A DNA stretch of 64,000 bases from Norana najaformis (taxonomy: Eukaryota; Annelida; Clitellata; Crassiclitellata; Hormogastridae). The stretch is from assembly GCA_964023275.1 (NCBI GenBank), contig OZ029915.1, forward strand, positions 13,460,712 to 13,524,711, given 5' to 3'. Under the pieces are notes generated by a model. The model had not been told where the DNA came from and did no database searches. It saw only the letters and a list, made by a program, of their open reading frames with translations. Below, piece after piece: positions 1-64,000 of the stretch; within the stretch, counting starts at the first letter, position 1; every line of letters starts with the position of its first letter. The position numbers and the translations under genes are program-made.

Positions 1-79
1 AATAATAAACTTGTGTGGCTGGTGTCAACTGTGTGCAAAGTCAGCCTATTCTCGATAGAACGTACTGATAGTCAGGACA

Positions 80-140
80 ATGTTTTCGATCCAAAGATGC
101 AGATCAATAAGTGTAGCTGTTTTATTCGTAATAGCCTTTG
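80..140 (+). CDS. Signal-peptide first exon (extra or alternative first exon of CTLD receptor)
   Basis: An ATG opens 20 codons (MFSIQRCRSISVAVLFVIAF) and the exon stops after one further base, before the donor GTGAGT at 141. The product is a typical signal peptide: a short basic start followed by a hydrophobic run. Length (61 nt) and phase (1) match the signal exons at 959 and 12206, and the protein is closest to the 12206 copy. No CTLD exon lies between this exon and 959, so it is either an alternative promoter and first exon for the receptor that follows or an orphan left by duplication. Confidence 0.6.
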
Positions 141-958
141 GTGAGTAATTTATTTTTCGTGTTACTTGAGGTTTTCGTAGCCATGGCTACAAAATGTCAG
201 ATAAGTATCTCTCATTTACAAAATTTCTTCAGGCGTCTTGGAGATTGTCTAAGTTTCTTAGAGAAATTTTAGCTCTCACGTAGAGAAATAAGTGGCTTTC
301 GTGCAGACATTGGTTAAAAACTGCTATATATGTATGAATCAGGCTATCTATATAGCGCCTTTTGTGAACCTTACAAAGGCTCTACGTTGTCGTCAGGTGT
401 CTACTAACGCGTTCTGCGCTTATGAATCGTGCTTTTAAATTACAATTTCTGATGTTTTAACTGCATTTACTTCCGCCCAGATATGTGCACTGAAAAAGGG
501 ATTGGTACGCTGTATACAATACAATACAATACAAATTATATGAGATACAGAAACCCATCTTGGCAAAATTTAATTAGCAAAGAGCAAATTCGTAGGATAT
601 TTATTGTTACCTTAAGTCGCATATTTATCTCAGGAATGCCCAGCGTCCTAATTTTAAAATGATATGCAGCACTAAATATGTTTATTTATGGCCAACAACG
701 GTGCGAGTAATAATTACTATTCAGTCCATACGGTCGCTTTACTTCCGAGTAAGTACAAACCCGGAATTGAATGCACAATTTATGCTTTATATGTAAGCCT
801 ATGTTAGCCATACCGAAAGGGTTCCTATATAGTTATAGCCTCCAGTTAGAACGAAATGTAACGCTGCAAAGCAGAAATAAAATAATTCTTCCTTGGGATA
901 TCGAATATATTATTCTTCACTTGTATTTAAATTGAGCAATGTTAACAGATAGTCAAGC

Positions 959-1019
959 ATGTTTTCTATCGAGCAGCATAAATCTATAAGCCAAATCGTT
1001 TTGCTTATAATATTTCTGG
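959..1019 (+). CDS. CTLD receptor exon 1: signal peptide
   Basis: The ATG at 959-961 starts MFSIEQHKSISQIVLLIIFL, then one base and a donor GTAAGT. It is 61 nt and ends in phase 1, like the exons at 80 and 12206, and all three begin MFSI. It is the nearest signal exon upstream of the first CTLD exon. Confidence 0.65.
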
Positions 1020-4000
1020 GTAAGTAAATTATGTTTGAAGTTGTTCGGGACATAATCTTAGTTAGATATAACTGCTTCATTCAAGCGACTTATGCTGAGG
1101 AGTTTTAGATATCGCTTATATTAAATATTGTTCCCGGCTTATATTATCAATTTCAGTTTAGGCTAGTTTGGAGAGATTTCATTTTGTTACGATTGGTTTT
1201 GGCAGTCAAACACAGTTTTGTCATACTACCGAGTCATGCAATGTCCCCTTCTAAGGATTTAGACAACAACACAGATATTGTAAATAGTCGTAATCGTAAT
1301 CTCAGGAACTGTGCAGCTTCCAAATGCAAATTGCAGAAACCGCTCGTAACCAAGCGTCAGTCAAAAGCAAAAAATTGGTAAGGCAGGCATGGTCAGGTTC
1401 GCGTTCAAGTTGGTTCCAAGTCGGCGCGTATATGAATACATGAATAAGCACACTTTTGACTGGAAATTGAACGTGTGTGTTGATAAATAAGTAAATTTTC
1501 AGTTGCTTATCATAAACTGGATATCCATTTTAATTAATCTCTTTGTTAATTGTTCATAATATTCTTGTTAAATGTTCATGCACTTGGCCATTCAAATCTA
1601 TGCACTAATTAATTGCACCACAGAGTTCACCGTCTTTGACAAGAGTTCTTCCAATCAAGGTGTTTGTGAGAGAAGCAATGAAAGAAACATTTCTTATTTC
1701 AAAGGAGGCGCTAAAGAATTGGATTGGAATGCAGCGTGGCACTTGTGCAATATTCAAAATTCCTCCCTGCCTGTAATTTGTAACCAGAACGAACAGCATG
1801 ATTTAACAACCTATTTAGAAACACATATAAGAAGTTCAGCCATTTGGACATCAGGGAAAAAGATTATATTCGACAAGTGGACATGGATAAATGGAGAAAC
1901 ATTCGAAAATTATGGTAAAATGTCAGTTTGTTCAATTGTGGCTGAAAACCGAGTAATGTTAAATGCTTTTTATTCTATTTATGCCTAAAATCGCCATATA
2001 GCAGTTTCACATAATTGAATTTGATCAAGCAGGTGGACTACCTAAAATCACTGTACAGTATTTAATATTCGAGTGTACATGTGTATCTTTTTTGTATACT
2101 GGATATTTTATATAATCTATATATCATAAGTTGAGATTAGTTTAGGCTTCGAAGGTCATGGGTTTTAGTGTGGGGCTATTTCTTTTTAAAACGGTGAAGA
2201 AAAACGGTCAAGAATATAACCTTCAATGCCAGTACTTTATTTTGGCTACTTAGGTGACCAAAGGATTCCGAAAATCTTTAAAATGCAACATTTGACAATA
2301 ATGAATATCTATTAACTTTATTTAATAAACTGTTTGTGTGTGTTATTTGTTAGCTTTTACATTAAATACTGATGTCACTTTAGTCCAGTGCTTTCTACGA
2401 ATAAGGTCGACAAATGTGGAGCCATCTCTGCACACCTCTTCTGGGGTGGACTGGGCAGTTGGAAAGTGCGCTATAGGAGTAGATGCAAGGCTTTTGGCAT
2501 TATTTTTAAACTTAGTAATATTTCCTATCACATGTGTGATTCAATTCAGTTGCTGCTGTCTCACAAGTTGTCTGTTTAAGAATTTTAATGTTGGTCTGGT
2601 GGTGCTAAATGGGTAATGACATGCTTACTTACAGGAGCTTGCCCTGCCTCTTATCAGCTAGGTCGCCGATCCTTTGTTCCACGCTGTTGGGCGAACCTAT
2701 TTCTTCTATTTGCACGCGTTTCAACAATGCAACGTCGGGCTTTTCGCAATGAAATGGCCGTTCACTTAGAACAGACTTTGTTTAGAGCTGCATTTTCTGT
2801 CCTAAACATTCCTCAAGCCTCTTATCAACGCACAAAAATTGCTCTCTTTCACCAAGGCTAGGCTGGGATCGATACTGTGTATCCGACTTAAAACGAATGA
2901 AATTTTTTTGAAGAGGTACTATATATAATTTATTGACTGAACAAACGTAATTAAAGACGCGCTATCAGAGTTTTAAGGGGCTGCATAATTATGTTATGAT
3001 AAAATGAAATTATGTCCTGTGTTGCTGTAGGTGATATATCAGAACGGTATGCAGCATTTACTCACGTTAGCCTTAATCAGGATCGAAGTTATCGTGCTGA
3101 GTTTCCTCAAACTAAAGTCTACTACCTTTGTCAGTATTCAGGTAAGCAAACTTTTAATACAATAAGGCCTATTCACATGTAGATGACGATCGTCGAATCT
3201 ATTGGAGGCGCATATGTATTTATAAAACCATATAGTAAAACCTCCGCTACCTATAAAGTATGGCTTTATGATTTTTTATTAATTTGGTCCTCTTCTTCTA
3301 ACAGATCATTTTCAAAACGGACAAAAGCAAAGGAAGGAAAATCTCATGCCAGTGTTTATGCAGAAATTGAATTCATTCGAAAATTGGTTCATCTGTCTAT
3401 ATTATGACAGCTAGGTCTTTAATTACTTCTAGACCAAACTCTACCGTAACTCAAGAACTAAGATGCCGTAAAGCAATCCGATGAAATCCGACCCGATCCG
3501 ATTGGAAAATTAAGATCGGATCGGATTGAATCGGGACGGTGTACGATACCTAGTCGGCAGTATGTGATCCAGTTTGTCGCGAATATAGCCACTTGTCTGA
3601 ACCAACTACTTCTTATAAGCTGTACAGTATACAATATATTATACATGAAATCTACGCATAATATTAATATTATATTAATAATATTATACACGTAATACTA
3701 TTACAGTGATATTATGATATACTATATATCTACATATATATATATATATATATGACTATTTACATATATAATTGTGTGCATATGAGCCCCGTTATAATGG
3801 CATAACAAAGGTAGTCTAAGTAGGTAAGCTACAATAAAAGTGAGTCAGCTGTTGTAGTATAGTACACGGAACAGTCAGCTAGCCACCATAGAAGTTATAG
3901 CATTAGTCAGGTTTAGCGACAGGAAGATAGATAGCAAACACCTGGTCAATTTCAGAGGCCGCTCCAGCAGTACAGCGACCGGCCATTCTCTCAGCCTAGA

Positions 4001-7000
4001 AGATAAAATCTTATTTAATTGATGAGTAATAATAAACTACCCCAGATAGCTACGCAGGGCCCGAGACAGAGATATATAGGGACAGGCAGGCAGTAATAGA
4101 GACAGACAGATTCAAAGAGACAGATACCAAATGAAGGACACAGACAACGAAGTCAATACAGTGGACATATAGAGATCAACAAGGCAGGACAGAAGCGGAA
4201 GTAGGAAGACACACAAGGAGAGCTGACTAAGATTGTAGGCAATGAGACCAAAGCGCAGCCAAATAAGGTATCCGTGGGTAAGTCTATTAATAGATACCAA
4301 TTAAAATCTAACATATTTCTAGGCAGAGGATCCTACAGATAGAATCTGTCGTAAGGGCAGTTAGGAATTAGTTAGCTCTAAAGTCGAGCAGCAGTCAAGA
4401 AGTAGCACAGAAAGTACAATAGCATGTGCCTAACAGAAACTAGAGGCATTGTCGTGAGCAGAGCTAGATTATAAAGTTCGTCGAAGGCTAACGTCCTCGC
4501 TCGCCCGGTATAATGTAGCTAAGCAGTAAAATAAGCGTTTGAAGTGCACTCGCGTTCGAAAGACATTCATATAAAAAAGGACAATAAAATTGTAAAAAAA
4601 CCGTCTCCGTCAGATGAAGCAAAGGAGCTTGGTTACAATGGCATGATATTGTCGACTCAGAATTTTTCCTATCGTTCATCCACCCGATCCTACCTGACCC
4701 GATCCAATTCGAGCCGACTGATAAAATCGGATGTAGTCGGATCAGGTCGAAATGGTGTACGGCAGGTTTAGATTTAATTGTATGTTTACCTACGAACAAA
4801 ACGAAAACTACATCCGGCTTCATTTCATCGTTAGCTAGACTCTGACTGAGTAAGAGAGAGAGAGAGAGAAAGAGAGATTTTTTTATTGACAACCAAAAAA
4901 TAATTAACAAATACAATTATAGTCTGTCACATACAGTGGTGCCAATGGGCTGACCTAAAAGGAACAAACAGTTCCGCTACTAAGGTCACCTATTTACATC
5001 ATGGATTACAAAAAGGTGACAGTATAATACTGAGTAAAACAATTAATAATCTAAAATATAAAGTAATTATTATAATCAATGTCATTGCATAAACCTAAAC
5101 AAAACAAAAAACACTTAACTAAGCACCAAAAAATACTTAACTACGTGCATTGAGTATATGAGATTTTAGATTTGTTTTAAACTGGTATAATGTTGGCAAG
5201 CTAGTAAGAACAGTTGGCAGAGAATTCCAGAATGACGGTCCACAAATTATAATACTAAACTGCCTATTAGTAGTGTGAACAGAATGTTTATGATACATAT
5301 GAGATGATCGTGTATAGTGACCATGCACATCTGAATTCATACAAAAGTATTGGTAGAAGTCCACAGGTAATAGATTATTTTTTAGTTTAAACATAAATAA
5401 ACCTATTTGCAATTTATTAATACAATCAAAAGGTAATATTCCTTGACTATGAAAGGACAATCGAGTGCTGGTTCTGAAGGGTAGATTAAATATAATTCTG
5501 ATGATGCGTTTCTGTAGGGTTCTAAGATTAGACAGGCGAGTATGATATGTGGAAGCCCAAACAATGTTGCAATACGAGATATATGGATATATTAAGGAGT
5601 AATATAGGTTCAATAATATATTTTGGGGTAATTTGTGGCGGATACGAGAGATAATACCAATATTTTTTTATATTTTTTAGATATGATATTTATGTGTTCT
5701 TTCCAAGTCAAATGTTCGTCAATGTGAACTCCTAGAAATTTTGTGGATGACACCTGATTTATATTTACATTATCTATTTTTATACTGAGATTACATTTAG
5801 GTATAATTTTTCTCTGTGAGCTAAATAATATGAAATTCGTTTTCTTAATATTTAGTGATAATTTATTTGCTTTGAACCATGCTGACACCATTTTTAGCTC
5901 TTCATTAATTTTATTAACCAGCAATTCAAAAGATTTGTCAGACATGCATACATTGGTGTCGTCGGCAAACAGAATAAAATGGAGTAATGAGGAAGAGTTC
6001 GATATATCATTGACATAAATTAAAAACAGTAGTGGGCCTAAGACAGAGCCTTGAGGCACACCACAGGTAAGATAAAATTCACAGGAAGTGTACCCATTAT
6101 ATGAAACACATTGCCTTCTATTATGTAAGTAATCAGATAACCATTTTAGACACATTCCTCGTATGCCATAATGTTCAAGTTTGTTTAACAGAATATCATG
6201 ATTCACAGTGTCAAATGCTTTAGACAAGTCAAAAAAAGCGCCTATAGAGAACTGCTTATTGTCCATTGCCTCTGAGATCTTATCTTGCAATTTAAGTAAG
6301 GCCATGTATGTTGAATGTCCCGAACGAAAACCATATTGGTTTTTATATAAAATCTTTTTTGATGTAAAGTATGATACGAGCCTTTCATAAATTATTTTTT
6401 CAAAGAATTTAGAAAAATATGGTAAAATTGATAAGGGCCTATAGTTGCAAAAGTTATTTTTTCCCCCTGATTTGAAGATAGGAACTACTTTAGCAGACTT
6501 TAAACTATTAGGGACTAGACCAGTTGTAATAGAGCAATTTATAATGTTAGCAAGAATATAATGGAATATAAAGTAATGGAATATAATGAACAACATTATA
6601 CTTTCTTAGACAAAGAGATGAAACCTTGAACATCAGAATTTAGGCTACAGTAAAATGTTGCCGCCCATTTGAGAATTTTCCCGAACAAAATGTATCTCGT
6701 GGTGACCGTCGGAAGTGTTTCCTTTTCATGAATGGTCCCAACGTTGGCCATGCATAGAGCTTATACGAAGTGACCAAACTTCGATTTTCATTATATATGT
6801 GCTTTATAAACTTAATTGTTTCGTGAAACTTCATAAGAAATTCCCATAACTACTGCATATCATCTTTGATACATAAATCAGATCGATCAATTCATCACTG
6901 TTCAAAGAAAAATTGAAAATTTTAGGTTCACTATGCAACCATTCAAAAGACATACAATTGACAAACGGCCGCTGTCTCAGACCAAGCGACGAAGATCGAA

Positions 7001-10000
7001 CATGGTATAATGCAAGAAATCAATGTCTTTTAAGCGGCGGGGATTTGGCAACACTGGACAATGCTGATCTGAATCTTACGAGGAAAAGCAATAAACTGAA
7101 TAGAACATACAACTTCTGGATTGGATTGCGAAGGAATTCATGGAATTGGAAAACAAGAGGTATTCAATTAATAAGTTTACAATTTATTCTTAATATCCTG
7201 TGGAAAAGCATACGTTTAAATTTATTTCCACAAAATCCATTGCATTGATCCTTTAGTTAAGGCGACATAATCCCATAGAGAATGAAGGAAATTTCAAGAC
7301 AGCAAAATAGAGCAAAGCTGTTCTGCAATTAAAAAGTAATTAGCACGTATAGTACGAGCGATAAGATTATATTTGCATCAAGGAACCGATTTCAGTTATC
7401 ATAAGATGAGGTGTAGACACCAACCGAACATCTGCACAGATGAGTCCTTAGCGAGAATTAAAGAAATAAACGAGGCTGATTGCGAGTTTAGCACTATCTA
7501 CTGCCTATCCGATTCGGTTTTATACGCCATCGGATTTGCCATTAGGACCCTGAAGCCTTACAAGTTGTAAAATCAAACTACGCTCATACTTGTGCATTTG
7601 CTTGTAACATATATAAATATGCATTTTTAACTAATGAAAGACCATAGTCGAACATTTCCTCTGATTCGGTTATTGCAAAGCTACATGTAAGCATTTTCGA
7701 TCTATACAATAAGCTGTTTTATTTTCTTTAAATCAAACATCGCCGTAATTCAATTAATGGTAATTTTATGGGATTATTAGAAACAGGCAATTTGCAGGCT
7801 GTGTTATTTGTTTCATTCTATCATTGTTGATAGCGGATTCCAATGACGAAGTCAAGTTCAGCAGTTGGTCAGGCGATTATGAATCATTGTGGGGTGAATG
7901 TATTTTCATTAGTGCTTCATATTATGGCGAATGGAAGGCAGTCGGATGCAAGGACAAGAAGAAGGTTGTCTGTCAAAGAAGTGAGCTTTAATATTAATAT
8001 TTCGTTTCATTCAATAAATTTTAAAGAATATATTATAACAATAAACTGATTGTCAGGATTTTTCGACACGGCGTATAAGATAGTGTCTTCTACAGCCTAA
8101 CTCAACTAGGTATTCTAAGAGTCTGCTACACGTTGACCAGAAGTACTACTCGCAACTCTGAAAACAAGGATACCCCGAGTTTTTCTTGACTGTAAATTAA
8201 AAGAAGTCTTCATAGTAAAAAAACCTTTTGACGATCAGTTATATTCCTCGATAAGTCTGGTGAGCAAATGCCAAGCTTACAGACGACACAGCTCAATCGT
8301 TCAGTTATTTCTCTCTCCTTGCACACTCTTTGAATAGACTGTCCAGCTTCTGGATTTGTTGTATACTTCGAGTAAATCATGAGCCAACTCCAATACCTCA
8401 ATTTAAAGTGACTTACTTGAAGACGCGCAATAAGATGATCATTTAATTTGCCCCTTAAAAACATCTATAACTCGAGTCAAACAAATTATAAATTTAGTTT
8501 ACATAAAAATTTATCCTAATATGCAATTATTTCATTATGTGTGTGTATATCGATCTGTCATTTAATTTCAGTTTCATACGAAACGACGTCAAGTAGGCCT
8601 ACAACGCGAATTAGTACGACGAAAAGTATGACTCAATCGCAGGTTCTACTTCAGTAGATTGACTGACTGAATATGTGGCAGATGATAGACGGATGAAAAT
8701 CAGGCTGTCAATTAGCCATTCAGTCAGCCATACAAATTATTAGATGATTGATTCTAATACTCATTAATAAAAGTAAACATGCGTGAAACTTTAAATATTC
8801 GATATCAGTTCTACACTTGAACATGTTATTTATATGCAACAGAAGTGATTTTAGAACTATGTACTTAGTCGCGATTGAAACTTGCAGCAACATAACTTTT
8901 ATTCATATACCGCCACTGTTGGGCTCAAATAGGCGCTATACAAAAGATCATATTTTGTTACATTAGCGTGAAAAGCGCTACTGAATGTCCGGTTAAAAAT
9001 TTTCAATTATATTATTGTCTTAGAGAAAATACTTTCACAGACACAATGTCTATTTTTTTATAATGATAGTAATATCTGGTCTACAGTGTTTAGAATATAA
9101 CACAAAATAATATGTAGGTGCATTGCATATGCCTATAGCCTACTTTTATCTGTTTTAGTTCAAGATTCGTCTGCAGAATATGTCTGTGGAACAGTAAGCA
9201 ATACTACGTGTGAGTACTAAATATTAAAACCTACCACAGCTGAGCAAGGTGGTAGTTATAGATCGCAACAATGAGAGAGATCAACAGACAGGAACGTCAT
9301 GCATATAGAAAATGGTTCTTCAATTGGAGATAGTTTGAGCAAGTGTGGCGGAGATTTTTTCCTTTCTATATATCTCATTAGTTTTCATTATTGCTCGTTT
9401 TTTGTTGTATTTCATGTGAAATTTATACAGCTCTGATTCTACGAATGGCCCTTTAAGGACTACATCGTTAATAGGACACAACTTTGAAATGAACAATTTG
9501 ATAAACCTTAGCATCCTACCACAGCTTACATCAAACTTTTATTATTCTAACTACACGAACTTGTTTAATTCACTGTAAAAGTTTCTTGACTAACCTTGAT
9601 CAACTTTTTCTTATTTTCAGTTATCTCAGTGTTAGTTGTCGGAATATGTCTGATTGTAATTTCAAACGTTATCGTTGCGGTCCTTGTCAGAAAGCACAAG
9701 TTAGTGTCGCTTATGCATTCGATGTTAAGGCGATATTAAGTAAACGTTAACTTACTGATTTGATTCAGTTTTATAGGCAGTTTTATTTTACAAAGAAGCA
9801 ACGAAACCAGAGTTTAATACTGAAGCATTGCAACAGTAACGGCAGTCATCCATTGTATAAAGAGGCTAGGAAGAACTCTCAATTCCAATCTATCTTAACA
9901 TTCGAATTATCCATATTTTGTACGGTTTAAAGAAATAAGATATGTGTCATAAATTCAACTTGTATGAAGTTAAAAGTCAGAAAGGTACTTCTAAATCAAG

Positions 10001-10284
10001 CATTAGGCCTATGAATAAAAAATTACCTCCTTTTGAGGTTATAAAAGTTATAATATGCAACTTTAACTGTAAAGTAAGTTGGCTATTCGTGACATTGAGG
10101 ACGATGCTTCTTTGAAAATAGGAAAGCGCATTTCTCGTCGAGTACAGGGACACAGCTAAACGCTGGTTATCAGGATTTGCAGACAACTCAAGGGCAGATG
10201 AATCCAAATGATGACTCTAACTACACCAGACGCCAACTGCAACCAGAATACGAAGAAGTCGGCCAAGATGGCAGATCACATTGA
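959..10284 (+). CDS. Two-CTLD single-pass membrane receptor (9-exon gene model)
   Basis: Proposed exons are 959-1019, 1624-1914, 3031-3141, 6926-7159, 7834-7980, 8572-8625, 9159-9209, 9621-9699 and 10122-10284. In order they encode a signal peptide, CTLD1 (two exons), CTLD2 (two exons), a Ser/Thr-rich stalk, a short membrane-proximal piece, a transmembrane helix and a cytoplasmic tail ending at TGA 10282-10284. All junctions are in frame: phase 1 up to the membrane, phase 2 into the tail. The C-type lectin-like fold is known for carbohydrate or protein binding. Neither CTLD shows the EPN, QPD or WND calcium/sugar signature, so classical Ca2+-dependent sugar binding is doubtful. The product should be a type I plasma-membrane receptor. 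Least certain are the stalk donor and whether exon 80-140 replaces 959-1019. Confidence 0.72.
1624..1914 (+). CDS. CTLD receptor exon 2: N-terminal part of CTLD1
   Basis: The acceptor is CACAG at 1619-1623 and the donor is GTAAAA at 1915. The exon is 291 nt (97 codons), phase 1 to phase 1. Visible C-type-lectin features are the helix motif WNAAWHLC, the segment SSLPVICNQNEQHDL and the core WTSGKK...WTWINGETF. The usual WIGL is replaced by AIWTSG, a variant seen in degenerate CTLDs. The 13233 exon is a duplicate of exactly the same length. Confidence 0.8.
3031..3141 (+). CDS. CTLD receptor exon 3: C-terminal part of CTLD1
   Basis: Acceptor GCTGTAG and donor GTAAGC bound 111 nt (37 codons), phase 1 to 1. 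The translation starts GDISERYAAFTHVSL and ends VYYLCQYS, the last beta strand and terminal Cys of a CTLD. It completes the domain begun in the previous exon. The two central Cys usually seen in this half appear reduced to one. Confidence 0.7.
4853..4877. repeat. (GA)n microsatellite at LINE 3' end
   Basis: A GAGAGA run next to the LINE 3' terminus. The same CT/GA tail follows the other copy at 51459, so it is probably part of the family's 3' tail rather than chance. Confidence 0.7.
4879..6596 (-). mobile_element. Non-LTR retrotransposon (Jockey/CR1-like), 5'-truncated, copy 1
   Basis: On the minus strand, 6596 to about 5610 reads as reverse transcriptase: LSKAFDTVNHDILL, GVPQGSVLGPLLFLIYVNDI and the catalytic LFADDTNV are all present. 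The C-terminal part continues in another frame (5613-5137), so an A-rich frameshift near 5620-5680 breaks the ORF. The endonuclease half is missing (5' truncation), as is usual after target-primed reverse transcription. The 3' end ...GTTGTCAATAAA is followed by a CT/GA microsatellite (4853-4877), exactly as in the second copy at 47552-51458. This copy keeps the uninterrupted sequence into which the transposon at 47946 inserted. Confidence 0.9.
6926..7159 (+). CDS. CTLD receptor exon 4: N-terminal part of CTLD2
   Basis: Acceptor AATTTTAG, donor GTATTC; 234 nt (78 codons), phase 1 to 1. The translation shows the long-form CTLD opening with Cys (GSLCNHS), NGRCLRP, the helix TWYNARNQCLLSGGDLATL and the hallmark FWIGLRRNSWNWK. 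The WIGL core makes this the best-conserved CTLD segment in the window. Confidence 0.85.
7834..7980 (+). CDS. CTLD receptor exon 5: C-terminal part of CTLD2
   Basis: Acceptor TTGATAG, donor GTGAGC; 147 nt (49 codons), phase 1 to 1. It encodes FSSWSGDYESLWGECIFIS, then GEWKAVGCKDKKKVVCQR, the usual C-terminal CTLD pattern with its three Cys. No EPN/QPD or WND is present. Joined to exon 4 it gives a complete long-form CTLD. Confidence 0.83.
8572..8625 (+). CDS. CTLD receptor exon 6: Ser/Thr-rich stalk
   Basis: Acceptor TTAATTTCAG at 8562-8571. It reads SYETTSSRPTTRISTTK before a donor GTATGA at 8626. Two other donors inside (GTAGGC at 8593, GTACGA at 8614) also leave phase 1, so the end is uncertain. 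The Ser/Thr density suggests an O-glycosylated stalk. Confidence 0.5.
9159..9209 (+). CDS. CTLD receptor exon 7: membrane-proximal segment
   Basis: Acceptor CTGTTTTAG, donor GTGAGT at 9210; 51 nt, phase 1 to 1, reading QDSSAEYVCGTVSNTT with one unpaired Cys and one N-glycosylation sequon (NTT). It fits between the stalk and transmembrane exons in phase. An earlier GTAAGC at 9193 would leave the wrong phase. Confidence 0.55.
9621..9699 (+). CDS. CTLD receptor exon 8: transmembrane helix
   Basis: Acceptor CTTATTTTCAG, donor GTTAGT. Entering in phase 1 it reads ISVLVVGICLIVISNVIVAV followed by LVRKHK: a single hydrophobic helix and a basic stop-transfer. It leaves in phase 2, the same change of phase seen at the transmembrane exons of genes A, B and C. 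Confidence 0.75.
10122..10284 (+). CDS. CTLD receptor exon 9: cytoplasmic tail
   Basis: The acceptor is GAAAATAG. In phase 2 the exon reads through LNAGYQDLQTTQG, NPNDDSNYTRRQ and QPEYEEVGQDGRSH to TGA. Three Tyr lie in contexts typical of phosphorylation or SH2 docking (YQDL, NYTR, YEEV). The spacing does not make a canonical ITAM, so direct Syk-type signalling is not claimed. Confidence 0.72.
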
Positions 10285-10325
10285 CACATACTTCAGCCTA
10301 AATAGTATCATACAGTGTTCTTGTG

Positions 10326-10509
10326 TATTTTATTTACTAACAATTGTTAATCAACTGTATGCTGCTACTTAAATGGCATCATAAACAAAATTATAGCACA
10401 TATTTTATTTGCTAAGAGTGGATTTTCAACTGTATGCTGTTGCCTAAATGGCAATGTAAACAGAATCTTGTTATATACTGTATTTTATTTGCTAAAAAGA
10501 GGATTTTCG
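10326..10509. repeat. 75-80 bp degenerate tandem repeat after the CTLD receptor gene
   Basis: The phrase TATTTTATTT(A/G)CTAA recurs at 10326, 10401 and 10481, each followed by CAACTGTATGCTG and AAATGGCA (third unit partial). It lies just downstream of the stop codon and probably falls in the 3' UTR. Confidence 0.75.
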
Positions 10510-12205
10510 TTTCCATTCTCACTCCAAATACTAGAAACAGTTACGTGGTATTCAAAGCATACTTGATGGTAGTTTCGAATTTAAAATTTTAGTTGTTCGA
10601 AACCAGCTAATTCATGATCTAAGGAACTCGTCAAGTACAAATGTAAGCCTATAGAATGACACTGTTGCTTCTATGTGTTACAAAGAGATTTTACACAAAC
10701 ATTCTAAATGATCCACCTATTTACACTCGATCTGTTGCCTATTCTATTCCCGTATAGTATAGTGTAGTATAGTATAGCTTGTGCAGCCACATTAACACAT
10801 AATGCACAGGGCATCAATTGATGATCGCCACAAGTAAAAACTTAGTCGAAAATAAAAATTCTCTGGAGATGTTTAGACGAAATCCAATAGATCAGAGAAA
10901 CCAGGTTTAAAGGTTGTGGTGGACAAGCAACATGAAACAGATTAGCCATAAACGATTATGTCTAGGCCAATATATTGTAAGTAAATTTGTCATGGTGCTC
11001 ATTTTCTAATCTTAAGCGCTTGAGCCGGGTGGACGAATCTCGTAATCATGTAAACCTGTGTGCGCATGGAATAGGTATACAGCATTCGCAAGGTGTGTAA
11101 GAGTTTGGTCGACTTAATTGCCTATAACGGCTCTCGTCTGTGTATTTTATAAAAATGTTGTGTTCATTCTCATTTTTGGGGTACAGGCGTAAAATACCTA
11201 GAATGACATTCAGTGTTTATCTCTTGGCCAGGATAAAGATGCTGTTCGTTGTGCTCACTGGATAAAGAACAGTACTTGCTGTATTTCATAGCAAATAATG
11301 ATCGAATAGTTGAAAAAGGCGGCATTGGCAGCTCTCGCAACCATGTTGTTGTCAACCAACAGCCAGTCGTCCTGTTTTGATTTTGACTTCCTGATCCGTG
11401 TGGGGTTGACAGTTAAGAGTGTCAACAGCCGCATAAAGCGTTCGCACCACACGGTTACTATCACGTATTTTCAGACAATTTTATTATTATTGGAGAATAT
11501 TATGTTCCCATTTTGTGCAGGCCTAGATACTGATTGCCTGTTGACTACTGCAGTCTGTGGCATCTTAAAATTCGAAATTTGAAACTTCAAAGTATGAGCA
11601 TAACGAGGCTACAGATAAAGACAGCTGAAACAAAATCCCTAACTTGTATAATAAGGGTGATTTAGGGAAATCCTTGGAAGAGTTTCCGAATTACAGAGAT
11701 ACCACGATCGAACGTGTTGACAGATTAAAGGCAGAAATGTCATCTACTTTAAAAGACACAGAAATTTCTAGTAGTCAAACATATGCTTTAAATTCGACCG
11801 ATTTTTCTATATTTTAATTTTATAAAAACGTCAATCAATTTAAGTAATTTTATTAGCATTTATTAGGCATTAACTTTTGTGGAATAGTTTTGTACATATT
11901 GAAAGATACGCAAAACCAATTATGACTTATATAAAGCCAAGAACGATAATAGCAAAGCTTATAGTGTAGCCTATAAGGCCAACTCTTAGTAACTTTTGTA
12001 GCTGCCTTGGATCCGAGCAAATACAAAACAGATGGTGCACAATCCGGTTATGGATGTATACACATAATTTATTTAATAGCTTAACACTGACGACACTTTC
12101 ATGTAGACGAGACTGGATGTACACTATATTGCCCACAAACTATGACAAGTAGATATCAGTTGTATGCATTGTCAGACTGAATGGAACCTAATGGTAGTCG
12201 AAACA
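10510..12205. other. Intergenic interval without a supported gene
   Basis: AT-rich sequence between the receptor and its partial duplicate. Short open frames around 11255-11582 have no domain, splice or codon support. A short TATAG repeat sits near 10755-10777. Confidence 0.6.
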
Positions 12206-12266
12206 ATGTTTTCGATCCGAAGACGCAGGTCTATGAATTTAACTGTTTTATTCGTAATTGTCTTTG
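12206..12266 (+). CDS. Duplicated signal-peptide exon (CTLD receptor copy 2)
   Basis: ATG at 12206-12208 opens MFSIRRRRSMNLTVLFVIVF, and the exon ends one base later at GTGAGT. It is the same length (61 nt) and phase as exon 80-140 and resembles it most. Its own CTLD exon (13233) contains a stop. By phase it could also splice onto the lectin exon at 17152, which lacks a convincing signal exon of its own. Confidence 0.6.
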
Positions 12267-13232
12267 GTGAGTAATTCATGTTACGTGTTAAATTGAAGTT
12301 TTATAGTCATGGCTATAAAATGCCAGGGAAGTTTGTTTTATCAACGCTTTGTAAGGTACAAGAACGGCGCCATATTGATAGGCCGACATACATATAAGCA
12401 TTACACATAAATTGTGAACGATGTTCCTTCAGATAGCTTGATAGTTAAACGACATGCGTACGTCATTATGTAATATAACTGCAAGTCAACATTTTTATTG
12501 CTGAATCTATTTACATTTCAAATGCGTTCCTCATTCTATAGTTCATTTAGAATAACAATTTCATCTGTAAGCAGGTGATCCTGAAACACCTAATAAAATA
12601 ACGTCTTCACAGAAATGACAGGGTTTAATACCGTATGGAAAAGCAAAACAATTAGCAAAACAAAACACCATTGAAACCATGGAAACGTGCGTCTTCAGCC
12701 CGGCTTTGTATGCACGTGAAATATCGACATTAAGGAAGTTTTAAATGAACTGCTGCAGATGGTGAATGCTACATCTAAGCTGGACACAAGAAATCACAAG
12801 AATCGAAGTAAAAAGTATAGTATAAAAGACTTAGACTTAGACTTAGATCCTATATAGATAGTATAAAAGAAGACACTAAAATAAATGAGCACAGGAATGA
12901 AACTATCTCTTTGGCCGATTATGCAGGATGAATGGTTTTTTGTAATAATACAACTAAAAAGATCAAAAGCGTGATTTGTGGTATTTCTGAGGTCATGACA
13001 AGAAGAGGAAGCTCTGGCAGAGAACGACTAGTCGATATAGAAGACTGGTGTCAAAGACACGTCCAAATCTTGCCTCTTGCAGCAATCGACGGAGAAGTGA
13101 GGAGGAGAACGATTATATGTGTAATGGACACCTTTCACCTTTTGGAGCGAGGTGATAACGACGGTTATGCTTCAATTGATTATTCACTTATGTTCTAATT
13201 CGTCAACTTCGTCTCACTGTCTTAAATTACAG

Positions 13233-13523
13233 CTTTTACTTTGATCGACAACAGTATTTCAAATGAAGAAAACTGTACTAACGTCGCCGGTGAAGTCATT
13301 TGCTATTTCAAAGGCGGTCAAGAGAAGTTGGAGTGGAATGCAGCGTGACATCTGTGCAGCTTCATTAACTCTACGCTGCCCGTCATTCGTAACAGAGAGC
13401 AGCAAATTGCTCTAGCAAATTACCTAATATCATACATAAAAAATGGTTCCGCATGGACATCTGGGAAGACCTTCACACATGACAACTGGACGTGGGTAAA
13501 TGGAAAAGCTTTCACCGATTACG
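13233..13523 (+). pseudogene. Duplicated CTLD1 exon with in-frame TGA
   Basis: Acceptor AAATTACAG, donor GTAGAT; 291 nt, phase 1 to 1, the same length as exon 1624-1914. Shared pieces include YFKGG(Q/A)(E)K, EWNAA, TLPVI, SAWTSGK and NWTWVNGKAF. At 13346-13348 the Trp codon of the conserved helix (TGG in the intact copy) is TGA. No matching exons for the C-terminal CTLD half, CTLD2, the transmembrane helix or the tail follow. This is most simply a dead partial duplicate. An assembly error, exon skipping or RNA editing at the TGA cannot be excluded from sequence. Confidence 0.8.
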
Positions 13524-13535
13524 GTAGATGTTCTT

Positions 13536-14900
13536 TTAAAATAGTGCCAATAAAACGACCAAACCGTTATTGACAATTTTGGTAATTACTGTATCTAGAG
13601 AATATACCGCTGCATAATCAAATTTCCTACAAACTTTTGACAAGTGCTGTGTGCACATACTTTTTTTTATTTTCTCATCCTTGAGATCTTCACATAGCAT
13701 ACCTCTATGTCTGTGCTTTGTCTGCTGTTTTGTAGACGAGCTGCTTGGAACGTATGTTTCAAAACATGGAACCACGAAGACCTCGCTATTAATCCGCTCC
13801 TCCGATTCGCATTTCAGTGTGACTTTGCGCGCGTTACAAATTTTCGTAATAATAATAATAGATTTGGAGTCAAACCTCAGAAGCAGATGATCCGATCCAC
13901 CCTGCAGACGTAGATTGTTGACCAATCTTTCTTTCTCAGTGAACTCAGTGTTTGGATCGAAGGCCAGTCCAACTGCGACTTCATTCAGATACAACACGTG
14001 CCGATGGAACGCTGTAGTAGTAGCCTGAAAAAGAAAACGATGACCAGAGACGGCAGAGGGAGGAGCCTGGAATCATGCCTGTATGTAAAGGTTTTCAGAT
14101 GAAAAGAAGAAACTTTTAGAAAACTTTTCTTCAAATGGCTTCACTTTGAACGGGAATCGGAACATCCACATATTGAATGTGATTCTGAGATACTTGTCAT
14201 CCTCTGAACCTGGTGAAGGGCTTCATGAACTTTGAAGTGAATGGCTCGAGATGGCGTTCCACCAAAATTGATGATCGCTAGCTCCAGAAGTTCCTTGTAA
14301 TCAACTCTGGGATGATGGAACTTGTTGTCTCTGCAGAAGCAATAATTAGCTCTTCAGTATTCTTCGAGAGATCCGCTACTTCTCAGAGCTACTATGATCA
14401 ATTCAACGTCGTTTGTGTTGGAAATGGCAAAGTATCGCATTTTCTGGATCAGGGAAGGCAACATTTATTAGGACATTGAATGTCTTTTAGGCTTTTCACG
14501 TGGTAATGATATGCCAGATGTAGTAGATTTTGTTCAAGTACCTTTACTATTAAGGCACCTCCATGCTGACCTGTATGCTGACCTCCATGCTGACCTCCAT
14601 GCTGATCTGTATGCTGGCCTCCATGCTGACCTGTACGCTGACCAGCATCACTGGCTGTCATGGCAAAGCACATTCTTTTGATTTTCTTCCTCAGATTCCA
14701 TTTTTTCGAGCTTTCTGGACGAATATTTTCGGTTGCAATAGAAGTTGCAAATTACAATTGCAAATACAGTTACGTACATCGGATAACGGGTTTAGCCTCA
14801 ACTTCTCTGATGTCGGAGTTAATTTTTGAGATACCAAGTAGTTCCTCTACTCCAATATAGGACACAATGACAGGCAGTCGATCGACCTTTTCCCATGCAG
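13536..14900 (-). pseudogene. Degenerate minus-strand coding remnant, probably transposon-derived
   Basis: Read on the minus strand, several stretches look protein-coding but are broken by stops and frameshifts. About 14350-14160 gives NKFHHPRVDYKELLELAII then NFGGTPSRAIHF. A 153-codon frame lies at 13997-13536, preceded by an acceptor-like CTTTTTCAG. Pieces near 14870-14810 read VDRLPVIVSYIGVEELLGIS. The pattern resembles a family of repeated invertebrate proteins of unknown function that I associate with mobile DNA, but I cannot name it. The 12-bp repeat at 14559-14642 lies within it. Exact ends are uncertain. Confidence 0.4.
14559..14642. repeat. 12-bp tandem repeat, seven units
   Basis: Seven units of CT(C/G)(C/T)ATGCTGAC with scattered changes. 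On the minus strand it would encode a Gly-Gln-His tetrapeptide repeat (GGQH/TGQH), but the surrounding frame is not convincingly coding. Confidence 0.85.
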
Positions 14901-16454
14901 CCAGTGATATAAGGCAACAGCTAATCATCCCAGAAAATAACAAAGGTAGAATCTTTTGAGGAGTAAAGTTTCAAGGAGCTGACAATATCTTCTTGTTATA
15001 TTCTTTTTGCTTGGCAAGTCCTGAATTGTATGACCTAGAGCTTGAGCAATAGCCACCAACACAAGTGATGCTTCCATATCAGTTACCTCAATTCAACGCA
15101 GAACCGCAGCTACCTGCTCAATGAGAAATGGATTTATGTTGAGCTTTTAACTTGATGACTGTAACTGTCTGTTTTCTCTTTGATACACTAGCACATTCTA
15201 GGTCACTGTCTTTGACAGTTGTGATTTTATTGTTAGTTTAAATTACTTTAAATTCTACACTACTGGTTATGTGTTCTATCTCTTTTTCTCTCATGGCGCC
15301 CTTCCTCAGGCTTTGTCTTATTGGCTTTCACTGCGAAATTTTTCTGTCAATGCTGCTTAGATATATTGATTGAAAAATTAACTTGCGTATTAAAGTCAAT
15401 AGAAATTCAATATTTACTAGCAAGTGAGTTTCCATTCGACAAATAGAGATAAAGAGATGACTGAAAGATGGCAAAACGATAAACCGGATGAAACTTCCTA
15501 GGGCCTATGCAACTTCAAAATTTTCTCCAAATTATATAAAATTTACACCTAATTTATTATTTTAAATAGTGGACTTCTTGGCGCCTTCCAGTATTCAGCA
15601 ACTAAACTTTATTTGGTACCATATACAAGTGGACTACATGCACACGAATAGGCCAATAAACATACGTACACACATAGTCCTACAAACTGCGAGCGAACTA
15701 TTTGCCGCAAGTCTCGATTTTCCGAGTCAGTGTTCCTAAATGTATAATCTGATTTTGGTTGGTAATTGAATACGCAGAATGTACAGTTCTTAATTTCATT
15801 AAAATCAGCGACTGCTTCAGCAATATTTCGGGATTTGACGAATGGTGGGAAAAAACAGTCTGTTAAATTATTCAATCACTGTTACTGAGATTTCTCACAG
15901 GTATGCTTCTGTGCTTGAAGATCGATAGCTGAAGCCCAAACTGTAACTTGACAACGGTGCAAGTTGCTCTTCTGGTCGCGTGACTCGATAGTGACACAAC
16001 GAATACAGATGTGAACGGCGAAACCATTTCTCCTTGGTTCCTTTTTGTTTATTTAGCTATATGTAAAAATTATCTTAAAGCACGAGTATCAACTTTGTTT
16101 CGTTTCAGTGTTCTATTATGCAACGTACTATTTAATACGTTTTGAGACGCCCCCTGACCTCTTGCAACATAATTAAGGCTGTTTATAACTGATGACGTTT
16201 TATACATAAATTCATACGCCAGATTCTCTTTAAATATTGGTCGGCGTACAATCCAGTTGAACTCGTAACATATTCTATTCCCCATTCTGGTGTTTGAACG
16301 CAATTTGTTATAGGCCTGCTTGAGATTGACTTTCTAACAAGCGCAAGACTAAAGTCAGACATTATAGTTAGTTCTTTAAAGAAATTTCACAGCGCAGAGT
16401 AGTAGTGATAATGGTGATCCAGGCTAAAAGTTGTTGTATCTGGTAGTGGTTGTG
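14901..16454. other. Intergenic interval without a supported gene
   Basis: No domain, splice-consistent exon or clear repeat family was recognised. Minus-strand open frames at 15609-15875 and 16070-16303 show no recognisable motifs. Confidence 0.5.
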
Positions 16455-19400
16455 ATGTATCAACGCGTATCTCTGTCAGACGAAACAGGTCAACAGGCAG
16501 TTCAAGGTAAATATTTGCAATCGTTTCTTTTTATTTGGTCTTTAAAGCTCATTTAAACGCAGTGGAATTCATGTTCACAGCATCTTCTGTAATCTAATAC
16601 AACCAAGCATTAATATAATGCTTTTCAAAAATTACTTATGAAACACTTACATGGTTTATGAAATTGATACGATTTTACTACTGCGTGCTTGAGATTGTAA
16701 ATCAGGCTTTGATGCCTAATTTTAAAAAAAAATATATCGAGCGATTCTTATTTATTTTCCCGCTAACTACTCGTAGGGTAAATTTGTCTGTGTTTTATTA
16801 AGCCTATACTAAAATGTTTTGAAAGGAAATTATTTAATTCTTCCGAAAATAGCATACATGCATTTATGATTTGATTACTAAGGAGCAAACACCGATTCAA
16901 AGCCTCATCATATAGATGTGCGGCGCTAAGAAATCAAAGAAATTTAAATAACCTTTATGCAGGTTTACAGTACATTATCACCAACTTTCATTATAAATAT
17001 CAGAAATTGTCCATTATTTTTCATGCACAACTACTTAAAGTAATAGTTTCATTTCTGATTCAACAATGGCCGGTGCCAATGAGTTCTCGATAACTGCGTA
17101 GGCCTATTTGCATTTCGTAATTATGACGATTTTGTAATTTTGTAATTTCAGACGCGCCAGAAGCTTTTTGTCAGTTTGAATCTTTTCATCCTCGTTGTCT
17201 GAAAAATGAAGTTGTGTTCATAAAAAGCGCCACCTACGGACGTATGCGCATAGGAAAATGTGTCAAGACGGAAGAAATCGAAACTTTGGGCGAAGATCCA
17301 CGTTATCTGGGTTGTTCAGCCGATGTCTCGGCTGTATTGGATCGCAAATGTTCTGGAAAGACAGAATGTGAAGTTCGAGTTTATGACATTTCCGATGAAA
17401 ATATTCAGCCTTGTTTTTCGGGTCTCAAAATGTACCTGGAAGTCAGTTACAGCTGCATCGCTAGTAAGTTATTATTTGGGACTAGTCTTCATACTACGCT
17501 TTTCCACTTTTTGCTGCCCTTACATCGTACTTATCGTGACATGACTCTATGACTAATATCTGAATGTACTAGGAATTGATTTTGATGAAACAAGCGTGTC
17601 TGATCACTCAGTCAAAGCATCGAGCGATTTGCAGTTTCTTTCCAGCTTAATTACATAAGTCGGTATACAATTCTACTGATTGTACATGTTGGTGTGACGA
17701 GATGGTCCAATCGTTCACACACTCGGCATGTGATCTAATTACAATCGCAGATTCAGCATGTTGTACAGCGCTGTATAACGACTTTAGTCAAGGGTTTTGT
17801 GCACTATTGCATCTTTTGTTTCTGCACAGACAATGCTTTAACCCTTTTCTTCACGAATTCTGTCTTCGACTCGGTATTTAAGAAAACTAAAGGACGAGTA
17901 GGGTCGCTGTTAGTCATGGGAGACTTCTTTGTCAATAACAGCCAGTAAACAACTTGCCCAGTATTGATACACAACTTAGCACAGCCACAATCGTCTCTGT
18001 GTAGATAATTGTGCACTTTAGGCGGCTGAATCACCTCGGTCTAACACATTATCGTTTTCAGAAAGATGATTTATCATGTATAGTGCGCTGTCATATGATA
18101 ACATCAATGTATGCACCTCTTTATTTTCAAGACAGTTAAAATTTTTATTTAAACGAGCATTTATTGTCCAGTTGTAGATGAAAAGCGATCATGCGTTGTG
18201 ACGGCTTTGAGAAATCCGATTCATATCATCGGCTCAAGTGATTCTCTTCGAATCTGTGGAACGAAAGCCCAGCCATGGGTAATCGAAGCACCGTTTGGTC
18301 AAAAGCTAAACATCAGTGCGCTCAGCTTCACCGTCGCCAATTCCAACCTCAGACCACTGCAGCTGTGTTACAAATACGGTGTCATTGTGGATAGGATAGG
18401 GAAAAAGAATGCTTCCATTTGCGGAGGTGATTCGCAAAGGGTAAAAGAGTTGTTTCTTTCGACCGGAAATACAGTGGAAATATATTTCGATGCTAGCAAT
18501 CAGCCTGAAGGTACGGGAAGTGCCAGACAGTTCACTGGAATCTTAAGAATTGAATGTAAGTCGTGATTCATTTGCACACGTGACAACAGGAAGTAGGGTA
18601 ACGTAGTTCATGCCAAGAGGCGCAGTTGTCTTTTCTGAGGTTAAGAGACGGCAAAACATCAGATTGATACATCAACCCCGTAATTCAGCTGCTTTTGCCA
18701 AAAATAATACAATTTACTTTAATTACTTGCTATGTTTACTTTGATAATAAACTTTAGATATGCAGGGCCACCTAAAATTTATTATACGATACAATACAAC
18801 GCATCTTTGTCATTCAGTGTGTTCCTACGTAATTATTTTTGTATTTATGTATGTTAGTGTGTATGTATGCGTATATATGTATTAATGCATGTATATGTGT
18901 ATATAAATTTACACATTTTTCTGTGGCGACTGTGTACCCTCGACCCTGTTCATCTTGCAATGATTTCATTGGGTTAGAGTCCTCACTACCACTGCCCGTT
19001 TGAATGAGTGGCACGCCATTTAAAGACCCATGCTTGCTATGCATGTACAATAAGTAAGTAGATAAGTAGGTATGTTAGAATATATGTATGTACGTATGTA
19101 TGTATGCATGTATGATACATGGCAATAAAATGCAGTTAAAATTTGATAGCGTACTTCTTTACACTGTAGCTCAAAACTGCAGTTATTATCAAAACTTTGT
19201 TATAAATTTGCTCAGGAAATAAAATTTTATCCCGAACCAGGTGCTAAGAATATAAAGATCTTTAAACTTCAACTCTTTTTAAAATCGAATTATTTTCATT
19301 AACTATAATCTCTTTATCTAGAGCCTGTCTTAGCAAATTGTCATGTTGCCACTCCTTCAGTCCTTCATTGTGGCTGGAGTTGCGTAACAACTGATGAATG

Positions 19401-22400
19401 GCCGTAGTTTAGCTTAATTAATTAAGTCTACCGTTTCTTGCAGCTGTTGGTTGTTCGGACATCATTCCTCCAGAAGACGCCTGGTTGAAGAGGAACGGCG
19501 ACGAAGCGGCCATTGGTTGTTACTCTAGTCGTCAAACGTGGCAACTGCGCTGTGAACGAGGAAAATGGATTGGAGTTCTTGGAAACTGTTCGCAAGGCAA
19601 GTGACAATTGCCCATCGTGAAATGATAGCGTGCTGTATAATTTGAATATTCGTCAATTCTTTAATTCATAGCCTTATAGCGAGGGAAAGAAAGTCCTCTG
19701 TTTAAGACTTTCAGATCTACATTCGCTTAAGCACGATATTCATATAAATACGCATCAGTGCAATGGAAGACGACTCCAATCATGCGCTGCAAGGTAGTCC
19801 AGCGAGTTTTGCATCTATGTGTATGTGTTTGTACCCGTATGTATGCATGTAGCTGAACATTATATACGTTTTTAAGGGGCCTCTAAAAAAGTTGCGCACG
19901 TGGCTGTCTAAGAAATCAGTGCATCTTAAGATCTGAAGCAAATGTAACTTGAGCTGAATCAGGAAAAACAGAGCCTATGTTCGATACATGTTAGGCCTAT
20001 ATACATGCAACGCTAGCAGCGTATGTTCGACAGAAGACTGTTCCAGGTATTCGGATCAACGCAAGAGATTGCGCGGTGTAGGCTTACTGTACCCGAGTTG
20101 ACGTAAGGAAGCAAAGGACCAGAAGAGCTCTGCTGGCAGCCGAGCACGGCGATATGCGCCGACTGGCACAAAGCCGACATGGAAAGCTCCTTGATGCATG
20201 CATGGCTTTAGGCCAGCAACTAAGACAAAACGGGTGACAGGGTCTTGTGAGTCTCTTGTATGGGTGCATGGAACAGCTTTCCGTATCTATCCAGATGACC
20301 TAAAACGTTCACGGTTCAAAGAACAGTTAAACTATTTGGTATATGAATTTTAACACTTGATTAGCAACTGATGTTGTAAAGCACCCTCAAGTAGCTTGCT
20401 ACTGACGATGATATATAGATAATCGTCATTATATTATATTACATCACATCATCACAGGTGTTCAATCTGCTCGTTTTATTGCTGTCGGCTAAATTATACC
20501 TGGAATAATAATGCACACAATATTCTTCAAATTTACAGGCAATCGGCATAAATCGTCAAATATAGACGCTGGTATGCAGATTTTTCTATCAGTGTATGAT
20601 GACTCATTATTCTGTCGTTTCTCATTTCATTAAATTGTTTATTCCTAAGAGGATTTTATGACCTAATTCCTAAGAGGATTTTATGACCTAATTCCTAAGA
20701 GGATTTTATGACCTAATTCCTAAGAGGATTTTATGACCTAATTCCTAAGAGGATTTTATGACATATGAAAATCTGTTGACTTTTCCGCATGATAGATAGA
20801 ATGATGTCAGATTTGTTCATTGAATCGGAAGTCAAACCAACTCTGTCGGAGAACGCACAAGGTAAACTGAAACATACTTCTTATTGAGAGAGCTACTTTT
20901 CAAACGCGTTCCATTCTTTATGCTTTTTGCATTATAATTATTTTTTTCTCTGTTTAGGGTTTAACTGCAACTAAAACAATATTACTTATATTTCTAAACA
21001 TCGCCTGAGAACGTATAGTAGGTCTAATTCAAAAGTTTAGTGTGAAATATCGCTTTAATACAGGACCACCTTGGTTCAATTGCACGAACTACTTTTAAAG
21101 TAGTTTAACTACGGCTACTTTAAAACTAATTCGGAGGTAGTTTAACTAACGTTTAGTAACTACTTCTAGGCAAAGTAGTTAACTACTTTTGTAACTACTT
21201 TTGAAGCTGCATTCGCACATGTCTTAAAATGGAAACTGAATTGCTGGACAAACGTATATGATAGAATCAGGACATAGAAAAGCTCTGTCATAGCAGTAAC
21301 ATTTGCATCATTCATTTATTTATTCACTGAAATTATGGCACCATTGATTTGCTAAAATTTACTTTATAGCTGTACTCAGGCATCATTGCAATAATAAGAA
21401 AATTATTCACACTAACGCTCCAATACTACAGGTGCCTGTAATTAAATAACTTCATCCGTTTAAATTTGTAGAGTAACGTTAGTAACTAGTAAGGTAGGAT
21501 AAATTACCTTAGCAGGGTGTGCTTAAAAGGAGGAGGAGTTTGAGAGATCCCTGAAATATCTTGGAACAGTAAATACATAAAAAGTAAATTTTTTTTCCGG
21601 ATTTTTTTCGTTTTTAACTACGTCTCTGTAATAACGATGAACTGTTAAATTATACATTATGAATTTATTAATTTATAATCTGACAACTATTCTGTAAGTA
21701 CAAATACAACCTAATGAGCAGCGTTGCCAACTGTGACATAAATAATTTGGAGAAACTGGAGACAAGCTGTTAAATATGCAACTATAAGCTCCCTTTCTGA
21801 AAAGTAATTAGAAACAAGTAATTAGCTATTAATTAAGATTCTGCAGTTTATGAATTACAACTACTTTTGAAAAAAGTAATTAACTACCCTTTACTTAAAT
21901 AGTAGTTTAACTGCTAGTTGGTAAATACAGTAGTTAACTACTGTCCATCACTGCCTTAATTCTGAGATAATATAATCTTACAGTTGTAAATGTATTGTAA
22001 AATGGCAATTGAAAGCTACCTTTTAGTGTGCCTGCTGTAAAGATCTTGATAGTGGCGAGAAGAATCTCATGGTTACTTTTTGCAGTCAGGTGCGGTAGTC
22101 ACTGATGTAATCTACTTGGCACTCTGTCTGTATGATGATTGCACGTCCCTAATGTTTTAATTGCCATTGTTTTTAGTTATGGCCATTACTGCCATCTGTG
22201 GATTTACTTTGGCAATCTGCATTATAATAATATGTACTGGAGCTATTTGTCTACGACGGTATGTGCCAACCATATCTGTGTGCATATATTATAGATTCTT
22301 ATAGGCAGATTAAGGCATAGGCATCTTTTGTTGGTCGTTCAAGAACGAAGGAGGACCCATCGAATGTCGTGCAAAGGTTGTAGACGTAACTACACTGGAT

Positions 22401-23394
22401 AGACAATATAAACGAGGACATAACAAGACATGGACTGATCATGAGAACAACACTGAATTTGACACATGACCGGAAAGAGTGGAAATCATTTATTAGCACC
22501 CATCCCGGCTCAACTGCTGGCGTCAGGAATTGATGATGGTGGTGGTGATGATGATGACGATGATTATGATGATGATTATGCTGATAGGAAATACCGATTA
22601 CAATTATGTAATTTCTCGTGTTTGCATTAAGTGTACAAAACTTCTATCGGTTTCGGTTAAATTGGCAGAAAAATCCGACTGTAAAAACCTTCAAAATGGA
22701 AACGATCCAACTTTATAAATAAAATATTAACAGTCAGGGTGAGCCAGAACTCTTGCAAGACTAGAGAGGCTGGGCTCACACACACACACACCCTTCCACT
22801 TCACCGAGAGTGCTGGTTATGTGTAATGTTCTTAAAATGTGGTCTTTTGTGCTGTGATCGACTGCTAACGCGGAACTCTTCATCAACCGATTCTTCTTTT
22901 TAAAATCACATAAAATGTTGGACGATTTATCGCTGTTTTTCACTTCAGTCTGTCATTATTCATCTCAGAAACTACAAAACGAGCGTCGTCTCAACCTGTA
23001 TGTTCTGTTCAGTGGATTTCACTTCGGCAAAACTAATTTTCAGACTGAAATCATTGATATACCTACCGTATTTCACTGCTACAGAATGAAACTTAATGGT
23101 GCTTAATTAGTAAGAGATATGTGCATAGTTACCCAAGAACAGATTTTCATTGCATATATATTTCTATTTAAATATTATTTAAGATATCACAGCCAGAGCA
23201 AGAGAAAGCAAGATTACAAAACACTTAATTATCAAACAAATTCAGCTCGAAGCCAACAAATGCCTTCGGATGTTATGACCTACTTTCCTGGAACTGGATT
23301 GGCTACACGGCAACAGCTGCCCAACTGTTCCGTCAATGTGGATCAGAACGACTTCAACGACCTCGATCATCCAATTGGTCTTCATATCGCATAA
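16455..23394 (+). CDS. Gene A: SUEL lectin/CUB-like/sushi-like membrane receptor
   Basis: Proposed exons are 16455-16506 (weak), 17152-17463, 18172-18555, 19444-19596, 20539-20571, 20811-20861, 22177-22258 and 23184-23394. They encode a SUEL (D-galactoside/L-rhamnose-binding) lectin domain, a CUB-like domain, a Cys-rich sushi-like module, two short stalk exons, a transmembrane helix and a tail ending at TAA 23392-23394. All junctions are in frame, phase 1 outside the membrane and phase 2 into the tail. Genes B and C repeat the plan with near-identical exon lengths. The product should be a type I plasma-membrane lectin receptor. The first exon is the weak point: the 16455 candidate (MYQRVSLSDETGQQAVQ) is not a good signal peptide. 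One intron begins with GC rather than GT. Confidence 0.75.
17152..17463 (+). CDS. Gene A exon: SUEL-type (Gal_Lectin) domain
   Basis: Acceptor TAATTTCAG, donor GTAAGT; 312 nt, phase 1 to 1. The signature features of the SUEL/rhamnose-binding lectin family are visible: AxYGR (here SATYGRMRIG), GEDPRYLGCSADV, LDRKCSGKTECEVRV and the closing YLEVSYSCI. The family binds L-rhamnose or D-galactose, and YGR lies in the ligand-binding loop. About 104 residues, the normal size. Confidence 0.92.
18172..18555 (+). CDS. Gene A exon: CUB-like domain
   Basis: Acceptor TTGTCCAG, donor GTAAGT; 384 nt (128 codons), phase 1 to 1. It shows SCVVTALRNPIHII, ICGTKAQPWVIEAPFGQ, NASICGGD and the closing FTGILRIE. 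The pattern of Cys, aromatic residues and a final FxxxLxIE strand fits a CUB-type beta sandwich. The CUB assignment is by pattern. Genes B and C have the same exon (384 and 381 nt). Confidence 0.8.
19444..19596 (+). CDS. Gene A exon: sushi-like Cys module with GC donor
   Basis: Acceptor TTTCTTGCAG; 153 nt (51 codons). It reads VGCSDIIPPEDAWLKRNGD, IGCYSSRQTWQLRC and GKWIGVLGNCSQ: four Cys in a short CCP/sushi-like arrangement. The exon end homologous to genes B and C (CAAG) is followed by GCAAGT, the consensus of GC-AG introns. Using the next GT instead would change the phase and break the join to the stalk. Confidence 0.82.
20539..20571 (+). CDS. Gene A exon: short stalk (11 codons)
   Basis: Acceptor AATTTACAG, donor GTATGC; 33 nt, phase 1 to 1, reading NRHKSSNIDA. 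The junctions and phase fit, but the exon is tiny and I did not find its counterpart in genes B or C. Confidence 0.45.
20641..20762. repeat. 25-bp minisatellite, about 4.9 copies
   Basis: The unit ATTCCTAAGAGGATTTTATG plus ACCTA is repeated head to tail without a mismatch until the last partial copy. It lies in the short intron between the two stalk exons of gene A. The absence of divergence indicates recent expansion. Confidence 0.97.
20811..20861 (+). CDS. Gene A exon: stalk with ESEVK motif
   Basis: Acceptor ATGATGTCAG, donor GTAAAC; 51 nt, phase 1 to 1, reading LFIESEVKPTLSENAQ. Gene C has IESEVKSELSDSGQ at the same place and gene B a looser match (VESDRKLTISMEEQ), which supports this as a real small acidic stalk exon. 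Confidence 0.7.
21061..21953. mobile_element. Non-autonomous hAT-like element with AGTAGTTAACTACT palindromes
   Basis: Both ends are packed with the palindromic phrase (A)AGTAGTTAACTACTT and variants. The right end reads GTAGTTAACTACTGTCCATC then ACTG, i.e. CAGTGATGG in reverse, a hAT-style terminus. The flanks CTTTAATA and CCTTAATT match at 6 of 8 bases, suggesting a decayed 8-bp target duplication. No transposase frame is present. It sits in the intron before the transmembrane exon of gene A. Confidence 0.6.
22177..22258 (+). CDS. Gene A exon: transmembrane helix
   Basis: Acceptor TTTTTAG, donor GTATGT; 82 nt entering in phase 1 and leaving in phase 2. It reads MAITAICGFTLAICIIIICT then GAICLRR: a hydrophobic helix with many Cys, closed by an Arg pair. 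Genes B (76 nt) and C (82 nt) have the same exon. Confidence 0.87.
22530..22592. repeat. (GAT)n/(GGT)n trinucleotide repeat
   Basis: Interrupted GATGAT run in the intron between the transmembrane and tail exons of gene A. Confidence 0.8.
23184..23394 (+). CDS. Gene A exon: cytoplasmic tail
   Basis: The acceptor ATTTAAG is weak in pyrimidines, but the phase-2 reading aligns with gene B from the first residue: YHSQSKRKQDYKTLNYQTNS versus FYVQSKTKQDYKTLNYTVN. The tail also holds MPSDVMTYFPGTG and ends LDHPIGLHIA before TAA. YKTL is both a YxxPhi-type endocytic motif and a possible phosphotyrosine site. Confidence 0.8.
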
Positions 23395-23929
23395 CCGTCA
23401 GCTCGACTTTGACTTTTCGACTCTGCTGCAAAAAGCCCTATAACATTTGATATCGAAACTCTATATGACATCCGATTTTATTCTGTAGTCTAAAACTTAT
23501 GATGACTGCATTGATCACTTCTCTGTCTCTCCTGAAACCTGCTAGTGTTAATCTACGATAAAGATCCCATTTGTATGCCATCTAGGTTAAACCACTAAGC
23601 CTTGTGTGTGAAGTCTTTTATTAACAGCTGTTTATAAATCAGCGACCTAACGCTTCAACAGCGTTATGCGGTTGATTTCGCATTATTGTAAATTTTTTTA
23701 AATTGGTTTATTGGCAACGATATTATTTTATATCAAGTTACCATGCTTGACTATTCTCAACCAATTTAAAATAACGCCAAATGAAATGCCTGAGAAGCAC
23801 ATCGCAGAGCAAGCGACGAAGTGGCTTTTGATTTTCAGCTGAGTCTGTTATTAGTGGTTGTGCCTATGTGTATTCTCAGAAACTGTACAAAACCCAACAA
23901 AAGTGCAATAAAAACTATTCGTCGAATAA

Positions 23930-24515
23930 ATACAAAAGAACTTGAGACGACATCAACGAGTGGACCGAATATTTGCTTTTTCTTAACAGGCTAGTTAGTT
24001 GTGCTAAACAGGAGTCTGAGTCCGATTGCTGAGAGAAAAATGCTTCAAAATTTTGACTTACAAGATCTTATACATCAGTTGTAACCTGGAATGTTACGCC
24101 TCATAAAATCATCGCATTTTTAGAGATGTAGCTTAATTAATTGTTTTTTCATTATTTATTTCAACAAAAGCAAGCATTTTATTGAAATGTTACTAAACAT
24201 TTCTATGCCACTCTAAGTACCTCGAGCAGAAACTGTTCGGTGGTGTAAGTTCATCTATAATACTCACATAACTGGCATAGTCAGTATCGTACTCGTAATC
24301 GTGAACTCGAGATTTCTACAGCGCCGAAGGAAAGCTAAGTAGCAGGAACCAGCTTATTCACACTACTGGTGGGCGTTACGTATAACCCATAGAACCCAAC
24401 AAACGAAATGCCATCTAGGAATGAAAATTGACACCATGTTCAAAGTTCCTCCTCTGTTCTCAGGATGAGAAATAACGACCTACACATGAAACCTAAATAT
24501 GCTGATGTCGCCAGT
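23930..24515. repeat. Repeated 0.59-kb block, copy 1
   Basis: Almost identical to 36421-37006, from AACTTGAGACG(A/G)CATCAA to GCTGATG(T/A)CGCCAGT. It contains a nested piece of the CGTAAT-tailed LINE 3' end (about 24292-24365). The other copy directly follows the broken transposase gene at 35620-36411, so this block may be the 3' part of that older element. Confidence 0.9.
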
Positions 24516-24573
24516 TATAACGTCTGTAGAAACGTCTACAGTACAGTTGGCTGTTGTTCTATGTCTGAATAAA

Positions 24574-24790
24574 ATGTAATCCAGAGAATTCTACATCACC
24601 CAATGAAAGCCACGTCACGGGGACCAGCTTGTTCATAAGCGCTATGTCAAAACAAAATCGATGGGCAAAAGTGTACGGTTCCAGGTCAAGATCCAAAAGT
24701 GAGGCAGAGAGACAGCGTGGCAACTACGGTGGTTGATGTTTGGGGTTGGAGCGGAAAGAGGTATAAGAGGAAGAAGGTTATAAAATGGTT
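24574..24790 (-). mobile_element. LINE 3'-end fragment (CGTAAT-tailed family)
   Basis: Contains GAAAGCC(A)CG...GGGGACCAGCTTGTTCA, CAAAACAAAATCGATGGGC, GTTCCAGGTCAAGATCCAAA and GAGGCAGAGAGACAGCGTGG. The same string of phrases occurs at 41219-41640 and 54703-54930 and, on the opposite strand, at 53163-53400 and 59836-60076. Confidence 0.8.
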
Positions 24791-25087
24791 CTCCAAGATC
24801 AGATGAGTAAATCAAGGGCATTCAGAAGTATTGTTTTAGAAGATGCCTACCTTCCATTAAAATTTGCTGTTTCGCTTACAACCGCATTACACTGTTGCTT
24901 CTATGATCTACGGAAGCACTTGCTTCTCATGACGCTATTTGTCTCTTGCATATGCATGCCTCGATCAGTAGTAGTTACCTCAGTTTAGCATTCATTTTAA
25001 AAATTCCGCAAAACGCACTTGTCTACATAATTTATACAAGATGCTTGCAGCGCTTCTGGTACTTGAAAGGCGCTACATTGTTTTATG

Positions 25088-25130
25088 CATACTTACATAC
25101 ATACATACATATACATATACATATTACGAC
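25088..25130. repeat. (CATA)n microsatellite
   Basis: A short run of CATA repeats in intergenic DNA. Confidence 0.8.
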
Positions 25131-25216
25131 GCTTTGATGACTTAGCTTGTTTTTTACCGGCTTATAAAATTGGATAGTTAGACGTTGAACTGATGCATAA
25201 AACATTGAACTCGAAA

Positions 25217-28186
25217 TTTTTATTTATTTATTTTTATTTATTTAAAACACTTGTAACGCGCGCAACGTCAGTAAACCTGAATCTGAGGCGCGGATGTATA
25301 TTCGCTAGGGGCCAAGATGGAGTCATGCAAAAGCCAGGATGAAGTAGTGAGTCTTAACAAGTGCTTTAAAAGATGATAGCGAGTTTGCAAGTCGGGCCTT
25401 TTGTGGTAGACGATTCCAAATGCGAGGAGCACAACAGTTTAAGGCACGTGATCCTATATTTATCCTGAACCTAGATTCTTGCAACAAACCAGTATCAGAA
25501 GAACGCAAGAATCTGGGAGGGCGATATGGAGTCAGCAAAGTATTAAGATATGATAGAAGGCCAGTGTTCTGAACATTAAAAGTCAAGCATGCAATTTTAA
25601 ACTTAATACGCCACTCAACAGAAAGCCAGTGAAGTTCACGAAGGCGATCCAATGCACTTTATGAAGAAGAACCTGTAACAACCATAGAAAGAGAGTTTTG
25701 AACCCTCTTGAGCTTTTTACATTAAGAGAAGATATACCATATAACACTACATTTGCATAGTCTAATCGAGAACTAACAAGTTAACATGCCACTGTTTTAG
25801 CCATGTCATTAGTCAGAGAATGTCTGATGTGACGAAATGCCTTGACGTGGTAGAAACAAGACCTGCAATTTGAAGATACATTGAAGTCATAGTTGTCAAG
25901 AGTGACATTGAGAGTTTTGATTTTGTCTGATAGTGGGATTTTGGTTCCTGCAAAGTCAATAGAAGAATACGAAGTGAAAGACTGCATACTCTGCTGAGTT
26001 GTGAAAAGAATTGCCTCTGACTTATCTGAATTGATTGCAAGATCATTAAAGCAAAAACAGGTGTGAAGAGAGGACAAACAGTGTTCAAGTTCAGTTTTAG
26101 CTGAAGGAACTGTTGCAGAGAGAGCAACGTAGAGTTGAGCATCATCAGCATATTGCTGGACCAATGTATTTTGCATGCGTGCAATTTGTCAAATGGGCGA
26201 AATAAAGGTAGAAAATAGGAGAGGTCCAAGGACAGAACCCTGAGGTACAACTGAACGACAGGCAATAGGGTCAGAGCGAGATGAGTTTATTGCCACTCGT
26301 TGAGAACGATCATTGAGATAAGATGATATCCAGTGAAGAGCAGGACCAGTAATTCCAAAAGATGTGTGGAGTCGAGACAGCAGAATACCATGATCTACAG
26401 TATCAAATGCAGCATTCAAATCAAGCGATAAAGGAAGAGATGCTTTTGCCGGAATCCACTGAATTAAATATATTGTTAAGTGTGCTAGTAAGAGCAGTCT
26501 CAGTTCAATGATGTTTACGATAAGCCGACTGAAAAGGACTAAAATTTGGAGATGTTACATGCCCCTGAAGACGTATGAGAAAAAGGCGTTCAAGCAGTTT
26601 GGAGATATTATTCCGATTGGGAATAGGCCTATAATTAGCCAGACAGTCCTTATCAAGATCAAGTTTTTTAGTAAGGGTGTTACAAAAGCAGTTTTAAAAG
26701 CAGAGTGAAAGCGACCTTCACAAAAGCAGAGATTAGCCAGGTGAGCAATGAGGATAGAAAACACATTTGAACAGGAAGGGAAGTTGGAATGAAGTCCAGT
26801 TGTGATGATTTAGATTGAACATTTCCGATGAGTCTAGCAACTTCCTGTACTGTAACGGAAGGTCAGGCACAAAACTCATTACCAGGATGTCTAACATCAG
26901 GAAACAGTTTTGCCCTGTCCAACCCAACCCTACGCTTTGATATAGTAGACTTTAAGTTAGATATTTTAGCAGCAAACAGAGGTTTTTGTCTTCAGGGTCA
27001 CTAGATAAATTGGCAGTACTGTTCGAGGAGTGAAGCAACTTCTTTATGATGCTCCATCGGTCTTTCGAAGTTTCGGCAATGTCCAACTGGTTACGGAAGA
27101 ACTGCTGTCAAGATGTTACGATTAGTTTGTTAGATATCCTGCATGCTTTTCTGTAGGCAATTCGATCGCTTTCCTGCAGAGTTTTCTTCCACCGACGTTC
27201 CAGATGACGATGATCACATTTGGCCTGCTTTGCTTCATCAGAAATTCATTTTGTGATTGGCTTGGCAGGTCTTCTAAAGCAGGTGCGAATAGGCGCAACT
27301 TTATCTAGTTCCCTCGAAACAACGGTAGAGAGTTTCTCTACAAAAGCATCTGCTGCCTGGGCTGGATCTGAAAACAGTTCAGTGTTGAACAGCGCCTGCT
27401 CAAACTCGACTGTGTTGATCTGCTTGATTGGGCGAAAGGAAAAGGCAACTGGACGGATGGACGTACCCACTGCTACTGCAGCAGTGATAAGACTGTGGTC
27501 ACAGATACAGCCAGCATCAATATCCCGAACATTTCCAACGTTTGCAGGATTATCAGTGATTAGTAAATCCAGCAGGTTTCAACCGTGCATCTAACCCGTG
27601 ATAAATATGATTTCCATCACTGCCTGGACAGTTGCCACAAACGAGCAGACGGTCATTTGTCTGGCAGTAATTGTGGAAATCTTGTCCGAAAATTCGTCTT
27701 GGCGTGAATGGAGCTTGATGGTGGACGATAGATGTTAGCGATGATCAAAGACGAAGCAGCTTAACCTGCTCGGACCAACTGAAGCTCGTACGATAACGGA
27801 TGAAAGGAGTCGGACAGAGGATGGACGGTACTTCAGTGGACGAACGGTAGATGACTGCAAGACCACCGCCTCGGCCAAGGCCACAGTCAACTGGCTACCG
27901 GTGAACATGTAGTACGGAGAGTTGCCTTGTTTACGTATCCGTTCGGTGGTCCAGGGTTAAGTTCGATGTTTCCAGACATGATTAGCAGTAGTGCCACAAG
28001 AAATGCACTTAACGACCGTCTCTTTCGAGGGCGAAACGGACATCCAGTTCGAAACCACGTCAGAACGATCGTCAAACTGTAGAGAGAGGGTTGAGGGCGA
28101 ACGATAGCATTTAATTTATTAATCGTTAAACTTACAGGTAAACGGGTGTAAACATACGCAGTGTATTCAACCATTGAATTCGACAA
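25217..28186 (-). mobile_element. CR1-like LINE, degenerate, with 2A-like relic near its 5' end
   Basis: Minus-strand coding traces in order: a 2A-like motif (27976-27947), endonuclease pieces in shifted frames (about 27900-27240), then reverse transcriptase with AFDTVDHGILLSRL, VVPQGSVLGPLLF and QQYADDAQLYVALS (26419-25781), then a C-terminal tail with RIWNRLPQKARLANSLSSFK (25652-25323). It ends in a (TTTA)n tract at 25217-25244, the reverse of an A-rich 3' tail. Multiple stops and shifts make it inactive. Confidence 0.88.
27947..27976 (-). other. 2A-like ribosome-skipping motif relic
   Basis: Minus-strand residues read LLLIMSGNIELNPGP. The known 2A consensus is D(V/I)ExNPGP; here the leading Asp is Asn, which is expected to weaken skipping. 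2A-like sequences at this place upstream of the endonuclease are established for some APE-type LINEs of invertebrates. Confidence 0.72.
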
Positions 28187-29339
28187 GTAGAATTGTACAT
28201 GAACAACTACATAATATCATCTGCGATTTTTTATTTGGAAAATCATCAAATCATTTAGTTTGTCTACATACGAAAAATATTTTTATTAGTTTTTCTATGC
28301 ATTGGAAGTAACTGATAGAAGTGATAGAGTCAGCAAAGTGGGCATATCCAGCGACATTTCATGGGACAACAGCGACAATAGTAGCGACAACAATGCACAC
28401 TTTTCTCCCTCTTCCATTTTTCGTTCACTGCTGCAAATAAAAGTTTAAAAAAGAAATAGAACTCAGTAAATTGCATATTTTGAGTAAATATAACAGTCAG
28501 TACAATGGCGAACACTTGTGCAGCCACCATTAGGAACGAGGTTATATAGATATCCTTCCATAAACTTCAAGACGATAGTCATATCCAAAATGGAAATGAA
28601 GCGTTTCTTCCGCCAACCCTCAAAATTGGTAAGTCATACCTGGTGGAAGATTTATATATAGGGTTTATTTATATATAGGTTGCCGCTATACAGGGTTGCA
28701 ACATTGGGTTGTTTGTTTTACGCGCCGAGGGATGGGCTGCTTTTGTAGAGGTAATATCGTTTTTGGTTAATTTATTTAATCGATATCCTGCTTTTAATGC
28801 AAATTTTCGCTGGCCACTTCAATTTTGTCTGGACTGAACCCATCTCATCACTGCAGTCTGATGCGCTTTATTCCGCTTGGCGAGTTCCCCATTTCTTCAG
28901 CATCTCTGTTGTATAACTCCAAATCTAACCTTATTTCGCTGAGCTAACGAATCAACGCGCATAGCTGAAAAATCTTGACTGTCTTATATCCAATTAGGCT
29001 CCGTCTTCCTACTTGCTGCATGCCATCAGAATGTTGTTGTACAGTCTCTGCCTTGCCATGTACATTCTTTACCTGTTGTTCATTCGATACATCTGACGGA
29101 TACACTCTTCTATCTGCCAAGACAATATGTCACCTCAAAGGCGAAGTCAACTGTCCTGTTCCGAAATTAAGATCCTTTGACGCATATTCTTTATACTTAA
29201 TTAAGCCAACTACAAGTAAGTTACCTGCGCGTCTCTTTGTGGCTGGTGTGGGTCATGATTCACACTGTACTAAGTGCCCATCTAGATCTGGATCACATGT
29301 TAACATCTTCTCTAACTTGCCTACCTATTGCTCCTTCTT
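28187..29339. other. Interval without a supported gene
   Basis: The last part may be 5' untranslated or ORF1-like DNA of the LINE fragment that starts about 29340. A long + frame at 28975-29358 (127 codons) has no recognisable domain and overlaps the LINE in another frame. Nothing else was recognised. Confidence 0.45.
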
Positions 29340-29790
29340 TCTGGTGACAATTACCTGAATCCCGGCCCTCATTGTCTTAACGCCATTGATTTCTCTCACC
29401 TAACCTTTCACTCTATCCGTAACAAATTCCTTCTAAATGATATCTCTCATCATCCCACTGATATTCTTGCTTTAAACCAAACATAGCTCCAACTTTCTGA
29501 ATACGCCTTCTTTCTTCTTCGTCGTTTTCTTCCCCGAGTGTGCCTTGCAGGAGGTCGAGGTGGAGGAGTAGCCATTTTCTACAAGTTGTGCCTTAAACTG
29601 TCTCGTTTTCCACTTTCTAATATGCTTACAAAGTGTTTTTAATGTCTTGCCGAAACTCTCGACTCTCGTCATGGGACCTGGTGGATAACGTTTATTAACA
29701 TTTATTTAACCTCCATTAGTTCCACTTCCTGGTTTTCTTACAGAATTTGCATTTTGGGTTCAATTTACTTCAACAGCTAAAACGAATTTC
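29340..29790 (+). mobile_element. LINE 5' fragment: 2A-like relic and APE endonuclease start
   Basis: On the + strand from about 29325 the frame reads LLLLLSGDNYLNPGP, then FHSIRNKFLLNDISHHPTDI, then, after stops and a shift, CLAGGRGGGVAIFYKLCLKL and ISSTSWFSY. This is the normal start of a CR1-type ORF2 endonuclease (the SIRNK, HHPDIL and GGGVAI stretches). It is truncated before the reverse transcriptase. Confidence 0.72.
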
Positions 29791-30207
29791 TAATGTTCTT
29801 AGATATGTTTGAAAATTCCATTATGCAAATGATCTTCATTATATGCGCAACTGCCATCACTTCAACGGAACTTTTCACTTAAAATTAAACTAATCAGCTA
29901 AAATTTTGCCAGTGGGCAATAGAAGAAATTTTCATGTCTGTCTACTGTTTCCTTATGCAATTTCTAAACAGTTCCAAGTTTCAATCAAAATTTCAGATGA
30001 GCTAAACCTTTCGTATCATAGCAACTCAGTGCAAGTGCTATCATACCTGTAACTTGAGAAAATTTGGTGCTACACATTAACAGTTGACTCTGAGACATTC
30101 TGTTATAGCAATGTTGAGAATCACGTTGCATTTCTTAGCGGAAAGTCCACTTGTTTGAATCGCAAATTTCGCCTAAAATGCTGAGTAAAAGTCATTTTAT
30201 AACTTAC

Positions 30208-30435
30208 TTGACAAGAGTGAAAGATCCGATATTATACTTTGGCGTTTGGCTTGTCTGCGCAGTGCATCGATGTATTCCCTGGACGCATAGCCGTTGCCAT
30301 CTAGTTCGGCCTTCTTCCAATTCTCATTTGGCACTTGTTTTTCATCGCCCTCAAACCCTTTCAATACAACCAATATTAAATTGCTGTAGTTCTTCCGTTG
30401 GCTGTGTAGCTTTCGCAAATGATTCAAGAACTGCT
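30208..30435 (-). CDS. Candidate minus-strand exon of unknown protein
   Basis: An open minus-strand stretch reads YSNLILVVLKGFEGDEKQVP, NENWKKAELDGNGYASREYI and DALRRQAKRQSIISDLSLLS, and ends at a strong donor GTAAGT in phase 1. The acceptor side (TTTAGCAG near 30434) is weak and in phase 0. The KRQ dibasic site would fit a processed secreted precursor, but I do not recognise the protein. It may belong with the signal exons at 31875-31974 or 31019-31073. Confidence 0.3.
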
Positions 30436-30599
30436 AAACCATACAAATTACGGGAAAGCGCAAAATGCAATACTGAGGTAAAGATCTTGTCAGATATCGA
30501 CTGTAAGTGGCGTTAAAGTTCCTTATAAGCAACAGGTTCATCTGTAAACAAATGTTTAGATATCTAGAAAGTCACCACTGACGTGCTTTCGAAACACCT

Positions 30600-30960
30600 G
30601 CTGTAGAGCTCAACCAACGGAGTCTCATCCCGAGTTGACAGTTGAACCATAAACGGAATTCATGGACCGCATTGCATTCAGAATGAGTTTCGACAACAGC
30701 CGACAAGACTGACTGGCACTCCCATTCAGGTGGTAGAATGCGCTATGCCCGGATATCGCTCGGGCCACCAGGTCTGTGCAGAAGAGGCAATCTCTGTATT
30801 CGGCCGATTGGTCATACCATCTCTTTGTGATTGATATTTGATGCCACTCCAAAAACCTTGTCTTACCGTTGTTTCACCGGATCCGAGAATTTCCGGTCGC
30901 AGACGGCATATGTAAGTATTTCGTTCGACAAGTCCAATGGTTATAATGGATCGATTCAAA
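30600..30960 (-). pseudogene. Remnant 1 of an unrecognised minus-strand family
   Basis: Minus-strand pieces read TYICRLRPEILGSGETT and, in another frame, YRDCLFCTDLVARAISGH followed by FYHLNGSA. The region 34990-34560 shows DECLSCSNLIARGITEH and TYVHCLQPGNLGYAEIRT, and 55461-55063 shows FLTCNDVLA. The CxxCxDL(V/I)AR stretch is shared but the reading frames are broken. Function unknown. Confidence 0.4.
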
Positions 30961-31018
30961 CACCATGGAGAAACGAAAGGCTTAAGTTAAACCCAAGAAA
31001 AAGATCCGAAATGCATAC

Positions 31019-31073
31019 CCAGGCTCAGTATAAGTCCGATCATTGCAAGAATCATTAAGTAAATGCTGCACAT
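31019..31073 (-). CDS. Candidate signal-peptide exon, minus strand
   Basis: A minus-strand ATG at 31073 opens MCSIYLMILAMIGLILSL, and the exon ends one base later at GTATGC (phase 1). Hydrophobic and phase-compatible with the first exons in this window, but short and without other support. Confidence 0.3.
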
Positions 31074-31329
31074 AACAAACTAATGAATCGAAATGAAACA
31101 AAAAGCAGAACAACAACCATCTTGGCTATTTGACTACTTGACTACTGACACACTTACTTGATCCTAGACGCCTTGATTGGGACTCGCGCCAGAATAGTGT
31201 TGAGCTGGTCCAAACTTTGGAATTTATTGTCCAGTTCTGTGCTTTGTGTCAGTTCTTTAATGTCATTTACGTCTAACTTAAACATCGATTAATGATTTGT
31301 GCATTTTTATAACTGTGCTATAGAAGTTA

Positions 31330-31566
31330 TTAGATTAGATTTGAAAATGTCCGGAGCGTTGTCATTCTCAAGGAAGTGACTGTCTCAGCCTCCACGGCTA
31401 CCATAGGAGAATCCTGTAATACATTCGAGTTCGTAGCATGGATGTGTGCTACATAAAAAGTAGAAGAATTGAAGATAAACAGCTCAGAGACTGAACCCTG
31501 TGTAACACCTGAACGAAAGGTGATAGGCTTATGGTAAGTGTTTTTATTGCAACTTATTGAGGACAA
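31330..31566 (-). mobile_element. LINE reverse-transcriptase fragment
   Basis: A minus-strand frame contains YHKPITFRSGVTQGSVSELF, a decayed form of the VPQGSVLGPLLF reverse-transcriptase motif preceded by a Cys/His-poor loop as in CR1-type LINEs. Confidence 0.55.
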
Positions 31567-31874
31567 TCCATAGAAGAACAGAACTTAAACCTCTAAATGG
31601 GTGTAATCGTAATCGTAATTGCACTTTATATGACACGTCTTCAAGAAAAGTGCTCAGTAGTGCTCCCGACCAGATAACACAAGACCACGACCGAATATAA
31701 TGGTCTTCAATCGCTGGCGAAATATAGTCAGAGAAAGGGCAGAGTCGTTTCCAGAATTGATAAGATCTTAAACCAAGAAATCATTTCTAACAATCGATCA
31801 GAAAGAATTTTGATTCTGTATAAATACACAGTTGTCATGAAAATACGTGAGAAATAACTAGAAAGATGTCTTAC

Positions 31875-31974
31875 GATTGTCGATCAGGAATGAGTCGGCA
31901 TTGTCTGATTCTGCAGATGACCATCTAACGAACAGTGCTGCGAACAGCATCAACGACACCAGAATGGTTTTCAT
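31875..31974 (-). CDS. Signal-peptide exon of a candidate minus-strand secreted-protein gene
   Basis: The minus-strand ATG at 31974 opens MKTILVSLMLFAALFVRWSS then AESDNADSFLIDN, and stops in phase 1 at GTAAGA. This is a strong classical signal peptide with a likely cleavage after SSA. A TATA-like ACATATAAG lies about 70 bp upstream on the same strand (near 32045). The following exons are not certain; the best candidates are the minus-strand stretches at 30960-30600 and 30435-30208. Confidence 0.5.
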
Positions 31975-34560
31975 GTTACACTCTACAATTCCTTTATTAA
32001 CACAGTCAAGACGACATCTATAGTCTCCTGGCTAGGCAGAACTTATATGTACTGTTGTAAGCTTTTCTCTTATTTAACGACTATACTCGAGTAGACCTAG
32101 ATCGATTTCTTATTTGCACAACCTCATTCTGAGTCGTTCAACGTCAGTCCGTGTTGACTATGCGGATGCTGATAGGCTACTGTGCTTGTCACTAGGAAAA
32201 CACATTTAGGCTACGATAAATGCGGAGACTGAACGCTGTAGAAATGTTCTTGCCACTGCTATTATTATGAGACCTGTGATAATAACCGAGGCAAGAGGAA
32301 AGATAATTCACGCTTGTTTTCTTCCCACACCCGCCCGTGTTATTAGGCAAACTGACAGTTTTTGGGTGGTTCATCAATGTCAGAACTAGATCCTGCTTTA
32401 GATGCGAATGTTTTAACTGCAGCTATTAGGCCTACATACCTTAAATTATCTAATTATTTGCAACAGTAAACAAAATACTAAGAATGTGAATGTGTGATCT
32501 AACGCATTTGAACGATCCTTTAGGAAATCGTTAAATGTTTCTTATAAAAGCATCAGAAACAGCAATTTCACCAAATCATGAATCAAAAAATAAGAAGATA
32601 AACGCGCATTGGTTTTAAGAATTTCAAAGTGGCTGGTTGTGGACGCACGCGAGACAGCAAGTTAAGATTTTTAAAGATACAGTTTCATCAACTTACACTT
32701 GATTATGAAATGCATATTCGCACTATTAAGCGCTTACCATGCGATATGCTGCAATATGTCTTTGTCATTTCCAAGAGTCAATGAAGCCTGTCTGGCTAGT
32801 CTACCTACGTCGCATGTCATGTTCATTGTTCAATGTCTATGATAAATGTGAATTCTTCATTCTGTGTTCATATTTCTAGACCCTTAATGTAGCGCCTTTA
32901 GTTAGTACCTAAAAATATCGGCTGACTATCTATCTGATATCAAAAGATATGACTTACAATGAGTTAAAAATGTGTGAAAAAACGAATCCTGCGATTCTTA
33001 TACAGTATAAGATTATGTCAAAGTATGATCCAGTACTTGAGTACGTAAGATGAGTTCAGGCTCATGTTCCGTTAGATCTGCAGATCTCCACGGGCAGTAA
33101 AGCGCAGCAATCGTCGACCAGTTTAACTCCAGAACACAGTTGCGATATGTGATGTAATATAACTCGACAGTTGTAAGGCGTCGTTGCCTCAAAATCTTAG
33201 CGTGGTCGTTGCCTCACTTGGTGATATCTTCTCCAGAGAAATACCAGGTGGCTGTGCGTTCCTATATCGAGCATCTAGGATTATATACTGCAGACAGACG
33301 TTGGGGTCTGCTGGTCTTACGCTGCCGTAAAACGACGCCAACATAATGCGCTCTTGCGGCCTCTTTCTGTAGACGTCTTAGATTGACAAATCCAACTGTT
33401 TTTCCGCGAGAAACAAATAAAAATATTATCGGCCTATCGTAAGTGCATCTTTCAGATCTGTCAGCCACAAGTACGACTTCATATATACATACATGTACCA
33501 ACTTACGCACATATGCACCAGTCTCAGACAATACTTATTGATCACTCAAAATGCAAATGCACTATACCACTGTTAGGTCTATATAATATATTATTTAATT
33601 GTTGTCTTCATGTTATTATAAATTTAGCGGTTGCAGTCTTAGTCACTGTCAAACTGATCCAATGACCATCAACAGTTACAGTTCCAAGTTTTCGCTCCAT
33701 TGTACACGATGTAAATATAAATCTCCGAAATGTCTTAGCGCCACACAAAAGCCACCGCAGACAAACGAACTTATTTACCGTCTAAAGTATACGCATAGTC
33801 CAAGTATACGCATAGTCCAATGTCTCACGCAGGCCACAGGGAGAGAGATAGACAGACAGACAGAGATATAGAGAGGAAATTTGGGAGAGTGAAACGGAAG
33901 AAAATCAAACGTAGCCTCGACACAACATATGGGAATTAGGCTGTCCAGTGCTTGACACGAAAGTAGGCTTACATGAAAATCTTCCATCATCTATAGAGTA
34001 AGGTTTAGCTAAAATTGAAACAGTGTAGCTGCCATTTGCTTCTCTACAAACTGTTCGTGCTACATCTCGGCAGATATGAAGTTCTGGTAGCAATTAATGG
34101 CCATATGAATGCAGAACAAGATTAACCAGTATGCAAACTACGCAATTGCATGGGGTCTCCGGTGACGGGGCCTCGATTGCAGTCAGAATTTTTATGCAGT
34201 GGCAAAAACTCACACAGAATTTATTTTACTATCGATTTGGCCTTAGAATTTATTCATTAGTTTAATTTAAATGAGGATCTCCACCAAACCCATCTTGCAA
34301 ATTGAAAAGTCGACCAAGTAGCCAGCTGCTTTTACATAAGTTTCGTTTCTTGTAGTCAAACTTTTTGTCAATATATAGTCTATGCTGACATAAAATTGTT
34401 TCTTACTTAAACGCGTGAAAACGCTAAACAAGTCCCTTCACTGCTGTTATCGATTATTAGGGTCCTAACCCTTCGGCGTTCATTGTCCTAGTTCCTGGGT
34501 CCTAGACCCATGAATTTTCATCCAGGTACCGGATGTGCCTTGTTGAACAAGTCCCTTCAC
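31975..34560. other. Interval without a supported gene
   Basis: Beyond the TATA-like site near 32045 I see only a (GACA)n-type run near 33840-33870 and short open frames without motifs. The phrase CAAGTCCCTTCAC(T/C)GCTGTTA occurs twice, near 34431 and 34548, as a 117-bp direct repeat. Confidence 0.5.
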
Positions 34561-34990
34561 CGCTGTTACCATTTATAGCTGATAGTTGACTTGACATCAT
34601 GTTCAGAATCTCTGGATCTCAATGCATAATGAACGACAACGGCCAATGAAGGCCGCTGAACTTGGTTGCCTCAATGTTTAGCATTTCCTCGTAAGGTGGA
34701 AGAATAGTCAGTGTTCGGTGATACCTCGAGCAATCAGGTTAGAGCACGACAGGCATTCGTCACCAGGCGGCCGATTGTTCCTAGAACCTCTCCGTGATTG
34801 ATGTGAAGACTCTCCTCGTCCTGATTTCAGCGTATCCTAGATTTCCCGGTTGTAGACAGTGTACATAGGTCTGAGGCACACCGTCCAGGTGGTAACCTGT
34901 CCAATCTTTATAGGTGGACTGGTCCAGATTGGCGATCACACTTCCGTCACATTCGACCAATCACCGTCAGAAACTCATGGCATTTACCGA
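34561..34990 (-). pseudogene. Remnant 2 of the unrecognised minus-strand family
   Basis: On the minus strand DECLSCSNLIARGITEH parallels the DCLFCTDLVARAISGH of remnant 1, and TYVHCLQPGNLGYAEIRT parallels TYICRLRPEILGSGETT. Stops and frame changes separate the two parts. At the DNA level it also shares the phrase GTTCTGAACATG with remnant 3 (55063-55461), allowing one mismatch. Confidence 0.4.
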
Positions 34991-35619
34991 CTAATCGATA
35001 AATGACTCCGAAACACAGACTTGGTCGCAGCTGAAGTCTGAACATACAAGAATATAATTATAGGGCAAATCCCACGTACGAAGTAGTAATCGATTGAAAT
35101 GACCAGATAGAGAAAAAACGGTCATCTGCAGAACTTGAAAATCTTTTAGTTTAAGATAGATATACATCTCAGTGCCATAGAAAACGTGACATTAGGAAAA
35201 TTCTTGTGATAAACTATATATGTGTACTGTGTATTTTTGTGTAAACAAATTTCCTGAAGAAATATACACAGTGTACCACAGATGTATGTCGTCAACATAG
35301 CAAATTTAGATAGCTTTCAAAATGCACAGCATTACATTTGTCTGTTGCATACAAATTTGAGCAGCAGCTTGACTTGATTTGATATTGCGCCGGTATAAAT
35401 GAAAGCTGGTCTCCCTCACACGGCCTAAGGTTGGCGCTGAGAAATTTCGGAGAATTACATTTACAAATACATTTACATATACAGCATTGACCCAGCATTC
35501 TACACTTTGATTAGCTTGCCTTTGATTAACATGTCTTTGCGGCATCCCATTATCCTAAGCACATTATGGCATATCAACGTATGTGGTTTACATGGGGTCC
35601 CTGACCGATTAGTAGGGCC

Positions 35620-36411
35620 CTGTATGAAGAATATTCGAACCAACTTCAAGTATCCGGACATTCCTTCATCAATCACCCCGGTGCAACACTACCCTGAGCT
35701 TCCCGTATCTACTCTTTCGAAGAGAGAGCAGCCGTCTTCAGAAAAGAGCAGTAAGCCAGAGATCGAGGAAGACGTTGGAGATCCAGATTACAATTTCCGA
35801 GCTGAAGAGAGAAACCCATACTCCCAACCAAAAAGACCTCAACGACTTGATCAAAGTTCTTGGTCTCACCAAGTCCAATGCCGAGCTTTTGACGTCTAGG
35901 CTCAAGCAGTGGATTTTTTGTATAAATGTGTGCAAGTTGCAGATCAGAGGAAGCGTCACCAAGCTTTTTCCAGCTTCTTCACCAGTCAAGATGGACTCTG
36001 TTTCTGCCACAATGTGACAGGTCTGTTCGAGGCAATTGGAATCGACTGTACCCGGAACGAGTGGCGTCTCTTCATTGACAGTTCATCCATGAGCCTAAAA
36101 GCCGTGCTGATCCATAACAGGAACAGGTAACTTCTCTTCCTCTGGCTCTTCACTCGGTGCACCTCAAAGAAGATTACAACAGCATCAAAAGCTTACTAGA
36201 CGCCTGGAATTATGATGAGTACGGCTGGAAGGTCATCGGAGACTTCAAAATGGTAGCATTCCTGATGGGTGTCCAAGACAGTTTTAAAAAGTTTCCCTGC
36301 TATCTTTGCCTTTGGAACAGCAGGGACAACAAGATGCACTACCACAGGCGAGACTGGCCACAGCAGACCGAGTTCTCAGTGGAGAGGAACAACATCAAAA
36401 GTTTAATATAA
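35620..36411 (+). pseudogene. Degenerate second-lineage relative of the 567-residue transposase
   Basis: Fragments in at least three frames align along the intact transposases (42416, 48262, 61493): FKYPDIPSSITPVQHYPELP, then LNDLIKVLGLTKSNAELLTS, then NEWRLFIDSSSMSLKAVLIH, then VIGDFKMVAFLMG and KKFPCYLCLWNSRDNK. The first two catalytic Asp positions and the CxxC are kept. The N-terminal Cys domain and the C-terminal third are missing. Divergence is much larger than among the three intact copies, so this is an older, separate lineage. Confidence 0.88.
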
Positions 36412-36420
36412 ACTATTCCT

Positions 36421-37006
36421 ATACAACAGAACTTGAGACGGCATCAACGAGTGGACCGAATATTTGCTTTTTCTTAACAGGCTACTTAGTTGTGCTAAAC
36501 AGGAGTCTGAGCCCGATTGCTGAGAGAAAAATGCTTCAATATTTTGTCTTACAAGACCTTATACATCAGTTGTAACCTAGAATGTTACGCCTCATAAAAT
36601 CATCGCATTTTTAGAGATGTAGCTTAATTAATTGTTTTTTCATTATTTATTTCAACAAAAGCAAGCATTTTATTGAAATGTTACTAAACATTTCTATGCC
36701 ACTCTAAGTACCTCGAGCAGAAACTGTTCGCTGGTGTAAGTTCATCTATAATACTCACATAACTGGCATAGTCAGTATCGTACTCGTAATCGTGAACTCG
36801 AGATTTCTACAGCGCCGAAGGAAAGCTAAGTAGCAGGAACCAGCTTATTCACACTACTGGTGGGCGTTACGTAGAACCCATAGAACCCAATAAACGAAAT
36901 GCCATCTAGGAATGAAAATTGACACCATGTTCAAAGTTCCTCCTCTGTTCTCAGGATGAGAAATAACGACCTACACATGAAACCTAAATATGCTGATGAC
37001 GCCAGT
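36421..37006. repeat. Repeated 0.59-kb block, copy 2
   Basis: Near-identical partner of 23930-24515, starting directly after the broken transposase. It carries the same nested CGTAAT-type LINE piece (about 36785-36858). Confidence 0.9.
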
Positions 37007-37258
37007 ACTTTGCACAGTAAGAAGATTGAAATAATTAATTATTTAAGTTTTGAGATGATCCCTGACATATTTGCATAATGCAAAGGTAAGGCTTAGTTGA
37101 AATTATTTCTGTCTGATTTGTGCGAACGAATACACGAGTGTCCGTCAACAGCGAGAAATGTCTACAGTGCATTTGGCTGTTGTTCTTTGTTTGAGTAACT
37201 GAATCTGGACTGACTGGGTCTATCCGAATAACTGTAACTGAAGCATAAAGCCTTTGAA

Positions 37259-37337
37259 ATGGAGAAAATAACGAGAATTGCGCTGATATATATGATGCTA
37301 CGTTTATCTTCGTCTGATGAAGTTCTGAAAGAATCCG
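37259..37337 (+). CDS. Gene B exon 1: signal peptide
   Basis: ATG then EKITRIALIYMMLRLSSSDE, ending in phase 1 at GTAAAT. The hydrophobic core is short (IALIYMML) but length (79 nt) and phase match gene C exon 1 (82 nt). Confidence 0.65.
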
Positions 37338-40300
37338 GTAAATATCGAGTTTACAACTGCATATTTACTACTTATTACTGCTTATTATCACAAGTCCATA
37401 AATAAATTTGTCTGTCTAGAATAAATCGCAAACTATAGAACTTTAGCCTCCATACAGTCATTTTATATTGGTGAATTATGTGTTTATTACAGAAAATATA
37501 ATTGTTCATGTCTCTGTCTACGTATGTGGCTATATCTATGCCTATGTCTATGCCCTTGTCTTTATGTGTGTCTTTACCTATGTCTATGTATGTGGCTATA
37601 TTTGTGTCTGTGTCTTTATTTGTGTCTTTGTTTATGTCTGTCCGCCCGTCCGTTTGTCTGTCTGTCTCACTCGACGGAGCGTGTGCTTCTTCGGTTTATC
37701 CATCGATGTGCATGCCAAATAACCCCAGTGTAATGCAATGCATATGTAAATATAACGTAAATGCCAAAAGGCGCTAAACAAACGCTGCGTTGGTAAGATC
37801 ACCATTTTTAGCGGCGCTTATTCAAACCAAACCCGCTAGGTCCGAAATGAAGGGTCACTTTCAATGCTAAGTCGAATCCAGGGAGGTTAAGCCAAAAAGT
37901 CAGAGCCAATGATATCCTGAGACGGAAGGTATATCGTGATTAGAGACAGGTTAGTGAAAGAAGATAATCGGGACAAGACAGTTTAAACAGTAGGTTACAG
38001 TTTGAGTTCAGAATAAAATGGTCCAACTGAAAGGCCAAGGGGAGGGAAGAGTCCATGCACCCTATAGGATGGAGGGTGAAAGATCCGTCGGAGGTCGCTT
38101 CACGTAGTTGGTTTCACAGCGTGGATGATGTAGGCATTGGACAACGGAGCAAATAGCAGATTAATGTTCATAATGTTAGCTGCGTTAACAGAATGATATC
38201 TAAACATATAATGGCTAACACCATAAGTTTCAAGTTTTTGAAGCTGACTAAGGTATTCCAAACTGACTCTAAAACAGAAAAACTACACTAATTTTATTTG
38301 ATTGAATTGCTACATCAGGCTTTGTACTTAGTCTCCATTCTCTGAGTAGGTTCTCTTAAAGAGGCGCTATACAAATTTCCAATTACAGTTACTATTCTGC
38401 ATTACGCGACCGACTTTTGATGAGGTGAACTAGAATTTTAATGTTTTATCTGGCAGGTGAATACTGTCAGACGGAACATTTCAAACCTCGATGTTTGCAG
38501 AACGAAGTCATACTGATGAAAAGCGCCACCTATGGACGCATGCGCATTGGGCGGTGCATAACGGCTGAAGAAGTAACTGATCAAAAGTCTCTAGTTGGAG
38601 AGGATCCACGATACTTTGGATGTTCGGCGGATGTCTTGACCATTTTGGATCGCAAATGTTCGGGGAAGGCCGAATGTGCTATTCATGTGGTTGATATTTC
38701 GAATGAAAATATCAAGCCGTGTTTTCCGGGTCTTGTTGTATATCTTGAAGCTAGTTACAACTGCATCAGTCGTGAGTTGTATGTCTCATTAACTCAAATA
38801 TATTCAAGCACTTAAATTTAAATGTGCAAGCATCTCATTTAAGAAGAAATGGCTGACAAAAAAATGCCAGATCTCGGAGTCCAGCATTTCTGCAACTGAG
38901 TTGTGATTTGTGAGACTCAGTACATTCCGCTTTCATTAAGCAACAAAGCAACAACGAACCCAGTTAGTATCCGTAGCGTTTTCAGCTGTCAAGTGAAGTT
39001 TACTTACACATAGTCTTTAAACATTATACCGCCTGCATTTTTAAAAATAAAAAATACTATTTAACAGTTGCAGATGAAAAACGTTCATGCACTGTAACGG
39101 TTTCGAAGAATCCGACTCATATAATCAGCTCGCTTGGACCTCAAAGTGTTTGTGGAACCATATCACAGCCGTGGATTACCGAAGCACCCATCGGTCAGAA
39201 AATTGCAATTACGCTTTTCGACTTCACTAATTCAGAAGCTGGTCAGGCGAAGCATCGAAGCCACGAGTCCTGTCAGAGCCAAGGTGTAATTGTAGATAAA
39301 GCAGGAAAAAGAAATGTCTCAGTTTGCACTGGTGGAGGACAAAGACAGAAGGAATTGTATTCGTCAAGTGGAAATATTGTGCATATAACTTTAAATCTAA
39401 AGGATTCAAGAGAAAACTCTGGCGACGGAGAATTTATACTTCGCTTGGAAGGTTTGACAAAATACAGTGCTCCACATTCATAATAATAACTTAAATAATT
39501 TTATGATAATACGGTCGACCAACAAAAACTGACGATGGATATAATTATGACCCTCTCTAAGACGACAAAACCAAAGAAGTAATGGTAATTCACCAATTAA
39601 GGCAAACACTCCAAAGTTATTGTTGCTGACGAATACTCTCTTTCTAGTTCTGTTATTGGAAAAGTATGATTAATATAAGTGGCAATTTTTAAAATAGGCA
39701 CAATTGCCTACAGATTAGCCTTACCTTTCCCTACTTTGCATTGCCTTCCTTAATTCACTTTTTCGTGCCTTTCCTTGCATTTCTTTAGCTTAGCACAACT
39801 GAATTATCGAGGTCACCTTATCTTAACTTACCTGACATTGAAACTTGTAGCCGTTGGATGTTCGGACATAATTCCTCCAGAAGATACTTGGTTAAGGAGA
39901 AACGGTGATACAATTAAAATTGGTTGTTACTCCAGTCAGCAAACGTGGCTGCTCAACTGCAACGGAGGAAAGTGGGTCGGTGTCTTGGGAAACTGTTCAC
40001 AAGGTAAGACTTTACAAGCTGTTCGTTGATTTCAAATGATTTAACAAAACAGTTTATTCGCCGACTGTCGCAGCTTGGACTCCCTTAAATGTTCCTGATA
40101 ACTGATTAAACCTAATATTTATTGGGCCATGCACTGCCTGATGAAGTTCACCACCTGTCCTCAACTGGATCAACCCGTTGAAATTCTCGCATGCATCAGA
40201 CTCTATACGAAAATACTGTGTTATCTACTGGTCTAGGACCGGGTCAGATTCAATATCCTGTTTAATGGGTGAACCCAGAAAACACTGGAGTCTTTTACCA

Positions 40301-43300
40301 TTTCCTGTCTTCAGCCAGCCGGTTTGAAGATCAACAAACTAGGCCTATAGTACCGACTGCCATAAACAATTCGTGCATTGAAACATCCTTCTGAAAAGAG
40401 TTTGATAAATATTTTGATTTGTATTAAGTCAGGCCTTTAAGAACTGTCCACTCTTCATTTCTCACATCCTTTAGCGTTACGTAAACAGGCAATGCAAGTA
40501 TCTGGATAGGCCCTATAAAATCCTGCACCACATAGGCCTACGCTCAAATAGCCTATGTTAGATATAATTATTTGTGATAGTAGGCTATATGCTATGTAGA
40601 AGTACCGTGTGACTTGATTCTATTTTGATTGTAATTGGGAGAAAAGATCACCAGTCGGCCTCAGTCATTGGATATAATGGATTTACCAAAATACTTCCTG
40701 ATGACCCGATTGACTCCAGTGTTAATATTAAATCACAACAAGACATTCGCTAGATGCGGTCAGTGCAATGAATACTCCTCCAAACACTCCCTAGATGGCG
40801 GAATTGTTCCTTAAAATCCTTTCTGTACACTCACTGGCCTTTGCAAGCTGTGGGTAGGCGTTCAGAAACTGCATGTTGTTAGTGAATACAGTGTAGACAT
40901 CGGGTGGCACGATGGAAGGCAACGAATGTTCTTGGTTATCATGCTGAGTTCGGGGTTTGAATCTAATTGGAAAAAAGGTCAGCGGTCTGCTTCAGTCGGT
41001 GGATATAATGGATTTTTATTTGTCTCTTAGGCTTACATGCAATGAAATTTCAGTAACATACCTAAAACACTTTTGAGTAGTATGTATGTATCATTAAATT
41101 TGTAAAGCGCCTTTTAAGTAACTCACAAAGGCGCTGCAGCACGGCTACCTAACGGTCTCTAAGTAAGAACGTCTTGAGACGGGCAGAAAATGTTTCTTGA
41201 ACTATTGAACAAACAAGGGTAATCGTAATCGTAATCCCAAGATTTCTACAGGGCCCAACGAAAGCCGCGGGGACCAGCTTATTCACAGGCGCTCAGTCAA
41301 AACAAAATCGATAGACAAAAGGGTTCGGTTCCGGGTCAAGATCCAAGAGTCAGGCAGAGAGAGACAGCTTGGCAGGGTCTGGTGGAAGAGTGTTCCAGAG
41401 AGACGCCCCCACAGTGGAGAAGGCGCGGTCCGCCCGAGCAGACGTACGAGAACGCGATACAATGAGATAACCATGTGTCGCCGATCGTAGTCTCTGTCGA
41501 CCAGGTTGATCAGCAACTGGCTTGATTAGCTCATTGATATAATCCGGCGCTGAGCCAACGATCGAGGACCTGATCATGAGGAATATTTTTGAACTGTACC
41601 CTCTTCTCGATTTGAAGCCAGTGTAGTAATTGATTACGTAGTGGAAAGTGCCCCAAGACGCACCCCCTTTTCTATTCTTGCTTGTAACTTTATTATCAGT
41701 ACCAATATGAAAACTATAAATGTGCATTTTATGTGGTCAAAGCATATGCACTGCCCCAGGGAACAAATTTTGCACTGTAACAGCTAAATGCTTCAATTTA
41801 TCTAAAACACTGGCCAACAGAAAATTTTTTTTTTCTTGTTGCCTTCGGTTTTAGACCTGTTCTTGGGGTAATTTTGGGCGCTGATTCAGAAAATGTCATT
41901 GGATTGAGTGCATCAGGTCTAGTTTCTGAGATATCGTCGATTTTGTAAAGAAAACCCAGTCCACTCTTTAAACGATGTCTTTGGCAAAACTAAAATGTCA
42001 TAATAAGCTTTATTTATGGCTAATTATAATTCTTGCTGATTCATATAATGCCTACATCCTTATAATGTAAAATCAGCATATCTTGCCGCGTGCTGAGATA
42101 TTGCTGATTCAACGAAATAACTATTCCGTAGCCTACAGCTTACTCAGCACTAAATTCATGGCCTCATTTAGAATTTATTTGTGCTTATACAGCGTTTCAT
42201 GGTTTCGAACTATGTAAATAGATTATGCTGAAGTCAGCATTTATAGCCTATATAAACCGCCTCCTGAAAGCTAGAGCAGCCGCAGTCGTCTTAGGGCATA
42301 TTAAGAGTTGGTCGCAAGAACAATCTGTGAATGTGAGCATTAAAAACCAACATCATGTTCTTACTATTTTTTAGGTTAGTCATTTAATTCCTCAGATGCG
42401 AACATCCTTAAGGTTATGGCTACTTCCAGACGGAGCTGCATTAACCATCCAGACATATTCTGCTACATTTGTGGGGAATACACACTAAAAGCAAACAGGA
42501 AACCGATTTCTGAGTTTGTAAAAAGAGCATATGTAGGTTATTTTGGTGTCAAACTTGGAGATCAAGATAAGCACTGGGCTCCTCATACAGTATGCAAAAC
42601 TTGTATTGAACAATTGCGCCACTGGACAATTGGAAAGAGAAGCTGCCTGAAATTTGGTGTACCGATGGTTTGGAGGGAACAGATAAACCACTTCGACGAC
42701 TGTTACTTTTGTATGGTTAATATCATAGGCATCAATCGAAATAATCGTCACAAGTTGTCTTACCCTGACATACCTTCAGCCAGGAGACCTGTTCCGCATT
42801 CGGATATTGTACCAGTTCCACCTTTTCGCGAACTACCTCAGCTCTCAGACGATGAGACTTGCATGTCCAATATCGGACAAGATGACGAAAGTGAAGAAAG
42901 TGGGGGCAGTGACAGTGATTTCCAATCAACTTCACACAGTGAACGTTTTGACCAAAAAGAGTTGAGTGATCTGATCAGGGACTTAAATCTTTCCAAAGAG
43001 TCCTCTGAATTGCTTGCGTCCAGACTAAAGGAAAAGAATGCACTTCAGCCTGGAACGAAAATTACAATTTATAGAAACAGAGAAAAGGATTTGCTGCCAT
43101 TCTTTACTGAAGACAACAACCTAGTATTCTGTAATGACATCAGCAACTTATTGAAGAAAATTGGTCTGTCGGATTACAGCCCAGATGAGTGGCGTCTTTT
43201 TATCGACAGTTCAAAACGTAGTCTGAAATGTGTGCTTTTAAATAACGGCAACAAATTTGGTTCTATTCCAATCGGTCACTCCACCAGGATGAAAGAAGAG

Positions 43301-46300
43301 TACAATGCCATCTCTTTAGTACTGGAAAAGATAAAATACAAAGAACATCAATGGGTAATTTGTGTAGACTTGAAGATGGTAAATTTCCTCCTTGGTCAAC
43401 AAAGTGGCTACACAAAGTATCCCTGCTTTTTGTGTCTTTGGGACAGTAGAGCCAAGCATGAACATTGGACAAGAAAAGATTGGCCTTCGAGGAAAGACAT
43501 GGTGGTTGGAGCTCAAAATGTAATCAAGGAATCTTTGGTGGCACGAGATAGGATCATACTGCCACCACTACATATAAAGCTAGGCCTGATGAAACAATTT
43601 GTCAGGGCTTTGAATAAAGAAGGTTCATGCTTCGAATACATAGTACACAAGTTACCAGGAATTACAATGGAAAAATTGAAGGCTGGAATCTTCGATGGTC
43701 CACAGATCAGGCAACTTATGAATGACCCACTTTTCATACCATCAATGAATGAAATCGAATCTTGTGCCTGGTCTTCCTTTGTTCTTGTAACTAAAAATTT
43801 TCTTGGCAACAAGAAGGCAGACAATTATGCACAACTAGTAGACGATATGCTTCTTCATTTCAACAAGCTTGGCTGCAACATGAGCATTAAAGTCCTTTAT
43901 CTCCACAGTCACTTAGATCGCTTTCCAGAGAATCTTGGTGACTTCAGCGAAGAGCAAGGTGAAAGATTTCACCAAGACATCAAAACAATGGAAAATCGAT
44001 ATCAAGGAAGATGGGATGCACACATGATGGCAGACTATTGCTGGAATATTATGCGCGATTGTTCCGGCAGATGCCACACTCGGAAATCGTACAAAAGGAG
44101 CTTCTTCGGTGTCGAATGACTTGAAATTTTTATAACAAACTTGTTCTGTTTGGTATCATATAAGTACAGTTTCAGGTACTACCATTTTCTTTTAAGTATT
44201 TGTATTATTATGTTTATTTAGTGTATCACATAATAAATTGTGCACTACATAATTATAGCTATAGCCTTATGTTTTATGGGCGAGCAGAGGCAAGGACTGG
44301 TATATGGCATAATGTTCTATATCTCGAAAACTAGACCTGCTGGGAGAAAACTGGTGCCTTTTCTGGAATCAGCAGGTCAAATATACGCAGAAACAGTTCT
44401 AACATTTGAGGCAACAAATTATGTGTTGGCCAGTGAAATCAGAGACAGGGTGATCTCAAGCTCTGGTTGCATCTTGGGAACACTTTTTCAGCACATCTAC
44501 ACTTTACTCACACGCTACCTTAACAGCATGCCTAGCATCGTTATATTGGCCCATATGGGTCCCATATCATCCCATAAGGGATCAATGTTTGTTCTTCCCG
44601 TTATGGGAGCACAAACACATAGAAGAACAGTACTAAAACATTGGTCATGACATATTCACTTTTAGACAATAATTTCAGAAGCTGTAATATAAAGAAAAAC
44701 TGTATTTGAAATAGATTGTCAAGCAACTATAGGCTATTAATGTCAAACTAACCTTACAGCACTGATGACAAACAAACTTGTCTTGAACAGCTTTTGATTT
44801 TCCAAGCATATCTGCACAAGTCATTTCAATCTACAGTCTACAGCGTTGGTACTGCAGCTTGTCATCTGTTGATTCCACGAATCTTTCTCCATATCCTGCA
44901 TAACAGTCCACAAGGTCGTCAAGTTCTGAGACTTTCTCTGTAAATTTCGATATACCAAAATCTTTTTCAGCACGGTGGTAAGACTGTCCATCCTTGAGTG
45001 CAGTTAATGCACGCTGGAGGTTTCCTCCCCATGCATATGATCCTCTGCTTGTCCTTCACTTGCAATCTTTTCCCATCTTCTATCAACAAATAGTAAGAAT
45101 CATCTCAAAGTAGTGACATTGGCCATTACTCAATAATTTTATTTTATCTAAAATATTTTTGTTTCGTTAATTGTCGATATTACATAGTCGCGTGCCCATA
45201 ACGTACCCAGTGCGTTTTGGGTGCCTACTTATTATCCATAAATTAGCTAAACTAGCCTCCTCCATTTAACCATTTACTTGTAGAATTGCTGGCCGTTTTA
45301 AGATTACACTAATTCTAGTGATTCTTAACTAATTCCTAACAAATTATGGCTAGTCAATTTGAGCTAAATCCAGTCAAGTAAGTATGTACAATGCAAATAC
45401 GAATTAAAAGGACGGAGCACTACATACACACTAAAGTTCATTTATTATGAATCACATTAGATGAAGCTAAAATATACACGGTCATAAAGTTGGTGAAACA
45501 GTTAACAGATAAAAAGATTTTTGCCAACCTTTGCATTTACATTGTAAAAACTCTTGTCAAATGATCACATGCGAAAGTTCAAAAATTAAGAAAACTTACT
45601 TTTGTTGCAAAAACCACGTTCCTCTCCGAAAAAAGAAACCAATTAATAATAACATAAGGACACGTGACTTATTGACTATGTTAGTAGGCTGCTGTGTTCC
45701 TGTATCACCAGTCAGAATATTATGATGGAGGTGCGTCTTGGACATACGGTGCATTTTGGGGGTACTTTTCCCTACTTCTTTTATTTTTCTGTAACATAAC
45801 TTCAGCTTATTTTAGTTGTTAGTCTATTTCGAAGCATAAATTTGTGAGCAAATCATGCGCAATTAGGCCTAAATTATGACTCCAGTTAAAGATTTAGCCA
45901 TAGTATCCAAAATTAACAGCAAATATAAAAAATAAGTGACTATGCATTCAGACTATTTATATTGGAGTTCTTCCACTCTTGCAGTTAAATCGTATGCGTC
46001 ACTTATTTGGTGAATTGTAGATATCTTGGCTCATAGTTTAGACGTCGAATCTGATCGAAAGTTAACAATTTCGATGGAAGAACAAGGTGAGATATTAAGG
46101 AATCAGACTATTTTTAGCATAATTTTTAAAGTACAAGTGAACAAGTGAGCTGTCTTTCTGAATCGTTGCCAAAATTAACGAATAAAGGCCACGTGTAAGG
46201 AGTATAACCTCTTTGGGCAGAACAGACTTGAAATTCACCACTGAATCCGTGATTTTCTGTCTGTTCGCAGATAGGCCTAACATTTCATTTTTGGATTCAT

Positions 46301-49300
46301 ATTGCCCTAGAGATAAGGGTCAACCAATTCTAAGAATACACTGAATTTGGTGAATTCCCAAACAATTATTTTAACTGAATAGGAGAGTTAAATATTTGTA
46401 AATTCACAATCATTTTTCTAATTAGACTAATTTATAATTAGACTGAAGGACTGGACTTCACGAAGTAGCCAAAAAACAGCAGAGACCAGTTCGTCTCGAT
46501 ACGCAAAAAGAGACTTTCTGTATCGATCACTGCAGGATGTTAGTTGGTAATAATTTGTATTGATTAAGTTTTAGCGATGGTCGCCATTGTTGGATGTACT
46601 CTTGCCATCTGCTTGGCCATTATTTGCATCGGAGCTGTATGTTTACGCAGGTATGTTAATCGTATAAACCTAGGCCTAAATTCAATTCTTAAGAATCGAA
46701 TTTATTTCTTGAAGAATAATTGACCTAAAGCCTATTAATAAAATAGGTTAAAACGTGCTTGTTGACTCGCTTTAGAAGTACTTTATAGCCCAACTACTTT
46801 CTGATGCTCACCCACTCTGATCCATCGAATCCACTGCCTTCCCATTTATTTTCAGCTTAAACACAACCAACTCTAACAGCTCCTCCCCTTCTCTCTCTGG
46901 TCTTCTGGCAAACGGTCTTGGTTTTTAACATGGCATTCTTTGACAACCCCACGACTTAACGCAACGCTCGTGAATAAGCTTTTAAGCAGCGCTTTTGAAA
47001 AATTTCGTGTTTATGCATACCTCTACAAGTAACTGCAAAGTTAGTATTAAATCACAACAAGACATTCGCTAGATGTACCCATATCAGAAAGTACTCTTCC
47101 AAACACTCCCTAGATGGCGGAAGTGTTCCTTAAAATTCTTTTCTGTACACAGGCTGGCGTTTGCAAGCTGTGGTAGGGCGTTCAGTAACTGCATGATAAT
47201 AGCAAATATAGCGTAGACATCGGGTGGCACGATGACAGGCAACGAATGTTTATAGTTTTCAGTCTAAGTTCGGGGTTTGAATCTAATTCATTGTCAAGCA
47301 ACGGTATATTGTCGGTGGGGGTTATATAATTTAGAGTAGAGTGTTTGTGACAAAAAGAGTGTAGACTGAGTAGAGTGATTTAGAGTAGTGTGTATGCAAA
47401 CGTGTTTATTCAGCGACAGCTAATCCTACATCGTTTCAGCTTCAGTGAATTTTACAGGTGAGAACCATCACCAACAATACACTACTTAGGTCCAAACGCA
47501 CATCGCAGTGTATCTATTATAGAGAATTGTCTGTGCTTATGGACCTAAATGGAGGAATGTGTAAAAAATGGTTATCTGATTACTTACATAATAGAAGGCA
47601 ATGTGTTTCATATAATGGGTACACTTCCTGTGAATTTTATCTTACCTGTGGTGTACCTGAAGGCTCTGTCTTAGGCCCACTACTGTTCTTAATAAACGTC
47701 AGTGATATATCGAACTCATGCTTCCTCATTACTCCATTTTATTCTGTTTGGGATGACACCAATGTATTCATGTCAGATAAATCTTTTGAATTGCTGGTTA
47801 ATAAAATTAATGTAGAGTTAAAAATGGTGGCGGCATGGTTCAAAGCAAATAAATTATCACTAAATATTAAGAAAACGAATTTCATATTATTTAGCTCACA
47901 GAGGAAAATTATACCTAAATGTAATCTCAGTATAAAAATTGATAACACTGGCCAACACATAATTTGTTGCCTCAAATGTTAGTACTGTTTCTGGGTATAT
48001 TTGACTTGCTGATTCCAGAAAAGGCACCAGTTTTCTCCCAGCAGGTCTAGTTTTCGAGATATAGAACATTATGCCATATACCAGTCCTTGCCTCTGCTCG
48101 CCCATAAAACATAAGGCTATAGCTATAATTATGTAGTGCTCAATTTATTATGTGATACACTAAATAAACATAATAATACAAATACTTAAAAGAAAATGGT
48201 AGTACCTGAAACTGTACTTATATGATACCAAACAGAACAAGTTTGTTATAAAAATTTCAAGTCATTCGACACAGAAGAAGCTCCTTTTGTATGATTTCCG
48301 AGTGTGGCATCTGCCGGAACAATCGCGCATAATATTCCAGCAATAGTCTGCCATCATGTGTGCATCCCATCTTCCTTGATATCGATTTTCCATTGTTTTG
48401 ATGTCTTGGTGAAATCTTTCACCTTGCTCTTCGCTGAAGTCACCAAGATTCTCTGGAAAGCGATCTAAGTGACTGTGGAGATAAAGGACTTTAATGCTCA
48501 TGTTGCAGCCAAGCTTGTTGAAATGAAGAAGCATATCGTCTACTAGTTGTGCATAATTGTCTGCCTTCTTGTTGCCAAGAAAATTTTTAGTTACAAGAAC
48601 AAAGGAAGACCAGGCACAAGATTCGATTTCATTCATTGATGGTATGAAAAGTGGGTCATTCATAAGTTGCCTGATCTGTGGACCATCGAAGATTCCAGCC
48701 TTCAATTTTTCCATTGTAATTCCTGGTAACTTGTGTACTATGTATTCGAAGCATGAACCTTCTTTATTCAAAGCCCTGACAAATTGTTTCATCAGGCCTA
48801 GCTTTATATGTAGTGGTGGCAGTATGATCCTATCTCGTGCCACCAAAGATTCCTTGATTACATTTTGAGCTCCAACCACCATGTCTTTCCTCGAAGGCCA
48901 ATCTTTTCTTGTCCAATGTTCATGCTTGGCTCTACTGTCCCAAAGACACAAAAAGCAGGGATACTTTGTGTAGCCACTTTGTTGACCAAGGAGGAAATTT
49001 ACCATCTTCAAGTCTACACAAATTACCCATTGATGTTCTTTGTATTTTATCTTTTCCAGTACTAAAGAGATGGCATTGTACTCTTCTTTCATCCTGGTGG
49101 AGTGACCGATTGGAATAGAACCAAATTTGTTGCCGTTATTTAAAAGCACACATTTCAGACTACGTTTTGAACTGTCGATAAAAAGACGCCACTCATCTGG
49201 GCTGTAATCCGACAGACCAATTTTCTTCAATAAGTTGCTGATGTCATTACAGAATACTAGGTTGTTGTCTTCAGTAAAGAATGGCAGCAAATCCTTTTCT

Positions 49301-51474
49301 CTGTTTCTATAAATTGTAATTTTCGTTCCAGGCTGAAGTGCATTCTTTTCCTTTAGTCTGGACGCAAGCAATTCAGAGGACTCTTTGGAAAGATTTAAGT
49401 CCCTGATCAGATCACTCAACTCTTTTTGGTCAAAACGTTCACTGTGTGAAGTTGATTGGAAATCACTGTCACTGCCCCCACTTTCTTCACTTTCGTCATC
49501 TTGTCCGATATTGGACATGCAAGTGTCATCGTCTGAGAGCTGAGGTAGTTCGCGAAAAGGTGGAACTGGTACAATATCCGAATGCGGAACAGGTCTCCTG
49601 GCTGAAGGTATGTCAGGGTAAGACAACTTGTGACGATTATTTCGATTGATGCCTATGATATTAACCATACAAAAGTAACAGTCGTCGAAGTGGTTTATCT
49701 GTTCCCTCCAAACCATCGGTACACCAAATTTCAGGCAGCTTCTCTTTCCAATTGTCCAGTGGCGCAATTGTTCAATACAAGTTTTGCATACTGTATGAGG
49801 AGCCCAGTGCTTATCTTGATCTCCAAGTTTGACACCAAAATAACCTACATATGCTCTTTTTACAAACTCAGAAATCGGTTTCCTGTTTGCTTTTAGTGTG
49901 TATTCCCCACAAATGTAGCAGAATATGTCTGGATGGTTAATGCAGCTCCGTCTGGAAGTAGCCATAACCTTAAGGATGTTCGCATCTGAGGAATTAAATG
50001 ACTAACCTAAAAAATAGTAAGAACATGATGTTGGTTTTTAATGCTCACATTCACAGATTGTTCTTGCGACCAACTCTTAATATGCCCTAAGACGACTGCG
50101 GCTGCTCTAGCTTTCAGGAGGCGGTTTATATAGGCTATAAATGCTGACTTCAGCATAATCTATTTACATAGTTCGAAACCATGAAACGCTGTATAAGCAC
50201 AAATAAATTCTAAATGAGGCCATGAATTTAGTGCTGAGTAAGCTGTAGGCTACGGAATAGTTATTTCGTTGAATCAGCAATATCTCAGCACGCGGCAAGA
50301 TATGCTGATTTTACATTATAAGGATGTAGGCATTATATGAATCAGCAAGAATTATAATTAGCCATAAATAAAGCTTATTATGACATTTTAGTTTTGCCAA
50401 AGACATCGTTTAAAGAGTGGACTGGGTTTTCTTTACAAAATCGACGATATCTCAGAAACTAGACCTGATGCACTCAATCCAATGACATTTTCTGAATCAG
50501 CGCCCAAAATTACCCCAAGAACAGGTCTAAAACCGAAGGCAACAAGAAAAAAAATTTTTCTGTTGGCCAGTGTAATGTAAATATAAATCAGGTGTCAGCC
50601 ACAAAATTTCTAGGAGTTCACATTGACGAACATTTGACTTGGAAAGAACACACAAATATCATATCTAAAAAAATATTTTAAAAATATTGGTATTATCTCT
50701 CGTATCCGCCACAAATTACCCACAAATATATTATTGAACCTATATTACTCCTTCATATATCCATATATCTCGTATTGCAACATTGTTTGGGCTTCCACAT
50801 ATCATACTCGCCTGTGTAATCTTAGAACCCTACAGAATCGCATCATCAGAATTATATTTAATCTACCCCTCAGAACCAGCACTCGATTGTCCTTTCACAG
50901 TCTAGGAATATTGCCTTTTGATTGTATTAACAAGTTGCAAATAGGTTTATTTATATTTAAACTAAAAAATAATCTATTACCTGTGGACTTCTACCAATAC
51001 TTTTGTATGAATTCAGATGTGCATGGTCATTATACGCGCTCATCTCATATGTATCATAAACATTCTGTTTGCACTACTAATAGACAGTTTAGTATTATCA
51101 TTTGTGGACCGTCATTCTGGAATTCTCTGCCAACTGTTCTTACTAACTTGCCAACTTTATACCAGTTCAAAACAAGTCTAAAATCCCATATACACAATGC
51201 ACTTAGTTAAGTATTGTTTGGTGCTTAGTTAAGTTTTTGTTTGTGTTTATGAAATGACATTGATTATATTTATTACTTTATATCTTAGATTATCAATTGT
51301 TTTACTCAGTATCATGCTGTCACCTATTTGTAATCCATGATGTTAATAGGTGACCTTCGTAGCGGAACTGTTTGTTCCTTTTAGGTCAGCCCATTGGCAC
51401 CACTGTATGTGAAAGACTATTATTGTATTTGTTAATTATTTTGGTTGTCAATAAATCTGTCTCTCTCTTTCTCT

Positions 51475-51554
<80 letters not shown>

Positions 51555-52110
51555 TGCATTGGCTGTGGTTGTGATCTGTATAGGAACCGGCATCCTTTTT
51601 CAGAGAACTGACATAGAGCAAAGCCTTTAACTAAAGAGCTAACGAGATCTAGTATATACACAGCAACAGAGCAACAACAATAATAACAGCAGTATTAATA
51701 ACAACATCATAGTCTTCTTCTTCATCATCATCATCATCATCATCATTACCATTAATTTTTGAAGGCAAACTGAGCCACACAGCAATATAAATCTGAGGCG
51801 CCTTTAAAACCTCATAAGGTTGCTTGCTAGTCCTCTATTTCCAGTATGTTATTTGAAGTATGTTGCTCAATGCCATATATTTTAATATTTTAGATTTTAT
51901 GTCCAAAGCAAAACGAAGCAAGACTATAAGACCCTCAACTACACTGTGAACGCAGAACCACAAATGGACCAAAGAATTCCTTCCGATGTTGCAACTGAAT
52001 TCATCGGAAGTGACACGCGAGGCTTTGCTAGTCAGCAGACGCCAACCTATTCAGTCTTCGTCGGGGATTGTGACTTCATAAACGTCGATGATCCAACTAG
52101 AAGAGTCTAA
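37259..52110 (+). CDS. Gene B: SUEL lectin/CUB-like/sushi-like membrane receptor
   Basis: Exons are 37259-37337, 38457-38771, 39068-39451, 39851-40003, 46021-46086, 46575-46650 and 51894-52110. They give a signal peptide, SUEL lectin, CUB-like domain, sushi-like module, stalk, transmembrane helix and a tail ending at TAA 52108-52110. All junctions agree in phase, with the same phase pattern as gene A. Two introns are inflated by mobile DNA: the one before the stalk exon holds transposon copy 1, and the one between the transmembrane and tail exons holds a LINE interrupted by transposon copy 2. The product should be a type I surface receptor with a glycan-binding head and a Tyr-bearing tail. 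Every domain is intact, so this is the most complete member. Confidence 0.88.
37500..37670. repeat. Degenerate TGTCT(A/T) hexamer array
   Basis: A long run of TGTCTA, TGTCTT, TGTGTC and TATGTC units in the first intron of gene B. Open frames across it are by-products of the low complexity. Confidence 0.85.
38457..38771 (+). CDS. Gene B exon 2: SUEL-type lectin domain
   Basis: Acceptor ATCTGGCAG, donor GTGAGT; 315 nt, phase 1 to 1. Shows YCQTEHFKPRC, SATYGRMRIGRC, GEDPRYFGCSADVL, LDRKCSGKAEC and ASYNCIS. Eight Cys are preserved as in the family. Confidence 0.93.
39068..39451 (+). CDS. Gene B exon 3: CUB-like domain
   Basis: Acceptor TTTAACAG, donor GTTTGA; 384 nt, phase 1 to 1. Shows RSCTVTVSKNPTHII, VCGTISQPWITEAPIGQKI, VCTGGGQRQKE and FILRLEG. 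Exactly the length of the gene A exon. Confidence 0.86.
39851..40003 (+). CDS. Gene B exon 4: sushi-like Cys module
   Basis: Acceptor CTTGTAG, donor GTAAGA; 153 nt, phase 1 to 1. Reads VGCSDIIPPEDTWLRRNGD, IGCYSSQQTW and GKWVGVLGNCSQ. The canonical GT donor here contrasts with the GC donor of gene A. Confidence 0.87.
40630..41010. repeat. Dispersed tRNA-like repeat (SINE family 3), copy 1
   Basis: About 245 bp of it (40713-40966) matches 47042-47288, including GACATTCGCTAGATG, CTCCCTAGATGGCGG and ACATCGGGTGGCACGATG. The end GTTCGGGGTTTGAATCTAAT looks like a decayed Pol III B box. A short motif (CAGTC...TGGATATAATGGATTT) flanks it on both sides, near 40665 and 41000. Confidence 0.7.
41219..41640 (-). 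mobile_element. LINE 3' end with CGTAAT tail and ORF2 C-terminus
   Basis: The minus strand encodes SSIVGSAPDYINELIKPVAD, RLRSATHGYLIVSRSRTS and RAFSTVGASLWNTLP, typical of the C-terminal end of CR1/Jockey-type ORF2. A short 3' UTR follows and ends in (CGATTA)n (about 41219-41236 on the + strand). Confidence 0.82.
41808..44435 (+). mobile_element. Cut-and-paste DNA transposon, copy 1 (2628 bp)
   Basis: Begins CACTGGCCAACAG and ends TGTTGGCCAGTG, so the terminal inverted repeat is CACTGGCCAACA, with a further TTGTTGCC shared just inside each end. A 21-bp subterminal inverted repeat (CAGGTCTAGTTT(C/T)(T/C)GAGATAT) lies at 41914-41934 and 44319-44339, about 100 bp from each end. Flanks are AAA on both sides, a 3-bp target duplication. 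One intronless transposase gene (42416-44119). It lies in the gene B intron before the stalk exon. Confidence 0.95.
42416..44119 (+). CDS. Transposase, 567 residues, intact (copy 1)
   Basis: N-terminal Cys domain: C16xxC19, C60xxC63 and C96xxC99 with FCYICGEYTL and TVCKTC, resembling the ZAD class of zinc domains. An acidic Ser/Glu/Asp-rich linker lies at about 140-175. The putative catalytic core holds D264 (LFIDSSKRSLKC), D318 (VICVDLKMVNFLLG), C337xxC340 in YPCFLCLWDSR, then H497/H499 and E516 (EEQGERFHQD). The CxxC is 19 and 22 residues after the second Asp, the spacing known for the zinc Cys of RAG1 (D708, C727, C730). Known for such families: excision and integration at terminal inverted repeats. 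Superfamily is inferred: CMC/Chapaev-like or another RAG/Transib relative. No stop or frameshift, so potentially active. Confidence 0.9.
   Translation: MATSRRSCINHPDIFCYICGEYTLKANRKPISEFVKRAYVGYFGVKLGDQDKHWAPHTVCKTCIEQLRHWTIGKRSCLKFGVPMVWREQINHFDDCYFCMVNIIGINRNNRHKLSYPDIPSARRPVPHSDIVPVPPFRELPQLSDDETCMSNIGQDDESEESGGSDSDFQSTSHSERFDQKELSDLIRDLNLSKESSELLASRLKEKNALQPGTKITIYRNREKDLLPFFTEDNNLVFCNDISNLLKKIGLSDYSPDEWRLFIDSSKRSLKCVLLNNGNKFGSIPIGHSTRMKEEYNAISLVLEKIKYKEHQWVICVDLKMVNFLLGQQSGYTKYPCFLCLWDSRAKHEHWTRKDWPSRKDMVVGAQNVIKESLVARDRIILPPLHIKLGLMKQFVRALNKEGSCFEYIVHKLPGITMEKLKAGIFDGPQIRQLMNDPLFIPSMNEIESCAWSSFVLVTKNFLGNKKADNYAQLVDDMLLHFNKLGCNMSIKVLYLHSHLDRFPENLGDFSEEQGERFHQDIKTMENRYQGRWDAHMMADYCWNIMRDCSGRCHTRKSYKRSFFGVE
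44436..46020. other. Gene B intron remainder
   Basis: Apart from the minus-strand HTH remnant (44776-45110) I see no exon here. The frame at 45531-45725 has no recognisable motif. The flanking stalk exon starts at 46021. Confidence 0.55.
44776..45110 (-). pseudogene. Remnant encoding a pipsqueak-type helix-turn-helix
   Basis: On the minus strand LQRALTALKDGQSYHRAEKD followed by FGISK matches the pipsqueak/HTH_psq pattern. Upstream is RRWEKIASEGQAEDHMHGEE in another frame, and downstream FTEKVSELDDLVDCYAGYGE and DKLQYQRCRL end at a stop. HTH_psq heads occur in pogo-like transposases and in proteins derived from them. This is probably a decayed transposon piece. Confidence 0.55.
46021..46086 (+). 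CDS. Gene B exon 5: stalk
   Basis: Acceptor AATTGTAG, donor GTGAGA; 66 nt, phase 1 to 1, reading ILAHSLDVESDRKLTISMEE then Q. Same length as the gene C stalk exon (60422-60487), with weak sequence similarity around (I/V)ES(E/D). Confidence 0.68.
46575..46650 (+). CDS. Gene B exon 6: transmembrane helix
   Basis: Acceptor AAGTTTTAG, donor GTATGT; 76 nt, phase 1 in and 2 out. Reads MVAIVGCTLAICLAIICIGA then VCLRR, clearly homologous to the gene A and C helices. Confidence 0.88.
47042..47288. repeat. Dispersed tRNA-like repeat (SINE family 3), copy 2
   Basis: Partner of 40713-40966, with the same end GTTCGGGGTTTGAATCTAAT. Substitutions are scattered throughout, so the insertions are not recent. 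Confidence 0.7.
47946..50572 (-). mobile_element. Cut-and-paste DNA transposon, copy 2 (2627 bp, reverse)
   Basis: Ends CACTGGCCAACAC...TGTTGGCCAGTG, flanked by TAA on both sides. The homologous LINE at 4879-6596 reads GATAATGTAA at this place, while here GATAA and TAATGTAA flank the element. That demonstrates a 3-bp TAA duplication and fixes both ends. The transposase gene is 48262-49965 on the minus strand. It lies in the gene B intron between the transmembrane and tail exons. Confidence 0.96.
48262..49965 (-). CDS. Transposase, 567 residues, intact (copy 2)
   Basis: Same protein as copy 1, differing at two positions: DDDTC for DDETC (residue 147) and FFCVE for FFGVE near the C-terminus. 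All Cys pairs, the candidate D264/D318/E516 residues and the CxxC at 337-340 are unchanged. It starts at the first ATG, with a TATA-like TATATAG about 170 bp upstream inside the element. Confidence 0.9.
   Translation of the reverse strand: MATSRRSCINHPDIFCYICGEYTLKANRKPISEFVKRAYVGYFGVKLGDQDKHWAPHTVCKTCIEQLRHWTIGKRSCLKFGVPMVWREQINHFDDCYFCMVNIIGINRNNRHKLSYPDIPSARRPVPHSDIVPVPPFRELPQLSDDDTCMSNIGQDDESEESGGSDSDFQSTSHSERFDQKELSDLIRDLNLSKESSELLASRLKEKNALQPGTKITIYRNREKDLLPFFTEDNNLVFCNDISNLLKKIGLSDYSPDEWRLFIDSSKRSLKCVLLNNGNKFGSIPIGHSTRMKEEYNAISLVLEKIKYKEHQWVICVDLKMVNFLLGQQSGYTKYPCFLCLWDSRAKHEHWTRKDWPSRKDMVVGAQNVIKESLVARDRIILPPLHIKLGLMKQFVRALNKEGSCFEYIVHKLPGITMEKLKAGIFDGPQIRQLMNDPLFIPSMNEIESCAWSSFVLVTKNFLGNKKADNYAQLVDDMLLHFNKLGCNMSIKVLYLHSHLDRFPENLGDFSEEQGERFHQDIKTMENRYQGRWDAHMMADYCWNIMRDCSGRCHTRKSYKRSFFCVE
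51459..51552. repeat. (CT)n(AT)n microsatellite
   Basis: A CT run from about 51459 followed by an AT run from 51518 to 51552, directly after the LINE 3' end. Confidence 0.97.
51720..51750. repeat. (CAT)n trinucleotide repeat
   Basis: TCATCATCATCATCATC run in the last intron of gene B. Confidence 0.9.
51894..52110 (+). CDS. Gene B exon 7: cytoplasmic tail
   Basis: Acceptor TATTTTAG; the phase-2 entry reads FYVQSKTKQDYKTLNYTVN, then IPSDVATEFIGSDTRGF, TPTYSVFVGDCD and FINVDDPTRRV to TAA. Shared with gene A: QSK, QDYKTLNY and PSDV. A third Tyr (TYSVF) is specific to B. Confidence 0.87.
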
Positions 52111-53162
52111 ACTGTCTACAACACGCCACCCCTTAATAACTCGAAATTTATGAATATAGTATGCATCTACATCAACAATACCCTGCATAAGAATATTTTG
52201 CTTTTATAGTTAGTTAGCCTATAGCGCTGTCAGTAAAAGCAACTGTTGATCGTAGGCACACAACGAATGACAAGGGAAACTGTTAAAATGAAGTGTGTTA
52301 TGAACTTTGTACAGGTCAACTTAAAAGCAGATATCGCATTATGTGGCGATCGCTCATCAGTTACTACTCTGTCACAAGCACACAGAAACAAAGACTGTAG
52401 ACTAATCCAAATGCGAGATGTTCAAGGAGCATAGCTTGAGCCACGAAGAAAACAACGAACTCAATTAGGTAAATCAGATAAAGTACCATTCAGTCTACAC
52501 TGTTGCAAATCTGCAAGAGAGCAAATGAAAGCATTTCAACCTGAGTAATTACAAACCTTATCCACAGATTTCCACACATATCCATGGTTTCTGATTCGTA
52601 GAGCGATCGTATGTTGTGTCATAATCGGGGTGTTGAAACACTCTCCTGTAGCAAGTAAATGCGACGCAGACGAACAATTAAAATGTGTCACTTTTGTGCA
52701 GTAGTATGGTTGTCTATTCAAATAAACTTTCTAAATTATTATAGATACCACGTTGTTTACATAAACCGAATCCCTATCGAAGTTTATTCGCCTTAATGAA
52801 ATATAACCAGTTTTATTATAATCGTGAATTCTACTCATATAGACTAGGCATTTATTTGTCCGAAAGAGTTAAGTAATAACTTATTTAGTCTGCAGTTCTG
52901 CAAGTAATTGCTTTAATCAATGACCACCAGGTTGCATTGCGAGAATGAACAGTATCTCGTGTTATTATTAATATTATTATATTTCTATTACTTGCATAAT
53001 TAAAGTCTAATTCGTGGTTATCTTTTTAAGCAAGAGTTTTTGCTCCTTGGCTTTTCTGTTTATGACCAACAATTCAAGTAGACGTGCATTCTATTTTTAT
53101 AACACTCACTGGCTATATGTCGTCAAATGTGGCTGAATTAATAGAGGTTGTGCATATACCCT
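52111..53162. other. Gene B to gene C intergenic interval
   Basis: No exon or repeat family recognised. The + frame at 52246-52434 and the minus frame at 52536-52721 have no supporting features. Confidence 0.55.
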
Positions 53163-53400
53163 AATTCTTTTCCAGAAATCTTATCCTGATTCTTCCTCTT
53201 CCTCTTATCTCTCTTCTCGCTTCAATTTCAAACATCATCCACCGTAGCCGTCCGACTGTCTGAGTGCCTGACTCCCGGATCTTGACCCTTTTGCCTATCG
53301 ATTTTGTTTTGACTGAGCGCCTGTGAATAAGCTGGTTCCCGCAACTTAGCTTTCGTTGAGCGCTGTAGAAATCTCGAGATTACGATTACGATTACGATTC
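53163..53400 (+). mobile_element. LINE 3'-end fragment with (CGATTA)n tail
   Basis: Phrases GACTCCCGGATCTTGACCC, TTTTGACTGAGCGCCTGTGA, ATAAGCTGGTTCCCGC and GCGCTGTAGAAATCTCGAG lead into (ATTACG)n. The same 3' end occurs at 41219-41640 and 59836-60076. Confidence 0.85.
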
Positions 53401-53631
53401 AGTCGCTCGTTTTGAGACGATCCCTGGCCTCCATATGCAAAACTTTTCCTATAAATTATCTAGCTACAGCGTTTTCTTAGCAGATTAATACGCTAAATTA
53501 TTCCTTAGATTGAATACGAAAACGCTTGAGAGAAAATAATCCTCGATAGAGGAGGCATAGTATTATTACGGAGCAAATTTAAGCTAATATTTTATGACGT
53601 TAAACTTAACGTAGATTTGTCAGTAGCTAAA

Positions 53632-53713
53632 ATGCTTCAACTAATTATTCAGATTGCGATTGTGTTGATGATTGTGAGTTTAATTCAATCAGATCTTGTG
53701 GAAAAGGAGCCAG
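53632..53713 (+). CDS. Gene C exon 1: signal peptide
   Basis: ATG opens MLQLIIQIAIVLMIVSLIQS then DLVEKEP, and the exon ends in phase 1 at GTAGGC. A strong signal peptide, the best first exon among the three lectin genes. Confidence 0.8.
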
Positions 53714-56700
53714 GTAGGCGTCCCTTTAGACGTACTTGTATCTAGAGCTAGTTCATGAAACCTGTTGTGTACAGAACTATTCTAAAAGTCATTTCAGACA
53801 GCTTCATAACCCTGAATTGTCATAAAACATGCATAATATTAACTCAGAACGATTTGTATCTAGACATTAACAGTAATATAGAACGCATTAGTTCATTCTA
53901 CAGATGGAAAGATACTTATTTTACTTCAGAGTCTTTAAGAAAATTAGGTCTATTGTGAGCGAATAGTAGGTATAAGAGTTAAACATGTGCGCACATTGTT
54001 GATGACATTTGCTATGTCAAATTGGTTACATTATTATTATTATTTCTGCATTTAGTAGGCGCCATTATCTAATGACTTAGCATAAATCGATGGCTCCGAG
54101 CAGTTGTGAGTTAAGGACTTGCTCAAGGTCCCTACACAGTAACCGTCTCGGAGGAGGCTCGAACCCGTACTCTCCGCGTTACAAGCCGAACGCTCTATCC
54201 AATATGCTACCGTGCCCCACATATGCTACCGTGCCCCACATATAGATGCATAAAATTAAATATAACAACATATTTATAATACATTAATTTTACATATAGA
54301 TATATAATTAAATTTCACAAAGATCAACACTCACAGTTAGCCCAGGTCTACATTTGCAATAGGCTTTTGTACATTAATTTGTACATTACCAACACAACAG
54401 TGGGACGCGGTGGTGTAGTGGTATGGTCGTTGCCTCGTAACCGGAAGGTCGCGGGTTCGAATCTGCCTTAAGCCACTGCGTAGCGACCTTGGACAAGTTG
54501 CTCACCCGCAATAGTCTGTGAGGAAGGCAACGGGAAACCACCTCACTCGTCTCATCCCCGGATGGCATAAAGCCAATGGACCTGCCTTCGGGCAGAAAAC
54601 TCATCATCATCATCATCATCATCAACACAACAACGAAGAAAATTAAATGAGGTTATAATGTCCTGCTTATTTATGCCAAGTTTTGAAAATAAAATAATGC
54701 AAATAATTCGTAATCGAAATCGTAATCTCGAGATTGCTACAGCGCCTAACGAAAGCCACGTCACGGGGACCAGCTTATTTCACAGGCGCTCAATCAAAAC
54801 AAAATCGATAGGCAAAATGGGTTCTGTTCCAGGTCAAGATCCAAATGTCAGGCAGAGAGACAGCGTGACGTGACGTTTTAGATTGGAGCGGAAAGAGAGA
54901 TAACAAGAGGAAGAGGAGCCAGGATACGATCTGTGAAAGAGGAATGTTTTCAGGTTTATGTAGTAGTTGTTAAATGGCGCCGCTCCAACAGAAACTAATC
55001 AGTGGCGCTCTTTACTCTAACCTAAACGATATTGGATGTAATCAGGAATCAGTATCCATAAGTTAGCAAACAATGCGCAGATAACTAGAAACGTCACCAG
55101 TGGTAGGCTCCCTCACACATGCAGAACGGAGCCAACTGATTTCCATCCAAAGTGAACTCATTTGATAGCTGATAGCATGTTCAGAACTCCGCATTGGATC
55201 GAGGATGAACAACGACAGACGATGTGATCCGCCGACAGTGACACACGGTTCCATCATCGTCCAGCAAATTCCTAATAGAGGGTAGATGACGCAGCGTCCA
55301 AACGTCTCTTGAGCTAGCACGTCATTGCAGGTCAGGAATTCGATTCGTGACAGGACCTCTACTTGCAGTTGATGCCCCTCAAAAGACACTTCTCGTCCTT
55401 CTTTAACCGAAGCTAATATTTTCTTTATTGGCGACAGAATAAGGCTCAGCTGTCCTCTCACCCCTTAATGGCAGATTGCTCCAATGACGGTTGATCAATG
55501 ATCCAATTGATCGATGGAACAAAACACTCAAAATCGAAAAAAAATAATGAAGAATAAAAGTTCGAACAAACGAGAATCATCGAACAAATTTTGAGCAAAA
55601 CGAAGAAACTGTCCAACGACAATTAGCCTAAGGTAAACATGGTCTGTTTAGCTGCAGACATGCACCGCAAAAGCCCATCAAGTCTATGGCATTAATTAAC
55701 TCAGATGCAACTGAATTATATCTAGCGTTTAGCTTCCTAACAGCCGATTATAAAAGGCAAGTTATTTATCTGTTAAGCGCCTTTGTCATAAGATGCATAG
55801 TTCAAAAGTGTTGAAGAATGACTACAGAATCAATTTCCAGCTACCGCGATTCAAATCACAGCTAACAAGCAAATGCCACACGTGCGCAGCCTACCAAAGA
55901 TAATACGAGTAGGCGATCATGATGTTCTACGGTACTGAATACAGCTTTGTCATATTCCTAAAATATTTTGCTGGCTATGTCATCTCTATTCGCCAGCAAA
56001 CGATTCGTTTACTGTTAAACTTTAGACTCGTCATCCAAAGACTACTGCTTCACGGAATCGTTTCACGCACGATGTATGACGAATGAAGCAGTTCTTATGA
56101 CAGCTGCCATCTATGGACGAATGCGCATTGGCAGATGTGTCAAGGAAGACGAAATGAGGGCACTCGGACTACTGGTTGGAGAAGATCCACGCTACATCGG
56201 ATGTTCTGCAAATGTCTTGTCCATACTCGATCGAAAATGTTCTGGAAAGACTGAATGCGAAATTCGTGTTTACGAGATTTCGGACGAGAACATCCATCCT
56301 TGCTTTCCTGGTCTGAAAATGTATCTCGTAGCCAGTTACAGCTGCATCAGTAGTACGTTTTATTGTATATGATAAAAACCTATTTACACACATATTTAGA
56401 ATTACTCTAATAACTGGATCTAACAGAATTATTCCAATGACTTCTGTAGTGTCATTAAGATATCCTTAGAGTGGAAGTTCTATGTGATTGGTGAAGATAC
56501 TTTGCTTTCTTACAGTTGAGTCATAGTAAAACTGTACACAGCAGATTAATAACAATATTACTTGCAAATCATACGGCTGGCAATTTATAAACTTTTGATT
56601 TACTAAGAACTTGATATTTAATTAAGCGTTTTATGACTGGTTTTATCGCAGTCTACGACGTTACCAGTCGTAAAACACTTTTTACCAGCAGAAATGCAAA

Positions 56701-59700
56701 TGGTGCGGCAAAAGATCTGATAAGTTTTTATTCTGAAATTGTATAAATGAGGAATAACTGTATGAAATTATGGATTTGTTTACGTGATGCAATTGTAAAT
56801 AGTTGTAGACGAACAGCGTTCGTGTGCCTTGATTGCTTCTAAATATCCGATTCACATCATCGGTTCACTAACGTCGCAGAGTATTTGTGGAACAAAATCT
56901 CAGCCGTGGATTGTCGAGGCGCCTGTTGGTCAGCGAATCAACGTCAGCTTGATCGGATTCACAGCTTCAGTTGATGATCAAGGACACAGCAGGCATTCAT
57001 GCCATGATCGTGGAATGATTGTGGAAAGGACTGGGAAGAAAAATACATCGATCTGCTTGGGTGGAGAACAGAGAGAGAAGAGGATACATTTGTCAACGAG
57101 TAACGTAGTCCACATTTTCATCCATTCACCATATACCAAGGAAAGCTTCAAGGATGGAAAGCAATTTATACTCAAAATTGAAGGTCTCTTGGCCTATTTA
57201 TGTCAATGCCCTCTACTATTGACTTCTGAATTTCATATTGAACTAATAATTAGCCATAAATAAGCTGTGAAAATTTTCGTTTAATGCATACTTGGCAGAA
57301 CTCCAACGATGGACCACGTGTTGCTATTAAACGAGGTTGATTTTCTTCTAAAGAAACGAACGCTTCTCCACATTTGTGATCGTGCATGAGAAAACAGCAG
57401 AAAGTCTGAAAAGTAAATTTGCAAGAAACTCGCCCAGAAGACAAGTAGGCATAGAATGGATCAAAATAAGTTCTTTACATCTTAATATTCCTTATTGTCA
57501 GCTATCAAACTATAAATTCTTGTGCAGAGTTTCGCTGCACAAGTAATTTTATTTCAACTTTATTATTATGCCCTGCAGCAAAAACAATAAGCATTTCCTC
57601 CGGTGTCCTAATTTGAAGTCGTGTACATCGATATTATGCAAATGAACAATTTAATAAATATTTTTCTTAATCAGTTTTTAGTGAATATTTGATTTTCAGA
57701 GGCGCATGAATACGCTCCAATTTACAATTCTCATAGACATTCATGATCCCTATGTATACACACAGCGACTTAGGTCGGGTCACAGTTAAGGCAAACTAAC
57801 TCGTGGTTTCTCAAAAGTATCTGCAAAGACAAAACTATGATAGCAATAAACTTTGATCCTTGTGAAATCTCATGCGACCTTGTGTATTGTATGATGTATT
57901 AGAATATAAATTAAGTTTGTAGTGCCTAAGACATTGAAACCTCGCTATATGTTTTCCTGTATATATAGACAGATACATACATACATATATACATATCGCT
58001 TACTTTTTGAAACGATTAAAAGAATTAAGAAATCATACTAATGGCAAATCATGCTAATTGACTCTAAATTTGGACATAAATTAATGCAAGTATAGACGAT
58101 TTTGTTTAATGTGCTACAACTTTTAAAATTGAATAGTTCTTTGCTACATCATCACATTTTGCCTAGACTATGAAAATGAATCCGCTAACACTTAATACCC
58201 ATGAATGCCTTTTGGAGTGAAGATGGTCATCATCATGCGTTGATTAGAACCGGGTCTATTCTCTTTTAGCTGTCGGCTGCTCTGATATCATTCCACCAGA
58301 AGACACGTGGCTGAAAAGAAACAATGATGCTGTTGTGATTGAATGCTATTCAAGTCGCAAAACATGGCGTCTCAATTGTAATGGCGGAAAGTGGATCGGT
58401 GTGCTAGGAAACTGTTCGCAAGGTATTGATCTCCTATATCAGAAATATGTATAGCAATTACTTCTTTTGAGGCTGTAGTTTGTCCATTGCAAGCTACCAC
58501 TAGGCCCCGACATAAAACAATTTTAATGTGCTCGTCTGAGAACAAATAAGAAGATTTTAAATTTTTCAATTCTTCATCATTATAGTATGTCATTTAAACG
58601 ACTGAAAATGCAAGTGAAAGAAGTAACTCTTCCTCAAAAATTATTTGTTTCCCCGTCTTCTTTATTCTGTTTTTTTTCCAAAAGGCTCATTCAGATCGCA
58701 TTTGTGCGTAATGTTGCGTTGGTGTAATAAACAACTTTAAGACCCTCTGCATTATGCGTGTCTTAAATGCAACCATCCTTTTCACTTGTCTACTTCAGCG
58801 CCGGCGCCAGATGAGGTAGGGAGCTCTTAGCTCACTCCTACCAACAGCGCTGGTTGAGTTAATCTTCTCATCTCCTAACAATCAACGTGCTTTGGGCTTC
58901 ATTACTAAAAGACTTATTTGAAGTTTTGGACCCAGTTATCACATGCACTGTCAAGGCACAATTTTCAGAATTTCAAATTTTGAATTCACAATAGCGCTAT
59001 CAGCTACATGGACATAGGAGAAATAACTGCTCTTATTCTACTTGATCTTTCGGCCGCTGTTGATACTGTCGACCATGATAAGCTCCTTCACCACCTCGAA
59101 CACTGCTTTGGCCTTTCTGGTCCTGCACTCAACTGGTTTGCGTCTTACTTTGTTTGATGTCTTTCAGTTGGGTGAATTTAATAATGATCGTTCCGAATGT
59201 GCATGCCATTTAGGAATAACATTTGACCCACAATGATTTTATTCTGTCCATGCTAAAACCGTTTTCAAATCAGTTCACTTTCATATACGGCATATTCGGA
59301 GATTCAGATCTTACATTCCTCTCGCTGTCTTGGTTTCACTAACAACTACTCTGGTTGTTTGCCGACTCGACTGCTGCAACTCACTTTTCATTGGTATTGC
59401 TAAAAGAGATTTTCGCAAACTACAAATGGTTCAAACTTCTCTGGCGGCTTCAGAATCATTTGCTAAAAATACTGCAGACAAGGTTTCTCCTACAAAATCT
59501 GCAATTCTGTATTTTTTTCAGATTTGATCACTGATTTTCAGATTTGTCCCTACATTCGTAAAAATTACTTGCAATATGATGTTTCGATTTTCTTCTGGAA
59601 TGAAATTAAACCTGTTGTTCTAAGTTGATCAGATTTACTTTAAATCACTGGTGGCTGCGGCCGTGGCTTCGCCTCGGACTCTGCTGGACACCTTACGGAA

Positions 59701-62700
59701 GGCCATAGCTGCCCACCTCTCTGGTATAAACCCCCACCAGAATTACGACAATTATCTGACCCATCATGCGAACTCACCAACACTTCACCCCTTACAATTT
59801 CTGCTCACGTCTTTCTCTCAAAACTAAAAAACTCCTCTTCCACAATTCCTACCCTGATTCGTCCTCTTCTCCTTATCTCACTTTCCGGTTCGGTTCCAAA
59901 CACCACCCGCTATAGCCGTCTGACTGTCTGCCTGCCTGACTCCTGGATCTTGGTCTGGAACCGAACCCTTTCTGCCTATTGATTTTTTTACTGAGCGCCT
60001 GTGATTAAGCTGATTCCCGCGAATTGGCTTTCGTTGGAGGCTGTAGAAATCTCTAGCTTACGATTACGATTACGGTCCGCTTAATTGGGAACTCCTCATA
60101 ATTTTGTTGCAACAAATTCTCCTGTATGCTATAAACCCGTAAGGTCTAAATAGCAGTAAAATGTGCAAAATGTCTTCACAACTTGTAGTGCACACAGGAC
60201 CCCTTAGCATCCTTGCAAAATTTATACCAAGATTTTTCATATTGACACCGTCGCATTCCCGTGCTTGGTCAGTATGCCATTTCATTCTGGATTGTTTCAT
60301 CGCGTTTTCATCTGTTTCTTCTGTTGATTTGCTAATTTAAAAAGATAATCGTTTTCAAAAAAGGTGAAGTATTCGACTATATTTTCACTGCAACCTTAGA
60401 CTTACTTTCGTTGTTTTTCAGATTTTCTCAAAGTTGATCAAGGCATAGAATCTGAAGTGAAATCAGAACTATCGGACAGTGGGCAAGGTATTCAGTTTGT
60501 CATAGCAATTCACGCTGTCACTAAAATATTTTATTGTGCAGGAAAATTTAAATAATTGAGAATCTTTCACGTAACATTTATTGAATAATTATTTGGCACT
60601 CTTAAATTGGTCATAATTATGAATTTATTAAGCGCCACGATCTCAAGACAGAGCATGAATCGATGGCGCTAAGCAACTGCGCGTGAAGAACTTGTTCGAG
60701 GCCCCTACACAGTGAACGTCTCAAGGAAGGTTCGAACCTCACACTCCACATATATAAGGCGAGCGCTCAAACCAATCGGCTACCGTGTCACATAGTAGCT
60801 CGTTAAGTATAAGCTAACAGAGCCATTCCAACTTCCATCTACAATTTTACGGTTGATTTATTAGCTGCTGCTTTCAGGACAATAACACTGGCCAACAGAA
60901 AAATTTTTTTTCTTGTTGCCTTCGGTTTTAGACCTGTTCTTGGGGTAATTTTGGGCGCTGATTCAGAAAATGTCATTGGATTGAGTGCTTCAGGTCTAGT
61001 TTCTGAGATATCGTCGATTTTGTAAAGAAAACCCAGTCCACTCTTTAAACGATGTCTTTGGCAAAACTAAAATGTCATAATAAGCTTTATTTATGGCTAA
61101 TTATAATTCTTGCTGATTCATATAATGCCTACATCCTTATAATGTAAAATCAGCATATCTTGCCGCGTGCTGAGATATTGCTGATTCAACGAAATAACTA
61201 TTCTGTAGCCTACAGCTTACTCAGCACTAAATTCATGGCCTCATTTAGAATTTATTTGTGCTTATACAGCGTTTCATGGTTTCGAACTATGTAAATAGAT
61301 TATGCTGAAGTCAGCATTTATAGCCTATATAAACCGCCTCCTGAAAGCTAGAGCAGCCGCAGTCGTCTTAGGGCATATTAAGAGTTGGTCGCAAGAACAA
61401 TCTGTGAATGTGAGCATTAAAAACCAACATCATGTTCTTACTATTTTTTAGGTTAGTCATTTAATTCCTCAGATGCGAACATCCTTAAGGTTATGGCTAC
61501 TTCCAGACGGAGCTGCATTAACCATCCAGACATATTCTGCTACATTTGTGGGGAATACACACTAAAAGCAAACAGGAAACCGATTTCTGAGTTTGTAAAA
61601 AGAGCATATGTAGGTTATTTTGGTGTCAAACTTGGAGATCAAGATAAGCAATGGGCTCCTCATACAGTATGCAAAACTTGTATTGAACAATTGCGCCACT
61701 GGACAATTGGAAAGAGAAGCTGCCTGAAATTTGGTGTACCGATGGTTTGGAGGGAACAGATAAACCACTTCGACGACTGTTACTTTTGTATGGTTAATAT
61801 CATAGGCATCAATCGAAATAATCGTCACAAGTTGTCTTACCCTGATATACCTTCAGCCAGGAGACCTGTTCCGCATTCGGATATTGTACCAGTTCCACCT
61901 TTTCGCGAACTACCTCAGCTCTCAGACGATGAGACTTGCATGTCCAATATCGGACAAGATGACGAAAGTGAAGAAAGTGGGGGCAGTGACAGTGATTTCC
62001 AATCAACTTCACACAGTGAACGTTTTGACCAAAAAGAGTTGAGTGATCTGATCAGGGACTTAAATCTTTCCAAAGAGTCCTCTGAATTGCTTGCGTCCAG
62101 ACTAAAGGAAAAGAATGCACTTCAGCCTGGAACGAAAATTACAATTTATAGAAACAGAGAAAAGGATTTGCTGCCATTCTTTACTGAAGACAACAACCTA
62201 GTATTCTGTAATGACATCAGCAACTTATTGAAGAAAATTGGTCTGTCGGATTACAGCCCAGATGAGTGGCGTCTTTTTATCGACAGTTCAAAACGTAGTC
62301 TGAAATGTGTGCTTTTAAATAACGGCAACAAATTTGGTTCTATTCCAATCGGTCACTCCACCAGGATGAAAGAAGAGTACAATGCCATCTCTTTAGTACT
62401 GGAAAAGATAAAATACAAAGAACATCAATGGGTAATTTGTGTAGACTTGAAGATGGTAAATTTCCTCCTTGGTCAACAAAGTGGCTACACAAAGTATCCC
62501 TGCTTTTTGTGTCTTTGGGACAGTAGAGCCAAGCATGAACATTGGACAAGAAAAGATTGGCCTTCGAGGAAAGACATGGTGGTTGGAGCTCAAAATGTAA
62601 TCAAGGAATCTTTGGTGGCACGAGATAGGATCATACTGCCACCACTACATATAAAGCTAGGCCTGATGAAACAATTTGTCAGGGCTTTGAATAAAGAAGG

Positions 62701-63762
62701 TTCATGCTTCGAATACATAGTACACAAGTTACCAGGAATTACAATGGAAAAATTGAAGGCTGGAATCTTCGATGGTCCACAGATCAGGCAACTTATGAAT
62801 GACCCACTTTTCATACCATCAATGAATGAAATCGAATCTTGTGCCTGGTCTTCCTTTGTTCTTGTAACTAAAAATTTTCTTGGCAACAAGAAGGCAGACA
62901 ATTATGCACAACTAGTAGACGATATGCTTCTTCATTTCAACAAGCTTGGCTGCAACATGAGCATTAAAGTCCTTTATCTCCACAGTCACTTAGATCGCTT
63001 TCCAGAGAATCTTGGTGACTTCAGCGAAGAGCAAGGTGAAAGATTTCACCAAGACATCAAAACAATGGAAAATCGATATCAAGGAAGATGGGATGCACAC
63101 ATGATGGCAGACTATTGCTGGAATATTATGCGCGATTGTTCCGGCAGATGCCACACTCGGAAATCATACAAAAGGAGCTTCTTCGGTGTCGAATGACTTG
63201 AAATTTTTATAACAAACTTGTTCTGTTTGGTATCATATAAGTACAGTTTCAGGTACTACCATTTTCTTTTAAGTATTTGTATTATTATGTTTATTTAGTG
63301 TATCACATAATAAATTGTGCACTACATAATTATAGCTATAGCCTTATGTTTTATGGGCGAGCAGAGGCAAGGACTGGTATATGGCATAATGTTCTATATC
63401 TCGAAAACTAGACCTGCTGGGAGAAAACTGGTGCCTTTTCTGGAATCAGCAGGTCAAATATATCCAGAAACAGTTCTAACATTTGAGGCAACAAATTATG
63501 TGTTGGCCAGTGTAATTTATTTATTCATAACACGCTTTTGTGAGGCCTATAAGCAGCGCTAGAAAAATGTAAGGATACACTTATTCGAAAAGCCTACAAA
63601 TTTATGCATCCAAAGCCTTCTTCTCAACGCGCCGCCGATAGTGAAATGAATAATTAGCTCTTTTGATTATTTGATCTTAGTTCTTGCAATTGTGGCGATT
63701 TGCGGATTTACTGCGGCAATATGTCTGATAATCATGTGCATTGGAGCGATTTGTCAACGACG
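53632..63762 (+). CDS. Gene C: SUEL lectin/CUB-like/sushi-like membrane receptor, 3' partial
   Basis: Exons are 53632-53713, 56026-56352, 56803-57183, 58270-58422, 60422-60487 and 63681-63762, giving a signal peptide, SUEL lectin, CUB-like domain, sushi-like module, stalk and transmembrane helix. The tail exon should lie beyond the window. All junctions agree in phase (1-1, then 1-2 at the helix). Intron 1 is loaded with SINEs and a LINE end, and the intron before the transmembrane exon holds transposon copy 3. As with A and B, the protein should sit in the plasma membrane with a glycan-binding head. Domain spacing is closest to gene B. Confidence 0.88.
54030..54239 (-). mobile_element. tRNA-derived SINE, family 2, copy 1
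   Basis: On the minus strand: a GGGGCACGGTAGCATATTGG head with an A-box-like TAGCATATTGG, then a B box GGTTCGAGCC (54156-54165), a body, and an AAT-rich tail (TTATTATTATT at about 54030). Its 5' end is duplicated: ATATGCTACCGTGCCCCAC occurs twice in tandem (54202-54239). It lies in gene C intron 1. Confidence 0.75.
54400..54622 (+). mobile_element. tRNA-derived SINE, family 1, with perfect target duplication
   Basis: Head with A box TGGTGTAGTGG (54411-54421) and B box GGTTCGAATC (54454-54463), a body with GGAAGGCAACGGGAAACCAC, and a (CAT)n tail. The flanks CAACACAACA at 54390-54399 and 54623-54632 are identical 10-bp target duplications, which fix both ends. The internal promoter boxes are intact. 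It is a SINE, not a tRNA gene: there is no acceptor stem. Confidence 0.92.
54703..54930 (-). mobile_element. LINE 3'-end fragment (CGTAAT-tailed family)
   Basis: Begins CGTAATCG(A)AATCGTAATCT then GAGATTGCTACAGCGCC and continues CACGGGGACCAGCTTATTTC, TCCAGGTCAAGATCC and GGCAGAGAGACAGCGTG. Confidence 0.85.
55063..55461 (-). pseudogene. Remnant 3 of the unrecognised minus-strand family (132-codon open frame)
   Basis: The minus-strand frame reads VSFEGHQLQVEVLSRIEFLT then CNDVLAQETFGRCVIYPLLG and ends SYLRIVC. It shares DNA phrases with 34561-34990 (GTTCTGAACATG) and 30600-30960 (TGTCG(G/T)(C/T)TGTTG and CAATGCGG). No signal peptide or membrane segment is attached. Coding status is uncertain: it may be a repeat fragment in gene C intron 1. 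Confidence 0.4.
56026..56352 (+). CDS. Gene C exon 2: SUEL-type lectin domain
   Basis: Acceptor AACTTTAG, donor GTACGT; 327 nt, phase 1 to 1. Shows YCFTESFHARC, AAIYGRMRIGRC (Ile for Thr before YGR), GEDPRYIGCSANVL, LDRKCSGKTECEIRV and ASYSCIS. Confidence 0.93.
56803..57183 (+). CDS. Gene C exon 3: CUB-like domain
   Basis: Acceptor GTAAATAG, donor GTCTCT (weak, but placed by homology); 381 nt, phase 1 to 1. Shows RSCALIASKYPIHII, ICGTKSQPWIVEAPVGQRI, SICLGGEQREKR and FILKIEG. Confidence 0.85.
57184..58269. other. Gene C intron 3
   Basis: AT-rich, with a (CATA)n run near 57970-57990. No exon or recognisable repeat family. Confidence 0.6.
58270..58422 (+). CDS. Gene C exon 4: sushi-like Cys module
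   Basis: Acceptor CTCTTTTAG, donor GTATTG; 153 nt, phase 1 to 1. Reads VGCSDIIPPEDTWLKRNND, IECYSSRKTWRLNC and GKWIGVLGNCSQ. Confidence 0.87.
59008..60076 (+). mobile_element. CR1-like LINE, degenerate, with CGATTA tail
   Basis: Reverse-transcriptase piece LILLDLSAAVDTVDHDKLLH...LSGPALNWFASYFV near 59025-59157, then LVVCRLDCCNSLFIGIAKRD and FRKLQMVQ near 59345-59435, then the family 3' end (GACTCCTGGATCTTGG, GAGCGCCTGTGATTAAGCTG) to (TTACGA)n at 60056-60076. Heavily deleted and shifted, so inactive. Confidence 0.85.
60422..60487 (+). CDS. Gene C exon 5: stalk
   Basis: Acceptor GTTTTTCAG, donor GTATTC; 66 nt, phase 1 to 1, reading FLKVDQGIESEVKSELSDSG then Q. Matches the gene A stalk at IESEVK and the -Q-G junction. 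Confidence 0.78.
60620..60795 (-). mobile_element. tRNA-derived SINE, family 2, copy 2
   Basis: Same family as 54030-54239: minus-strand head with ACACGGTAGCCGATTGG, a B box GGTTCGAACC and the body phrase GTAGGGG...CAAG...TTCACGCG. Diverged from copy 1 throughout. Confidence 0.7.
60886..63512 (+). mobile_element. Cut-and-paste DNA transposon, copy 3 (2627 bp)
   Basis: Ends CACTGGCCAACAG...TGTTGGCCAGTG, flanked by TAA on both sides. Almost identical to copy 1; differences are scattered single bases such as GTGC(A/T)TCAGG, TATTC(C/T)GTAG and AATATA(C/T)(G/C)CAG. It lies in the gene C intron between the stalk and transmembrane exons. Confidence 0.95.
61493..63196 (+). CDS. Transposase, 567 residues, intact (copy 3)
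   Basis: Same protein as copy 1 except Gln for His at residue 53 (DKQWAPH), inside the N-terminal Cys domain near C60. If that His helps hold zinc, this copy could bind DNA less well; the core residues D264, D318, C337, C340 and E516 are unchanged. The ORF is uninterrupted. Confidence 0.9.
   Translation: MATSRRSCINHPDIFCYICGEYTLKANRKPISEFVKRAYVGYFGVKLGDQDKQWAPHTVCKTCIEQLRHWTIGKRSCLKFGVPMVWREQINHFDDCYFCMVNIIGINRNNRHKLSYPDIPSARRPVPHSDIVPVPPFRELPQLSDDETCMSNIGQDDESEESGGSDSDFQSTSHSERFDQKELSDLIRDLNLSKESSELLASRLKEKNALQPGTKITIYRNREKDLLPFFTEDNNLVFCNDISNLLKKIGLSDYSPDEWRLFIDSSKRSLKCVLLNNGNKFGSIPIGHSTRMKEEYNAISLVLEKIKYKEHQWVICVDLKMVNFLLGQQSGYTKYPCFLCLWDSRAKHEHWTRKDWPSRKDMVVGAQNVIKESLVARDRIILPPLHIKLGLMKQFVRALNKEGSCFEYIVHKLPGITMEKLKAGIFDGPQIRQLMNDPLFIPSMNEIESCAWSSFVLVTKNFLGNKKADNYAQLVDDMLLHFNKLGCNMSIKVLYLHSHLDRFPENLGDFSEEQGERFHQDIKTMENRYQGRWDAHMMADYCWNIMRDCSGRCHTRKSYKRSFFGVE
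63681..63762 (+). CDS. Gene C exon 6: transmembrane helix
   Basis: Acceptor TGATCTTAG, donor GTACGT; 82 nt, phase 1 in and 2 out. Reads LAIVAICGFTAAICLIIMCI then GAICQRR. No tail exon is seen before the window ends. Confidence 0.88.
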
Positions 63763-64000
63763 GTACGTAGCCTACAAGCTTACTATATATCTCTTTGTAA
63801 GTTTCTTCGCAAACTTATTAGACATAGTTCTTTGACTGGTTTTGCGTTCAAAGAACTCTCGATGTTGTGACTAGCTTTAGTTAAGGTTCTATTGACTATT
63901 TCTATTCTAATTGTAACTTCTTCTTAACTTTATGTTATTACCTTTTAATCCTTTTTTGATGAGAAAAATGCAATATATTTTTTTTAAATCATAAGGTAGT

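What the first reader, a model, noticed from the sequence alone, without database searches (positions are those of the whole stretch)
41808..63512. Young 2.63-kb transposon family with 3-bp target duplications and a RAG1-like CxxC spacing
Seen: three copies with identical termini (CACTGGCCAACA), AAA/TAA/TAA 3-bp flanking duplications and an intact 567-residue ORF differing by at most a few residues. Known: RAG1, Transib and CMC enzymes use a DDE core, and RAG1 places zinc Cys 19 and 22 residues after its second Asp. Here C337 and C340 lie exactly 19 and 22 after D318. The gap between the two Asp (54) is half that of RAG1 (108). Inference: a CMC/Chapaev-like or otherwise uncatalogued relative of the RAG/Transib lineage with a ZAD-like DNA-binding head.
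Basis: partly seen in the sequence, partly recalled or inferred. Interest (0 to 1): 0.75.

Follow-up and report, generated by a model that had tools for sequence, protein, structure and literature searches.

The report
Young Chapaev3 transposon burst with scars
The three repeats are copies of a recently multiplied jumping gene of a known animal kind (Chapaev3, a distant cousin of the RAG1 recombinase), and some of its relatives in the same genome have lost one end and carry a short extra copy of the neighbouring DNA, a scar that hints at how such elements are cut and repaired.

Summary
In detail: three 2.63-kb copies, 99.6% identical, perfect 12-bp ends, duplications AAA/TAA/TAA, one open 567-codon frame. 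It fits the published Chapaev3 description (CMC group): CAC..GTG ends, TWA duplications between A and T, C(2)C, LH and, in the family, H(4)H. It is not an uncatalogued lineage; the 'RAG1-like' CxxC is a trait of the whole CMC/Transib clade. The 608-Mb host genome holds about 1,300-1,400 copies from a star-like burst. The window copies are a local mutant subfamily: residue 494, His in at least 1,372 of 1,395 tagged copies, is Leu in all three. I read them as scars of one-end cutting repaired by microhomology joining with copying of the empty site; one-ended insertion is the main rival. Structure prediction failed; the RNase H fold is unconfirmed.

The parts
41808..44435 (+). transposon copy A, 2628 bp, TIR CACTGGCCAACA
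41805..41807 (.). target duplication AAA (left) of copy A; preceded by A
44436..44438 (.). target duplication AAA (right) of copy A; followed by T
42416..44119 (+). transposase frame of copy A, 567 aa, one exon
   Evidence: 49% identity over 564 columns to L072
42461..42715 (+). N-terminal zinc-binding-like region, residues 16-100: C16, C19, C60, C63, C96, C99 kept in the sister family; weak zf-AD match
43205..43207 (+). D264, first catalytic Asp candidate (RLFID), kept in fossil and sister family
43367..43369 (+). D318, second catalytic Asp candidate, kept in fossil and sister family
43424..43435 (+). C(2)C motif, C337-F-L-C340
43568..43573 (+). LH motif, L385-H386 (LPPLHIKLGL)
43895..43912 (+). 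H(4)H position, residues 494-499: Leu494..His499 in the window copies, His494 in at least 1,372 of 1,395 tagged copies
43952..43963 (+). E513 and E516, candidates for the third acid (EEQGERFHQDI), invariant in 62 proteins read
41880..42110 (+). three subterminal GCTGATTC motifs (41880, 42035, 42103), direct orientation
44366..44373 (-). subterminal GCTGATTC motif near the 3' end, inverted orientation
47946..50572 (-). transposon copy B, 2627 bp, TAA duplications at 47943-47945 and 50573-50575, inside a LINE
48262..49965 (-). transposase frame of copy B
60886..63512 (+). transposon copy C, 2627 bp, TAA duplications at 60883-60885 and 63513-63515
61493..63196 (+). transposase frame of copy C
5626..5919 (-). 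paralogous empty site of copy B in an uninterrupted LINE copy, single TAA
35627..36396 (+). decayed piece of a second, older family of the same kind (29-42% identity, frame change and stop)

Best explanation
A cut-and-paste DNA transposon of the Chapaev3 group (CMC). The 567-aa protein is the transposase: its N-terminal zinc-binding-like region, perhaps with the subterminal GCTGATTC repeats as sites, recognises the ends, and a DDE core with a C(2)C/H(4)H zinc insert cuts next to CAC/GTG and joins the ends to targets of the form A|TWA|T with a 3-bp stagger. Shown: ends, duplications, target preference, empty sites, motifs, a star-like burst of about 1,300-1,400 copies. Inferred: catalytic roles, end binding, zinc binding. 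The window copies descend from one mutant copy without the first His of H(4)H, so they were probably multiplied in trans or before that change. In about a quarter of the sampled copies the process went wrong: I infer that one end was cut, eroded by 24-258 bp, the freed flank was extended across the empty-site sequence (7-56 bp in most), and the two were joined at short microhomology, leaving a one-ended copy between direct repeats. The structure of these copies is shown; the mechanism is inferred (about 0.6 against 0.3 for one-ended insertion). The confidence below is for the Chapaev3 reading.
For: Ends, duplications and frames. Of 46 copies scored as full length, 37 have identical flanking 3-mers; 27 of the 37 are TTA or TAA and 31 of 37 have A before and T after. 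Published Chapaev3 traits: (PMC4079192). H(4)H in 56 of 62 proteins read and at least 1,372 of 1,395 tags. Sister family 49% identical over its length; one of its two fetched copies starts CACTGGTCAACA after A|TTA. Empty sites for copy B, for L062 and for truncated L057. Star-like divergence: mean pairwise 0.49%, 1.90 times the mean distance to the majority sequence. Scars: 16 of 63 copies lack one end, 12 of the 16 with abutting repeats of 7-56 bp; mismatched-flank control 0 of 272; one more with 8 bp outside the sample, L080; rebuilt target A..T in 10 of 13; microhomology of 1-5 bp in 13 of 13 junctions against 28 of 72 control pairs, 2 bp or more in 8 of 13 against 7 of 72; nine 5' losses of at most 258 bp although 608 bp precede the frame; in L053 a 28-bp copy of the right flank lies between two element pieces.
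Against: No Chapaev3 reference sequence was available, so there is no tree or profile match; Pfam gave only sub-threshold matches, and the PDB, virus, phage, plasmid and bacterial/archaeal searches found no relative. The window copies themselves fail H(4)H. A..T flanks are 31 of 37 here, while the paper says always. Structure models are unusable. 4 of the 16 one-ended copies have repeats of only 0-3 bp by the measure used (L016, L053, L058, L068), and 9 of 46 full-length copies lack matching 3-bp flanks. One copy first scored as one-ended (L049) proved to be a full copy interrupted by about 2.2 kb; L058 and L068 could be of that kind. The scars do not by themselves separate repair in place from one-ended insertion.
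Confidence: 0.88

Rival explanations
1. For the scars, one-ended insertion: an excised element with one eroded end is joined by the transposase at its intact end only; the host breaks the other target strand 7-56 bp away and joins it to the eroded end, giving a long, variable target duplication, as in LINE insertion.
For: All 16 one-ended copies keep the other end, and the intact end sits at the family's target motif in 10 of the 13 that can be rebuilt. Single-ended transposition is reported for piggyBac (PMC3952818, passages read) and one-ended transposition is proposed for Dada (PMC3706591, passage read).
Against: A random second break should give deletions as well as duplications. Full-length copies with 4-8-bp repeats, three of them with one extra base beside one end (L012, L028, L033, L045, L054, read by eye), and L053 with a flank copy inside the element form a continuum that repair in place explains more simply.
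Confidence: 0.3
2. PIF/Harbinger element: 3-bp TWA duplications and a DDE transposase with a separate Myb-like protein (traits recalled).
For: 3-bp TWA duplication.
Against: Ends are CAC..GTG, there is one long frame only, no Pfam transposase match, and C(2)C, LH and H(4)H are traits stated for Chapaev/CMC.
Confidence: 0.02
3. A new branch of the RAG1/Transib lineage outside the known Chapaev groups.
For: C(2)C 19 and 22 residues after D318, as recalled for RAG1.
Against: 5-bp duplications are typical of Transib; here they are 3 bp at A|TWA|T. The motif is shared by the whole CMCT clade. No similarity to any PDB chain by sequence.
Confidence: 0.05

Closest known systems
Chapaev3 transposons (Merrow, Garfield, Conan; PMC4079192, passages read)
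   Same: CAC..GTG ends, TWA duplication between A and T, transposase of similar size (Garfield_BM 556 aa in 2,289 bp), C(2)C, LH, H(4)H, animal hosts
   Different: one exon, as stated for most Chapaev3 but not Merrow and Garfield; sequence identity to them could not be measured here; window copies lack the first His of H(4)H
Chapaev (sensu stricto), EnSpm/CACTA, Mirage (CMC)
   Same: CA..TG ends, C(2)C and H(3-4)H
   Different: other duplication lengths and targets (partly recalled); A|TWA|T is reported for Chapaev3
Transib / RAG1
   Same: C(2)C and H(3-4)H in the DDE core
   Different: 5-bp duplications; 108 residues between the two Asp in RAG1 (recalled) against 54 here
Repair-mediated duplication of proximal DNA (PMC2671141, abstract and outline seen)
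   Same: short copies of neighbouring DNA at break sites, attributed to synthesis-dependent strand annealing
   Different: here the duplicated piece starts at the transposon's target duplication and sits beside a lost transposon end

Membership tests
[quoted passage not shown]
   1,318 exact 5' tags and 1,313 exact 3' tags in the genome
Chapaev3 | 3-bp TWA duplication flanked by A and T | tested here: met
   46 copies scored full length: 37 identical 3-mers, 27 of 37 TWA, 31 of 37 A..T; preference, not absolute
Chapaev3 | C(2)C motif after the second Asp | tested here: met
   C337/C340 in 62 of 62 proteins read and in the fossil
Chapaev3 | LH motif | tested here: met
   LPPLHIKLGL, kept in the sister family
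Chapaev3 | H(4)H motif | tested here: met
   met by the family: 56 of 62 proteins, at least 1,372 of 1,395 tags, both sister proteins; not met by the three window copies (Leu494)
Chapaev3 | N-terminal Chapa zinc domain | tested here: inconclusive
   six N-terminal Cys kept between two families; no Chapa profile available; zf-AD below cut-off
Chapaev3 | placement in a tree with Repbase Chapaev3 transposases | not testable with these tools
   no reference sequences held; four peptide words from or near the protein occur in no held paper
Chapaev3 | RNase H fold with D264, D318 and E513 or E516 together | tested here: inconclusive
   mean pLDDT 30.9 and 37.7
Transib/RAG1 | 5-bp target duplication | tested here: not met
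   3 bp
PIF/Harbinger | transposase domain of that superfamily and second, Myb-like protein (recalled) | tested here: not met
   no Pfam transposase match, one long frame only

The most novel reading that the evidence does not exclude
Single-end cutting by a Chapaev3 transposase is frequent in the germ line, and its repair against the empty allele turns about a quarter of young copies into immobile one-ended copies flanked by 7-56-bp duplications: a self-limiting by-product and a readable record of asymmetric cleavage in the relatives of RAG1.
Probability: 0.4. Interest if true: 0.55.

Novelty: new member of a known kind. Interest (0 to 1): 0.38.

Why it matters
As a transposon it is an ordinary new family of Chapaev3, though a very young one with more than a thousand near-identical copies and a second family with open frames in the same genome, so it is a good candidate for an active animal CMC transposase, of which few are characterised (my knowledge). 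The one-ended copies with long abutting repeats give a sample of failed events from which the order of end cutting and the repair route could be read; that would help with the mechanism of the clade that gave rise to RAG1.

Tried and rejected
Relatives elsewhere: tblastn against phages and plasmids and motif scans of viral and bacterial/archaeal contigs found none; three viral contigs that hold a degenerate motif showed no significant match to the protein. PDB sequence searches with the protein, its N-terminus and two profiles gave nothing. ZAD head: below Pfam's cut-off and not listed for the sister proteins. AlphaFold2 with window proteins only was unusable; no fold search was run on such models. 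The strand and helix order around D264 and D318 would fit an RNase H fold, but pLDDT is under 50 and it is not counted. A possible mutation hot spot at residue 494 (three different replacements in 6 of 62 proteins) was dropped after the genome count showed only 23 of 1,395 tags without the common codon; the control count for a neighbouring codon did not complete. L049, first counted as one-ended, proved to be a full copy interrupted by about 2.2 kb and was taken out, so 17 became 16. An empty-site search for L025 did not complete. Papers: one-ended transposition and gap repair were searched; among the listed papers (titles and abstract starts, plus passages of three) I saw no description of long abutting duplications at truncated cut-and-paste copies, but the listings were capped (20 of 290, 15 of 70) and most subscription journals are not held.

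Full report
Observation. The three copies, their ends, duplications and frames are as described. They differ at 9-10 alignment columns pairwise. The termini are a perfect 12-bp inverted repeat. In each copy the duplication is preceded by A and followed by T. Copy B interrupts a LINE; its joined flanks match an uninterrupted LINE copy in the same window (5626-5919, minus strand) over 296 columns with 284 identities and one TAA, so the 3-bp duplication arose on insertion.

Host and copy number. The window lies in a 608-Mb genome held as 17 contigs and unnamed; that it is an animal is my inference from the LINEs and from the hosts reported for Chapaev3. The genome has 1,318 exact 5'-end tags, 1,313 exact 3'-end tags (reversed controls 0) and 1,395 tags of the C-terminal coding part. 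Among the 46 copies scored as full length, mean pairwise difference is 0.49% (5' untranslated part 0.84%, coding part 0.29%, 3' part 0.63%), 1.90 to 1.99 times the mean distance from the majority sequence: a recent, star-like burst. The coding figure is biased low because the copies were the best protein matches.

What it is. PMC4079192 (passages read) gives for Chapaev3: CAC/GTG ends, 3-bp TWA duplication always between A and T, motifs C(2)C, LH and H(4)H, a 556-aa example, mostly one exon. The sample here is 63 copies (60 fetched plus the window's three, of the 77 listed; 14 were not fetched). Of the 46 scored as full length, 37 have identical flanking 3-mers; 27 of the 37 are TTA or TAA and 31 of 37 have A before and T after. 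C337/C340 and LPPLH are present. H(4)H is absent from the window copies, which read VLYLHSH, but 56 of 62 proteins read have His at 494, and the exact tag with the common His codon is found 1,372 times of 1,395. The window copies also share E476D and a block of changes in the 5' untranslated part, so they are a local subfamily from one mutant copy. Whether its transposase works is unknown; if not, the copies were moved by others.

Relatives. A decayed piece in the window at 35627-36396 (29-42% identity) belongs to an older family; the search with it listed 150 scored matches, about the first hundred of them its own decayed kin, the rest a second family with frames of up to 578 codons at 45-46% identity. 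Two fetched members of that second family (L072, L073) are 49% identical to the window protein over 564 columns and keep both Asp, C(2)C, LH, E513, E516 and H(4)H; L072 starts with CACTGGTCAACA after A|TTA. Nothing related was found among the viral, phage, plasmid and bacterial/archaeal collections, as expected of an animal element; those scans work by exact peptide words or tblastn and reach close relatives only.

The RAG1 link. [quoted passage not shown] The 19/22 spacing is therefore best read as a clade trait. PMC4411706 (section read) states that a Chapa zinc domain, also found in the RAG1 N-terminus, is present in Chapaev3; I could not test this. The third acid may be E513 (E-x-G, as in my recalled RAG1 E962-S-G) or E516; both are invariant in 62 proteins. 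AlphaFold2 without a deep alignment gave mean pLDDT 30.9 and 37.7, so the fold test remains open.

End recognition. GCTGATTC occurs three times within 303 bp of the 5' end and once, inverted, 62 bp from the 3' end; TGCTGATTC has 9 matches in the window, all inside the three copies, against 0.83 expected. I infer transposase binding sites.

One-ended copies. One search scored 17 of 63 copies as lacking one end. One, L049, was then found to be a full copy interrupted by about 2.2 kb (element columns 1-194, insert, columns 184-2628), which leaves 16 of 63. Losses are 24-258 bp; the nine 5' losses are at most 258 bp although 608 bp precede the frame. Direct repeats that abut both junctions measure 0 (L058), 1 (L068), 2 (L053), 3 (L016), 7, 8, 10, 13, 18, 24, 25, 29, 29, 40, 47 and 56 bp, so 12 of 16 are 7 bp or more. 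Of 272 mismatched flank pairs none reaches 7 (largest 4); of 46 full-length copies one does, in a trinucleotide run, and of 2,070 mismatched pairs from full-length copies three do (largest 10). In the 13 with repeats of 3 bp or more the site before the event reads A|NNN|T in 10, the outer base lying beyond the repeat. These junctions show 1-5 bp of microhomology in 13 of 13, against 28 of 72 mismatched pairs; 2 bp or more in 8 of 13 against 7 of 72. L057 (25-bp repeat) has a paralogous empty site on another contig, 197 of 220 columns identical, that holds the segment once with one mismatch. L053 lacks its outermost 5' bases, then has a short element piece, a 28-bp copy of the right flank, and the element from column 139 (read). 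Outside the sample, of two unpaired ends fetched, L080 lacks 20 bp and has an 8-bp abutting repeat, and L079 is nearly full length. On contig C1, 24 of 99 exact 5' tags and 25 of 100 exact 3' tags have no partner within 6 kb; this is an upper estimate because only exact tags were paired.

Mechanism of the scars. In each of the 12 one side reads as the restored empty site followed by the eroded element. I favour cutting at one end in place, erosion of the freed element end, extension of the freed flank along the empty allele (or across the other target duplication) and microhomology joining. Full-length copies with 4-8-bp repeats, some with one extra base beside one end (L012, L028, L033, L045, L054; read by eye), would be the mild form. 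One-ended insertion of an eroded element explains the same structure. The data do not decide; haplotypes would.

Verdict. The scars are the part worth following.

Noticed in passing
L010, L025, L026, L027, L031, L037, L046, L047, L055, L057, L059, L064 (and L080): One-ended copies flanked by 7-56-bp direct repeats that abut both junctions; microhomology of 1-5 bp in the twelve measured.
   Followed up: partly
window 35627-36396: Decayed piece of an older family of the same kind, many copies in the genome.
   Followed up: partly
L072, L073: Second family with open frames (49% identical protein; TIR CACTGGTCAACA in L072) in the same genome; the two loci diverge close to the end of the frame, so at least one may be 3'-truncated.
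   Followed up: partly
genome contig C1:4020208-4029869 (L074-L078): Four 5' ends in the same orientation 2.3-2.4 kb apart with one exact 3' end; a 17-bp piece of the left flank recurs before the second copy, beside non-element DNA that is itself repeated.
   Followed up: partly
window 42416-44119, 48262-49965, 61493-63196: All three window transposases have Leu instead of His at residue 494 of the H(4)H motif; at least 1,372 of 1,395 tagged copies have His.
   Followed up: yes
window 5137-6596 and 47458-51210: Two copies of a LINE with reverse-transcriptase-like frames; the second is split by copy B.
   Followed up: yes
window 23895-24515 and 36393-37006: A 621-column repeat, 96% identical, that begins where the decayed transposon piece ends.
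   Followed up: no
L049 with L082 (genome contig C1:47272900-47278600): A full copy of the transposon interrupted at columns 184-194 by about 2.2 kb of other DNA, with 11 bp of the element repeated on both sides.
   Followed up: partly
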